Source: Abditibacteriota bacterium
GTDB lineage: Bacteria > Armatimonadota > UBA5829
NCBI GenBank assembly: GCA_017552965.1
Contig: JAFZNQ010000045.1
Location: forward strand, 1-40,748
Length of the DNA: 40,748 nt
Direction: 5' to 3'
This document shows, piece after piece, positions 1-40,748 of this stretch. Numbering within the stretch: the stretch's first letter is position 1; each line of letters opens with the position of its first letter. The position numbers and the translations under genes were made by a program. The notes beneath the pieces were generated by a model that made no database searches, had not been told where the DNA came from, and saw only the letters and a program-made list of their open reading frames with translations.

Positions 1-381
1 ACGGCTATAGCCACCGTGGACCAGAACGGCAAGGTCAAGGCCGTAGCCCCCGGCGCCACCACTATCCGGGTGAAGACCAAGGACGGCGGCTTTACCGCCA
101 AATGCAAGGTGACGGTGCAGGAGCCCGCGGTCAGTGTGGAGGGCGTGACCCTGAACAAGACCAAGGTGACTCTGGACAAGGGCGCCTCCGTGACCCTGAA
201 GGCCACCGTAGCCCCCGAAGGCGCCACCAACAAGGCGGTGACTTGGACCAGCTATGATACAAGCATAGCCACCGTGGACGCCAACGGCAAGGTAAAGGCC
301 GTAGCTCCCGGCGCCACCACTATCCGGGTGAAGACCAAGGACGGCGGCTTTACCGCCAAGTGCAAGGTCACCGTCAAATAA
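1..381 (+). CDS. Ig-like (Big_2) repeat protein, C-terminal fragment
   Basis: Open reading frame entering from the left edge in frame 1 and ending at TAA 379-381. It holds the end of one bacterial Ig-like domain and one complete one of about 83 residues. Each ends in the hallmark GGFTAKCKVTV. The repeats have the Big_2 pattern (VTGVTLNK, a glycine turn, ATVxPxxATxKxVTW, SYDxxIATVD, G.V.AVAPGxTTI.V.T). Nothing follows the last Ig domain, so there is no cell-wall sorting signal or secretion domain at the C terminus. It is very probably the end of another long secreted protein like the three downstream, since the next gene starts only 17 bases later. The true start lies outside the window. Confidence 0.85.
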   Translation, partial: TAIATVDQNGKVKAVAPGATTIRVKTKDGGFTAKCKVTVQEPAVSVEGVTLNKTKVTLDKGASVTLKATVAPEGATNKAVTWTSYDTSIATVDANGKVKAVAPGATTIRVKTKDGGFTAKCKVTVK

Positions 382-398
382 GCAAGGGAGACTAAATC

Positions 399-2663
399 AT
401 GAGCAAATTCAAACTCGGAGCTTTTGCCGCTGCGGCTCTGGCTCTTTTGGCTATAGCGGCCTGGGCTGTCACCTGGAACGGCGCCACTACCATATTTTCG
501 TCCCAGACCAGGGAAGACGAATATTATACTTCGTCGAAGGCCAACCAGAACTCCCTGCTCATAAGCACAGCCGGCACCGTGACGCTTAATGATACCATCA
601 CGGACAAGACCGGCGATTCATCCTCCGGGGACGACTGCAACTTTTACGGCATCAATTCCGGTATTATGTGCAAGGGCGGCGGCGTCACCTATATCAACGG
701 CGGCTCTGTCACCACCGGCGCCACCGGCGCCAACGGCATCTTCAGCTACGGCGGCAACAGCGGTATGAACGGAGCGGCCGGGGACGGGACCACCGTGATC
801 GTCACCGATACCGTGATCACAACTACGGGCGACTCGTCCGGCGGGATCATGACTACCGGCGGAGGCATTACCGAGGCTTATGATCTGTATATCAGCACCT
901 CGGGAACTTCGTCGGCTCCGATCCGCACCGACAGGGGCGGGGGGACTGTGACCGTGCGCGGCGGGACCTACGAATCCACCGGTGCCGGTTCTCCCGCTAT
1001 ATACAGCACCGCTGCGGTGAGCGTTGAAAACGCGAATCTTGCCACCTCCGGTTCGGAGGCCGTGGTCATAGAGGGAGCCAACTCGGTCTATCTTTCGGAG
1101 TGTTACGTTGACGGCAACAACTCCCGCCTCAACGGCCAGTCCACCACCTATGACAACGTGAAGCTGTATCAGTCCATGAGCGGGGACGCCGCTTCGGGAA
1201 CAGCTGTCTTCAACATGTACGGCGGCTCCATGATCTGCCGCAAGGGCAATATGTTCCACGTGACCAACACAGACGCGGTCATCGACCTGCAGGAGGTCAG
1301 CCTTGTCAACAGCTCCGACAACGTGCTGCTGGACGTTTCGGCGGACGCCTGGGGCACCTCGGGCAAAAACGGCGGCGCCGTGACGCTGAACGCCACAGAC
1401 CAGAATCTGGAAGGCGAGATCAGGGTGGACAGCATTTCGAGCCTGACTATGACTATGACGGGCGACACCAGCTTTTCCGGCATGATCAATACCTCCGGGA
1501 AGCAGGGAACGGTAAAGGTGGTCATGGATGAGGATACCATCTGGAAGTTGGCAGGCGACAGCTATATATCAAGCCTTTCCAAAGACGATGACGCCCTTAT
1601 CGACCTGAACGGCTACAGCCTGTACGTCAACGGCAAGCCCTATGAGCCGCCCTCGGTGGCAGTCACTGGGGTGAGCCTGAACAAAACGTCTGTCAAGCTC
1701 TCTGTCGGGGACACTTACCGCCTGACAGCGGCCGTGACCCCTTCGGGCGCAACGGATCAGAGCGTGACCTGGTCTTCGAGCGACAAGACCGTGGCCAAAG
1801 TATCCTCCGCCGGCAAGATCACGGCGGTGAGCGCAGGGACCTGCTATATCACCGTCAAGACCGTGGACGGGGGCTTCACGGCCAAATGCAAGGTGACGGT
1901 AAAAGCGGCCTCCGTACCCGTGACGGGCGTGACCCTGTCGGACGCCGATATCAAGCTGAAAAAGGGCGAGTCCGCGACTCTCACTGCGACTGTGTCCCCC
2001 TCGGACGCCACCGACAAGAACGTGACCTGGTCTTCGGACGACGCCTCCGTAGCCACCGTTTCTTCCGATGGAGTGGTGACCGCCGTGGGCGCCGGCACCG
2101 TCAAAGTGCGGGTGAAGACCAGGGACGGGGGCTTCACGGCCAAATGCAAGGTAAGGGTGACCGTGCCCGTCACAGGGGTCACTCTGAACAAAAAGGATCT
2201 GACTCTCACAAAGGGCGCCTCCGAAACTCTGACGGCGACCATAGCGCCCTCGGACGCCACCAACACAAACGTGAGCTGGAAGTCCTATGACGAGAGCGTG
2301 GCGACCATATCTGCCGACGGCACGGTGACCGCCGTGGGCGGCGGCAAGACCAAGGTGCGGGTGAAGACCAAAGACGGGGGCTTTACCGCCTACTGCTGGA
2401 TCAGGGTGAAGGTCCCCGTCACGGGCGTCACCCTTGACAAGACCTCTCTGACCATTAGCAAGGGGTCCTCCGCTGCTCTCACCGCCACGGTAGCGCCTTC
2501 GGACGCCACCAAGAAGGATCTGAAATGGAAGTCCTACGACACCTCCATCGCCACCGTTGACGCCAACGGCAGGGTGAAGGGCGTGGCCAAGGGGACCACC
2601 ACCATCCGGGTCCAGACCAAAGACGGCGACTATCGCGCCAAGTGCAAGGTGACGGTAAACTGA
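399..2663 (+). CDS. Secreted beta-helix-like protein with four C-terminal Ig-like domains
   Basis: A 754-residue protein with an N-terminal signal peptide (about residues 1-23, hydrophobic core AAAALALLAIAAWA). Residues 24 to about 415 are rich in Gly, Thr, Ser and short beta strands (YGINSGIMCKGGG, GANGIFSYGG), as in right-handed beta-helix adhesin-like proteins. Four Big_2 Ig-like domains of about 83 residues follow from about residue 420, each ending in FTAKCKV or a close variant (the third ends FTAYCWI). The start ATG at 399 has AAGGGAG eight bases upstream. Probable role is a cell-surface or secreted binding protein; the ligand is unknown. It has no recognisable anchor. It belongs to a tandem family with the genes at 2718 and 5539. 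Confidence 0.8.
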   Translation: MSKFKLGAFAAAALALLAIAAWAVTWNGATTIFSSQTREDEYYTSSKANQNSLLISTAGTVTLNDTITDKTGDSSSGDDCNFYGINSGIMCKGGGVTYINGGSVTTGATGANGIFSYGGNSGMNGAAGDGTTVIVTDTVITTTGDSSGGIMTTGGGITEAYDLYISTSGTSSAPIRTDRGGGTVTVRGGTYESTGAGSPAIYSTAAVSVENANLATSGSEAVVIEGANSVYLSECYVDGNNSRLNGQSTTYDNVKLYQSMSGDAASGTAVFNMYGGSMICRKGNMFHVTNTDAVIDLQEVSLVNSSDNVLLDVSADAWGTSGKNGGAVTLNATDQNLEGEIRVDSISSLTMTMTGDTSFSGMINTSGKQGTVKVVMDEDTIWKLAGDSYISSLSKDDDALIDLNGYSLYVNGKPYEPPSVAVTGVSLNKTSVKLSVGDTYRLTAAVTPSGATDQSVTWSSSDKTVAKVSSAGKITAVSAGTCYITVKTVDGGFTAKCKVTVKAASVPVTGVTLSDADIKLKKGESATLTATVSPSDATDKNVTWSSDDASVATVSSDGVVTAVGAGTVKVRVKTRDGGFTAKCKVRVTVPVTGVTLNKKDLTLTKGASETLTATIAPSDATNTNVSWKSYDESVATISADGTVTAVGGGKTKVRVKTKDGGFTAYCWIRVKVPVTGVTLDKTSLTISKGSSAALTATVAPSDATKKDLKWKSYDTSIATVDANGRVKGVAKGTTTIRVQTKDGDYRAKCKVTVN

Positions 2664-2670
2664 GATCATT

Positions 2671-2697
2671 AAGGCCGCGGCCTCTGGCCGCAGCCTT
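2671..2697 (+). repeat. Conserved intergenic hairpin between tandem beta-helix/Ig genes
   Basis: Inverted repeat with arms AAGGCCGCGGCC and GGCCGCAGCCTT around a TCT loop, one C-A mismatch. It starts eight bases after the stop codon and lies before the ribosome site of the next gene. There is no T-run, so it is not a classical terminator. The same hairpin, with the same mismatch, follows the next gene at 5493-5517. It could stabilise or process the transcript. Confidence 0.6.
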
Positions 2698-2717
2698 CTG
2701 CAATAAACGAGGTCATT

Positions 2718-5483
2718 ATGAAAAAAACAATGTTATTATTCCTGGCGATCCTGGCTATTGCCCTGCCGGCAATAGCCGCCGGCGCATGGGAATGGAACGG
2801 GGCCACGGAGATCACCGGCCCCACTACCCAGTCGGGCAAGACCTATTCCTCCAATACCCGGGATCAGAACGCCCTGCTCATAAGCAACGCCGGGGAGGTG
2901 ACCATCAACAACGCCACCGTCAACAAGAGCTACGGCTCCCTGCAGGCGGAGCTGTGCCGTTATTACGGCATCAACGCCGCCGTGGTGTGCGCCGGGGATG
3001 AAAAGAACTGCTCCGTGAACTTTAATCAGGGCAAGGTCACCGCCACGGGCGCCGGGGCAGCTGGCATATTCTGCTACTATGCCGACGCCTATATCGACCA
3101 ATACGAGATATCCTCGGACAAGGAACGCGGCTGCGCCGCGGAATACCTTTCCTATATGGTCCTGACCAACAGCACGGTGAAGTCCGGCTCTCCCCTGGAC
3201 TACTGCGCAGCCCTGGCTGCGGAAGACAGCAGCGCCATAGAGTTTTACAGCGGGACGGCGGAGGGCCTCTCAGGAGCTGCCGCAATATACTGCAATAACG
3301 GCGTGGTAAATGTCGATAATTCCATCGTTAAGGCCCACGAAGGCCCCGGCGTGGTCATGGAGCTGGAAAGCTCTGTAAATATGGCCGACTGCAATTTCCG
3401 GATGGAGCCCGAGAGCGAGAACCCTCCCTGCGCCGTCAAGATATACAATATCGAGGACAAGCCGCTGGAGAGCAAAGCCCTGTTCACCATGTCGGGCGGC
3501 TATCTGACCTCCCGCGATTGCTTTTACGTGAGCAACTCCAGGGCTCAGATATATCTGAACGACGTCTCTTTCCCCTTTGGCCAGACCGACACCTTCCTGT
3601 CTGCCGGTAAGTCGGAATACGGGACTCCCGGTCTGAACGGCGGCGACGTGGAGCTGAATATGTATGACCAGGAGTTCGCGGGGAACATATTCGTGGACGA
3701 CATATCCACCCTGGACATGCGCATGGATGGGCAGTCCGCCTTCGAGGGCTGCATCAACAGCAACGGCCAGGAGGGCTATGTGAAGGTGACCATGACGGAC
3801 CATTGCAGATGGGACCTCACTGCCGACAGCTATATCAGCGAGCTGGATACAGAGGACAGCCGGAACATAAGACTTAACGGCTATACCCTTTACGTCAACG
3901 GGGTCCCCTTTGACCCTTACGGCGTGACGGGGGTGGTCCTCAACAAGACCTCCGCTTCCATTACCGTGGGCGGGACCATTACTCTTGTGGCTTCCGTGAC
4001 CCCTTCCTGGGCAGCCGACAAGGCCGTGACCTGGCAGAGCTATGACAAGACCGTGGCCACCGTGGACCAGAACGGCAAGGTGAAGGGCGTAGCCCCCGGC
4101 ACCACCACCATAAGGGTCAAGACCAAGGAGGGGGGCTTCACCGCCAAATGCAAGGTGACGGTGAAGGAACCCACGGTGGCCGTAACGGGAGTGACGCTGG
4201 ATAAGACTTCCGCTTCCGTAGCAGTGGGGAAGACCGTGACGCTTACGGCCGCGGTGGCACCTTCCAACGCCACCGACAAGAAGGTGACCTGGTCAAGCTA
4301 TGACAAAAGCATAGCCACGGTGGACTCTGCGGGCAAGGTGACGGGAGTGGCTCCCGGCACTACTACCATAAGAGTGAAGACCAAGGACGGGGGCTTTACA
4401 GCCAAATGCAAGGTGACGGTGAAGGAGTCTGCCATAGCCGTAACGGGGGTGGTCCTCAACAAGACCAAGGCGACTCTGGACGCGGGGGCCACGGTGACCC
4501 TGAAGGCCACGGTAACGCCTTCCGACGCCACGGACAAGAGCGTGACCTGGCAGAGCTATGACAAGACCGTCGCCACGGTGGACGCAAACGGCAAGGTGAC
4601 GGGCATAGCGCCCGGCGCCACCACCATACGCGTCAAAACCAAGGACGGGGGCTTTACCGCCAAATGCAAGGTGACTGTGAATGAGCCCTTGGTGCCCGTA
4701 ACGGGAGTGACCCTCAACAAGACCAAGGTGACTCTGGTAATGTGGGAGACCGTGACCCTGAAGGCTACGGTATCCCCCTCGGACGCCGCCAACAAGAAGG
4801 TGACGTGGAGCAGCTACGATGCGGGCATAGCCACGGTGGACAGCTCGGGCAAGGTGACGGCCGTCTCTCCCGGCGCCACCACCATACGCGTGAAGACCAA
4901 GGACGGGGGCTTCACCGCCAAATGCAAGGTGACCGTGATCGTGCCCGAAGTGCATGTGACGGGAGTGGCTCTGGACCAGAGCTCACTGACCATTGCGGGG
5001 GGAGACTGCGCGACCCTTACGGCTACCGTATACCCTTACGACGCCACCAACCGGAAGGTGACCTGGCAGAGCTATGACGAATCCATAGCCTATGTGGATT
5101 CCGACGGCGTGGTGACGGGCTTGTTTCCCGGCGCCACCACCATACGCGTGAAGACCGAGGACGGGGGCTTTACCGCCAAGTGCAAGGTGACGGTGACGGA
5201 CCCGGTGGCTCCCGGCGCCAAGGTTGAAGGTGTGCGGCTGGACCGGACCTCCCTGACCCTGAAGTACCTGGGCAGCGAGGAAGAAACCACCGCAGTCCTG
5301 ACGGCCACGGTGCTGCCCCCCGACGCCGCCAACAAGGAAGTGACCTGGATGAGCTACGACGCCGGCATAGCCGACGTGGACCAGCGCGGCAGGGTGCGAG
5401 GTATCTCTCCCGGCACAACGACAATACGCGTCAAGACCAAGGACGGCGGCTTCACCGACAAGTGCAAGGTGACGGTCAACTGA
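2718..5483 (+). CDS. Secreted beta-helix-like protein with six C-terminal Ig-like domains
   Basis: A 921-residue protein. The signal peptide covers about residues 1-23 (MKKTMLLFLAILAIALPAIA). Residues 24-400 form a beta-rich N-terminal module sharing WNGATEITGPTTQSGKTY and YGINAAVVC with the gene at 5539. From about residue 402 there are six Big_2 Ig-like domains. The fourth has an odd MWETVTL in place of the usual G-x-T-V-T-L, and the sixth is slightly longer (LKYLGSEEETTAVL). A weak GAGGTC precedes the ATG. The leader (GCAATAA, CGAG, TCATTATG) matches that of the gene at 5539, showing that promoter-proximal and coding DNA were duplicated together. Probable secreted adhesin or glycan-binding protein; the ligand is unknown. 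Confidence 0.8.
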   Translation: MKKTMLLFLAILAIALPAIAAGAWEWNGATEITGPTTQSGKTYSSNTRDQNALLISNAGEVTINNATVNKSYGSLQAELCRYYGINAAVVCAGDEKNCSVNFNQGKVTATGAGAAGIFCYYADAYIDQYEISSDKERGCAAEYLSYMVLTNSTVKSGSPLDYCAALAAEDSSAIEFYSGTAEGLSGAAAIYCNNGVVNVDNSIVKAHEGPGVVMELESSVNMADCNFRMEPESENPPCAVKIYNIEDKPLESKALFTMSGGYLTSRDCFYVSNSRAQIYLNDVSFPFGQTDTFLSAGKSEYGTPGLNGGDVELNMYDQEFAGNIFVDDISTLDMRMDGQSAFEGCINSNGQEGYVKVTMTDHCRWDLTADSYISELDTEDSRNIRLNGYTLYVNGVPFDPYGVTGVVLNKTSASITVGGTITLVASVTPSWAADKAVTWQSYDKTVATVDQNGKVKGVAPGTTTIRVKTKEGGFTAKCKVTVKEPTVAVTGVTLDKTSASVAVGKTVTLTAAVAPSNATDKKVTWSSYDKSIATVDSAGKVTGVAPGTTTIRVKTKDGGFTAKCKVTVKESAIAVTGVVLNKTKATLDAGATVTLKATVTPSDATDKSVTWQSYDKTVATVDANGKVTGIAPGATTIRVKTKDGGFTAKCKVTVNEPLVPVTGVTLNKTKVTLVMWETVTLKATVSPSDAANKKVTWSSYDAGIATVDSSGKVTAVSPGATTIRVKTKDGGFTAKCKVTVIVPEVHVTGVALDQSSLTIAGGDCATLTATVYPYDATNRKVTWQSYDESIAYVDSDGVVTGLFPGATTIRVKTEDGGFTAKCKVTVTDPVAPGAKVEGVRLDRTSLTLKYLGSEEETTAVLTATVLPPDAANKEVTWMSYDAGIADVDQRGRVRGISPGTTTIRVKTKDGGFTDKCKVTVN

Positions 5484-5492
5484 GACCATAAC

Positions 5493-5517
5493 GGCCGCGG
5501 CCGGACAGGCCGCAGCC
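5493..5517 (+). repeat. Second copy of the conserved intergenic hairpin
   Basis: Arms GGCCGCGGCC and GGCCGCAGCC around a GGACA loop, placed after the stop of the six-Ig gene exactly as the copy at 2671-2697 follows the four-Ig gene. The loop differs but both arms, including the C-A mismatch, are the same. Confidence 0.6.
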
Positions 5518-5538
5518 TCTGCAATAAGCGAGATCATT

Positions 5539-7767
5539 ATGAGAAAAACAATGCAATTATTACTGGCGGTCTGCGCCGCGTTCGTGTTGTGCGCGGCTGC
5601 CCCGGCCGTGACCTGGAACGGGGCCACGGAGATCACCGGCCCCACTACCCAGTCGGGCAAGACCTATTTCTCCAATACCCGGGATCAGAACGCCCTGCTC
5701 ATAAGCAACGCCGGGGACGTGACCATCAACAACGCCACCATCAACAAGAGCTACGGCTCCCTGCAGGCGGAGCTGTGCCGCTATTACGGCATCAATTCCG
5801 CCGTGGTGTGCAACGGCTATGAAAAAAAATGCTCCGTGGAGTTCAACAAGGGTACCATAACAGCCACCGGCGCCCATGCTGCCGGCATCCTGTGCTACTA
5901 CGCCGATGCGTGGCTGGACCATTACACCATTTCTTCGGACAAGGACCGGGGCGTTGCCGCGGAGGTGATGTCCTGTATCTATTTGACCTCCAGCAAGGTC
6001 ACCTCCAAATCGCCTTTGAGCTACTGCGGAGCCCTGGCGGCGGAGGGCGGCAGCGCCATTGACTTCTGTGAAGGGACGGCAGAGGGCCTCTCCGCTGCTC
6101 CCGCAATATACTGCGGCATCGGCCAGGTAAGCGTGCGGGATTCCTGCGTCAAGTCCCACGAAGGCCCCGCCATAGTCCAGGAGGCCGGGAGCGAGGTATA
6201 TCTGTCCGGCTGTCCTCTTCTGGTGGAGCCGGAGAGCGAGAACCCTCCCTTTGCCGTGAAGATATACAACGAGACGGCGGAATATGACGGCACGGCGTCC
6301 TTATTCAGCATGAAAGACGGATACGTTAAAGGTTCCGACCTGTTTTACGTGACCAACGCCAAGGCTCAGATATTCCTGGAAAACACGAATCTCATGCCTC
6401 TTGACGGGACCACCTTCCTGGCAGCCGGGGCTTCGGAATACGGGACCGACGGACACAACGGCGCCGACGTGGAGCTGAATATGTATTACCAGCAGGGCGG
6501 CGGCGATATATTCGTGGACGGCATATCTTCCCTGAATATGCTCCTGGACGGGCAGTCCCTGTTTTCCGGCAGCATCAACAAATACGGCCAGGAGGGCTAT
6601 GTGAAGGTGACCGTGAACAGCCTGAGCACCTGGGAGCTCACCGATGACAGCTATATCAGCGAGCTGGATATCAGGGGCAGCTACAACATCAACCTCAACG
6701 GCCATACCCTTTACATAGACGGAGTCCCCTTTGACCCCGCCGCCCACGTGACCGGCGTCACCCTGAACAAGACCTCCGTTACCCTGAAAACAGGCGAGAC
6801 CGTGACCCTCGAGGCCACCGTGGCTCCTTCCTTCGCAGCCAACAAGGAAGTGATCTGGCAGAGCTACGATACCGCCATAGCCACGGTGGACAAGAACGGC
6901 AAGGTGAGGGCCGTGGGCGCCGGCACTACCACCATAAGGGCCAAGACCAAGGACGGGGGCTTTACTGCCAAATGCAAGGTGACGGTGAAGGACCCGGTGA
7001 TCCCCGTGACGGGCGTGGCCCTGGATAAGACCAAGGTGACCGTGGACAAGGGGAAGACCGTCACTCTCGCCGCCACGGTATCTCCTTCCAACGCCACCGA
7101 CAAGAAGGTGACCTGGTCAAGCTATGACAAGGCCATAGCCACGGTGGACTCTGCGGGCAAGGTGACGGGAGTGGCTCCCGGCACTACTACCATAAGAGTG
7201 AAGACCAGGGACGGGGGCTTTACCGCCAAATGCAAGGTGACGGTAAAGGAACCCACGGTGGCCGTAACGGGAGTGACGCTGGATAAGACTTCCGCTTCCG
7301 TAGCAGTGGGGAAGACCGTGACGCTTACGGCCGCGGTGGCGCCTTCCAACGCCACCAATAAGACCGTGAGCTGGACCAGCTATGACAAGGCCATAGCCAC
7401 GGTGGACTCTGCGGGCAAGGTGACGGGAGTGGCTCCCGGCACCACCACCATCCGGGTCAAGACCAAGGACGGGGGCTTTACAGCCAAATGCAAGGTGACG
7501 GTGAAGGAGTCTGCCATAGCCGTAACGGGCGTGGCTCTCAATAAGACCTCCGCCACGGTGACCACGGGCGGGACCCTGACCCTGAAGGCCACGGTGGCGC
7601 CCTCCGACGCCGCCAACAAGAAGGTGACCTGGTCGAGCTACGATACGAGCATAGCCACGGTGGACAGCTCCGGCAAGGTGACGGGAGTGGCTCCCGGCAC
7701 CACCACCATCCGGGTCAAGACCAAGGACGGAGGCTTTACCGCCAAATGCAAGGTGACCGTGAAATAA
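5539..7767 (+). CDS. Secreted beta-helix-like protein with four C-terminal Ig-like domains
   Basis: A 742-residue paralogue of the gene at 2718. Signal peptide about residues 1-23 (LLLAVCAAFVLCAAAPA), beta-rich module to about residue 400, then four Big_2 domains. Long stretches of DNA match the neighbour. The unit beginning EPTVAVTGVTLDKTSASVAVG and running into ESAIAVTGV occurs in both genes almost without change (about 4167-4445 and 7246-7520), a sign of recent duplication or gene conversion. The gene is followed by a strong intrinsic terminator, so it is probably last in the tandem cluster transcript. Role: probable surface or secreted binding protein, ligand unknown. Confidence 0.8.
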   Translation: MRKTMQLLLAVCAAFVLCAAAPAVTWNGATEITGPTTQSGKTYFSNTRDQNALLISNAGDVTINNATINKSYGSLQAELCRYYGINSAVVCNGYEKKCSVEFNKGTITATGAHAAGILCYYADAWLDHYTISSDKDRGVAAEVMSCIYLTSSKVTSKSPLSYCGALAAEGGSAIDFCEGTAEGLSAAPAIYCGIGQVSVRDSCVKSHEGPAIVQEAGSEVYLSGCPLLVEPESENPPFAVKIYNETAEYDGTASLFSMKDGYVKGSDLFYVTNAKAQIFLENTNLMPLDGTTFLAAGASEYGTDGHNGADVELNMYYQQGGGDIFVDGISSLNMLLDGQSLFSGSINKYGQEGYVKVTVNSLSTWELTDDSYISELDIRGSYNINLNGHTLYIDGVPFDPAAHVTGVTLNKTSVTLKTGETVTLEATVAPSFAANKEVIWQSYDTAIATVDKNGKVRAVGAGTTTIRAKTKDGGFTAKCKVTVKDPVIPVTGVALDKTKVTVDKGKTVTLAATVSPSNATDKKVTWSSYDKAIATVDSAGKVTGVAPGTTTIRVKTRDGGFTAKCKVTVKEPTVAVTGVTLDKTSASVAVGKTVTLTAAVAPSNATNKTVSWTSYDKAIATVDSAGKVTGVAPGTTTIRVKTKDGGFTAKCKVTVKESAIAVTGVALNKTSATVTTGGTLTLKATVAPSDAANKKVTWSSYDTSIATVDSSGKVTGVAPGTTTIRVKTKDGGFTAKCKVTVK

Positions 7768-7822
7768 AAAGGGATCTCTTGTGTGATATACGGCAGCTGC
7801 CGGCAAAACCGGCAGTAAGTGT

Positions 7823-7850
7823 AAAAAAAGCGGCATTGCGCCGCTTTTTT
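7823..7850 (+). terminator. Intrinsic terminator after tandem Ig/beta-helix genes
   Basis: A-run, then stem GCGGC (7830-7834), loop ATTGC, stem GCCGC (7840-7844), then six T. The A- and T-runs also pair. It lies 56 bases after the stop at 7767. Confidence 0.85.
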
Positions 7851-7985
7851 ATTTGTTCTGCGCCTGTAAGGCTCATTTGATGAATTCAGCGTTTACAAGA
7901 GCATAGCCGTTTTTGTATTGTGGCGGTGTCAACAAGTATCTGAAAAAACCGGCTTATCCGGCGGTCCCGGCCGCCTTGATCCGGC

Positions 7986-8014
7986 TTGCTTTTTTCGAAA
8001 AAACAGTATATACT
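7986..8014 (+). promoter_or_regulatory. Possible promoter of the five-Ig gene
   Basis: TTGCTT (7986-7991), a 17-base spacer and TATACT (8009-8014) in an AT-rich stretch. A GGGCCGC/GCGGCC hairpin (about 8036-8057) lies in the leader just before the ribosome site. The rest of the 7851-8081 gap holds a second imperfect hairpin (GGCGG/CCGCC, about 7961-7975) followed by a T-run. Confidence 0.4.
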
Positions 8015-8081
8015 ATATATACCATAAAAAAAAAGGGCCGCTTCAGCTCTTGCGGCCGGACGTGAAAAGAGGATGCGACAC

Positions 8082-9767
8082 ATGAAAAAGATCCTTATTA
8101 CCATTAGCGTTTTTATTCTGGCGGGGGCTTTGTGGGCCGCCGGCGATTTCTTCAATGAGACGGGCGTCAAGAGGGCGGCTGTCACCGGCGTGACTCTCAA
8201 TAAGACGAGCCTGACCCTGACGAAGGGTGCCTCCGAGACCCTGACGGCCACGGTGCTGCCCTCCGGGGCTTCGGACAAGACCGTGACCTGGGTGAGCTAT
8301 GACGAGACCGTCGCCACCGTCAGTTCCTCCGGCAAGGTGAAGGCCGTGGCTCCCGGCGCCACCACCGTGCGGGTGAAGACCCGCGACGGCGGCTTCACCG
8401 CCAAATGCAAGGTGAAGGTGGTCATTCCCGTGACGGGCCTCAGCGTGACTCCCTCTTCCCTGACCGTGATAAAGGGCCAGACCGCCGCCATCCTCGCCAA
8501 GGTCTCCCCTTCCTCCGCCACGGACAAGACCGTGACCTGGGTGAGCTATGACGAGACCGTCGCCACCGTCAGTTCCGCCGGCGTGGTGAAGGGCAAGGCT
8601 CCCGGCACCACCACCGTGCGGGCCAAGACCAAGGACGGGGGCTTCACCGCCAAGTGCAAGGTGAAGGTGGTCATCCCCGTGACGGGCCTCAGTGTGACTC
8701 CCACCTCCCTGACCGTGGAAACGGGCAAGACCAAAAGCATCACCGCCAAGGTCTCCCCTTCCTCCGCCTCGGACAAGACCGTGACCTGGATAAGCTATGA
8801 CGAGACCATCGCCACCGTCAGTTCCGCCGGCGTGGTAAAGGGCGTCAAGGCAGGCTCCACCACCGTGCGGGCCAAGACCAGGGACGGGGGCTTCACCGCC
8901 AAGTGCAAGGTGACTGTAAAGGACCCCAAGGTGGCCGTCACAGGCTTGACTCTGGACAAGTCCTCCGCCGTGGTGGGGCCGGGCCAGACTCTGGCTCTCA
9001 AAGCCACGGTCTCTCCCTCCAACGCCACGGACAAGACCGTGACCTGGATAAGCTATGACGAGACCATCGCCACCGTCAGTTCCGCCGGCGTGGTAAAGGG
9101 CGTCGCCGAAGGCGCCACCACCGTGCGGGCCAAGACCGTGGACGGGGGCTTTACCGCCAAGTGCAAGATCACCGTAAAGAAGATAGGCGTCACCGGAGTC
9201 TCTGTGAGCCCCTCTTCCCTGTCTCTGGAGGTCGGGGACACGGCAGAGCTGACCGCCGCCGTGAAGCCCGCCAACGCCTATTACAAGACCGTGAGCTGGA
9301 AGAGCGACGACAAGGCCGTGGCTGCCGTGACGAGCAAGGGAGTGGTAAAGGCTGTGGCCGAGGGCACCGCCAATATCACCGTCACCACCGCCGACGGCGG
9401 CTATACCGCCAAATGCGCCGTGACCGTGACCCCCTCCACTCAGTCCGTGACCAAGATCACCCCCGAGGACGAGACTCTCGATCCCATGGGGCAGGTCATA
9501 AAGGTCAGGGTCAAGCTGTCCGCCGCCAACAAGGACAAGGCCGTCACCTACAAGTGGACCGTCAACGGCGGCTCGGCCAAGGGGATCATAGTGAACGCCG
9601 ACGATCCCGTGGAGTCTCCCGCCACCGGCAGGGAACGGGTATATACCCAGCGGGTAAAGATCGCCGACGAGGACAGGAATATAGTCCTGAAGGTTTACGT
9701 GGATTCCAATCTTATAGGTACTCTGAAATACGTGCAAAAAAGAGCCGCGCCCCCCTCAATATTGTAA
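8082..9767 (+). CDS. Secreted protein with five Ig-like domains and a novel C-terminal domain
   Basis: A 561-residue protein. The ATG at 8082 is preferred over the in-frame ATG at 8073 because AAGAGGA (8067-8073) sits eight bases before 8082 and overlaps the earlier ATG. Signal peptide about residues 1-21 (MKKILITISVFILAGALWAA). Five Big_2 Ig-like domains follow from about residue 31, with the local consensus VTWxSYDETxATVSS and a motif GGFTAKCKV. Residues about 450-561 differ: they lack the Ig pattern and include KVRVKLS, YKWTVNGGSAKG and IVLKVYVDSNLIG, perhaps another beta-sandwich. It lacks the beta-helix N-terminal half of its upstream neighbours. Probable secreted structural or binding protein. 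Confidence 0.8.
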   Translation: MKKILITISVFILAGALWAAGDFFNETGVKRAAVTGVTLNKTSLTLTKGASETLTATVLPSGASDKTVTWVSYDETVATVSSSGKVKAVAPGATTVRVKTRDGGFTAKCKVKVVIPVTGLSVTPSSLTVIKGQTAAILAKVSPSSATDKTVTWVSYDETVATVSSAGVVKGKAPGTTTVRAKTKDGGFTAKCKVKVVIPVTGLSVTPTSLTVETGKTKSITAKVSPSSASDKTVTWISYDETIATVSSAGVVKGVKAGSTTVRAKTRDGGFTAKCKVTVKDPKVAVTGLTLDKSSAVVGPGQTLALKATVSPSNATDKTVTWISYDETIATVSSAGVVKGVAEGATTVRAKTVDGGFTAKCKITVKKIGVTGVSVSPSSLSLEVGDTAELTAAVKPANAYYKTVSWKSDDKAVAAVTSKGVVKAVAEGTANITVTTADGGYTAKCAVTVTPSTQSVTKITPEDETLDPMGQVIKVRVKLSAANKDKAVTYKWTVNGGSAKGIIVNADDPVESPATGRERVYTQRVKIADEDRNIVLKVYVDSNLIGTLKYVQKRAAPPSIL

Positions 9768-9788
9768 AATCGGAGCATTTTAGCAAAT

Positions 9789-9813
9789 CAGGGCCCGCAA
9801 GGGCCCCTGTTTT
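9789..9813 (+). terminator. Intrinsic terminator after the five-Ig gene
   Basis: CAGGGCCC, loop GCAA, GGGCCCCTG (one bulged C), then TTTT, 22 bases after the stop at 9767. Confidence 0.7.
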
Positions 9814-9965
9814 GTGCGGTTTGCAGGCTATTTTGCAGGCTCGGTTTTTTTTAGGAAAAAATCTATATTTTTTTAATTTTTCGCGGAACTCTCCCCGGGA
9901 ACCCTGCGTCTGTATATATGTATTTCGTAGTATATGTTTCATTAGTCGATCTCTTATGGTTGCGG

Positions 9966-9998
9966 GGCAGGGACTTAGTTATCCCTGCCTTTTTTTTT
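9966..9998 (+). terminator. Second intrinsic terminator, no gene directly upstream
   Basis: GGCAGGGA and TCCCTGCC form an 8-bp stem (9966-9973, 9982-9989) followed by nine T. It lies 199 bases after the previous stop and 153 bases after the first terminator. The stretch 9814-9965 is AT-rich with no coding capacity, so the terminator either backs up the first one or ends a small RNA. Confidence 0.75.
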
Positions 9999-10020
9999 CG
10001 TCTGAGCCCTCCGGATGTGG

Positions 10021-10026
10021 TATAAT
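10021..10026 (+). promoter_or_regulatory. -10 box of pectate-lyase-like gene
   Basis: A consensus TATAAT 30 bases before the start at 10057, with GGAGG (10046-10050) between. The -35 region is poor (TCGTCT at the right distance). Confidence 0.55.
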
Positions 10027-10056
10027 AAAAGCATAAGACCTATCTGGAGGACTATG

Positions 10057-11802
10057 ATGAAACAGTTACTGTTGGCTGCAATTCTTTGTTTTTTGGCCTG
10101 CGCAGCCCTGGCTATGAGTACCGACGTCACCGACTTCGGCGCCGTGGCGGACAGGACTACGGACTGCACCGCCGCCTTTCAGGCGGCTATAGACGCCTGC
10201 CATGACAGCAAGGGAGGCGTGGTCAGCGTGCCCACGGGCTATTACTGCCTGAAGGGGCGCATAGTTGTCAGGGACGGCGTGATCCTGAAGGGCACCTACG
10301 AGGCCCCTCCCACCAACGGGCCCGGCAACAGGACCCATCAGGACGTGGATATGAAGGGCAGCGTGCTCATGGCCTACGCGGGCAAGGACGACCCCGAGGG
10401 CGAGCCCTTTATCCGGCTCTCGGGCGACAACGCGGGAGTGCAGGGGCTCATCATCTACTATCCCGAATGGCTCCAGGAGACCGTGCCGCCCATCCCCTAT
10501 TCTCCCTGTATCTTCGGCTCCGACGGCAACAACCAGTCGGTGGTGAACTGCAATCTGCTGAACCCCTACGTGGGGATCAAATTTCACTCTTCCCACAGGA
10601 TGCACATTTCCGGCGTGCAGGGCTATCCCATCAAGACGGGCATATCCATCGACGAGTGCTACGACATCTGCCGCATCGAAAACATACATTTCTGGCCCTA
10701 CAACGTGATCTACAGGGCCGACGACCCCTACTGCAAATGGATCAATCAAAATGGCACCGCCTTTGAGTTTGCCCGCACGGACTGGCAGTATTGCACCAAC
10801 ACCTTCTGCTTCGGCTACAATGCGGGCTACAGGTTCGTGGATCTGGGCCACGGCGGCTGCAACGGCAGCTTTTTGTGCATAGGCGCCGACAGCTGCGTGA
10901 ACGCGGTCTCGGTGGAAAAGCTGCAGAGGATGGGGCTGGCCATCACCAACGGCGAATTTGTGGGCCGGTGGTCCAGCACCGATTCCTGCACCGTGGATAT
11001 CAAGCCGGAGGCCGACGGCAAGGTGGGCCTCTCCAACTGCACCTTCTGGGGTCCCATCGACACCTGCATCAGAAGCGCGGCGCCCAAGGGGGTGCTGTCC
11101 GTAAGCGGCTGCAATTTCGTGAGCTGGAACATCAACAGCGACGATTCGCCGGCCATCAGCCTGAGGGAAGGCAAGGCGGTGATCACAGGCAACACCTTCG
11201 CAGCCAACACTCTCCACGTGGACGTGCAGAAAAACGTGAAGTCTGCCGTCATCACGGACAATCTGGCCGACAACGACTTTGCGGTCAACAACGCCATAGG
11301 CAGAAAGGCGAAGATCGAGGGCAATATGCCCGAACCCTTTGTCCCCTCTCCGGCTGATCTGGTCAACTATACCCTGGACTTTCAGGGTGACGCGGAAGCG
11401 TCTATGATAAAAGGCTTCGAGGGGGCGGAAAGCCGCTTCGGCGGCATGCGCTGGTCTCACGCCGAATCCTCGGTGACCCTGCCGGCGCTGCCCGACACGG
11501 AATATACCCTGTCCATGTATCTCCACGTGCCCGGATACGCCCTGTCTGAGACCTCCGGCATTTACTGCGGAGACGACTGCGTCATAAAGCTGGACAAGGA
11601 GCAGGTCAAGACCCTTTCCGGCAAGGTCAAGACCGGCAAGGGACAGAAGACCCTGACGCTGGATATCAGGGTCAAGGGCTGGGTGCCCATGGAGCAGGAA
11701 GAGGGCTCCACCGACCCCAGAGAGCTGGGCGTGGGCGTGATGCAGATAAAGCTGGAGAGCAAAAAAGGCGCTCCCTTCTTCAACTTCAACAGAGAAAAAT
11801 AG
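10057..11802 (+). CDS. Secreted pectate-lyase-like (right-handed beta-helix) protein
   Basis: A 581-residue protein starting at ATG 10057, six bases after GGAGG. Another ATG lies one codon earlier. Signal peptide about residues 1-20 (KQLLLAAILCFLACAALA). From residue 24 it has the classic N terminus of the Pectate_lyase_3/GH28-like fold: VTDFGAVADRTTDCTAAFQAAIDAC, then GGVVSVPTGYY and VVRDGVILKG. The middle is full of beta-helix turns with short hydrophobic strands and Asn/Gly corners (SVVNCNLLNPYVG, VSGCNFVSW). The last 150 residues are less repetitive and may form a carbohydrate-binding beta-sandwich. Predicted role: binding or cleavage of pectin-like or other polysaccharide outside the cell; substrate and mechanism (lyase or hydrolase) cannot be told. 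Confidence 0.8.
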   Translation: MKQLLLAAILCFLACAALAMSTDVTDFGAVADRTTDCTAAFQAAIDACHDSKGGVVSVPTGYYCLKGRIVVRDGVILKGTYEAPPTNGPGNRTHQDVDMKGSVLMAYAGKDDPEGEPFIRLSGDNAGVQGLIIYYPEWLQETVPPIPYSPCIFGSDGNNQSVVNCNLLNPYVGIKFHSSHRMHISGVQGYPIKTGISIDECYDICRIENIHFWPYNVIYRADDPYCKWINQNGTAFEFARTDWQYCTNTFCFGYNAGYRFVDLGHGGCNGSFLCIGADSCVNAVSVEKLQRMGLAITNGEFVGRWSSTDSCTVDIKPEADGKVGLSNCTFWGPIDTCIRSAAPKGVLSVSGCNFVSWNINSDDSPAISLREGKAVITGNTFAANTLHVDVQKNVKSAVITDNLADNDFAVNNAIGRKAKIEGNMPEPFVPSPADLVNYTLDFQGDAEASMIKGFEGAESRFGGMRWSHAESSVTLPALPDTEYTLSMYLHVPGYALSETSGIYCGDDCVIKLDKEQVKTLSGKVKTGKGQKTLTLDIRVKGWVPMEQEEGSTDPRELGVGVMQIKLESKKGAPFFNFNREK

Positions 11803-11825
11803 ACGTATGTTCATTACTCATTACC

Positions 11826-11848
11826 GGGGCGCTCAGGCGCCCCTTTTT
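11826..11848 (+). terminator. Intrinsic terminator between the two glycan genes
   Basis: GGGGCGC, loop TCAG, GCGCCCC, then five T. It ends immediately before the GGGAGGA ribosome site of the next gene, so it may act as a partial terminator or attenuator in a shared transcript. Confidence 0.75.
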
Positions 11849-11859
11849 GGGAGGACTCC

Positions 11860-14046
11860 ATGAGAGGCTGGTGGTGGGCCCTGATGGTGTGTGTCTGCGC
11901 GTCCTCAGCCCTGGGGGCAGAGTGGCAGACCGAGTGTTTTCGCTGCAGCGCCCTGGTGAGAGAGACCGGGGACGGGGCGGAGCTGGTGTATGACTTCGGC
12001 TCCAACGACGGCTCCTACGCCATATGCCAAAAGAGGGTGGAGGCGCCGGCAAAGGCGGAGGCCCTGGAGCTCTGTATAAAAAAGCCCGCGGACCACGGCC
12101 TCAACCTGAGAGTGTGGGACCAATACGGCGAATGCTTCCAAAAGCCTGTGGGCGTTCCCGCCTGTGCGGACTGGCAGCAGATCACCGTGGCTCTCGACGG
12201 CTATCCCGAGCACTGGGGCGGGGACCAAAACGGTGTCTTTGACGGCCCGCCCTCCGCCATAGGCTTTGCGGTCACCAAAGGCATGAGCGCCGGCAGCAAG
12301 GGCGTCTTTGCCTTCAGGGATCTGCGGTTCGTGAGCCTGCCTCCCGCTGAGCCGCAAAGGCATATAGCCGTGACCCCGGACTGGACCCTGCGGGAGGGCA
12401 AGGCGGTATTTGAGGTGGCTCTGTCCGGCGACGCCGGCCCCGCCGTCCTTTTCGCCGAGTTCCGGGACTCCCGGGGCCGGCTCGCGGGCCTTGAGACCCG
12501 CCGGGTGACTATCCCCGAAGGCGGGACGGTCTCCGAGACCTTTGTCAGGCCTGTGGAGCTGATGCTGGAGGGGACCTTTTACACCGACGCTGCCCCTTGG
12601 ATATTCGCCTCGGCAACGGAGCCGGGCCCGGCGGAAGAGCGCCGCTCCGTGTGCGCGGTAAAGCCTCCCTCCGGCGCCGTCCCTGCTTCCGGCGTGTCGG
12701 GAACGGCCCTGGGCATGGGGGTCTATCTCTGCAGGCGCCGGGACCCGGCCGGCGATCATGAGGACCTTCGCCGGACGGCCGCCCTGGCCGCGGCGGCGGG
12801 AGTGCGGTGGATCAGGGAAGAATTTACCTGGCCCGCCATAGAAAAAGAAAAGGGCAGGCCGGACTTTGCTTTTTATGACAGGCTGGTCAGGGAGGCCCGG
12901 GCGGCAGGCCTGAATATCTGCGGCCTCATCTGCTATTACGCCGACTGGGCGGCTCCCGCCTCGGAGGAAGCCAACGATGAGTTTTGCCGTTTTGCGGGGC
13001 AGCTGGCGGCAAGGTATAAAAACGACGTCAGATACTGGGAGATCTGGAACGAGCCCAACGGCGGCTTTTATCCCTGGGATATGGACCGCTATTTTGATCT
13101 CCACAGGCGCTGCAGCGAGGCCATCAAAAAAGCGGATCCCTCCCTGCAGGTCATAGGCTGCTCGTCCGCCGCCGGAGACCCGGACTTCATCAGACGGGCG
13201 GCGGCTGCCGGCTGCCGCTTTGACATAGCCTCCTCCCATCCCTACCGCACGGCCCTGGTGGACCCTCTGCTGACCGGGCAGCTGGCCGACACCGTGTCGG
13301 CGGCCGCCGAAGGGGGCAATCCCGGCAGAGTCTGGCTGACGGAAATGGGCTGGCCCACTCACCTCGGCGGCGGACAGCCGGAGCGGAGACAGGCGGAATA
13401 TTTGGTGCGGGCCTATATGGACGCCCTTTCCGTGCCGGGTGTGGAAAACGTGACCTGGTACGACTTCATAGACGACGGGGACGATACCGGGGAGATGGAG
13501 CACAATTTCGGCATAGTTCACAGAGACCGGCGTCTCAAGCCCGCCTTTTTGGCCTATCGGACCATGGCCCTGGCTGTGGGAGACAAACGATACGCCGCCT
13601 CGCCCTTTGCCGGTGAGGGGATCACCGCCCGCCTGTGGAAGGGAGAGTCCCAGGCCGTGTGCCTTTGGCCGGAGCAACAGGGCTGGTATCTCACGGACTG
13701 CCCCGGCGGCTGCGCCGTGACGGACATATACGGCGAGCCCCTGCCGGCTCCGGTGTTTCTGCAGGCCGGACAGCCTGTGTTTGTCACGGGCAGGGACCTG
13801 ACGGGCCTCTGCGCCCGCCGGCTGGACGCCCATTTTGACTTTACCCTGCAGGCCGGCGAAAAGACCCGGCCTGCGCTGCCCGTGGGTATGGCTCTCAAGG
13901 CTGTATATCTGCCGGAGGGGGTGCGGTTCCGGGACGGGGTCATATGGGCGGACAAGGACATACGGGAACCGGCGAAGGCATATTTTGAAGCCGGAGGCTG
14001 CCCTCTGACCGTGGACGCGCTGCCCGAAAACCTGTTCGTCCCCTGA
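11860..14046 (+). CDS. Secreted clan-A glycoside hydrolase (GH39/GH5-like)
   Basis: A 728-residue protein starting at ATG 11860 behind GGGAGGA. Signal peptide residues 1-20 (WWWALMVCVCASSALGA). Residues 21-165 look like a carbohydrate-binding beta-sandwich. Residues 285-580 form a TIM-barrel glycosidase: WEIWNEPNGG with Glu398 as probable acid/base, and VWLTEMGW with Glu495 as probable nucleophile, the spacing seen in clan GH-A retaining enzymes such as GH39, GH5 and relatives. SSHPYRT and WYDFIDDG fit active-site strands. The tail to 728 is beta-rich. The enzyme probably cuts a beta-linked glycan outside the cell; the exact family and substrate remain open. Confidence 0.8.
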   Translation: MRGWWWALMVCVCASSALGAEWQTECFRCSALVRETGDGAELVYDFGSNDGSYAICQKRVEAPAKAEALELCIKKPADHGLNLRVWDQYGECFQKPVGVPACADWQQITVALDGYPEHWGGDQNGVFDGPPSAIGFAVTKGMSAGSKGVFAFRDLRFVSLPPAEPQRHIAVTPDWTLREGKAVFEVALSGDAGPAVLFAEFRDSRGRLAGLETRRVTIPEGGTVSETFVRPVELMLEGTFYTDAAPWIFASATEPGPAEERRSVCAVKPPSGAVPASGVSGTALGMGVYLCRRRDPAGDHEDLRRTAALAAAAGVRWIREEFTWPAIEKEKGRPDFAFYDRLVREARAAGLNICGLICYYADWAAPASEEANDEFCRFAGQLAARYKNDVRYWEIWNEPNGGFYPWDMDRYFDLHRRCSEAIKKADPSLQVIGCSSAAGDPDFIRRAAAAGCRFDIASSHPYRTALVDPLLTGQLADTVSAAAEGGNPGRVWLTEMGWPTHLGGGQPERRQAEYLVRAYMDALSVPGVENVTWYDFIDDGDDTGEMEHNFGIVHRDRRLKPAFLAYRTMALAVGDKRYAASPFAGEGITARLWKGESQAVCLWPEQQGWYLTDCPGGCAVTDIYGEPLPAPVFLQAGQPVFVTGRDLTGLCARRLDAHFDFTLQAGEKTRPALPVGMALKAVYLPEGVRFRDGVIWADKDIREPAKAYFEAGGCPLTVDALPENLFVP

Positions 14047-14056
14047 TCTCTGCGCC

Positions 14057-14082
14057 TTTTGTCCCGTTCAATAATGCGTCAT
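14057..14082 (+). repeat. Bipartite intergenic motif, copy 1
   Basis: TTTT then GTCCCGTTC (14061-14069), seven variable bases and CGTCAT (14077-14082). It follows the glycosidase stop by about 10 bases. The same motif with exactly seven variable bases recurs at 28520-28545 and 31942-31967; GTCCCGTTC alone recurs at 14256-14264. Confidence 0.7.
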
Positions 14083-14133
14083 CCAGGCGTCTGGGGAGCA
14101 GCCGTATTGGTCAGCTCCCAGATCTGTGGCAGT

Positions 14134-14172
14134 GATTTCTCTTGCAGGATCTTCGATCCTGCAAGAGAAATC
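14134..14172 (+). repeat. Perfect 18-bp palindrome of the TTTCTCTTGCA family, copy 1
   Basis: Arms 14134-14151 and 14155-14172 pair without mismatch around a TTC loop; the arm begins GATTTCTCTTGCA. Copies sharing the TTTCTCT(T/C)TGCA core lie at 22034-22072 and 22247-22285. Each is followed within a few bases by the GTCATC anchor. There are only short T-tracts after this copy, so termination is doubtful. Confidence 0.75.
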
Positions 14173-14178
14173 TTATAT

Positions 14179-14245
14179 GTCATCCCGTCCCCAAGCCCGC
14201 AGGGCTTGGGGACGGGATCCCCTTCGATAGGAACGCGAGCCAAGG
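14179..14245 (+). repeat. GC-rich palindrome module with GTCATCCC anchor, copy 1
   Basis: A perfect 17-bp stem (14182-14198 with 14202-14218) around GCA, core CCCCAAGCCC/GGGCTTGGGG, followed by a tail GGATCCCCTTC...GCGAGCC. It is homologous to the modules at 22078-22170 and 24118-24210. There the stem has GGCCCC/GGGGCC where this copy has GTCCCC/GGGGAC, a paired change that keeps the helix. Confidence 0.75.
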
Positions 14246-14316
14246 CGTCTCTTCTGTCCCGTTCAATGTTCTGACCGCCGGCTCTTCTCCGCCTTTTACG
14301 GCCCACAAATGTCTTT

Positions 14317-14330
14317 CGTCATCTCGGCGC
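14317..14330 (+). repeat. Isolated anchor CGTCATCTCGGCGC
   Basis: The same 14 bases occur at 22292-22305. The upstream stretch 14246-14316 carries another GTCCCGTTC and CCGCCTTTTACGGCCC, the latter also resembling DNA near 25366 and 25686. Confidence 0.6.
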
Positions 14331-14346
14331 TCCCGGAAGCGTTTCA

Positions 14347-14425
14347 TTGCCCCGCTTATACGGCCCCTCCCACCGGCCCTCTCCGGCTTTGCCGGAGAAA
14401 GGAAAGGGCCGGCGGGCCCCACCGT
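14347..14425 (+). repeat. Structured intergenic element type A, copy 1
   Basis: Begins with a 21-base sequence around CCCCGCTTATACGGCCCC, identical to 25632-25652. Outer stem CCGGCCCT (14373-14380) with AGGGCCGG (14405-14412). Inside it a hairpin CTCCGGC-TTT-GCCGGAG (14381-14397) abuts the 5' arm, leaving AAAGGAA as the 3' spacer. The inverted copy at 22361-22400 keeps the outer stem and spacer but changes the inner stem in pairs. Confidence 0.7.
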
Positions 14426-14435
14426 GGATCCCTGA

Positions 14436-14498
14436 CCCAAAACGGCAAAAAGCATTCGCTTTTTATTACATAGCCGTTTTGGGCGGGATGACGCGGGG
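14436..14498 (+). repeat. Structured intergenic element type B, copy 1
   Basis: Outer stem CCCAAAACGGC (14436-14446) with GCCGTTTTGGG (14473-14483). Inner hairpin AAAAAGC-ATTC-GCTTTTT (14447-14464), 3' spacer ATTACATA, then anchor CGGGATGACGCGGGG. It lies 28 bases beyond the stop of the convergent minus-strand gene. The copy at 25448-25505 has a different sequence but the same fold and the same GC-ATTC-GC loop. Confidence 0.7.
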
Positions 14499-14526
14499 TT
14501 GCAGGCATGGACGCTTCCGCCGGCGG

Positions 14527-15633
14527 TCAGTCTCCGTTGATCTCGTTGACCAGCTCTGTGATGGCGGCGATCTTGTCTATCTCGCCCACCGAGGAAATTT
14601 CGTCGGAGACTCCCAGCACCAGGCGGGGAGCAAACATGCCGATGATCCTGCGGGTGAACTCCAGCAGATCCTTCAGAGGGTAGTCCCTGAGAAAATATAT
14701 GGCGGGGATGAGGTCCAGGCAGACTATCTCGTCGCCCACCGCCTCCTTTACTTCCTCGGGAGTGATGTTGCCCATGGGGGCAAAGGTGAGGGCCTCCACC
14801 GAGTCCAGGCCGCTGTCCTGCAGATAGGGCAGCATGGTGTGGGAGTTGCCGTCCCAGTGGCTGTGGACAAAGCGGCCGGCCTTGTGAAAGCGTTCCGACA
14901 GCCTCTGCCAGCGGGGGAGCATATACTTTTTCAGGATGGGAGGCGGAGTGAATTCGTCGGTGGCGTGGTCGCCCAGATTGAATATTTTGCAGTCCAGCTC
15001 CAGGGCGGCGTCCAGCATCCTGTCGTCCCGGCGGTCGCAGGCCTCCAGATATTCCTCCACCGCCTCCGGATAGTCATAGGTGAGGTAGGACGCGTCTATC
15101 AGGCCCGCCCAGTTTTTGATGAGCTCCGTATAGCCGGCGGAGCCCAGGATGATGGCGGGCTCGCCTCTGTCTCCCATCAGCCCGGCGTAGTGGCCGAACA
15201 CCTCTTTGTTGGCCCGGACGAGGGTATGCTCCGTGAGGTAGGTGACCACCTTCAGCTGTTCGGGAGTCTTGACCGGAAAGTCCTCTATCCTCTGGTTCGT
15301 CACTTTGCCCTCGTCGTCAAACACCAGATGATACACCGTGGTCAGGCTCCCCGCGGGGGTGTCTATGGTGACGAACCTTTGGCTGCCCTTTATCTCGTCA
15401 CGGCCCTGTATGCCGGCGTCTGGGTCGTGATAATACTCCACCCCCACGCTGGCCGCATAGCGTACCGAGCAGTCCAGGGCGTCATACAGCTCCAGATGTC
15501 CGCAGGAGCGGTATTTGTCGGGAAGAGTGCCCTGCTCTTTGTTTTTGAAATACCATTCTTCCAGCCTCGGCTGCCAAAGGACCTTGTCGGTCTTGTGTTC
15601 AAATATCGCCAGGTTCAGCTCTTTTTTAGTCAT
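14527..15633 (-). CDS. URO-D (uroporphyrinogen decarboxylase) family protein
   Basis: A 368-residue cytoplasmic protein with no signal peptide. Features of the URO-D TIM-barrel family include FAPMGNITPEEVKEAVGDEIVCL near residue 290, HSHWDGNSHTMLPYLQDSGLDSVEAL near 265 and LVLGVSDEI near the C terminus. Such divergent members in gut anaerobes are more like corrinoid-dependent methyltransferases (MtaA/CmuA type) than haem enzymes, and no haem genes are nearby. GGAGAC precedes the ATG. The gene is alone on the minus strand, with its own -10 box at 15679-15684. A second URO-D protein lies at 34436. The exact substrate is unknown. Confidence 0.75.
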   Translation of the reverse strand: MTKKELNLAIFEHKTDKVLWQPRLEEWYFKNKEQGTLPDKYRSCGHLELYDALDCSVRYAASVGVEYYHDPDAGIQGRDEIKGSQRFVTIDTPAGSLTTVYHLVFDDEGKVTNQRIEDFPVKTPEQLKVVTYLTEHTLVRANKEVFGHYAGLMGDRGEPAIILGSAGYTELIKNWAGLIDASYLTYDYPEAVEEYLEACDRRDDRMLDAALELDCKIFNLGDHATDEFTPPPILKKYMLPRWQRLSERFHKAGRFVHSHWDGNSHTMLPYLQDSGLDSVEALTFAPMGNITPEEVKEAVGDEIVCLDLIPAIYFLRDYPLKDLLEFTRRIIGMFAPRLVLGVSDEISSVGEIDKIAAITELVNEINGD

Positions 15634-15678
15634 AGTCTGTCTCCGTCGGGCGGCTCTGTCGGGCCGCGTGTCAAATAC

Positions 15679-15684
15679 ATTATA
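15679..15684 (-). promoter_or_regulatory. -10 box of minus-strand URO-D gene
   Basis: TATAAT on the minus strand, about 45 bases before the start codon. The leader can form a GCGGC/GCCGC hairpin. No good -35 box is seen. Confidence 0.45.
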
Positions 15685-15722
15685 CCATTTTTTTGGCCCG
15701 GCCGCCCCGGGACCGGGCGCTC

Positions 15723-15751
15723 TTTAAGAAAACCTCAAAAGGTGCTATAAT
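15723..15751 (+). promoter_or_regulatory. Probable promoter of the GerMN-murI operon
   Basis: TTTAAG (15723-15728), 17 bases, TATAAT (15746-15751), 37 bases before the start at 15789. The -10 box is perfect, the -35 box weak. Confidence 0.5.
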
Positions 15752-15788
15752 AATAGTGAACGATCCTCTATTCTTTACGGTTGACATT

Positions 15789-16379
15789 ATGAAAAACAGA
15801 TTCCTGGGGTGCCTGATACTCTTTGTGATAGGCGCCGGTCTCGTGGTAGGCGCCTATTTTGCGGGCAACGCCTTTGGCAGAAAGTATTCGGCGGAGATCT
15901 CCGCCGACAAGCCTCGGGTCATGGAGTCCGTACAGCCTTCGGTCCCCGACAAGGCTGCGGGCGTGCCTCTTTCACGGGGGAAGATCACCCTCTATATCCC
16001 CGATGAAAAGCAGGGCGAGGCGGCTGTCAGGTCTGTGCCCGGGGGCTTGCCGGACGATCCGGCCGGAGACAAGCTTACTCAGAGCATGGTGCTTTTGGTA
16101 AAAAGGCTGGTCCGGGACGGCATTCTCCCCCCCGACACCAGGCTGGTGGGCAAGGTGCGCGTCAGGAACTCCGTGGCCTCCGTCGATTTTTCCGAAGAGA
16201 TAAGGGGATTTTCCGGCAGCACTCTCGAAGAAGCCCAGCTGGCCAACAGCCTGGCCTCTACCGCCGTGGCCAACGGCGAGGGAGTGCAGAAGATACGCAT
16301 ACTGGTGTGCGGCTCCAAAGTAGAGACCCTGGGCGGGCATCTGGATCTCTCCGAGCCCTTCGGTCCCGATCTGCAATAG
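15789..16379 (+). CDS. GerMN-domain protein with N-terminal membrane anchor
   Basis: A 196-residue protein starting at ATG 15789, chosen because the TATAAT promoter lies between it and earlier in-frame starts. One transmembrane helix at residues 5-25 (GCLILFVIGAGLVVGAYFAG). Residues about 60-180 match the GerMN (spore germination/LpqB-like) domain: KITLYIPDEK, a charged stretch with LVKRLVRDGILPPDT, VRVRNSVASVDFSEE, and LEEAQLANSLASTAVANGEGVQKIRILVCG. Domains of this type are found in envelope proteins, also of non-sporeformers, and often sit beside murI, as here (nine bases apart). Probable role in the cell envelope; the molecular function is unknown. Confidence 0.75.
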   Translation: MKNRFLGCLILFVIGAGLVVGAYFAGNAFGRKYSAEISADKPRVMESVQPSVPDKAAGVPLSRGKITLYIPDEKQGEAAVRSVPGGLPDDPAGDKLTQSMVLLVKRLVRDGILPPDTRLVGKVRVRNSVASVDFSEEIRGFSGSTLEEAQLANSLASTAVANGEGVQKIRILVCGSKVETLGGHLDLSEPFGPDLQ

Positions 16380-16388
16380 GGAGCGGGG

Positions 16389-17165
16389 ATGATACACAGA
16401 ATAGGCTTGTATGACTCGGGCGTGGGCGGCCTGTCCGTGGCCAGAGAGGTGCGCAGGGCGCTGCCCCGCGCGGATATGATATATGTGGCCGACACCTGCC
16501 ACGTGCCTTACGGAGGCAGGCCCTTTTCGGACATAAAGGCTTTTTCGGCTGGCATAGGCGCCTTTCTCATGTCACGGGGTATAGACCTGCTGATCATAGC
16601 CTGCAACGTCTCCTCTGCCGTGGCCTGCGGAGACCTGCGAAACAGATATCCCGGCGTGCCGGTGGTGTCCATGATCGAGCACGGCGCCCGGGCGGCCCTG
16701 GAGGGCCGCAGCGTCGGGATCCTGGCCACCGAGGGCACTGTGAAGAGCGGCGCTTATCCCGCCGCTTTGAGGGCCATGGGCTTTGGCGGAGAAGTGGTGC
16801 AGGAAGCCTGCCCCGAGTTTGTCCCGCTGGTAGAGGGCTCTCTGCTGGACACTCCCGAATGCAGGGAGGCCTGCGAAAGGCATTGCTCCCGGGTAAGCCA
16901 TACGGACACGGTCATTCTCGGCTGCACCCACTATCCCCTGATGGGGCGCCGGCTGCGGGACTGTCTGCCCGGCTGCCGGATAGCCGATCCCGCCGTCAGC
17001 GTGGCAGAGTCCCTGTCCCGCGAGGAGTCCCGGGGGTCCGGCTCCCTGACCTGCTACACCACCGGAGACAGGGACAGCTTTGAGCAGACTGCCGCGCTGT
17101 TTGTCCCCGGCATATCCGCCGCATCTGTCGTATGGAGGGACGGCTGCCTTGAAGAAGACGACTAA
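16389..17165 (+). CDS. murI: Glutamate racemase
   Basis: A 258-residue protein converting L-glutamate to D-glutamate for peptidoglycan. It shows the family motifs in order: IGLYDSGVGGLSV at residues 5-17 with Asp9 and Ser10, YVADTCHVPYGG at 32-43, ACNVSSA with catalytic Cys72, and ILGCTHYPLM with catalytic Cys179. The usual ACNTAS is ACNVSS here, so Thr after Asn is replaced by Val. Length is normal (about 260). The ATG at 16389 is preceded by GGGAGCGGGG. It lies between the GerMN gene and a small membrane protein in one probable operon. Confidence 0.93.
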   Translation: MIHRIGLYDSGVGGLSVAREVRRALPRADMIYVADTCHVPYGGRPFSDIKAFSAGIGAFLMSRGIDLLIIACNVSSAVACGDLRNRYPGVPVVSMIEHGARAALEGRSVGILATEGTVKSGAYPAALRAMGFGGEVVQEACPEFVPLVEGSLLDTPECREACERHCSRVSHTDTVILGCTHYPLMGRRLRDCLPGCRIADPAVSVAESLSREESRGSGSLTCYTTGDRDSFEQTAALFVPGISAASVVWRDGCLEEDD

Positions 17166-17703
17166 CTATGACCTGCACCTGAAAAGGCTGTTTTTGTGGG
17201 AATACTTTTTCGAAGCGGCGGCATTGGGCGCCGTGCTGTATTCCTACAGATACGTGTTTTTTCTCCACGGCGGTCCCGACCTGCTGAAGCTGGTCATGGG
17301 GCTGGCGTCCCCCGTGGTCATAGTGCTGATATTCGTCAGGATCAACCTGGTCAACTTCAAGGGGGTGCTCTCCGCCATTCCCGCCGAGGCTCTGGAGCCG
17401 GCGGTGGTGGAGCATATCATCAAGATGACCGCCTTTATGAACGTGAGGGACGAGGCCATGCTGAAGGCTGCCGAAGGCATAGTGCTCATGGACAAGGAGC
17501 AGCTGATGGAGATAGCTCCCAGGCTGATGCTGCGGTTTATACGCCTGTGCTACGTCAGCAACAGAAACGTGCTCACAGACGCGGCCCGCTACGTGGCCGA
17601 AGTCACCAAAGAGCCGGCCTACGTCACGGCCGTGGACAACAACGGGCTCCACTGGCTGGGGCGTTTGGCAAACACAGAAGATCCGGACAAAAAGGACGTG
17701 TGA
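17149..17703 (+). CDS. Small membrane protein of unknown function
   Basis: A protein of about 184 residues if it starts at TTG 17149, overlapping the end of murI by 17 bases; GGAGGG lies about nine bases upstream and no ATG is well placed. Two transmembrane helices are clear (about residues 17-35, AAALGAVLYSYRYVFFL, and 41-60, LLKLVMGLASPVVIVLIFV). The rest is a helical cytosolic domain (AEALEPAVVEHIIKMTAFM, APRLMLRFIRLCYVSN). I do not recognise the family. The position between murI and the HgdB-like gene suggests co-transcription only. Confidence 0.65.
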   Translation: MKKTTNYDLHLKRLFLWEYFFEAAALGAVLYSYRYVFFLHGGPDLLKLVMGLASPVVIVLIFVRINLVNFKGVLSAIPAEALEPAVVEHIIKMTAFMNVRDEAMLKAAEGIVLMDKEQLMEIAPRLMLRFIRLCYVSNRNVLTDAARYVAEVTKEPAYVTAVDNNGLHWLGRLANTEDPDKKDV

Positions 17704-17705
17704 CC

Positions 17706-17813
17706 GTGAAAAAGATATATGCATTTGCAGACGCCTCTGCCGCGAGGGCTCAGGCTGTCGGCGGGCGGCGCGGCGCAGCGCCGAAGGACGCCCGGGCCCG
17801 GAGGGCCTGTTAG
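17706..17813 (+). CDS. Possible short leader peptide, 35 residues
   Basis: GTG at 17706 with AAGGAC about eight bases upstream, reading MKKIYAFADASAARAQAVGG then an Arg/Ala-rich tail, and stopping 11 bases before the HgdB-like gene. That gene lacks a good ribosome site of its own, so translation through this frame could help its start. The tail is encoded by very GC-rich palindromic DNA and may be meaningless. Confidence 0.25.
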   Translation: MKKIYAFADASAARAQAVGGRRGAAPKDARARRAC

Positions 17814-17824
17814 CCGGTACTGCC

Positions 17825-19099
17825 ATGGACAAGCGAACACAAGAGCCTGCGGGACACGGCTTCACCAACCCCGAGTTCACCCGGGAGATGCGCAAGACCT
17901 ACAGCATTCTCGCGCCGGATATATTTCCCATCCACATGGACCTCATCCGGCGTATCTTCAGATCCTACGGCTACAACATAGAGATACTCCGGTCCCGGGG
18001 CAAGCAGATCATAGAAAAGGGCCTCGAGCACATACACAACGACATGTGCTATCCCCTGATATGCATCGCGGGCCAGCAGCTCAGCGCTCTGGCCTCGGGG
18101 GAATACGACCCGGACAAGAGCGCCCTCATCATGTTTCAGACCGGCGGCGGGTGCCGCGCCTCCAACTATATCTGGCTGCTCCGAAAGGCGCTCAGGAGCA
18201 TGGGCATGGAGCAGGTGCCCGTGATCAGCCTGAGCCTGAACCGCATGGAAAGGTCCGGGGGCTTCAGGGTGTATCCCATGATGCTGGTCAAGACCATGGT
18301 AGCCATCATCTACGGCGATCTGCTGATGCTGCTCCGCAACCAGGTCCGCCCCTACGAAAAGGTGAAGGGGGAGACCGAGCGGACACTGAAAAAATGGTCC
18401 GAACGGCTCACGGACGAATTCCGCAAAAACAAGGGCCTCTTCGGCAGAGCCTTCAAAAACAACCTGCGGGCCATAGCCGGAGACTTTGACTCGATACCCA
18501 CCACAGACGTCAAAAAGACCAAGGTGGGCATAGTGGGCGAGATATACGTGAAGTATTCTCCCCTGGGCAACAACGGCTTGGAGGAGCTGCTGGACAGCCT
18601 GAACTGCGAATATATGGTGCCCGGCGTGCTGGGCTTCTTTCAGTTCATGTTTGACAACCGGCTCACCGACCAGAAGCTCTATGGCGGCAGCCGGGCGGGA
18701 GCCTGCGTGGCCGCTCTGGGAGGCCTGGTGGCCCGGCGCATAGAGAAGACCTTTACCGACGTGCTCCGGGAGTTCCCCCGCTTCACCGCCCCGGCGCCCT
18801 TTGAGCGCATCAGGGAGCTGGGGAGCGCCGTGATCGGCAGAGAGGTGAAGATGGGAGAAGGCTGGCTGCTGCCCGCCGAGGCGGCGGAGCTGATAGAAAA
18901 CGGCTACAACAACATCATCTGCGTCCAGCCCTTCGGCTGCCTGCCCAACCACATAGTGGGCAAGGGCACCATGCGCACCCTCAAGAAGCTGTATCCCCAT
19001 GCCAATATATGCCCCATCGACTACGACTCCGGCGCCTCCGGGGTGAATCAGGAAAACCGCATAAGGCTCATGCTGGCCATGGCAGAGGAACAGCAATGA
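17825..19099 (+). CDS. 2-hydroxyacyl-CoA dehydratase (HgdB-like) domain protein
   Basis: A 424-residue cytoplasmic protein like the C-terminal third of the giant acyl-CoA dehydratase activase-related proteins. Marks are NDMCYPLICIAGQQL near residue 75, GGGCRASNYIWLLRKAL near 113, KVGIVGEIYVKYSPLGNNGLEE near 235, and CVQPFGCLPNHIVGKG near 365. The cysteines in NDMCYP, GGGCR and PFGCLP are the probable iron-sulphur ligands. In the usual giant proteins this part comes after the activase domains; here it is a separate gene placed before them. Its stop overlaps the next start (ATGA). The substrate is unknown; such proteins belong to the dehydratase/BadFG reductase superfamily. Confidence 0.75.
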   Translation: MDKRTQEPAGHGFTNPEFTREMRKTYSILAPDIFPIHMDLIRRIFRSYGYNIEILRSRGKQIIEKGLEHIHNDMCYPLICIAGQQLSALASGEYDPDKSALIMFQTGGGCRASNYIWLLRKALRSMGMEQVPVISLSLNRMERSGGFRVYPMMLVKTMVAIIYGDLLMLLRNQVRPYEKVKGETERTLKKWSERLTDEFRKNKGLFGRAFKNNLRAIAGDFDSIPTTDVKKTKVGIVGEIYVKYSPLGNNGLEELLDSLNCEYMVPGVLGFFQFMFDNRLTDQKLYGGSRAGACVAALGGLVARRIEKTFTDVLREFPRFTAPAPFERIRELGSAVIGREVKMGEGWLLPAEAAELIENGYNNIICVQPFGCLPNHIVGKGTMRTLKKLYPHANICPIDYDSGASGVNQENRIRLMLAMAEEQQ

Positions 19100-21999
19100 A
19101 ACGCCTGGGGATAGACATAGGCTCCACCACCATGAAATGCGTGGTGGTGGATGAGGAGGGCCGGCTGCTCTTTTCCGACTATGACAGGCACATGGCCCGA
19201 ATAGGCGAAAAGCTGACAGCCCTGCTGGACAAGGCGGCAAAAGCCTTTCCCGGCGAGGAAATGGCGGCCGCCGTCACGGGCTCTGCGGGAATGGGCGTAT
19301 GCCGCAGGCTGGGGCTGCCCTTCGTGCAGGAGGTGTATGCCGCCCGGCTGGCTGTAAAAAGGCTCATGCCCGGGACGGACACGGTCATAGAGCTGGGAGG
19401 CGAGGACGCAAAGATCCTGTTTCTCAGGGACACCGAGGTGCGTATGAACGGCACCTGCGCCGGCGGCACGGGAGCCTTTATCGACCAGATGACCGAGCTG
19501 TTGTCCCTGACGCCCGCCGAGATGGAGCAGGCGGCTGAAAAGTGTGAGAAGATATACACCATAGCTTCCCGCTGCGGAGTGTTTGCCAAGTCGGACATAC
19601 AGCCCCTGCTGAACCAGGGGGTCCGCAAGGAGGACGTGGCGGGCAGCATCTTTTACGCCGTGGTCAACCAGACCATCGCAGGGCTGGCACAGAGCCGGGA
19701 GATCTCCGGCAACGTGCTGTATCTGGGAGGGCCCCTGACCTTTTTCCCCTATCTCCGCGAAGCCTTTGACAAGACCCTGGGCCTCAGGGGAGTATGTCCC
19801 CCGGACTCCCTGTTTTACGCCGCCATGGGAGCCGCCTTTTCTCCCGCCGCAAAACCCATGTTTCCCGGAGTCCCGGCGGACGCCGCCGACTTTTCCGAAG
19901 AAGGCTGGCCCCACTGCCCGCCCCTGTTCGCCGACAGAGAGGAATACGACAGGTTTGCGGCCAGGCACGAGGCCGACTCCGCCGGCCTGACCTTTCTGGA
20001 CCGGCCCCGGGGCACCATGTTCCTGGGCATAGACGCGGGCTCCACCACGGTGAAGGCCCTGCTCACGGACAGCGAGGGCAACATCTTTTTCCCCATGTAC
20101 ACCCAGGGCAGCGGAGATCCGGTGGGCTGCATCAGGAAGTATCTCCTGGAGCTCTATGACAAATGGCCCGACGTCCGGATAGGCGGCTCCGCCGTCACCG
20201 GCTACGGCGAGCAGATCATCCAAAACGCCTTTTCCGCGGATATGGGCGTGGTGGAGACCATAGCCCACTTTACCGCCGCCTCCCGTTTTTGTCCCGACGT
20301 GGATTTTATTATAGACATAGGCGGACAGGACATCAAGTGCTTTCACATCCGCAACAGGGCCATAGACAGCATCTTTCTCAACGAAGCCTGCTCCTCCGGG
20401 TGCGGCTCCTTTTTGCAGACCTTTGCCGCGGTGCTGGGCTTCGGCCCGTCTGAATTTGCCCAAAAGGCCCTGTTTGCCGACAGGCCCGTGGACCTGGGCA
20501 GCCGCTGCACCGTGTTTATGAACAGCTCGGTCAAGCAGGCCCAGAAGGACGGGGCGTCCCTGGAAAACATATCCGCCGGGCTGGCGGTCAGCGTGGTGAA
20601 GAACGCCCTTTACAAGGTGATCCGCTGCGCCGACCCCTCCCGGCTGGGAGAGCATATAGTGGTGCAGGGCGGCACCTTTCTCAACGACGCGGTGCTGAGG
20701 GCTTTTGAGCAGGAGACGGGCAAGCAGGTCCTCAGGCCCTCCGTGTCCGGGCTGATGGGCGCCTACGGCGCCGCCCTCTACGCTATGGAGCGCCGGCCAG
20801 CCAAAAGCTCCCTCTGCGGCCCGGAAGAGCTCAGAAACTTTGAACACAAGACCCGGGCCGTGACCTGTCAGGGCTGCTCCAATCACTGCGGGCTGACGGT
20901 GAACACCTTTTCCGGCGGCCGGAGGTTCATCGCCGGCAACCGGTGCGAAAAGCCCCTGCAGCTCTCCAGCTCCCTGAAGCCTCTGGACCTGTATCGCTAC
21001 AAGTATTCCCTGTTGGAAGGATATATGCAGGGGGAGATCGTTCCCGGCAAGACCAACGTGGGCCTGCCCATGGGGCTCAATATGTATGAGCTGCTGCCCT
21101 TCTGGCACACCCTGTTCAGCGAGCTGGGCTTCAATCCGGTGGTCAGCGGCAGGTCCGACTACGGGCTGTATGTCAGCGGCCAGCACACCATCCCTTCGGA
21201 CACGGTGTGCTATCCGGCCAAGCTGCTCCACGGCCATATGGAGCGCCTCATAGCCATGAAGCCGGAGATCATCTTCTATCCGGGCATGAGCTACAACGTG
21301 GATGAAAAACGGGGCCGCAACCATTACAACTGCCCGGTGGTGGCCTATTATCCGCGGCTCATAGGCGCCAACGTCCGGATACCCGAAGGCGTCCGCTATA
21401 TAGACAGATTCATCGGCCTGGCTGACAGGAAGGGCTTCCCCGCCAGATTCCGGCAGCTCATGAAGGAAGAAGGCTTTGTTCTTGCGCCCGGCGACGTAAA
21501 GGCGGCCGCCAGGGCAGCCTTTGCGGAATACGACGGCTATATGCGCAGGGTCAGAGAGCAGGCGGCAGAATATTTGCGTGAAGCGGAAAAGGACGGCCGG
21601 CCGGTCATCGTGCTGGCGGGCAGGCCCTATCACGTGGACCCGGAAGTCAACCACGGCATCAACACCCTTATCACCCAGCTGGGAGGAGTGATAGTCACCG
21701 AGGATTCGGTGGCGGATCTGGCAGGCCCCGTGGAGACCACGGTCCTCGATCAATGGACCTATCATTCCCGGCTCTATACCGCGGCGGAATGGACCGCCCG
21801 CCAGAGCGACAGGGTGAACCTGGTGCAGCTGGTGAGCTTTGGCTGCGGCGTGGACGCCGTGACCAGCGACGAGGTGAGGGCCATACTGGAAAGCCGCGGC
21901 AAGCTCTACACCCAGATCAAGATAGACGAGATCACCAACCTCGGCGCGGTGAAGATACGGCTGCGGAGCCTCTTTGCCGTGGCCGGAGTCAAGAGCTGA
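19096..21999 (+). CDS. Acyl-CoA dehydratase activase with two BadFG/HgdC ATPase domains plus DUF2229
   Basis: A 967-residue protein. The ATG at 19096 has GAGGA upstream and overlaps the previous stop. Domain 1 (residues 3 to about 255) and domain 2 (about 312-580) are each BcrAD/BadFG/HgdC-type ASKHA ATPases: GIDIGSTTMK and GIDAGSTTVK phosphate loops, AGGTGAFIDQM and ACSSGCGSFLQTFA iron-sulphur cysteine regions. From about 595 comes a CxxC pair (CQGCSNHCG), then the DUF2229 domain (GLPMGLNMYELLPFWHTLF, SDTVCYPAKLLHGH, GRPYHVDPEVNHGI). HgdC proteins use ATP to push electrons into 2-hydroxyacyl-CoA dehydratases; what this fused form activates is not established. The partner is probably the gene just upstream. 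Confidence 0.85.
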   Translation: MKRLGIDIGSTTMKCVVVDEEGRLLFSDYDRHMARIGEKLTALLDKAAKAFPGEEMAAAVTGSAGMGVCRRLGLPFVQEVYAARLAVKRLMPGTDTVIELGGEDAKILFLRDTEVRMNGTCAGGTGAFIDQMTELLSLTPAEMEQAAEKCEKIYTIASRCGVFAKSDIQPLLNQGVRKEDVAGSIFYAVVNQTIAGLAQSREISGNVLYLGGPLTFFPYLREAFDKTLGLRGVCPPDSLFYAAMGAAFSPAAKPMFPGVPADAADFSEEGWPHCPPLFADREEYDRFAARHEADSAGLTFLDRPRGTMFLGIDAGSTTVKALLTDSEGNIFFPMYTQGSGDPVGCIRKYLLELYDKWPDVRIGGSAVTGYGEQIIQNAFSADMGVVETIAHFTAASRFCPDVDFIIDIGGQDIKCFHIRNRAIDSIFLNEACSSGCGSFLQTFAAVLGFGPSEFAQKALFADRPVDLGSRCTVFMNSSVKQAQKDGASLENISAGLAVSVVKNALYKVIRCADPSRLGEHIVVQGGTFLNDAVLRAFEQETGKQVLRPSVSGLMGAYGAALYAMERRPAKSSLCGPEELRNFEHKTRAVTCQGCSNHCGLTVNTFSGGRRFIAGNRCEKPLQLSSSLKPLDLYRYKYSLLEGYMQGEIVPGKTNVGLPMGLNMYELLPFWHTLFSELGFNPVVSGRSDYGLYVSGQHTIPSDTVCYPAKLLHGHMERLIAMKPEIIFYPGMSYNVDEKRGRNHYNCPVVAYYPRLIGANVRIPEGVRYIDRFIGLADRKGFPARFRQLMKEEGFVLAPGDVKAAARAAFAEYDGYMRRVREQAAEYLREAEKDGRPVIVLAGRPYHVDPEVNHGINTLITQLGGVIVTEDSVADLAGPVETTVLDQWTYHSRLYTAAEWTARQSDRVNLVQLVSFGCGVDAVTSDEVRAILESRGKLYTQIKIDEITNLGAVKIRLRSLFAVAGVKS

Positions 22000-22033
22000 C
22001 GCCCGGCAGAGAGGTGTCTTTCGCGGGCGCTGC

Positions 22034-22077
22034 GGTTTCTCTTGCAAGATCGGAGAACTTGCAAGAGAAACCTTTTT
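22034..22077 (+). terminator. Palindrome/terminator after the activase operon (TTTCTCTTGCA family, copy 2)
   Basis: A perfect 15-bp stem, GGTTTCTCTTGCAAG (22034-22048) with its complement (22058-22072), followed by TTTTTT. It lies 35 bases after the stop at 21999 and runs straight into the GTCATCCC anchor of the next module. Confidence 0.75.
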
Positions 22078-22170
22078 TGTCATCCCGGCCCCAAGCCCTG
22101 CGGGCTTGGGGCCGGAACCCCCTTCAACAGAGCCGCGAGCCCCGGCAACGGCCAAGCCCAACAGGACAAA
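22078..22170 (+). repeat. GC-rich palindrome module, copy 2; 93-bp direct repeat
   Basis: Anchor GTCATCCC, a 14-bp stem CCGGCCCCAAGCCC-TGC-GGGCTTGGGGCCGG (22085-22115), then the tail ending AACAGGACAAA. It matches 24118-24210 with three mismatches over 93 bases. The two copies bracket the EVE/TM2 patch. Confidence 0.85.
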
Positions 22171-22246
22171 AGCCCCGCTCTTCCCGTCAACCCGACAGCC
22201 CTCTCCAACCTCATCCCGGCGATCGTTCTTCGATCGAGGGCTTTTG

Positions 22247-22305
22247 TTTTCTCTCTGCAAAGCCGCAGGCTTTGCAGAGAGAAAACTTTTTCGTCATCTC
22301 GGCGC
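22247..22305 (+). repeat. Perfect 18-bp palindrome plus anchor (TTTCTCTTGCA family, copy 3)
   Basis: Arms 22247-22264 and 22268-22285 pair perfectly around GCA; then CTTTTT and the anchor CGTCATCTCGGCGC (22292-22305). Just upstream is a smaller palindrome CGATCG-TTCTT-CGATCG (22220-22236) after TCATCCCGG. Confidence 0.75.
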
Positions 22306-22340
22306 GGCCGGCAATAGGATCTTCAGGCCGGCCGCGGCAA

Positions 22341-22415
22341 GAGATCCCAGGAGGGGCCCTCCGGCCCGTTCCTTGCTCCGTCGGAGACGGAGAGGGCCGG
22401 TGGGAGGACCCTGGC
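22341..22415 (-). repeat. Structured intergenic element type A, copy 2 (inverted)
   Basis: Outer stem CCGGCCC (22361-22367) with GGGCCGG (22394-22400); inner hairpin CTCCGTC-GGA-GACGGAG (22376-22392). Read on the minus strand it has the same order as 14373-14412, with spacer CAAGGAAC. Inner CTCCGTC/GACGGAG replaces CTCCGGC/GCCGGAG, a compensated pair. The rest of the gap, 22416-22670, shows no gene I can support. Confidence 0.65.
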
Positions 22416-22673
22416 TCATGTCCATGCGGGAAGTGCGTTTGCTGATAGCGGAAGGGGGCCATTCGGCGGAGGACAGTAAAACCCCCGAACAAAAATCTTC
22501 ATAAAAAACTTCCGCCTCATGCCCGCCGATCTGCGGCGGTTTTCCCCTACTCCCGTGCGACGATCCTACAAAACCACGCACTGAAAACCCTATTCCCTAC
22601 GCATATCATACAAATATTCGGCCTCTGGTCTAACCAAAGCCCCGATATGTCCAATAAAAGTTTAGACAGAAGT

Positions 22674-22717
22674 TTGCGTTTTTTTTTTTCTACTGTATAA
22701 TGATAACTGATTAATCA
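22674..22717 (+). promoter_or_regulatory. Promoter with palindromic operator before the EVE-like gene
   Basis: TTGCGT (22674-22679), 16 bases, TATAAT (22696-22701). A perfect 10-bp palindrome TGATTAATCA (22708-22717) covers the expected transcription start, flanked by ATAAC and GTTAT. Such a position suits a repressor. AGAGGTG gives the ribosome site. Confidence 0.5.
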
Positions 22718-22741
22718 CTGGTTATTATAGAGAGGTGAAAA

Positions 22742-23168
22742 ATGTGTAAAGAACGAAACTGGTACTGGATGGCCAGCCCGGATCAGGGAAAAGGCGAAAT
22801 GTGGAAATGGGCCGACCAGGAAAAAGCTGATGAAATTAGATTCGAAAAGCTGGACGCAAACGACAACTCCATGCGAAACAAAGACTCATTCGAGGCCTGC
22901 CGGCCCAACGACATGCTGTTTTTGTATGAATCGGGAGTAGGCTCAGAAGAGCTTTGTCGGGATCGGAAGAGTGAAATCGGAGGACGCCCAGTATATGTAC
23001 GTTGAATATATATTCAAGCTCATTCGCCCTGTCGGGCTGAAGAAAGCGGAGAGAATCTGCAAAAATCTCGAATATACATTGAATTCCAAAGGCCCTTATC
23101 CGAGGCTTTGCAAGGTAAGCCCCGAAAACGCAGAACGATTATTGTCTTATATAATGGGAGATAAGTAA
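22742..23168 (+). pseudogene. EVE/PUA-like domain protein interrupted by a frameshift
   Basis: Two reading frames join into one domain. The first (22742-23005) begins MCKERNWYWMASPDQGKG and runs through NDMLFLYESGVGSEE. The second, one base out of phase and ending at TAA 23166-23168, continues as FVGIGRVKSEDAQYMYVEY. The break lies near 22952, where dropping one C in GAGCTTT restores a single frame of about 141 residues, the length of an EVE domain (which binds modified bases in DNA or RNA). WYWMASP, a GD-like ND-MLFLY strand and FVGIGRV are EVE-like. It may be a true pseudogene, an assembly error or, less likely, programmed frameshifting. AT-rich, unlike its surroundings. Confidence 0.55.
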
Positions 23169-23169
23169 A

Positions 23170-23925
23170 ATGGCCGTATTACGCTGTCCGAATTGCCACC
23201 ATCAGATCGCTTACAACGCCAAAAGATGTTATCACTGCGGATTGGAATATACTTCAACCATGCACTTCATTGCTCTCGATAACATGTCTAAGGAGATCGC
23301 TGAGGAGCGTGCGCAAGCACTTGAATTCCGAAAAGAAAACCCATTTATTATAGACGAAGAAGGTATCTTAAAGAAATACATAGGATTAGACAAAGATGTA
23401 AAGATCCCGGACGGGGTAACGCAAATCGGTGAGTATGCGTTTGAGGAATGCAGCATCAATACTGTAATCATCCCCGATAGTGTGACCGCAATAGATCGCT
23501 GTGCTTTTAAAAACTGTAAATCTTTGACCAAGGTCACCATCCCCAAAAGTGTGACCGCAATAGGATTCTGGGCTTTTGAAAACTGTAAATCTTTGACCAA
23601 GGTCACCATCCCCTGCAGGGAGAACGAAATTGATCACCATGCATTTGTAGGCTGTTATCATCTGACCGAGCTCACCATCCATGGGAACAAGATAGATCTT
23701 GAGAAAAATGATCCATTTCGAATCTCAGAACTCGACACACTAAGTCTTTTTCTGTTTTGTCTATTTTTTGGTTTTCTTGGAGTACATAAGTTTGTTGAAG
23801 GCAAAACCGGCATGGGGATTTTATATGCTTGTACCGCCGGCTTATTTTATATAGGGTGGCTCGCAGATCTTGTTGGTTACATAGTTCTATTATCTAAGGG
23901 GGTGAAGTGGGTTATTCCAAAATGA
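23170..23925 (+). CDS. Zinc-ribbon / leucine-rich repeat / TM2-domain membrane protein
   Basis: A 251-residue protein starting two bases after the EVE-like frame, behind GGGAGAT. Residues 6-23 form a zinc ribbon (CPNC...CYHC; Cys6, 9, 20, 23). Residues about 60-180 are BspA-like LRR_5 repeats (IPDGVTQIGEYAFEECS, IPDSVTAIDRCAFKNCKSLTKV, IPKSVTAIGFWAFENCKSLTKV). Residues about 190-250 are a TM2 domain with two helices (LFLFCLFFGFLGVHKFVEGK, GLFYIGWLADLVGYIVLL). Repeats and ribbon would face the cytosol. Such parts are known singly; the full role is unknown. Lower GC than its neighbours suggests transfer. Confidence 0.8.
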   Translation: MAVLRCPNCHHQIAYNAKRCYHCGLEYTSTMHFIALDNMSKEIAEERAQALEFRKENPFIIDEEGILKKYIGLDKDVKIPDGVTQIGEYAFEECSINTVIIPDSVTAIDRCAFKNCKSLTKVTIPKSVTAIGFWAFENCKSLTKVTIPCRENEIDHHAFVGCYHLTELTIHGNKIDLEKNDPFRISELDTLSLFLFCLFFGFLGVHKFVEGKTGMGILYACTAGLFYIGWLADLVGYIVLLSKGVKWVIPK

Positions 23926-23987
23926 GAGTGCACCTGTCCTCTCTATCAAGACACTATTTCGGTTTTTTATAGTAAACATTAATCTAC

Positions 23988-24046
23988 ATTATAAGCCCCG
24001 GCAGGCGCTGTGCACCTGCCGGGGCTTATAATTGAGCCGAGATGAC
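23988..24046 (+). repeat. 18-bp palindrome plus anchor after the TM2 gene
   Basis: Arms 23988-24005 and 24015-24032 (core ATAAGCCCCGGCAGG) pair perfectly around CGCTGTGCA; then anchor CCGAGATGAC (24037-24046) and ATTGGGTTG. A further GGGATGAC lies at 24075-24082. The stem may terminate the TM2 transcript though no T-run follows on the plus strand. Confidence 0.7.
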
Positions 24047-24117
24047 ATTGGGTTGTCAGTACAACGCCGCCGCTGGGATGACCGGAGAAAAATGGGGATC
24101 GGCGGCGGGGAAAACGG

Positions 24118-24210
24118 TGTCATCCCGGCCCCAAGCCCTGCGGGCTTGGGGCCGGAACCCCCTTCAATGGAACCGCGAGCCCCGGCAACGGCCAAGCCCA
24201 ACAGGACAAA
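24118..24210 (+). repeat. GC-rich palindrome module, copy 3; 93-bp direct repeat
   Basis: Same as 22078-22170 apart from three bases; stem 24125-24138 with 24142-24155. It ends 27 bases before the first TCTTTACTT repeat of the Fic promoter. Confidence 0.85.
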
Positions 24211-24236
24211 TCCCAAGTGGTTCCTGGGCTCTTGGA

Positions 24237-24309
24237 TCTTTACTTTTCCCGTTGATCCTGCCGAAAATGTCTTTACTTTTTCCTGTCGGGGGCGTATAAT
24301 AAGTAAAGA
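24237..24309 (+). promoter_or_regulatory. Fic promoter with three TCTTTACTT operator-like repeats
   Basis: TTTACT (24272-24277), 17 bases, TATAAT (24295-24300). TCTTTACTT occurs at 24237-24245 and 24270-24278 and inverted at 24301-24309, so copies overlap the -35 box and the start region, spaced 33 and 31 bases (about three helical turns). The gene product has an HTH domain, so self-regulation is likely. Confidence 0.6.
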
Positions 24310-24325
24310 AAAGCGAGGGCTTGAT

Positions 24326-25237
24326 ATGATTTCCTACAAAGGGCTGGAAGCCAAACTGAAGGAACGGGGCATCACGCGCTCCCATCTGACAAAAGAACCG
24401 GGTATATCCTCCCGGACGATCGCCAGGATCGGCCGCGGGGAAAAGCTGTCCAGGGCGGTGATGGAGAAGCTGTGCGCCTACTTTGCCTGTGAAGCCGGCG
24501 ACCTGTGCCGCCGGGTGTCGGACAATCCGATCCTGCAGACTCTCCGCGATGAAAAGGAGGCGGGGATCTCCGGCGGGCTGTACCATGAGCTGCAGGTGCG
24601 CATGACCTACAACTCGAACCACATCGAGGGCAGCCGGCTGACGGAGCGGCAGACTCGCCTGATATTTGAGACGCGCACCCTCGACACGTCGGGCGGAGTG
24701 CCGGTGGACGATATTCTGGAAACGGTGCACCACTTCCGCGCCGTTGACTACGTGATCGACTGTGCGGAAGACGAGCTGACCGAAGAGATCATCAGGACGC
24801 TGCACGGGATCCTTTTGCGCGACACGAAGGACGCCTCTCTCGACTGGTTTGCGGTGGGGGATTATAAACGGCGGCCCAACGTAGTGGGCGGGCTTGAAAC
24901 GGTGAAGCCGAAGGACGTTCCCGCCCGGATGAAAGCCCTGCTGGACGTTTACAACGCGAGGCCCGAGGTCACGATCCACGACGTCATCGCTTTCCATGCG
25001 GAGTTCGAGAAGATCCACCCATTTCAGGACGGCAACGGCAGAGTGGGCCGGCTCATTGCGCTGAAGGAATGCCTGCGGCACGGCATCGTCCCCTTTCTCA
25101 TTGAGGACAGCAAGAAGGCCTATTACTACCGCGGACTGTCCGAATGGGACCGGGAAAAGGGCTGGCTCACGGACACCTGCCTCGACGGGCAGGACACGTT
25201 CAAAAAGCTGTTGGCCATGTTTGCCGCGGACGACTGA
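24326..25237 (+). CDS. HTH-Fic protein (predicted AMP transferase)
   Basis: A 303-residue protein. The ATG at 24326 lies six bases after GAGGG and 26 after the TATAAT box, so longer in-frame starts are rejected. Residues 1-65 form a Cro/CI-type helix-turn-helix (GITRSHLTKEPGISSRTIARIG). Residues about 85-270 form the Fic domain: the inhibitory motif S97-N-H-I-E101-G102 and the complete catalytic loop HPFQDGNGRVGR (His231 to Arg242). Fic enzymes move AMP (or other phosphate-containing groups) onto hydroxyl side chains of target proteins; the intact (S/T)xxxE(G/N) suggests the enzyme is normally held inactive. No separate antitoxin gene lies next to it. Probable self-regulated stress or defence protein; target unknown. 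Confidence 0.88.
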   Translation: MISYKGLEAKLKERGITRSHLTKEPGISSRTIARIGRGEKLSRAVMEKLCAYFACEAGDLCRRVSDNPILQTLRDEKEAGISGGLYHELQVRMTYNSNHIEGSRLTERQTRLIFETRTLDTSGGVPVDDILETVHHFRAVDYVIDCAEDELTEEIIRTLHGILLRDTKDASLDWFAVGDYKRRPNVVGGLETVKPKDVPARMKALLDVYNARPEVTIHDVIAFHAEFEKIHPFQDGNGRVGRLIALKECLRHGIVPFLIEDSKKAYYYRGLSEWDREKGWLTDTCLDGQDTFKKLLAMFAADD

Positions 25238-25375
25238 CCGCGGTGCGATACTCTTCCGGCGGTGGGTCTGATGCCTAACTTCTTGCGCTGCGTTCTTCCC
25301 GTCTGTACCTTTGTCCGGGTCCTCCCGCCGGCCCTCTCCTATAGCCACCGCTCACGGCCTTTTGTACGGCTCCCC

Positions 25376-25426
25376 CATCCGCCTTTTGCGCAGACTTCGT
25401 CTGCTTATAAGGAAGAAAGGCGGATG
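25376..25426 (+). repeat. Structured intergenic element type A, copy 3
   Basis: Outer 11-bp stem CATCCGCCTTT (25376-25386) with AAAGGCGGATG (25416-25426); inner hairpin GCAGAC-TTC-GTCTGC (25390-25404); 3' spacer TTATAAGGAAG, which keeps the AAGGAA seen in copies 1 and 2. Just before it, 25318-25337 repeats the CCTCCCGCCGGCCCTCTCC leader of copy 1, here with the hairpin lost. Confidence 0.65.
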
Positions 25427-25447
25427 GTGCCCCCGAAGGTCTCTTAC

Positions 25448-25505
25448 CGGAAAATGCCTGAAACGCATTCGCGTTTCATCGGTATACATTTTCCGCCGAG
25501 ATGAC
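25448..25505 (+). repeat. Structured intergenic element type B, copy 2
   Basis: Outer stem CGGAAAATG (25448-25456) with CATTTTCCG (25487-25495); inner hairpin TGAAACGC-ATTC-GCGTTTCA (25459-25478); spacer TCGGTATA; anchor CCGAGATGAC (25496-25505). All arms differ from copy 1 but all still pair. Confidence 0.7.
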
Positions 25506-25545
25506 GCCGTGAGCTATGCCGGCGGACCCGACCTGGATCTCAAAG

Positions 25546-25601
25546 CGCAAACGGCTTTACGCTGTCGCGTTTGATATGTTGCCGTTTGCGCAGAGATGAC
25601 A
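25546..25601 (+). repeat. Structured intergenic element type B, copy 3
   Basis: Outer stem GCGCAAACGGC (25546-25556) with GCCGTTTGCGC (25582-25592); inner ACGC-TGTC-GCGT (25560-25571); spacer TTGATATGTT; anchor GAGATGAC (25594-25601) followed by ACGCGGGG. Confidence 0.65.
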
Positions 25602-25631
25602 CGCGGGGCGCGACGGCAATACAACTGCTTT

Positions 25632-25798
25632 TTGCCCCGCTTATACGGCCCCTTCCACCTGTCGCCTCACGCAAACCTTCTCTCCGCCTTTGTACGGCCC
25701 CCCCAACGGCTTTCAGCCGTCGGTGCCCCCGTAGATCTCCAACGGTGGCGAAGGTCCCGCCACCGCTGGGATGACGGCGGAGTGAGCGGCGGGATGAC
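25632..25798 (+). repeat. Mosaic of intergenic modules before the kor operon
   Basis: Starts with the 21 bases shared with 14347-14367. Then small hairpins (ACGGC/GCCGT about 25714) and an 8-bp stem CGGTGGCG (25743-25750) with CGCCACCG (25758-25765) followed by anchor GGGATGAC (25768-25775), and another anchor GGGATGAC (25791-25798). Short open frames here lack ribosome sites and are not supported as genes. Confidence 0.55.
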
Positions 25799-25833
25799 TC
25801 GCGGGGCTCTGGCGATAGACCCATGGGCCTTTC

Positions 25834-25862
25834 TTTACATAGCAGCAGCGAAGTAGTATAAT
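25834..25862 (+). promoter_or_regulatory. Promoter of the 2-oxoacid:ferredoxin oxidoreductase operon
   Basis: TTTACA (25834-25839), 17 bases, TATAAT (25857-25862): eleven of twelve consensus positions. GGAGGAG (25887-25893) precedes the first ATG. Confidence 0.75.
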
Positions 25863-25898
25863 ATTATATGGTGACAATCTGTTGCCGGAGGAGATCCT

Positions 25899-26102
25899 AT
25901 GGGAAAAATCATCATAGACAAGGAGCGCTGCAAGGGCTGCGGCCTGTGCGCGCATTTTTGTCCTAAGAAATGTATAGTGATAGCTGACGAGATCAATCAG
26001 AAGGGATACAAGCCCGCGGCCTTTGCCAAGGAGGACGCCTGCGTAGGCTGCGCCATCTGCGCCACCATGTGTCCCGACGTGTGTATAGAGGTGTACAAAT
26101 GA
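25899..26102 (+). CDS. 2-oxoacid:ferredoxin oxidoreductase, delta (ferredoxin-like) subunit
   Basis: A 67-residue two-cluster ferredoxin. First [4Fe-4S] motif Cys11, 14, 17, 21 (CKGCGLCAHFCP), second Cys48, 51, 54, 58 (CVGCAICATMCP). It passes electrons from the thiamine-diphosphate subunit to free ferredoxin. It is first in the four-gene operon and its stop overlaps the alpha-subunit start (ATGA). Order delta-alpha-beta-gamma is usual for the KOR/VOR type; the acid used (2-oxoglutarate or branched-chain keto acids) cannot be fixed from the sequence. Confidence 0.9.
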   Translation: MGKIIIDKERCKGCGLCAHFCPKKCIVIADEINQKGYKPAAFAKEDACVGCAICATMCPDVCIEVYK

Positions 26103-27181
26103 GCAAAAAGCTGATGAAAGGCAATTCCGCCCTGTGCTACGGAGCCATAGCGGCGGGCTGCGACGCCTTTTTCGGATATCCCATTACACCCCAGAACGAA
26201 GTGCCCGAGTATATGTCCTGGATGATGCCCGAAAAGGGCAGAGTCTTCGTGCAGGCCGAGTCCGAGGTGGCCGCCATCAACATGGTGTACGGCGCTGCCG
26301 CGTCGGGTATGAGAGCCATGACCAGCTCTTCCTCTCCGGGGGTGTCCCTGAAGCAGGAAGGGCTCAGCTACATAGCCGCCGCCGAGTTGCCCGCGGTGGT
26401 CTGCAACGTGCAGAGGGCGGGCCCCGGTCTGGGAGGCATCCTGGCCGGTCAGGGCGATTATTTTCAGGCGGTAAAGGGAGGAGGCCACGGCGATTACAGG
26501 CTGATCACCCTGGCTCCCTGGTCCGTGCAGGAGTGCTACGACTTCATGGCCCTGGCCTTTGACCTGGCGGACAAATACCGCAATCCCGTGTGCATGCTGC
26601 TGGACGGCGTGGTAGGCCAGATGCAGGAAGCCATAGACCTGCATCCCGTGGAGATCCGCAGATACGACAAGCCCTGGGCAGCCGACGGGACCCCCAAGGC
26701 TGAAAAGGCTGTGATCAACAGCCTGTGGGTGGAGCCTCAGGTGCTGGAAGACCTGAACGAGCGTATCAAAGCCAAATACAGGGCCTGCGCCGCCGCCGAG
26801 ACCAGGTATGAAGAATACATGACTGAGGACGCCGAGCTGGTCCTGGTGGGCTACGGCACTTCTGCCCGGGTGGCCAAGACCGTGGTGGACAACGCCCGCC
26901 GGGAAGGCCTGAAGATAGGCATGTTCCGCCCCGTCACCCTGTTTCCGTTCCCTTACGGCCGCCTGGCAGAGATGACCGAGGCGGGCAAGCGGTTCCTGGT
27001 GCTGGAGATGAGCACCGGCCAGATGGTGGAAGACGTGATGCTGGCCGCCTGCGGCAGGACCTCAGTGGACTTTTACGGCAGAACGGGCGGATTTGTGATG
27101 ACGCCGGATGAGGTGCTGGACAAGGCAAAGCAGGTCATGGCGTCGCCTGCCGATCCCTGTCAAAGGAGTTGGGAACTGTAA
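26099..27181 (+). CDS. 2-oxoacid:ferredoxin oxidoreductase, alpha subunit (KorA/VorB type)
   Basis: A 360-residue cytoplasmic subunit starting at ATG 26099, which overlaps the delta stop. Typical features: GNSALCYGAIAAGCDAFFGYPITPQNEVPEY at residues 8-38 (pyrimidine-binding domain), AESEVAAINMVYGAAASGMRAMTSSSSPG near 58-85, and in the C-terminal part VLVGYGTSARVAKTVVDNAR and GMFRPVTLFPFPY. Length agrees with the family. With beta, gamma and delta it carries out CoA-dependent oxidative decarboxylation of a 2-oxo acid with reduction of ferredoxin, reversible in anaerobes. Confidence 0.9.
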   Translation: MSKKLMKGNSALCYGAIAAGCDAFFGYPITPQNEVPEYMSWMMPEKGRVFVQAESEVAAINMVYGAAASGMRAMTSSSSPGVSLKQEGLSYIAAAELPAVVCNVQRAGPGLGGILAGQGDYFQAVKGGGHGDYRLITLAPWSVQECYDFMALAFDLADKYRNPVCMLLDGVVGQMQEAIDLHPVEIRRYDKPWAADGTPKAEKAVINSLWVEPQVLEDLNERIKAKYRACAAAETRYEEYMTEDAELVLVGYGTSARVAKTVVDNARREGLKIGMFRPVTLFPFPYGRLAEMTEAGKRFLVLEMSTGQMVEDVMLAACGRTSVDFYGRTGGFVMTPDEVLDKAKQVMASPADPCQRSWEL

Positions 27182-27918
27182 TGGAAAAAGTTTTTTCGAG
27201 GACCAAGGGCCTCAAGGACAAAGAGTTTTCGTATTGCGGCGGCTGTCTTCATTCGGTGGTCCACCGTCTGGTGGCGGAAAACCTGGAGGAGATGGGGCTG
27301 CTGGATAGCGCCATAGGCGTGTGTCCCGTGGGCTGCGCCGTGTTCATGTATGACTTTATCAACTGCGACATGATAGAGGCCGCTCACGGCCGGGCGCCCG
27401 CAGTGGCTACCGGAGTCAAGCGCACCCATCCCGACCACCTGGTGTTCACCTATCAGGGCGACGGCGACCTGGCCAGTATCGGCATGGCCGAGATAGTCCA
27501 CGCTGCCAACCGCGGCGAGAACTTCACCGTGATCTTTATCAACAACGGCATCTACGGCATGACAGGCGGCCAGATGGCCCCTACCACTCTGGTGGGACAA
27601 AAGGCCACCACCTGCCAGGCAGGCAGGGATCCCAGCACCCACGGCATGCCCATACACATGGCGGAAATGCTGGCCACTCTGGACCTGCCCTGCTACATAG
27701 AAAGAGTGTCTCCCATAGATCCCGCCGGCGTCCGCAAGACCAAGGCCGCCATCAAAAAGGCTTTTCAGAAACAGCTGGACGGCAAGGGCTTTTCGCTCAT
27801 TGAAGTGCTGTCCAACTGCCCTACCCAGTGGGGGATGACTCCCGTGGATTCGCTGACATGGGTGAAGGAACACGTCATGGAGGTCTATCCTCTGGGCGTC
27901 AAGAAGGAGCGAGACTAA
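27181..27918 (+). CDS. 2-oxoacid:ferredoxin oxidoreductase, beta (TPP-binding) subunit
   Basis: A 245-residue subunit whose start (ATG 27181) overlaps the alpha stop by one base. The thiamine diphosphate motif is GDGDLASIGMAEIVHAANR (from about residue 93) ending in INNGIYGMTGGQMAPTT. Conserved cysteines in FSYCGGCLH and IGVCPVGC suggest the near-N-terminal region that in the family is WCPGCGH; here it reads YCGGCLH. It forms the catalytic core with the alpha subunit. Confidence 0.9.
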   Translation: MEKVFSRTKGLKDKEFSYCGGCLHSVVHRLVAENLEEMGLLDSAIGVCPVGCAVFMYDFINCDMIEAAHGRAPAVATGVKRTHPDHLVFTYQGDGDLASIGMAEIVHAANRGENFTVIFINNGIYGMTGGQMAPTTLVGQKATTCQAGRDPSTHGMPIHMAEMLATLDLPCYIERVSPIDPAGVRKTKAAIKKAFQKQLDGKGFSLIEVLSNCPTQWGMTPVDSLTWVKEHVMEVYPLGVKKERD

Positions 27919-28451
27919 TGTATGCAGAAGCGATTTTTGCCGGAATGGGAGGACAGGGGGCCCTGCTGGCCGCTCAGATCCTGGCCCACGCCGGCGTGCA
28001 TGAAAACAGAAACGTGGTGTGGTATCCCGCCTACGGCCCCGAGACCAGAGGCGGCACGGCGACCTGCACCCTGATAATATCCGACGAGCAGATCGGCGCC
28101 CCCATCGCCACCCATCCCGAGATACTGGTGGCCTTCAACCAGACCATGCTGGACGGCTACATAGACAAGGTGAAGCAGGGCGGCATCGTGATCTACAACA
28201 GCGATCTGGCCAAGGCGCCGGACAGACAGGACGTGACCAGCTGCCCCATCCCCGCCAACTCCATCGCCATGGAGGCGGGCAATATGAGGAGCCAGAATAT
28301 GGCCATGGTGGGGGCCTACACCCGCATCACGGGCATAGTGAAGCCTGATTCCGTGCAGTGGGCCATGGAAAACCATTTCCCCGAAAAGGCCAAAAAGGCC
28401 ATTCCCGTCAACATGGAAGCCCTGCGCAAGGGCTACGAAGCGGCCAAATAA
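27918..28451 (+). CDS. 2-oxoacid:ferredoxin oxidoreductase, gamma subunit
   Basis: A 177-residue subunit starting at ATG 27918 in a TAATG overlap with beta, with AAGGAGCGAG upstream. Family marks are IFAGMGGQGALLAAQILAHAG at the N terminus, WYPAYGPETRGGTATCTLIIS and VAFNQTMLDGYIDKVKQGGI. It binds CoA in related enzymes. It is the last gene of the operon and is followed by an intrinsic terminator. Confidence 0.9.
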   Translation: MYAEAIFAGMGGQGALLAAQILAHAGVHENRNVVWYPAYGPETRGGTATCTLIISDEQIGAPIATHPEILVAFNQTMLDGYIDKVKQGGIVIYNSDLAKAPDRQDVTSCPIPANSIAMEAGNMRSQNMAMVGAYTRITGIVKPDSVQWAMENHFPEKAKKAIPVNMEALRKGYEAAK

Positions 28452-28492
28452 GCCCGCGGGCTGTTGGCGTAAGACTGCCGAAATATGAATAG

Positions 28493-28523
28493 AGCAGGTC
28501 TCGTGCGAGACCTGCTATTTTTT
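28493..28523 (+). terminator. Intrinsic terminator of the kor operon
   Basis: Stem AGCAGGTCTCG (28493-28503) with CGAGACCTGCT (28506-28516), then ATTTTTT. It is followed at once by GTCCCGTTC of the bipartite motif. Confidence 0.85.
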
Positions 28524-28552
28524 GTCCCGTTCATTTTAACGTCATATCGGCG
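28524..28552 (+). repeat. Bipartite intergenic motif, copy 2, with anchor
   Basis: GTCCCGTTC (28524-28532), seven variable bases, CGTCATATCGGCG (28540-28552). Same spacing as the copies at 14061 and 31946. Confidence 0.7.
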
Positions 28553-28616
28553 ACAAGCCGATAGGCTTGGCGGTAAGATATCCCGAACGATAGAAATGCC
28601 GGCCTTCGTTTCCGAC

Positions 28617-28860
28617 AGGCCAGAGCGGGACAAAAGGAAAGACCCTTTTTGACTAACTTCCCCCGGCGGTGGGCCTGTGTCGTTCCCGGGGTTCGCCGAC
28701 AGTTTGATCGAGATTTCTTACCGCCTGTGCCCTGCGGCACAGGCGCCGAAATGACGGGGTCCCCGACCGCCGGATCAGCGAGGACGACACCCCGGGGACG
28801 GGATCCCCTTCAACAGAGCCGTCGGCCTTCGGCCACGGACAAGCCAGAGCGGGACAAGAA
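28617..28860 (+). repeat. Mosaic of intergenic modules between kor and the metallophosphatase
   Basis: Contains CAGAGCGGGACAAAAGG (about 28620), an inverted relative of CCTTTTGTCCCGTTC. Then a 10-bp palindrome CGCCTGTGCC-CTGC-GGCACAGGCG (28722-28745) leading into GCCGAAATGAC, and from about 28795 a shortened copy of the GC-rich module tail (GGGGACGGGATCCCCTTC...ACAAGCCAGAGCGGGACAA). No gene is supported in 28452-28957. Confidence 0.6.
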
Positions 28861-28895
28861 ACGCCCTTCGCGGGCGCTTACGCGCCTACGAATGG

Positions 28896-28939
28896 CAAAA
28901 AAATGTGTGTCCGCAGGCGCAAAGCGCCTGCGGACACAC
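28896..28939 (-). terminator. Terminator of the rng/metallophosphatase operon
   Basis: Perfect 16-bp stem GTGTGTCCGCAGGCGC (28905-28920) with its complement (28924-28939) around AAA; on the minus strand seven T follow. It lies 19 bases past the minus-strand stop. Confidence 0.85.
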
Positions 28940-28957
28940 TCTGTTTCCCGCGTTTTG

Positions 28958-29971
28958 TTATTTGATGAGCCCCAGGGGCTTCCAGTATTTTTCGAGAATG
29001 GCCTTTGCTTCCGGGTCGTCCGGGTATTCGGAGGTCATGGGCACCAGCTTTGCCGTGTATTTGCCCACGGCCCAGGAGCCGTCCTGCTGCTTGCATATCT
29101 TCAGGTCTATGCGGCCTGTGGCCACTCCGTATTCGCCTGCCGAGCAGACTATTACTCCGTTCACGTTCTTGTCCCGGACAGGCCTGCCCGCGGCGGAAAA
29201 GAGAGGCGTCGGCAGCCAAGTGTGGGTGTGTCCGCCCACGATCAGGTCGATGTCCTTGCAGCGGTTGGCCATGACCATATCGTCTATGATGCCGGCGTGG
29301 GACAGGCAGATGATCAGGTCGGTCCGGCTCTTCAGCTCTTCCACCACCTTTGCCGCTTCGTCCACGGCGTCAGTGAACTCGTAGCCCTCCGTGGACTTGT
29401 AAGACGCGCTGGAGGGCGCTGTCACTGAGAATATGCCTATCCGCAGCCCCTCCGCTTCCTTGATGATATAGGGGGTAAAGGCTCTCTTGCCGTCCTTATA
29501 GACGTTGGCGCACAAAAAAGGAAAACGGGCTTCCTTTTGCCTCTCGGCCAGTATGTCCATGGACGCGGGAGTCGGCTTGCCCTTGTATTCGTCCCCCTTG
29601 AATTCGTTGTTGCCTATGGCCGCCGCATCGTATTTCATCAGGTTCATCAGCTCTATGTCGGGCTTGCCCTCCAGTCTGCGGGCGGGGCCCCGGGTAAAGA
29701 TGTCGCCGGCGTCCAGCAGCAGCACCGTGTGCTGCGTGTATTTGCGCACCGATTTGATATAGGAGGCTCTTCTGCATACGCCCCCCACGTCTTCGGTGAC
29801 GCCCAGGGCGGCGGCGTCGGGCTCCGTGTAGCTCTCATGAGGGAGCAGCATGCCGTGGACGTCGTTGGTAAACAGCACTGTCAGGGCGGCGTCTCCGGCG
29901 CCGCAGCCGCATTGAAGCAGCAGCCCCAGCAGCAGCGCCGCGATAATGATGTGGTGTAGCTTCTTAAACAT
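28958..29971 (-). CDS. Metallophosphatase, 5'-nucleotidase (UshA-like) family, probable lipoprotein
   Basis: A 337-residue exported protein. The N terminus MFKKLHHIIIAALLLGLLLQCGCG is a signal peptide with a lipobox-like LLQC, so lipid anchoring is likely. The calcineurin-like fold is shown by LFTNDVHGMLL (metal site 1), LLLDAGDIFTRGP, AIGNNEFKGD (GNxE in place of the usual GNHE/D), LIICLSHAG and IVGGHTHTWLP. The usual C-terminal nucleotide-binding domain of UshA is absent: the protein is only the phosphoesterase half. Substrate is a phosphate monoester or nucleotide outside the membrane. Its start overlaps the end of the RNase gene by eight bases. Confidence 0.85.
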   Translation of the reverse strand: MFKKLHHIIIAALLLGLLLQCGCGAGDAALTVLFTNDVHGMLLPHESYTEPDAAALGVTEDVGGVCRRASYIKSVRKYTQHTVLLLDAGDIFTRGPARRLEGKPDIELMNLMKYDAAAIGNNEFKGDEYKGKPTPASMDILAERQKEARFPFLCANVYKDGKRAFTPYIIKEAEGLRIGIFSVTAPSSASYKSTEGYEFTDAVDEAAKVVEELKSRTDLIICLSHAGIIDDMVMANRCKDIDLIVGGHTHTWLPTPLFSAAGRPVRDKNVNGVIVCSAGEYGVATGRIDLKICKQQDGSWAVGKYTAKLVPMTSEYPDDPEAKAILEKYWKPLGLIK

Positions 29972-31658
29972 ATGTGCCTCTTCCGGTTCTTATTCGCGCC
30001 GCAGCGTGACTTCCGAACACTTCCTTTATCTTGATATTGACTGTCTTGCCTATATATTTGCTGCCGTGCGGTATCTCGACCAGATGTCTGCCGATCCAGC
30101 AGACAGCCTTGTCTTCCCGCGCGCACAGGTTCCTTTCCAGGCGCACGCTGAACACGTCGCCCGGGGTCAGCTGCTTTTGCAGCTCTTCGGCCTTGGCCCG
30201 GGAGCAATTGGCCAGCGAGTAGTCCTCTATGTGCATCAGGCTGTCGCCTCTGACGTATATGGGCAGCCCGTACAGCTCCTCCAGCTCCCGGATGTTGGCG
30301 CCGCCGTCTCCTATGAGAAAGAGCGCCGTCCGCGGGTTGGCCTTGATATACAGCCCGTAGTCCCGTTCGGTCTTGTGGAGAAAGCTGCGTATGTCTCTTT
30401 CGATCCTCAGGCTCACCGTCTCGCTGCTTTCCACCCTGCCTCTGCCGTTGCAGTAGGGGCACACCTCGGTCATGGCTTCGCCCACGGTCTCGGACACCCT
30501 TTTGCGGTTCAGCTCTATGAGCCCCAGGTCCGATATGCGGGATATGCTGGTCTTGGTGCGCTCCTTGCTGAGAGCGGCGGCGAGAGCCCTGATGAGCTTG
30601 TCTCTGTCGCTCTGGCTCACCATATCTATAAAGTCCACGACGATGATGCCTCCCAGATCCCTCAGGCGTATCTGGCGGGCTATCTCGGCGGCGGCCTGCA
30701 GATTGGTGGTCAGCACCGTCTCCGTGAGGGACTTGTTGCCCACGAATTTGCCTGTGTTGACGTCGATCACCGTCAGGGCTTCCGCTATGTCTATGCAGAT
30801 ATAGCCTCCGTTCTGGAGCCATATCTTGCGTTTGAACATCTGCTGATAGTCCCTCTCCAGGCCAAAGCGTTCGAATATGGGCAGCTTGTCGTTGTAATGC
30901 CTGATCCTGCCCGTGAGCTGGGGCGCCAGGGCGCCGGCCAGCTCCTTTGCCTTTTTGTACTTGGCTTCCGAGTCTATATACATGCAGCTCACGTCCTGAG
31001 TCAGGTTGTCCCGTATGACCTTGTAGATCAGCGACAGCTCCTGATACACCACCGCCGGCGCCTGGACTGCCCGGGCGTTCTCGCTGATGGAGCTCCATAT
31101 CCTGACCATGGTGTCTATGTCATGGCTGATCTCTTCCTCGGTCCTGCCCTCCGCCTCTGTCCTGGCGATGATGCCGAACCCGGGGGGGCGTATGGCTTCC
31201 AGCAGGGCCTTCAGCCGGTCGTGCTCGGCGGGGCCTATCCGTTTGCTGATGCCGATGGAGTCGGATTCGGGCATCAGGACTATATATCTGCCGGGCAGGG
31301 TGATCTTGGTGGATACTCTCGCGCCCTTGGCTGCTCTGGGAGCCTTGACCACCTGGACCAGGAACTCCTGGCCTTCCCGGATCATACCCGTGATGGAATG
31401 GGCCCGGAGGGGCTTGCGGGGCTTGGAGCCGGCCAGATAGGGCAGGATGTCCCCCGAATACAGAAACGCGTTCTTTTCCATCCCTATATCCACAAAGGCG
31501 GCGTCCATGCCGCTGAGGACGTTTTTCACCTTGCATTTGTATATATTGCCCACCACTCCGCCGGAGCGTTCCACATACACCTCTGCCAGCCTGTTGTCCT
31601 CAACTATGGCCACTCTGGTCTCTCTGTTTTGCACGTTTACGACAATGTCGCTTTTCAC
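29964..31658 (-). CDS. rng: Ribonuclease E/G
   Basis: A 564-residue endoribonuclease of the RNase G size class. The start is GTG at 31658 behind GGAGGAG. An S1-like RNA-binding part lies at residues about 35-115 (GNIYKCKVKNVLSGMDAAFVDIG), then the catalytic core with IDVNTGKFVG (Asp299) and GGIIVVDFIDM (Asp342/Asp345), and the zinc-link CPYCNGRGR (Cys400, Cys403). The end has YIGKTVNIKIKEVFGSHAAARI, a TRAM-like strand set beyond the core, as in plant and cyanobacterial relatives. It processes rRNA and decays mRNA. It is first in a minus-strand operon with the metallophosphatase. Confidence 0.92.
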   Translation of the reverse strand: MKSDIVVNVQNRETRVAIVEDNRLAEVYVERSGGVVGNIYKCKVKNVLSGMDAAFVDIGMEKNAFLYSGDILPYLAGSKPRKPLRAHSITGMIREGQEFLVQVVKAPRAAKGARVSTKITLPGRYIVLMPESDSIGISKRIGPAEHDRLKALLEAIRPPGFGIIARTEAEGRTEEEISHDIDTMVRIWSSISENARAVQAPAVVYQELSLIYKVIRDNLTQDVSCMYIDSEAKYKKAKELAGALAPQLTGRIRHYNDKLPIFERFGLERDYQQMFKRKIWLQNGGYICIDIAEALTVIDVNTGKFVGNKSLTETVLTTNLQAAAEIARQIRLRDLGGIIVVDFIDMVSQSDRDKLIRALAAALSKERTKTSISRISDLGLIELNRKRVSETVGEAMTEVCPYCNGRGRVESSETVSLRIERDIRSFLHKTERDYGLYIKANPRTALFLIGDGGANIRELEELYGLPIYVRGDSLMHIEDYSLANCSRAKAEELQKQLTPGDVFSVRLERNLCAREDKAVCWIGRHLVEIPHGSKYIGKTVNIKIKEVFGSHAAARIRTGRGTYV

Positions 31659-31685
31659 GGGGGCTCCTCCGTATTACAACTTCCG

Positions 31686-31719
31686 ATTATATTATAACAT
31701 GAGACGGCAGGAATCACAA
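31686..31719 (-). promoter_or_regulatory. Promoter of the rng operon
   Basis: On the minus strand TTGTGA (31714-31719), 17 bases, TATAAT (31691-31696), with a second overlapping TATAAT (31686-31691). Confidence 0.6.
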
Positions 31720-31863
31720 AACCGGGGCCCCGCCCCCGGCAAAAAGTGTCCGCCGACATCCGGCCAGCGTCGTAGGTGTATAAAGCCCTTTGACCGCCGG
31801 GTCCTTCTCCTCATGGTGCAGGCTCCGTTCTCCGGCGAGGATGCATTCTCCCGTTGGAAAGTG

Positions 31864-31891
31864 GCCTTTGGCGGCGGTTGCCGCCAAAGGC
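31864..31891 (+). repeat. Perfect 12-bp palindrome in the divergent region
   Basis: GCCTTTGGCGGC-GGTT-GCCGCCAAAGGC. It lies between the rng promoter and the bipartite motif; 31720-31863 holds nothing else I can name. Confidence 0.55.
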
Positions 31892-31903
31892 ATAATTAAA
31901 TAA

Positions 31904-31967
31904 TGTGTGTCGGCAGGACCTTGCCCTGCCGACACACACCCTTTTGTCCCGTTCGATCACACGTCAT
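31904..31967 (+). repeat. Palindrome plus bipartite motif, copy 3
   Basis: Stem TGTGTGTCGGCAGG (31904-31917) with CCTGCCGACACACA (31925-31938), then CCCTTTT, GTCCCGTTC (31946-31954), seven bases and CGTCAT (31962-31967). The arm AATGTGTGTCGGCAGG matches 15 of 16 bases of the terminator at 28902, so related palindromes stand at both ends of the rng operon. Confidence 0.7.
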
Positions 31968-32012
31968 TTTGCCGCCGGGAAGACGGTATCGGCAAAATAT
32001 TTTGTACGAGAG

Positions 32013-32043
32013 TTGCAGCCCGGGGGCTCCGATATGCTATAAT
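32013..32043 (+). promoter_or_regulatory. Promoter of the sugar-kinase operon
   Basis: TTGCAG (32013-32018), 19 bases, TATAAT (32038-32043), with GGAGG at 32065-32069. Confidence 0.55.
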
Positions 32044-32074
32044 AAATACGAATAAGCAGGGCGTGGAGGTCGTT

Positions 32075-33037
32075 TTGGAATATCAGTTTCTGGCGGTGGA
32101 TGCGGGAGGCAGCCGCTGCCGCGCCGTCCTTGCGGACAGCAGTGGCAATATCATCGGCAGGGGTCAGTGTCAGAGTTCTGCCAACGCCTGCCGTTTCGGA
32201 GCAGGGCGCAGCGAAGAGTCCTTCAGGCAGGCGGTCCGGGAGGCCCTGGCGCCGGCGCCGGGGACCAACACCGTTTGCTGCACGACCTCCCGCTGCGAGG
32301 GGGAGGAGAACTTTGTCTCCTCTATCACGGGAGGACCGGCGGAAATGCTCCGCAACAGCGAATACGCGGCGGCGCTGGCCGCCGCCGGACTGGAATACGG
32401 CTACGTGTGCCTGGCCGGCACCGGGGCCGGCTCCATGGCCTTCCGCCCCGGCAGAGAGCCGGTGCTGCTGGACGGCCTTGGGCCCCACCTGGGCGACTTC
32501 GGCGGGGGCTTCTGGATAGGCAAAAGGGCCATAGAGGCGGCGGCCCGTTCGGACTGGGATCCCGCCTACCGCACCTCTCTTGCCCTGCATCTGAGCAGGC
32601 ATTTTCTGGGGCAGGACGACAATCCTCTGGGCAAGGCCTTTGTGCCCTTTTTGCTGGAAATGCCCGACAGGTCGGTCATCGCTTCGGCGGCGGCTCTGGT
32701 TGCCCGGTGCGCCGCAGAGGGCGACGCCGTCAGCGCCGCTATTCTGAGAGAGGCCGGCTGCCTGCTGTGCGAGACCCTGCGGTGTCTGGCGGTAAACGTT
32801 GCGCCCTGGGAGGAACCTTTGCCCGTGGTGTGCACGGGCTCGGTGATCCATTCGCCTCTGGTAAGAAAGGCCTTTGAAGAAGAGCTGAACAGGGCTCTTC
32901 CGGGCTTCCGCATAGCCGAAAACCGGGGGCCCCAGATCATGGGCCATTTGCTGATAGGGGCAAAAAAGACTCTCGGCGCCGCCGAATACGCCTCTTTTGC
33001 CTCACACCTGAAAAAACAAAAGGAGATGTTTTCTTGA
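32075..33037 (+). CDS. N-acetylglucosamine kinase-like protein (BadF/BadG ATPase family)
   Basis: A protein of about 320 residues starting at TTG 32075, five bases after GGAGG; no ATG is suitably placed. Marks of the NAGK/BadF ASKHA family: FLAVDAGGSRCRAVLAD (phosphate 1), VCLAGTGAGSMAF near residue 110 (phosphate 2), GLGPHLGDFGGGFWIGKRAIEAAA near 135 (sugar-binding region), and VCTGSVIHSPLV (adenosine). Such kinases phosphorylate N-acetylglucosamine or related amino sugars. It leads an operon with glycan-degrading genes downstream, which supports sugar salvage. Sugar specificity is not proven. Confidence 0.8.
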   Translation: MEYQFLAVDAGGSRCRAVLADSSGNIIGRGQCQSSANACRFGAGRSEESFRQAVREALAPAPGTNTVCCTTSRCEGEENFVSSITGGPAEMLRNSEYAAALAAAGLEYGYVCLAGTGAGSMAFRPGREPVLLDGLGPHLGDFGGGFWIGKRAIEAAARSDWDPAYRTSLALHLSRHFLGQDDNPLGKAFVPFLLEMPDRSVIASAAALVARCAAEGDAVSAAILREAGCLLCETLRCLAVNVAPWEEPLPVVCTGSVIHSPLVRKAFEEELNRALPGFRIAENRGPQIMGHLLIGAKKTLGAAEYASFASHLKKQKEMFS

Positions 33038-33558
33038 ACAAAAAGGATTTGATCTTAAAGAAGATCCGCATTATCCCCGACTTTCCCAAAAAGGGGATAG
33101 GCTTTCTGGATATATGCCCTTTGCTGGCGGACAGGGAAGCCTTCGGAGCCGTCATAGAGCTGATGGCCGACAGGGTGAAGGACAAGGGCTACACCAAGAT
33201 CGTAGGCCTTGAGGCCCGGGGCTTTGTTTTCAGCGCGCCTCTGGCGCTGCGCCTGGGCTGCGGCTTTGTGATGGCCCGCAAGGCCGGCAAGCTGCCCGGA
33301 GAGTGCATCAGGGGCGAATACGCCACCGAATACAGCGTGGCCGCCATCGAGCTGCAAAAGGGGGCCCTTGTTCCCGGAGACAAGGTGCTGATAGTGGACG
33401 ACATCGTGGCCACGGGCGGGTCTCTGGCTGCGGCGGAAGCGCTGGTGGGGACCATCTGCAGCGACTGGGCCGCCCTGTGTCTGATAGACATCATCGACGT
33501 GCCCAAGCTGCACCGCTCCGAATACGAAGCGATCTTTGAGATGAAGGAAGCCCTGTGA
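33034..33558 (+). CDS. apt: Adenine phosphoribosyltransferase
   Basis: A 174-residue enzyme making AMP from adenine and PRPP. It starts at TTG 33034 in a TTGA overlap with the kinase stop, behind AAAGGAGAT. Motifs: IPDFPKKGIGFLDICPLL near residue 14, GLEARGFVFSAPLALRLG near 59, and the PRPP loop VLIVDDIVATGGSL near 119. Length matches the family. It is placed between a sugar kinase and ftcD with overlapping ends, so it is co-translated with them. Confidence 0.92.
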   Translation: MNKKDLILKKIRIIPDFPKKGIGFLDICPLLADREAFGAVIELMADRVKDKGYTKIVGLEARGFVFSAPLALRLGCGFVMARKAGKLPGECIRGEYATEYSVAAIELQKGALVPGDKVLIVDDIVATGGSLAAAEALVGTICSDWAALCLIDIIDVPKLHRSEYEAIFEMKEAL

Positions 33559-34439
33559 TGGACGTTTTTCAATGCGTGCCCAATATCAGCATTTCGTCCC
33601 GGGCCGTGCTGGAGGACATGGTGGACGCCGTCGGCGAATACGTCAGAGTCATGGACTATTCCTGCGACACTGACCACAACAGGAGCGTGATCACCATGAC
33701 CGGCTCCTCCGAGGAGCTGCTGCCCGCCATGGTGCAGCTGGCCCGGATGGCGCTGGAGCACATAGACATCAACGAGCACAGGGGCGCCCACCCGCGGATA
33801 GGGGCTCTGGACGTGGTGCCGGTGGTGCCTCTCTTTGACACCTCCATGGACAGCGCCGTGGAGCTGAGCTACAACATAGGCGAAGCCATCAGCGCCCTGG
33901 GCATCCCCGTGTATTTTTATGAGGAATCCGCCCGCAGCAAGGGCTACCGTTTTCTGGAGGAGATCCGCCGGGGCGGCTACGAGTGGCTGAGGGAGCACAC
34001 GGACGAGAGGCCTCCCGATCTGGGGGACAGGCTGCACCCCACGGCGGGAGCCTGCGCCGTAGGTGCCAGAGGCCCCCTCATCGCCTTCAACGTGAATCTG
34101 GAGACCGAGGACAAGACCATAGCCGAAGTCATAGCCCGGGAGATCAGGGCTCTCCGCAAAAAGAAGGACCGGCGCATGGAGGGGGTCAAGGCGCTGGGGC
34201 TGTATCTGCGCAGCGCCGGGGTGGTACAGGTGTCCACCAACATCACCCGTCCCGACAAAACCGGGGTGTTTCCCGTGTATGACTACATCAGGCAAAGGGC
34301 GGAAGAGCTGGGCTCGGGAGTCAGAAATTCCGAGCTGATCGGAGTGGTGTCCGAGGACATCAGCGCCGCCATCGTGAGAGACGCCCTCAGGCTGGAGGCT
34401 TTTGACGCCGGACGGGTGATCACCAGGAGAGAGGATTGA
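33558..34439 (+). CDS. ftcD: Glutamate formiminotransferase
   Basis: A 293-residue enzyme moving the formimino group between N-formimino-L-glutamate and tetrahydrofolate, usually in histidine breakdown. The ATG at 33558 overlaps the apt stop by one base; a GTG one codon earlier is less likely. Motifs: FQCVPNISISSR at the N terminus, INEHRGAHPRIGALDVVPVVPL near residue 75 with the probable catalytic His, and VQVSTNITRPDKTG near 227. The cyclodeaminase half found in animal FTCD is absent. No other histidine-degradation gene is in the window. Confidence 0.9.
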   Translation: MDVFQCVPNISISSRAVLEDMVDAVGEYVRVMDYSCDTDHNRSVITMTGSSEELLPAMVQLARMALEHIDINEHRGAHPRIGALDVVPVVPLFDTSMDSAVELSYNIGEAISALGIPVYFYEESARSKGYRFLEEIRRGGYEWLREHTDERPPDLGDRLHPTAGACAVGARGPLIAFNVNLETEDKTIAEVIAREIRALRKKKDRRMEGVKALGLYLRSAGVVQVSTNITRPDKTGVFPVYDYIRQRAEELGSGVRNSELIGVVSEDISAAIVRDALRLEAFDAGRVITRRED

Positions 34440-35488
34440 CAGAGCTGCAGGCTTTTCGCCGCGCCATGAGCCGCGGAGGAGGGCAGGGCCTCTGGTACGC
34501 CGAGTTTGTCCCCTCCGTGCTGGAGCGCTTTTGCAAATACGAAGGCTGTGACGCCGAGGGCGTCGGCCAAAAATACCGCGCCTTTTGTCCCGTGTATGTC
34601 GGCCTTTCCGGCGTCGGATATCCGGAGCCGGCCCTGTTTGAGCCCTTCTTTGCCGATATCCCCCGTCCCGCGGGGGCCTGGATCAACTGCTGGGGGGTCA
34701 TGGAGGTCCCCTGCGACACCTACCACTTCACCCGGTATATCAGTCCCGGGCGCCATATGACGACTCTGGAAGAGATCAGGGATATCCCTATAGCCGATTT
34801 TTCCTCCGGAGACGCCGCCCATATGGCGGAGGCTGTCCGGCAGGCTCACGGAAAGGGCAAAGCGGCTGTCTGCTGGGTGGGACATATGTATGAGGAGGCC
34901 TGGCAGATCAGAGGCTACGCGCAGTTTCTCACGGATATGACCGAGCATCCGGAGATATGCGAATGGCTTTTGGACCGCATTTTGGCCAACGACCTTGTTG
35001 CGGGCAGGGCTGCCGCCCGGGCCGGCGCGGATATGCTGAAGATCGGCGACGACGTGGCCAACCAGCGGAGCATGATGTTCAGCCCCGGAATGTGGCGCCG
35101 CTTTATGAAGCCCCGCTGGAGCCTCTTTATATCCGAGGTCCGCAAACTCAAGCCGGATATACGCATATGGTATCATTCCGACGGAAATATAAAGGATATC
35201 ATCCCCGAGCTTATAGAGATAGGCGTGGACGTGCTGAACCCCATTCAGCCGGAATGTCTCGACGTGGACGAGATCATCAGGGAGTTCGGCCGGGACCTGG
35301 TGCCGGACGGCTGCATAGGCACCCAGAGCCTGATGCCCTTTGGGACTCCGGAGGATATCAAAAAGGAGGTCCGGCGCCTGAGAAGCCTGTGCCCCGACGG
35401 GGCGCTGATACTGTCGCCGACGCACGTGCTGGAGCCCGACGTGCCTATGGAAAATATACGGGCTTTTCTGGAGGCTTGCAATGAATAA
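34436..35488 (+). CDS. URO-D family protein, second copy
   Basis: A 350-residue protein starting at TTG 34436 (TTGA overlap with ftcD, GAGAGGA upstream). URO-D-like marks are GAWINCWGVMEVP near residue 80, LKIGDDVANQRSMMFSPGMWRRFMKP near 200 (the typical GDD and P-x-x-W pattern), IWYHSDGNIKDIIPELIEIGVDVLNPIQPECLD near 245 and LSPTHVLEPDVPMENIRAFLEA at the end. It is closer to corrinoid methyltransferase-like members than to haem enzymes. The stop overlaps the GH43 start by eight bases. The methyl donor or substrate is unknown. Confidence 0.8.
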   Translation: MTELQAFRRAMSRGGGQGLWYAEFVPSVLERFCKYEGCDAEGVGQKYRAFCPVYVGLSGVGYPEPALFEPFFADIPRPAGAWINCWGVMEVPCDTYHFTRYISPGRHMTTLEEIRDIPIADFSSGDAAHMAEAVRQAHGKGKAAVCWVGHMYEEAWQIRGYAQFLTDMTEHPEICEWLLDRILANDLVAGRAAARAGADMLKIGDDVANQRSMMFSPGMWRRFMKPRWSLFISEVRKLKPDIRIWYHSDGNIKDIIPELIEIGVDVLNPIQPECLDVDEIIREFGRDLVPDGCIGTQSLMPFGTPEDIKKEVRRLRSLCPDGALILSPTHVLEPDVPMENIRAFLEACNE

Positions 35489-36410
35489 GACGTTATTTGC
35501 TCTGTTTGTCATATTGCTTATGGGAGGCGCCGCTATGGCCGATGACAACTATCCCCTGAACACAAAGGATATCCGCATCAGGGATCCCTTTATCGCCGTA
35601 AGCGGCGGCAAATATTATATGTCGGGGACCCACCGGGGCGACGCCTTTTCGGTGTGGGAAAGCCCGGATCTGGAGCACTGGTCGGAGCCCCATACGGTCT
35701 TCGCGGCCCGCAAGGGCTTTTGGGGGACCACCAATTTCTGGGCTCCGGAGCTGCACGAATACCGGCACCACTGGTATTTGTTCGGCAGCGCTTTTGCCGA
35801 GGGGGTAAACAGGGGTACCCAGATATTCGTGGCCAGGAGCCCTCTGGGCCCCTTTATCCCGTTGGGGAGCAAGCCTCAGACTCCCGGGGAATGGATGAGT
35901 CTGGACGGCACCCTGTACGTGGATAAGGACGGCGCCCCCTGGATGGTGTTCTGCCACGAATGGGTGCAGGTCCGGGACGGCGAGGTGTGCGCGGTCCGTC
36001 TGACGGAGGATCTGGCGAGGCCCGCGGGCGAGCCCATATTGCTGTTCAGGGCTTCGGAGGCCCCCTGGGCCGCCGGCTTCGGCAGCTCCGGAGGGCTGGT
36101 GACGGACGGCCCCTTCATTTACGAATCCTCCAAGGGCTTTCTGGTGATGCTGTGGTCCTCCTTCGACTCCGAAGGCAAATACAATATCGGCCTGGCGGTC
36201 TCCGACAAGGTGCAGGGCCCCTGGCGCCAGCTGTCCAAGCCTCTGTTCACCGAACACGGAGGACACTCCATGATATTCCGCGACCTCAAAGGCAGGCTGC
36301 TGTGCGTGTTCCACTGTCCCAACAGCCCCGGCGGACAGGAAAGGGCCCGGATATACGAGATCAGCGAGGACGAGCAAGGCATCCCCGTCCTGGGCAAGCG
36401 CGTGTATTAG
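35481..36410 (+). CDS. Secreted glycoside hydrolase family 43 protein
   Basis: A 309-residue five-bladed beta-propeller. Signal peptide about residues 1-20 (LFALFVILLMGGAAMA). Motifs are IRIRDPFI with Asp35 as probable base, MSLDGTLYVD with Asp142 as pKa modulator, CHEWVQ near residue 160 and LVTDGPFIYE with Asp209 where most GH43 enzymes have Glu as acid; GGHSMIF follows near 257. The Asp may be normal in this subgroup (Bt3655-like, by memory). GH43 enzymes release arabinose or xylose units. It overlaps the URO-D gene by eight bases and sits in the sugar operon. Confidence 0.85.
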   Translation: MNKTLFALFVILLMGGAAMADDNYPLNTKDIRIRDPFIAVSGGKYYMSGTHRGDAFSVWESPDLEHWSEPHTVFAARKGFWGTTNFWAPELHEYRHHWYLFGSAFAEGVNRGTQIFVARSPLGPFIPLGSKPQTPGEWMSLDGTLYVDKDGAPWMVFCHEWVQVRDGEVCAVRLTEDLARPAGEPILLFRASEAPWAAGFGSSGGLVTDGPFIYESSKGFLVMLWSSFDSEGKYNIGLAVSDKVQGPWRQLSKPLFTEHGGHSMIFRDLKGRLLCVFHCPNSPGGQERARIYEISEDEQGIPVLGKRVY

Positions 36411-36412
36411 AA

Positions 36413-38083
36413 ATGTGTGACCTGAAGACCATCGGGATCGCCGCAGCGATAGTATTGCTTGCGCTGTGCCGGGGGGCATGGTGCGCAGGCGGGGAGGAAA
36501 CAGCGCCTATGAAATGGTATTCTGCCGATATAGAGGCCAGGCTGGCCCTGACCAACGACTATCTGTCCGGCATGCTGGACAGGGACAAGGACCTGGAGCC
36601 CTTTTTCTCCATACACAGGGATCCGGACTCCGGGACAGCCTTTGCCAACCACGCCGTGTCCATAGGCATCCCCCACGTGACGGGCAGAGCCCTGGAGGCC
36701 CTGTTTCAGACGGAGATGCTCACGGGAAAGCCTGCTCCGAAGGAAGCGGAGCAGGCCTACACCCGGTATCTGTTTTCCTGTATGGACAACCCGGACCATA
36801 TGCCCTACTACACGGACACAGGCGACGGCGACAAGCAAAAGGTGGAGTGCCACAACCTGCGGGAGGCCCTCTTCGGGCTCACCCGTCTGGTCCAGAACCG
36901 CAGCAGCGAAAAGGCCCGCCGCCTGGCGGACGGCATGCTGCTCACTCTGGACAGGATGAACGGCCCCGAAGGCATGTTTTCCTATGACAGGATAAAGAGC
37001 ATGGGCAGGGAGGGGGTCTTCCTGGGCATTTCCGACACCATGCAGACCACCACCTCCGGCAGGCTGGTGGGGGCTCTGGTCGCCTATTACAGAGTGACCA
37101 AAAACCCTCTGGCCCTGCGGCTGGCGGGAGGCTATGCCCGGGGGGTCATGGAGCATAGCTTTACGGAGGACGGGCGCCTGACGGACGACGCCTCCAACCA
37201 CATACACTCCATCACTTCTTCTCTGTCCGGCATTCTGGATTATGCCTATATGACCGGCGACACCGCCATGGCGGACAAGGCGCTGCGGGTGTATAAGAAC
37301 GGCCTCCGGGAGTTTATGTCCTCCTACGGCTGGGTCAAGGAGCAGGCCTGGCTGGAGACGGACCAGGGGGAATCCAACCAGGTGGGGGACGTGATCGAGA
37401 TGCTGCTGCTCTTTGCTGCGCACAAGGACCCCGCCTTTTACGCAGAGGCGGAAAGGTATATGCGCTCGGCGCTGCTCCCTCAGCAGGTCATAGACAACAG
37501 CTTTGTCCGGGACAACCCGGAGCCAAAGGGGGACTACCAGAGGGATATGCCCCGGCGGATCATAGGGGGCTTCGGCTTTGCCACTCCCCGGGCCCACCTG
37601 CAGCAGGAGTGGAGCGCCATCAACACCATAGATATCACCGAAGGGGCCGTGCAGGCTATATGCGAATTTGCCCGGCGCATCGTCACCCGGGACGACCTGG
37701 GCGTCAGGGTGAACCTGCTCTTTGACCGGGACTGCGAATACGCCCGGGTGGAGAGCAGCCTGCCCGTCAAGGGGCAGATAAAGATATACCCGAAGCTGAC
37801 GGACAGCCTGCTGGTGCGCATCCCCGAAAACATCCGTCAGGGCTCCTTCAGGATATACGGCCCGGAGGGCGAAAGAAAATATACCGCGGTGCAGAATTAC
37901 GCCCTTGTCGGCGCGAAGAAGGGCGAGGAGATCACAGTCCGCTTTGCTCCCCTGATGACCGAAAAGGGGGAGTTCATCTATCACAAGCATTACGGGGTCC
38001 GGTATTACGGCGAGCAGTGCGTGTGGGTCAGCGGCGAAGGGGGAGTGTATCCCCTCTTCGGAGAATTTGAACCGGAGGAATAA
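36413..38083 (+). CDS. Secreted (alpha/alpha)-barrel-like protein, possible glycosidase
   Basis: A 556-residue protein starting at ATG 36413, two bases after the GH43 stop. Signal peptide about residues 1-24 (IGIAAAIVLLALCRGAWCAG). Residues about 40-420 are helix-rich with repeated hairpin-like segments (ALEALFQTEMLTG, NLREALFGLTRLVQN, SGRLVGALVAYYRVT, SSLSGILDYAYMTGD), the pattern of six-hairpin glycosidases such as GH127-like enzymes. The cysteine set of GH127 is not obvious, so I do not assign a family. The C-terminal 130 residues are beta-rich. Neighbours suggest action on oligosaccharides. Confidence 0.6.
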   Translation: MCDLKTIGIAAAIVLLALCRGAWCAGGEETAPMKWYSADIEARLALTNDYLSGMLDRDKDLEPFFSIHRDPDSGTAFANHAVSIGIPHVTGRALEALFQTEMLTGKPAPKEAEQAYTRYLFSCMDNPDHMPYYTDTGDGDKQKVECHNLREALFGLTRLVQNRSSEKARRLADGMLLTLDRMNGPEGMFSYDRIKSMGREGVFLGISDTMQTTTSGRLVGALVAYYRVTKNPLALRLAGGYARGVMEHSFTEDGRLTDDASNHIHSITSSLSGILDYAYMTGDTAMADKALRVYKNGLREFMSSYGWVKEQAWLETDQGESNQVGDVIEMLLLFAAHKDPAFYAEAERYMRSALLPQQVIDNSFVRDNPEPKGDYQRDMPRRIIGGFGFATPRAHLQQEWSAINTIDITEGAVQAICEFARRIVTRDDLGVRVNLLFDRDCEYARVESSLPVKGQIKIYPKLTDSLLVRIPENIRQGSFRIYGPEGERKYTAVQNYALVGAKKGEEITVRFAPLMTEKGEFIYHKHYGVRYYGEQCVWVSGEGGVYPLFGEFEPEE

Positions 38084-40396
38084 ATGAGACTGTTGCTCTT
38101 CTGTATCATTCTGGCTTTCTGCTCGGCGGGGGCCTTTGCCTGCGTCCTGGTGAAGGGCGGCCGGCCGGCTGCGGCCATAGTTCTCGGCAGCGATGCCACG
38201 GAGCCGGAGAAAAACGCGGCTCTGGAGCTGCAGTCCTACATAGAACAGATATCCGGCGCCCGGCTGGAGATAGTGGCTGAGCCCTCGGAGGCTCTGGCCA
38301 ACATCTACGTGGGGCAGACGGAATGGACCAAAAAACAGGTCCCCGGCTTTGACTGGGACTCCCTGAAGCGGGACGGCATCCTCACGAGGAGCGGCAAAAA
38401 GACTCTGATCCTGGCCGGCGACCGGCCGGCGGGGACCCTCTACGCCGTGTATGACTTTCTGGAAAAGGAGCTGGGGGTCCGCTTCTGGGCCCCGGGAGAA
38501 GAATACGTGCCCTCGAAGAAGGATATCACAGCGTCGGCCGACAGGGTGTACGTTCCTCCCTTTTATCTGAGAGAGGATTTCTTCAAGCTGTATATGCACG
38601 ACGAGCAGTTCAAGGCCAAGCGCAAGCTCAACGGCCGCACCAATCTGGCCACCACCCCTATCAGCCCCGAATGGGGCGGCTGCTACGACCTCATAGGGGG
38701 CGGCCATACCTTCTGGCTGTTCATGAACCCCGACGAGTATTTCGCCGACCATCCGGAATGGTATCCCCTGATCAACGGCAAGCGGTTTTCCGGCTACGGA
38801 CAGCTGTGCCTCAGCAACGACGAGTGCGTGGAGATGCTGACTCAAAAGGTGCTGGCCGAATTGCGCAAGTATCCCGAGCCCCGCATGATCAGCGTGACCC
38901 AGAACGACAACCAAAACTACTGCCGGTGTGAAAAGTGCTCCGCCCTGGCGGAAAAATACGGCGCCCAGTCGGGAGTCATACTCCAGGCGGTGAACCGTGT
39001 GGCCCGGGCCGTGGCAAAAGAATTCCCGGACGTGCAGGTGGAGACCTTTGCCTATCAGTATTCCGTGGACGCCCCCCGGGGGATAAAGCCGGAGCCCAAC
39101 GTCCTTATACGGCTGTGCAACATAGACGACGATTTCGGCACTCCCCTTGCGGACTGTCCCTCGAGCCCCCGGCCCGACCGGGTCAAAAACAATCTGAACT
39201 ACCTGAAGGCCATCGGGGACTGGCACAGTCTGACGGACAACCTGTTCGTGTGGAATTATACGGTGAATTTCAGCGCCTCCTACCTGATGCACCCCAATTT
39301 CTTCTGCCTGAAGCCGGACCTTCAGACCTTTCGGGACAAGGGGGCAAAGGCTGTGTTTGAGCAGGGGGACGCCTACAACTCGGACTGCGCCTTTACCCTG
39401 CTGAAGGCCTACATGGCGGCCCGGCTCATGTGGGACCCCGAGGAGGACGACGACGCCCTCATGAAGGAGTTTCTCGACGGCTATTACGGCGAGGAAGCCG
39501 GGCCTCTGCTGTATGAGATAATACGCAAAAACGAAGAGTGGCAAAGCCTGGAAGACAAGCCTCTGCGCTGCTTCGGCCGTTCCTGCTTCTGGCTCACCCG
39601 GGAACGCTATGACGAGTGTCTGAAGCTTTTTGCCGAGGCCCTGAGCTTCGTCGGCGGGGATGCGGTAAAGCGGGAAAGGGTGCTTGAGCAGCTGCTGTGC
39701 TTTGAATATGCCGCGGTCAGGCTGGACGAGACGGAGCAGCAGGAATGGCTTGCCTGCGACCACTCGCCCTACAAGGACGTGTCCCGGTTCGAAAAGTTTC
39801 TGCTGGCGTTCCAGACCGGGACCGGCAACGGCTGTTCCCGGGAGGGGGCGGCCTACACCGGCAGCGATGCTGTCCTGGAAGGGGAGCACCTGCAGCCGTC
39901 GGTCCTGCCGGAGGCGCTGAAGGACATGGATCCCGGGGAGTATTTCTGTATGCCCGGAGCCGACTTTACCCTGTATTTGGACGGAGTCGCCTGCGCAATG
40001 GCGGAGGACCCCCTTTCCGTGGAGGGCAAGGCGGGCGTGCAATACACCGATACCTCCGAATGGGGCCTGCAGCGGAAGGTGAGCCGGGTGATCAGAGGGG
40101 CGTATAAGGCCGGCTACAAAAAGGCCCATATGTTCGTTTCCGCCCGGGCCGGGGGAGAAAAGAAGCCCGGCGCCGACGCCTTTCAGCTGTATTTCTGGGA
40201 CTTCAATCTGGGAGCCAAATACATACGCGCCGTTTCCGCGGACCTGCTTTCGGGGGACAAATACACCGACGTGGACTGCGGCTATATGGACCTGTGGGAC
40301 GCCCGGGACGTGAACCTGTGCATCGTGCCTCTGGAAAACAAGGCCGTGGAAGGGGGCGTCTGGGTGGACAAGGTGTATATGATATTCGAGAAGTGA
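38084..40396 (+). CDS. Secreted DUF4838 protein with alpha-glucuronidase-like N-terminal domain
   Basis: A 770-residue protein starting directly after the previous stop. Signal peptide about residues 1-19 (LLLFCIILAFCSAGAFA). Residues about 20-150 resemble the GH67/GH20 N-terminal beta-alpha domain (AAIVLGSDATEPEKNAALEL, GTLYAVYDFLEKELGVRFWAPGEEYVP). DUF4838 follows, with ISVTQNDNQNYCRCEKCSAL near 265-285 as its hallmark, and FVWNYTVNFSASYLMHPN near 385. DUF4838 is typically a TIM-barrel, glycosidase-like domain in polysaccharide-degradation loci; its reaction is not established. A near-identical N terminus begins again at 40404. Confidence 0.82.
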   Translation: MRLLLFCIILAFCSAGAFACVLVKGGRPAAAIVLGSDATEPEKNAALELQSYIEQISGARLEIVAEPSEALANIYVGQTEWTKKQVPGFDWDSLKRDGILTRSGKKTLILAGDRPAGTLYAVYDFLEKELGVRFWAPGEEYVPSKKDITASADRVYVPPFYLREDFFKLYMHDEQFKAKRKLNGRTNLATTPISPEWGGCYDLIGGGHTFWLFMNPDEYFADHPEWYPLINGKRFSGYGQLCLSNDECVEMLTQKVLAELRKYPEPRMISVTQNDNQNYCRCEKCSALAEKYGAQSGVILQAVNRVARAVAKEFPDVQVETFAYQYSVDAPRGIKPEPNVLIRLCNIDDDFGTPLADCPSSPRPDRVKNNLNYLKAIGDWHSLTDNLFVWNYTVNFSASYLMHPNFFCLKPDLQTFRDKGAKAVFEQGDAYNSDCAFTLLKAYMAARLMWDPEEDDDALMKEFLDGYYGEEAGPLLYEIIRKNEEWQSLEDKPLRCFGRSCFWLTRERYDECLKLFAEALSFVGGDAVKRERVLEQLLCFEYAAVRLDETEQQEWLACDHSPYKDVSRFEKFLLAFQTGTGNGCSREGAAYTGSDAVLEGEHLQPSVLPEALKDMDPGEYFCMPGADFTLYLDGVACAMAEDPLSVEGKAGVQYTDTSEWGLQRKVSRVIRGAYKAGYKKAHMFVSARAGGEKKPGADAFQLYFWDFNLGAKYIRAVSADLLSGDKYTDVDCGYMDLWDARDVNLCIVPLENKAVEGGVWVDKVYMIFEK

Positions 40397-40403
40397 GAAG
40401 ATC

Positions 40404-40748
40404 ATGAGAAAGACTCTGCTGTTTGTCCTGCTTGCGGCGTTCGCCCTGTTTGCCCTGCCCTGCGGGGCCTGCGTGCTGGTGAAAGACGGCCGGCCCGCCG
40501 CCGTTATAGTTCTGGGCGCCGACGCCGCCGAGCCGGAGAAAAACGCGGCTCTGGAGCTGCAGTCCTACATAGAGCAGATATCCGGCGCCCGGCTGGAGAT
40601 AGTGGGGGAGCCCTCGGAGGCTCTGGCCAACATCTACGTGGGGCAGACGGAATGGACCAAAAAACAGGTCCCGGATTTTGACTGGGACTCCCTGAAGCGG
40701 GACGGCATCCTGATAAAGAGCGGCCCGGACAGCCTGGTGCTGGCCGGG
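40404..40748 (+). CDS. Second DUF4838-type protein, N-terminal fragment cut by window end
   Basis: Starts at ATG 40404, eight bases after the previous stop. Signal peptide about residues 1-22 (LLFVLLAAFALFALPCGA). The following 90 residues are almost the same as in the preceding gene (EPEKNAALELQSYIEQISGA, LANIYVGQTEWTKKQVP), with long identical DNA runs. It is a tandem duplicate; the rest lies outside the window. Confidence 0.85.
   Translation, partial: MRKTLLFVLLAAFALFALPCGACVLVKDGRPAAVIVLGADAAEPEKNAALELQSYIEQISGARLEIVGEPSEALANIYVGQTEWTKKQVPDFDWDSLKRDGILIKSGPDSLVLAG

Follow-up and report, generated by a model that had tools for sequence, protein, structure and literature searches.

CGTC-Tagged Composite Hairpins in an Abditibacteriota Genome and a GIY-YIG Nuclease as Their Candidate Partner

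Introduction

The closest described relatives of the repeats analyzed here are the CGTC-tagged REPs. In the part of Di Nocera et al. 2013 available to us (PMC3733652), these are high-copy intergenic hairpins, often arranged in inverted pairs, with a CGTC (TGTC, CCTC) tag at one hairpin end, an A-T first pair followed by another pair of A and T, a stem of 8-9 bp around a loop of 4-5 nt and, in most cases, a CCA tail. They include dRS3 of Neisseria and RPE-4/RPE-6 of Rickettsia, and in neisserial intergenic mosaics the CGTC-1 elements (dRS3) are interleaved with other repeats. The same text describes CGTC REPs as lacking an enzyme or transposase, leaves the serving enzyme open and proposes that CGTC REPtrons may have vanished early.

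In a REPtron, a RAYT gene lies between inverted GTAG REPs. A further related system is Ssn of Neisseria, reportedly a GIY-YIG nuclease specific for single-stranded DNA, whose repeated target NTS is said to modulate transformation. Our literature searches, judged from titles and abstract starts among the matches listed, returned no GIY-YIG protein linked with bacterial REPs; in the available part of PMC9465073, RayT and a GIY-YIG protein both appear among clade-specific Moraxella genes, with no link drawn between them.

The DNA studied here, hereafter the window, is a stretch of 40,748 nucleotides from the genome of a rumen Abditibacteriota bacterium, with an intergenic mosaic of hairpins between positions 14,047 and 32,074. 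As in CGTC-tagged REPs, the hairpins carry the tag at one end with an A-T first pair and are abundant, intergenic and often paired in inverse orientation, whereas their composite anatomy and their tail differ from the description in the part of PMC3733652 at hand. They form mosaics like those of neisserial dRS3, but in another phylum, with other stems and in nested frames. As in REPtrons, a small nuclease gene is bracketed by inverted, genome-dispersed repeats, and several paralogues accompany differing repeat subtypes, but a GIY-YIG protein takes the place of the HUH/Y1 transposase and CGTC that of the GTAG tag. As with Ssn/NTS, the proteins are small single-domain GIY-YIG proteins, homologous to a gonococcal protein that also stands between CGTC-tagged hairpins; unlike that system, the home genome has four paralogues and composite targets.

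Results

Copy Number and Placement of the Anchor

The anchor CGTCATCTCGGCG was matched 283 times with at most one mismatch in the 2.78 Mb genome, while the reversed control pattern was matched once; the repeat is far above chance, so that the first outcome set to refute a sequence-only reading of the window did not occur. Within the window, 12 matches with at most two mismatches were counted, whereas 100 shuffles gave 1.54 on average and never more than 6. Placement was examined in 347 kb made up of the window and 20 stretches picked around anchor matches, and thus element-rich: only 29 of 134 anchors fell inside ORFs of at least 200 aa, although such ORFs occupy 84% of the bases. The anchor family is therefore of high copy number and mainly intergenic, as CGTC-tagged REPs are.

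Copy number differed among the three congeners, with 283 anchors in the home genome (G000), 81 in G002 and 3 in G001; matches to the type A model numbered at least 134, at least 20 and 0, respectively. At the single junction compared, G002 was without the entire block 21993-25826. Viral contigs contained no exact match, a window protein used as query had no relative in the contig collection searched, and a pattern scan returned one named locus, Abditibacteriota RGIG10284.

The individual sites listed by the sequence-only reading were present near 14179, 14318, 22079, 22293, 24119 and 28541 on the forward strand and at 24039, 24075, 25498, 25594, 25768, 25791 and 28748 on the reverse strand; the forward copy at 31963 exists as well, but is degenerate and truncated (31942-31974). 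The elements of the window are as follows (CM R1, the type A model).

14160..14265, + strand: type A variant with its tag at 14179, GTCATCCCGTCCCCAAGCCC..GGGCTTGGGGACGGGAT; CM R1 E 2e-7
14317..14433, + strand: anchor at 14318 and inverted module D; 14366-14433 is 84% complementary to 22340-22407
14428..14492, - strand: tagged hairpin GTCATCCCGCC..GGGAT
22073..22168, + strand: type A variant with the hairpin of 24119; a further hairpin with a T-run lies ahead of it at 22034-22078; CM R1 E 6e-8
22293..22420, + strand: tagged hairpin 22293-22345 (ATCTC/GAGAT, loop GCAA), then module D (CCTCCGGCCCGTTCCTTGCTCC..GGAGAGGGCCGGTGGGAGG)
24035..24047, - strand: anchor TGTCATCTCGGCT adjoining a near-perfect hairpin at 23988-24032 (95%)
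24072..24082, - strand: anchor GTCATCCCAGC
24119..24199, + strand: type A variant GTCATCCCGGCCCCAAGCCCTGCGGGCTTGGGGCCGG, right half AACCGCGAGCCCCGGC.., 97% identical to 22078-22170; CM R1 E 2e-8, model positions 20-102
25439..25505, - strand: tagged hairpin GTCATCTCGGCGGAAAATGTATACC..GGCATTTTCCGGTAAGAGAC, outer stem with one mismatch
25537..25600, - strand: tagged hairpin GTCATCTCTGCGCAAACGGCAACATATCAAACGC..CCGTTTGCG..GAGAT
25754..25798, - strand: two anchors (25775, 25798) and a short hairpin
28523..28632, + strand: complete type A element, TGTCCCGTT...CGTC hairpin...AGCGGGACA, hairpin ATATC/GATAT; CM R1 E 8e-23, a match by construction, as this is one of the 17 rows behind the model
28541..28581, + strand: tagged hairpin (P2) CGTC-ATATC-GG-CGACAAGCC..GGCTTGGCG-GTAA-GATAT, perfect outer stem
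28662..28774, - strand: type A' element, outer stem CGGCGGTC / CACCGCCG, hairpin 28713-28755 ATTTC/GAAAT; CM R1 E 5e-14
28768..28851, + strand: partial type A-like element; CM R1 E 1e-4
31942..31985: truncated type A start at 31942-31974 (+) and degenerate anchor at 31973-31985 (-)

Architecture and Covariation of the Hairpin Unit

The recurrent unit consists of the tag CGTC, a covarying 5-bp outer stem, an asymmetric internal loop GG/GNAA and then a long variable inner hairpin, unlike the 8-9 bp stem and 4-5 nt loop of described CGTC-tagged REPs. In place of CCA, the tail is a C and then CCC, TCC, TAC or other bases, and the units sit nested in one another within larger elements of 96-187 nt. 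The palindromes next to the anchor are not random neighbors, since many of them fall into a few recurrent frames; the second refuting outcome did not occur either. The anchor had been taken as constant; its tag is indeed mostly CGTC, but TGTC and GGTC occur and the next five bases vary with their pairing partner. The GG after it is not universal either (TG at 25594, AG at 25768).

A search for CGTC or TGTC, a 5-mer, GG..GNAA and the complement of the 5-mer returned 58 units with 51 distinct 3' partners, against none in the non-complementary control. Outer stems such as ATCTC/GAGAT, ATCCC/GGGAT and ACTTC/GAAGT illustrate the covariation, which reached a score of 0.342 against 0.113 in shuffled alignments (0 of 500 reached it) and at most 0.103 in slid ones. 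Of the five measures of covariation, two did not rise above the shuffles on alignment A1 (90/500 and 248/500). The A-T first pair was set by the search pattern and hence is not independent evidence; the second pair was T-A in 52 of the 58 units and C-G in the other 6. For type B, seven copies gave a consensus fold with a three-way junction and a covariation term near zero.

No Rfam family reached its gathering score within the window. Filled/empty pairs, in which a short target duplication like that of an insertion sequence or MITE would show, were sought with joined-flank queries. None of 82 queries built on types A, B, C or P2, many of them overlapping, gave such a pair; for type E, a hairpin other than the CGTC units, 8 of 16 did.

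By their tag, the home elements are a new composite family of CGTC-tagged REPs, outside families CGTC-1 to CGTC-4 as these are described in the available part of PMC3733652. The comparison with REPs and their guide tetranucleotide, made from the sequence alone, was right in kind. The accompanying statement that no described family with this anchor was known does not hold at the superfamily level, as the anchor opens with the four-base CGTC tag that Di Nocera et al. 2013 describe.

GIY-YIG Genes between the Elements in the Home Genus

An enzyme gene carrying the elements at its ends had been proposed as a target for a search, and such genes were found. They do not encode the RAYT/Y1 transposase that had been named, of which the three congeners (97, 91 and 84% complete) contain none at E 0.001, but a single-domain GIY-YIG nuclease of about 100 aa (PF01541). 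Small GIY-YIG genes number four in G000, two in G002 and none in G001; all six stand between elements, and the third congener has neither genes nor type A elements. Anchors lay within 300 bp on both sides of 6/6 GIY-YIG genes but of only 9/206 control ORFs from the element-rich sample, and inward anchors flanked five of the six and 6/206 controls. These counts permit G as first tag base; with the tag restricted to C or T first, five of the six genes had anchors on both sides and four had them inward, the controls remaining at 9 and 6 of 206. In one home gene, L090, the anchors nearest the gene point outward.

The element type with module D, seen at 22293..22420, brackets the genes L084 and L088. 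L088 has these flanks, yet its protein groups with L085/L090 (support 90/84) and not with the other D-type genes. The six proteins are intact, with dN between 0.18 and 0.37 and dS undefined through saturation in 13 of 15 pairs. Over 85 aa, L087 and L090 are 45% and 40% identical to an N. gonorrhoeae homologue, which we take to be Ssn. The closest solved relatives by sequence are the UPF0213 proteins 1zg2 (E 9e-7) and 1ywl (E 3e-4), both named "hypothetical" in their records.

Repeated genes beside the elements were also considered as carriers; the SLH and GxGYxYP families recovered there include no mobile enzyme. The GIY-YIG ORF turned up in the same scan.

Bracketing across the Phylum

GTCAT was found inward on both sides of 33 of 52 GIY-YIG homologues of the phylum, six of which come from the home genus (three of 55 were dropped for short flanks). 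Because this test was chosen post hoc, after the home loci had been viewed, all 1024 5-mers and all 256 tags were enumerated: GTCAT ranked first among the 5-mers, the next reaching 19 genes, and among tags combined with a hairpin GTCA ranked first, with 18/52 against 9 for the next. Without the home genes the count was 28/46, and in far flanks, 900-1200 bp away, it fell to 1/39. Near the phylum genes, 161 GTCAT copies pointed inward and 101 outward. Within the family, 6 of 15 genomes contain Y1 genes, and none of the five usable Y1 loci had GTCAT on both sides (a sixth, L095, could not be placed).

One common REP stem occurs in 37 genomes of the phylum. In 21 of these, including G011 (193 copies) and G226 (124), a search at E 1e-12 finds no GIY-YIG gene; the overlap of stem-carrying and GIY-YIG genomes was tallied by hand and then tested, and related genomes are not independent. 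Co-divergence of enzyme and stem was weak, with r 0.21 (24/2000 permutations) without the home genus and r 0.15 (113/2000) at protein identity below 0.7.

Bracketing in Other Phyla and Presence or Absence of the Cassette

Of 18 GIY-YIG loci from three more phyla (Neisseria is among the genera), 12 had inward tagged hairpins on both sides. This is a scripted count in which a hairpin may extend up to 30 bases into the end of the ORF, which adds Aeromonas; by eye the figure is 11. A later tag-free hairpin scan of seven loci raised it to 13, and to 15 in any orientation; in three of the 18 named loci a REP stood on one side only. Of 32 plasmid-collection records, 14 lie outside the sample, each from a genus represented in it.

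Inverted, stem-matched copies flank the gene in several phyla. All three repeat matches (at most one mismatch) in 4.94 Mb of Aeromonas, and all three in 1.76 Mb of Neorhizobium, lie at the GIY-YIG gene. The N. gonorrhoeae record holds 138 matches, and its GIY-YIG homologue lies between copies of GTCATTCCCGCGCAGGCGGGAATC.

The Azospirillum cassette lies at the conserved gene pair sufB/sufC and is absent from that site in four other Azospirillum records; its junctions are too diverged to define the ends. A cassette is likewise absent from other Shinella, as judged from two-piece matches, while for the Rhizobium and Spirosoma cassettes no informative filled/empty pair was found among the matches listed.

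Discussion

The intergenic mosaic is probably the product of a burst of CGTC-tagged REPs with a GIY-YIG nuclease as dedicated partner, in the layout of a REPtron. Several points are direct observations: the hairpin units and the covariation within them, their restriction to two congeners out of three, GIY-YIG genes bracketed by them in the genus, the phylum and three further phyla, and a cassette that is present or absent at a conserved gene pair. Recognition of the hairpins by the nuclease is likely, and that it also mobilizes them is our inference. Each unit is a DNA hairpin with a CGTC tag, an asymmetric internal loop and changing yet paired stems, set in nested elements, and the inverted copies around the gene give the layout of a REPtron with GIY-YIG in place of RAYT. 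The nuclease may recognize the tag and the folded hairpin in single-stranded DNA and cut beside the tag. Since GIY-YIG enzymes hydrolyze DNA, the cut alone transposes nothing; cutting together with host repair or replication could spread the hairpins, and occasionally the gene as well. Copying templated by the hairpin could keep the stems paired while their sequence drifts.

The most serious competitor, though a less probable one, is that the nuclease only cuts the hairpins, controlling uptake or recombination of single-stranded DNA, and that the repeats spread by other means. The neisserial Ssn/NTS pair is the precedent, the gonococcal homologue between its repeats fits, and so does the hydrolytic chemistry; however, such a role leaves unexplained why the gene itself is bracketed, why a conserved gene pair holds the cassette in some records and not in others and why the repeats track the enzyme within the genus. 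That the gene is a mere passenger, inserted harmlessly into REP-rich intergenic DNA with which it has no relation, appears improbable. Elements are densely spread in the home genome, some control ORFs are anchored on both sides and the gonococcal record is rich in matches, but the REP-poor Aeromonas and Neorhizobium records match only at the gene, in several phyla it sits between inverted copies with matching stems, and the signal is gone 900-1200 bp away.

Similarly unlikely is the reading of the hairpins as host-serving RNA structures, such as terminators or mRNA stabilizers, selected at the transcript level and without a mobile history. Covariation, the type B fold, intergenic placement and T-runs after some hairpins (as at 22034-22078) would suit it, whereas the copy numbers of 283, 81 and 3 among congeners, the nesting of units and the lack of any Rfam family at gathering score in the window argue against it. 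Mobilization by a Y1/HUH transposase, since lost or acting from elsewhere, is the least credible of all: the REP-like anatomy and the Y1 genes of the family speak for it, but such genes are missing from the three congeners, GTCAT brackets none of the usable Y1 loci and no RAYT flanked by CGTC repeats is reported in the available part of PMC3733652.

For a large class of bacterial repeats whose partner has been missing, a GIY-YIG enzyme is thus the best candidate. Tentatively, and with confidence somewhat short of even, we propose that CGTC REPs across bacteria may be a second kind of REPtron, in which non-autonomous single-stranded hairpins are mobilized by a hydrolytic GIY-YIG nuclease that reads tag and structural loop rather than stem sequence, leaving the stems free to evolve; here they would have become nested, multi-junction composites whose subtypes are matched by nuclease paralogues. 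In four phyla a GIY-YIG gene lies between inverted CGTC hairpins, which in some replicons are the sole pattern matches. This layout points in each genome to a concrete enzyme and substrate, and the question of the enzyme of CGTC REPs can now be tested with a single purified protein and a handful of oligonucleotides. In the rumen lineage, paralogues that differ in their composite hairpins form a natural series from which recognition rules could be read, and the repeats are a case of DNA that conserves base pairing, not sequence.

Abundance of the anchor and anatomy of the unit

The GTCATC-containing anchor was found in the window in 12 copies against 1.54 expected (up to 2 mismatches), and the 2.78 Mb genome to which the window belongs (G000) returned 283 copies against a single match of the reversed pattern (up to 1 mismatch), confirming an abundance well above chance. 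The positions assigned to it by the sequence-only reading carried the motif, the one at 31963 being a degenerate copy. In a 347 kb sample picked around anchor matches, 29 of 134 anchors lay within ORFs of at least 200 aa, which occupy 84% of that sample. The congeners G002 and G001 carried 81 and 3 anchors respectively, and twelve other family members had 2-14 each, with 2-11 matches in the reversed controls. The full pattern was recovered from genome_contigs (84,980 species, a collection that may leave out close relatives of the window) at a single locus, in a yak-rumen MAG, Abditibacteriota RGIG10284.

The anchor opens a tagged hairpin, hereafter the unit. The 58 units of the sample open with CGTC or TGTC, continue with a 5-mer and GG, enclose a variable hairpin, and close with GNAA, the 5-mer's reverse complement and C; tag, GG and GNAA were fixed by the search pattern, and variants exist outside it. 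They use 51 distinct 3' partners, some tags sharing the partner of an inner unit, and no unit in the sample had a non-complementary partner in place of the 5-mer complement. The 5-mer was ATCTC in 36 units, ATCCC in 12, ACTTC in 6, ATTTC in 3 and ATATC in 1, while the inner hairpin ranged from CGCCTC..GAGGCG to more than 40 nt with its own internal loop and sometimes enclosed another complete hairpin. Tag, internal loop and pairing are therefore constant while the palindrome varies; the earlier proposal that the palindrome changes and the anchor does not thus holds for the palindrome and needs amending for the anchor, as the 5-mer next to the tag varies as well.

Larger frames, covariation and insertion

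The units are embedded in larger frames, namely types A and B plus A', C and D, and the mosaic contains a different hairpin, type E (L numbers denote the sequence stretches that were analysed).

Type A, 19 sample matches, 105-127 nt but longer in two nested cases: TGTCCCGTTCA, a spacer of a few bases, unit, CCCT..GAACCGCGAGCC.., AACGGGACA
Type B, 11 matches in the sample, 96-187 nt: CCCCG, unit, C, TACGG..CCGTA, T, CGCGGGG
Type E, at L045 10063-10098, L038 19800-19835, L033 5201-5237 (strand coordinates) and others: TTCGGGG[TC]CCCC..GGGGTGAA, inside other elements, with empty counterparts

A covariance model built from 17 type A copies gave at least 134 matches in G000, where 150 of 1611 candidates were scored; it gave 20 in G002, where 12 of the 17 listed span the hairpin part only, and none in G001. 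Two-sided changes affected six inner-stem and two outer-stem pairs in 17 type A copies, whose covariation score was 0.342, compared with 0.113 when shuffled (0/500) and no more than 0.103 when slid; because the copies are related, the shuffle figures are not probabilities. Neither the number of pairs with two-sided changes (8 vs 6.7) nor that of pair types (17 vs 16.5) exceeded the shuffles. The consensus of 7 type B copies folds into a three-way junction, its covariation term being close to zero.

Eight filled/empty pairs were found for type E; in our own reading the clearest show 3-base duplications, TAA and AAT, the two TAA cases lying in similar frames and possibly not being independent. 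At least one hairpin kind of the mosaic was therefore inserted precisely.

Several other features of the window were recorded.

22034-22078 and 22241-22291: hairpins with T-runs immediately before the tag, terminator-like
21993-25826: elements together with a Fic/HTH gene and an ORF that contains repeats (23170-23925); the entire block is missing from G002, whose syntenic contig C222 has some 50 bp of gap in its place
1-9767: tandem repeats of about 250 bases common to four large ORFs (399-2663, 2718-5483, 5539-7767, 8073-9767)
38138-38418 and 40467-40747: two directly repeated copies with 88% identity
19009-21999 (with a DUF2229 domain) and 31907-33037: two BadF/BcrA-type genes

Small GIY-YIG genes lie between inverted units

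The search for a Y1/RAYT transposase gene returned none in the three congeners. A small GIY-YIG ORF first surfaced in a scan of ten proteins, mostly element-adjacent, and a family search returned four such genes in G000 and two in G002, with G001 having none. G000 and G001 each gave one further match, in frames of 642 aa and 625 aa respectively, and both were presumed to be UvrC because of their size. Anchors flanked all six of these home genes on both sides within 300 bp, as opposed to 9 of 206 control ORFs, and faced inward at five of them (6/206 in the controls); with the tag restricted to C or T first, the values were 5/6 two-sided and 4/6 inward. The surrounding element subtypes were read from the sequences.

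L084 and L088: type D
L087: type D'
L089: type C
L085: the G002 frame
L090: types A' and A

A tree of 55 homologues placed the home genes in one clade (100/100), within which L084 paired with L087 (98/82; both D-like) and L085 with L090 (100/94; both with short GTAA-type hairpins). L088, with its D flanks, joined the latter pair (90/84), so that enzyme and element subtype mismatch in part. The proteins are intact, with 56-64% identity to the first row of the alignment and dN of 0.18-0.37, dS being undefined in 13 of 15 pairs. At L087, 71-nt inverted repeats (1205-1275 and 2034-2104; 99% identical) stand immediately outside the cassette tags, and the elements inside them are merely 76% alike.

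The arrangement across the phylum

Searching 291 phylum genomes with a profile of the home proteins retrieved 55 genes in 47 of them. Within 300 bp, 33 of the 52 genes with usable flanks had GTCAT on the upstream side and its inverted form on the downstream side; without the home genes the figure was 28/46. GTCAT ranked first among 1024 5-mers for such inward two-sided placement (next CGTCA with 19 and CGCCG with 18), and far flanks (900-1200 bp) gave 1/39; copies near these genes were inward in 161 cases and outward in 101. Under a tag-plus-hairpin definition GTCA was first of 256, at 18/52 genes (next 9). Y1 loci showed two-sided flanking in 0/5 usable cases. Among the units listed, the stem of the nearest one differs among many genomes. 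The enzyme was commoner in genomes with stem GTCATYCTGAGCGNAGCGAAGRATC (16/37 vs 31/254, Fisher 2e-5); 21 of those 37, including genomes with over 100 copies, had no GIY-YIG gene at the search threshold, and co-divergence of enzyme and stem was weak.

Occurrence beyond the phylum

Homologues were present in 32 plasmid-collection records, some chromosome-sized (among them NZ_CP119140.1, N. gonorrhoeae, 2.17 Mb, and NZ_AP026896.1, A. caviae, 4.94 Mb, which the collection lists as plasmids), and 18 of the 32 were analysed. Inward tagged hairpins stood on both sides at 12/18 loci by a scripted test (11 by eye). A tag-free hairpin scan of seven initially failing loci confirmed Aeromonas and showed CGTC hairpins on both sides in Novosphingobium, CCTC-type hairpins flanking the gene left and right at two Sinorhizobium loci (some not facing inward), and one-sided hairpins in Photobacterium and at two Rhizobium loci. 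In L149, a Planktothrix GIY-YIG gene lies between genes annotated MmeI and DISARM drmA, an apparent defence locus.

Longest exact inverted left/right identity
Rhizobium CIAT894: 33 nt
Azospirillum: 32 nt
Two Sphingobium: 31 nt
Novosphingobium: 29 nt
Three Shinella: 27-28 nt
Neisseria gonorrhoeae: 26 nt
Neorhizobium: 18 nt
Remaining eight loci: 7-12 nt
Control, 294 mismatched left/right pairs: mean 9, 95th percentile 13, maximum 31

Were the gene's position explained by REP-rich surroundings alone, bracketing would not be expected in REP-poor replicons. GTCATYCCCGCGNAGGCGGGRATC had three matches (up to 1 mismatch) in the 4.94 Mb of the Aeromonas caviae record, none farther than about 120 bp from the gene match, and in a Neorhizobium record (1.76 Mb) the three matches of GTCATCCYNGGGCTTGACCCNRGGATCC all lay within about 150 bp of the gene. 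Six of seven matches in Rhizobium CIAT894 (718 kb) fell within about 600 bp, the seventh being 1.6 kb off. The share at the gene was 3/9 in Azospirillum and 4/11, 4/10 and 1/23 in three Shinella records, and N. gonorrhoeae had 138 matches, at least 6 within 1.5 kb around the gene (6 on the forward strand). The counts in these eight records cover close copies, more diverged ones escaping the pattern, and reversed-pattern controls gave none in any of them. The GIY-YIG cassette was present or absent between sufB and sufC in Azospirillum and, judging by two-piece matches, between amidohydrolase and carbon-nitrogen hydrolase genes in Shinella, with approximate junctions in both.

Classification and proposed mechanism

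The units group with CGTC REPs because of their tag and first stem pair and of their copy number and placement, and differ from the four CGTC families, compared by description, in stem length, loop and tail. Because they match none of these families as described, they are classed here as a new composite family of the CGTC REP superfamily. The genes and their flanks are laid out like a REPtron and differ from a RAYT REPtron in their enzyme. Di Nocera et al. (2013; PMC3733652) describe CGTC repeats as lacking an association with transposase genes and, in section 6, equate the neisserial CGTC-1 elements with dRS3. The gonococcal stem at the GIY-YIG gene is probably such a CGTC-1/dRS3 element. No paper linking GIY-YIG with bacterial REPs was among the matches listed in our literature search, and the pairing may partly be in print already for Neisseria and relatives. 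Ssn of Neisseria is reportedly a ssDNA-specific GIY-YIG nuclease acting on the repeat NTS, which would lend support to the mechanism proposed below.

The tag, the internal loop, the paired yet varying stems and the enzyme gene within inverted copies are directly observed. Paired stems with changing sequence are equally compatible with hairpin-templated correction and with selection on a folded substrate. As the most likely mechanism, we propose that the GIY-YIG nuclease would recognise tag and fold in single-stranded DNA and cut beside the tag, and that the hairpins may spread via repair or replication.

Follow-up and report, generated by a model that had tools for sequence, protein, structure and literature searches.

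Does an enzyme of the Fic family that carries its own DNA-binding domain control the promoter from which it is expressed? The question is raised by a stand-alone gene (24326–25237, plus strand; all coordinates refer to the window, that is, the whole stretch of 40,748 nucleotides that was analyzed) whose inferred product of 303 amino acids yields an AlphaFold2 model with a mean pLDDT of 90.9. As proposed in the first-pass annotation of this DNA, the protein joins a helix-turn-helix (HTH) domain to a Fic domain in one chain, with Pfam matches to HTH_26 at residues 9–64 and to Fic at residues 151–246 (E 3.5e-18 for the latter). The N-terminal HTH domain (24326–24517, plus strand) is of the Cro/C1 type, and its most conserved part is the recognition helix, SSRTIARI (residues 28–35; 24407–24430, plus strand), where entropy among orthologues is 0.27 bits, as against 1.49 bits elsewhere in the HTH and 0.74 bits in the Fic domain. 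The remainder of the chain exhibits the features of a class II Fic (Fido) AMPylase: a catalytic motif, HPFQDGNGRVGR (residues 231–242; 25016–25051, plus strand), which fits HPFx[D/E]GN[G/K]R; an N-terminal inhibitory motif of the form [S/T]xxxE[G/N], here SNHIEG (S/TxxxEG, as in class II Fic proteins; residues 97–102; 24614–24631, plus strand); and the Fic fold (TM score of 0.91 against 4x2d for the AlphaFold2 model, by target length). Orthologues that carry the repeats described below retain the strict Fic motif in 85 of 87 cases and the inhibitory S/TxxxEG motif in all 87. HTH-Fic is thus a putative class II AMPylase, predicted to be self-inhibited and potentially toxic. The profile for the PADLOC candidate system PDC-S04 matches residues 68–300 (E 8.4e-99) and leaves the HTH outside; a role in defense is a candidate function suggested by this match, and we treat it only as a lead. 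No separate antitoxin or repressor gene of the FicTA or Phd-Doc type was found beside fic, and no gene family occurred in more than five of 87 neighborhoods.

Upstream of the gene lie three copies of the sequence TCTTTACTT, two direct and one inverted, with start-to-start distances of 33 and 31 bp, exactly as had been claimed. Copy 1 (24237–24245, plus strand) is an upstream accessory site, 33 bp or 3.1 helical turns from copy 2 (24270–24278, plus strand). Copy 3 (24301–24309, minus strand), which reads AAGTAAAGA on the plus strand, follows 31 bp after copy 2. The direct repeat formed by copies 1 and 2 can be extended to 14 nucleotides (93% identical), and copies 2 and 3 form an inverted pair that can be extended to arms of 12 nucleotides (92%), the left arm at 24270–24281 and the right arm at 24298–24309. 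These are the only exact occurrences of TCTTTACTT on either strand of the 40.7-kb window, in which 0.11 would be expected, and three exact copies were reached in none of 100 dinucleotide shuffles of the window. A promoter scan identified a −35 hexamer, TTTACT (24272–24277, plus strand), and, after a spacer of 17 bp, a −10 hexamer, TATAAT (24295–24300, plus strand), together matching the consensus at 10 of 12 positions and representing the sole promoter-like site of the region. The −35 hexamer is contained within copy 2, its bases fitting the operator sequence rather than the TTGACA consensus, and the −10 hexamer abuts copy 3, so that the earlier placement of one copy on the −35 box and another beside the −10 box holds. 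Transcription would start near 24307, as judged from the position of these hexamers, putting copy 3 at about −7 to +2. By eye, a ribosome-binding site, GAGGG, is located at 24315–24319 (plus strand).

The first-pass annotation had called for a search for the motif upstream of orthologues. We carried out this search on a first set of 87 loci, subsequently enlarged with more genomes to 120 distinct proteins, and found that the repeats are conserved, so that lack of conservation in orthologous promoters, named in that annotation as an outcome that would refute the idea, did not occur. The core inverted pair (copies 2 and 3) was present at all of the first 87 loci with a spacing of 30–32 bp. At 79 of these loci it departed from the motif at no more than one of its 18 positions, a level of agreement seen in none of 8,700 block-shuffled upstream regions (spacings of 28–33 bp allowed). 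Among the 120 distinct orthologues the pair was recovered with up to two mismatches in 116 and up to three in 119, its arms being 30 bp (31 loci), 31 bp (77 loci), or 32 bp (11 loci) apart; ties for the closest spacing were resolved toward 31 bp, and where the chosen sites had one mismatch at most, the runner-up was clearly inferior at nearly every locus. The one exception (L265) has kept copy 3 alone and has lost copies 1 and 2. Its Fic motif is also altered (DGNGRVSR), and joint decay of operator and enzyme is possible at this locus. Between orthologues, the sites are 91% identical and the intervening DNA is 51% identical. The consensus half-site is A-Y-CTTTACTT-W-T-T, its initial base, T or C, is the same in copies 2 and 3 at 69 of 76 loci, and almost every orthologue whose pair has a 31-bp spacing retains TAnAAT.

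A further claim was that the copies lie on the same or nearly the same face of the DNA. The evidence for this comes chiefly from copy 1. For copies 2 and 3, the 30- to 32-bp spacing cannot be told apart from the effect of the 16- to 18-bp promoter spacer and so says little about a protein ruler, whereas copy 1 is free of that constraint. With up to one mismatch, copy 1 was identified in 91 of 119 orthologues, being missing in about a quarter. Its distance from copy 2 was 20–23 bp at 26 loci, 30–33 bp at 64, and 42 bp at one (L308), and none of the 91 loci had it at 24–29 or 34–41 bp. With 10.5 bp to the turn, the mean distances of 21.7 and 31.6 bp correspond to 2.07 and 3.01 turns, respectively, and 42 bp corresponds to 4.0 turns. 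Thus, the upstream site sits two, three, or four turns away and never between, which supports the claim. On the tree of the orthologues the switch between two turns and three turns occurred only two to four times, and the exact spacing changed at least 20 times, in each case staying within about 1–2 bp of a whole turn. Because the turn class switched so seldom, the evidence for phasing consists of a few large steps together with many 1-bp steps within a class.

On the basis of position, conservation, and phasing, we consider it very probable that the repeats are a dedicated predicted operator at which HTH-Fic represses its own promoter by binding cooperatively. A dimer or higher oligomer of HTH-Fic, joined through the Fic domains, would place one HTH domain on copy 2 and one on copy 3, which lie on the same face at a distance of about three turns, and would thereby keep RNA polymerase off the promoter. 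One point against this reading is that copies 1 and 2 run in the same direction, and a rigid two-fold dimer would not bind them as a pair. Protein bound at copy 1 would contribute extra cooperative contacts that work only on the same face, and this requirement would account for the placement of copy 1 at two, three, or four whole turns. Operators of the lambda type likewise combine Cro/C1-type HTH proteins, multiple sites, and cooperativity restricted to whole-turn spacings; they differ in that the half-sites here are about 31 bp apart and do not form a compact palindrome. The purpose of such negative feedback would be to limit a class II AMPylase, self-inhibited and potentially toxic, to a low and steady level.

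We infer that the effect is repression because the sites overlap the −35 box, the −10 box, and the start site and because there is a precedent in CccR of Yersinia pseudotuberculosis, in which Fic and an HTH are likewise combined in one protein that represses its own gene and requires dimerization (PMC9755527). Could HTH-Fic instead be an activator, or a two-way switch in which copy 1 recruits RNA polymerase and copies 2 and 3 block it, so that output depends on dose? An upstream site that is in phase occupies a classic position for an activator, and TTTACT is a weak −35 hexamer. The two best conserved copies, however, lie on the −35 box and over −10/+1, which is where a repressor would bind, whereas about a quarter of the loci do without copy 1, and the closest studied case, CccR, is a repressor. 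We therefore regard activation as unlikely.

Which protein reads the operator? The gene is found in diverse settings. The genome from which the window derives contains a paralogue (contig C108) that is 70% identical and is also preceded by three sites at 33 and 31 bp, with different DNA between them. A phage genome (PV036423) encodes a protein that is 70% identical as well, and there the CCTTTACTT sites are spaced by 22 and 31 bp. A search of 300 other genomes around the window's own, two of its genus included, yielded no orthologue of comparable identity. A scan of bacterial genomes recovered 80 full-length orthologues, mostly in Clostridia-like bacteria and Negativicutes of the gut and rumen, with further ones in viral contigs. 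Many of these come from metagenome-assembled genomes, and some of the genomes are titled as other phyla, for which mix-ups in assembly are possible. Given the presence of orthologues in varied bacterial genomes and in viral contigs, the gene evidently moves between hosts and phages.

The operator moves with it. In whole-genome searches of 21 hosts, the exact inverted pair was confined to fic promoters in the 19 that had an exact match, occurring twice in the window's genome (once for each paralogue) and once in each of the other matching genomes. No exact pair was found away from fic promoters in the 21 genomes, nor was there any in a control with the reversed pattern. A regulon of other genes is accordingly rejected for the genomes checked. 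Matches to the bare pair in viral contigs, most of them probably due to chance in a collection of that size, were left out of this comparison. Two further single matches to TCTTTACTTTT in the window's genome (contigs C3 and C40), of which one overlaps a reading-frame start, are not part of a pair. Nor is there a conserved neighboring gene (at most five of 87 loci share one, and these are related phages), and there is therefore no other candidate regulator.

The operator also varies with the DNA-binding domain. Of 13 further homologues whose recognition helix is of the SSRT class, all but one carry the core pair (12 of 13). Homologues with a MerR-like HTH lack it (0 of 22) and have instead, in 21 of 22 cases, an inverted TTGCCGATAA pair whose members are mostly 45–48 bp apart. 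This family, in which the MerR-like HTH is N-terminal (L012, L102–L118, and L275–L283), thus appears to have an operator of its own, TATCGGCAA ... TTGCCGATAA, one arm of which stands directly before the −10 box. Among HTH_26-Fic homologues with the helix ATxAKLS (ATxAKLSKN in L269–L271, L273, L274, and L101), neither the core pair nor the TTGCCGATAA pair was found (0 of 6); TTTAC-like words occur close to their promoters, with no clear shared operator. As judged from these comparisons, the type of operator changes with the type of HTH that is fused to Fic. At a finer level, residue 19, which stands before helix 2 of the HTH, varies with the first base of the operator: Ser was accompanied by T in 36 of 36 cases (and never by C), and C was accompanied by Thr in 45 of 45. 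When the HTH was left out of the tree, the association was matched by 10 of 12 independent pairs and contradicted by none, with the proviso that residue 19 was picked by ranking all 299 positions and that the best tree is weakly supported; only two or three of the pairs fall on well-supported branches (p 0.25–0.5). We regard a match between residue 19 and the first operator base as a lead.

These findings bear on the idea that the repeats are bound by a different regulator of the host, one that controls fic together with other genes. Promoter geometry alone could set the spacing between copies 2 and 3, but the pair is restricted to fic promoters in the genomes checked, varies with the HTH type fused to Fic, and accompanies the gene across unrelated hosts and phages with no conserved neighbor, and we judge a host regulator to be very improbable. 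Weakest of all, with next to no likelihood, is the notion that the repeats reflect chance or recent common ancestry without function, which short words in an A+T-rich promoter might invite but which conservation rules out, given the excess of copies in the window, the failure of every one of the shuffled regions to reproduce the pair, and spacers that have diverged to 51% identity. The proposal that the enzyme represses its own promoter can accordingly be divided in two. Comparison gives strong support to control of the gene by its own HTH, the repeats being conserved, exclusive to the gene in the genomes checked, and variable with HTH type; that the bound protein acts as a repressor is probable.

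How does HTH-Fic compare with known systems? Kinch et al. 2009 (PMC2686095) suggested in general terms that expression of Fic may be under the control of HTH domains fused to it, and in the open-access literature that we searched there was one proven case of autoregulation by an HTH fused to Fic, namely CccR. This protein, a T6SS effector, binds a single inverted pair, AGATAATCAT-N26-ATGATAATCT, near its own −35 and −10 boxes, and the HTH domains of its dimer are about 70 Å apart (PMC9755527). Both proteins combine an HTH and Fic in a single chain, and both have widely spaced inverted repeats over their own −35 and −10 boxes. In CccR, however, the HTH is C-terminal, whereas that of the window's protein is N-terminal and of the Cro/C1 type; the pair in the window's family is CTTTACTT-N21–23-AAGTAAAG, with a spacer in the window of 22 bp rather than 26; and the family adds a third, phased site upstream. 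Phd-Doc and FicTA similarly couple a Fido-fold toxin to feedback from a DNA-binding partner, but in those systems a separate antitoxin does the DNA binding or the inhibiting, whereas here repressor (a predicted role), inhibitor, and enzyme form one chain. The closest solved Fic domain, by sequence and by fold, is that of Fic 0569 from C. difficile (PDB 4x2c/d/e), whose deposited chains of 235 residues match the Fic part of the window's protein (from residue 67) and leave the HTH outside.

The first-pass annotation had also raised the possibility of a link between AMPylation and transcription. Operator binding could be coupled to AMPylation, by analogy with CbFic2 of Coxiella burnetii, a Fic protein with an inhibitory glutamate and a C-terminal winged HTH, in which DNA binding changes enzyme activity and appears to be independent of sequence (PMC10628234). 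CbFic2 resembles HTH-Fic in its domains and inhibitory glutamate and differs in the position and winged form of its HTH and in that it is not known to regulate its own expression. Somewhat speculatively, and with a good deal of doubt, the operator might work in two directions, with occupancy of the phased sites assembling an HTH-Fic oligomer in which AMPylation is shut off or gives way to de-AMPylation. If so, the promoter DNA would be at once the target of the repressor and an allosteric antitoxin, and loss or dilution of the operator would free both expression and activity. A large gut and rumen family that displays an operator, helical phasing, and co-change with the DNA-binding domain, together with a parallel family in which another HTH displays another operator, offers ready material for testing in what way DNA is recognized by a Fic oligomer and whether AMPylation is controlled by promoter binding.

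Finally, we note some features of the surrounding DNA. The product of the upstream neighbor of the gene (23170–23925) combines, by eye, leucine-rich-like repeats with an N-terminus like a zinc ribbon and a hydrophobic C-terminus similar to that of TM2 proteins. The window also contains, at 24121–24214, 22081–22170, and 14185–14218, an interspersed repeat that is rich in G+C and includes the hairpin GCCCCAAGCCCTGCGGGCTTGGGGC; this repeat has 46 matches in the window's genome. One copy stops 22 bp upstream of operator copy 1, and partial copies lie on either side of the paralogue on contig C108 (197–247 and 1743–1792).
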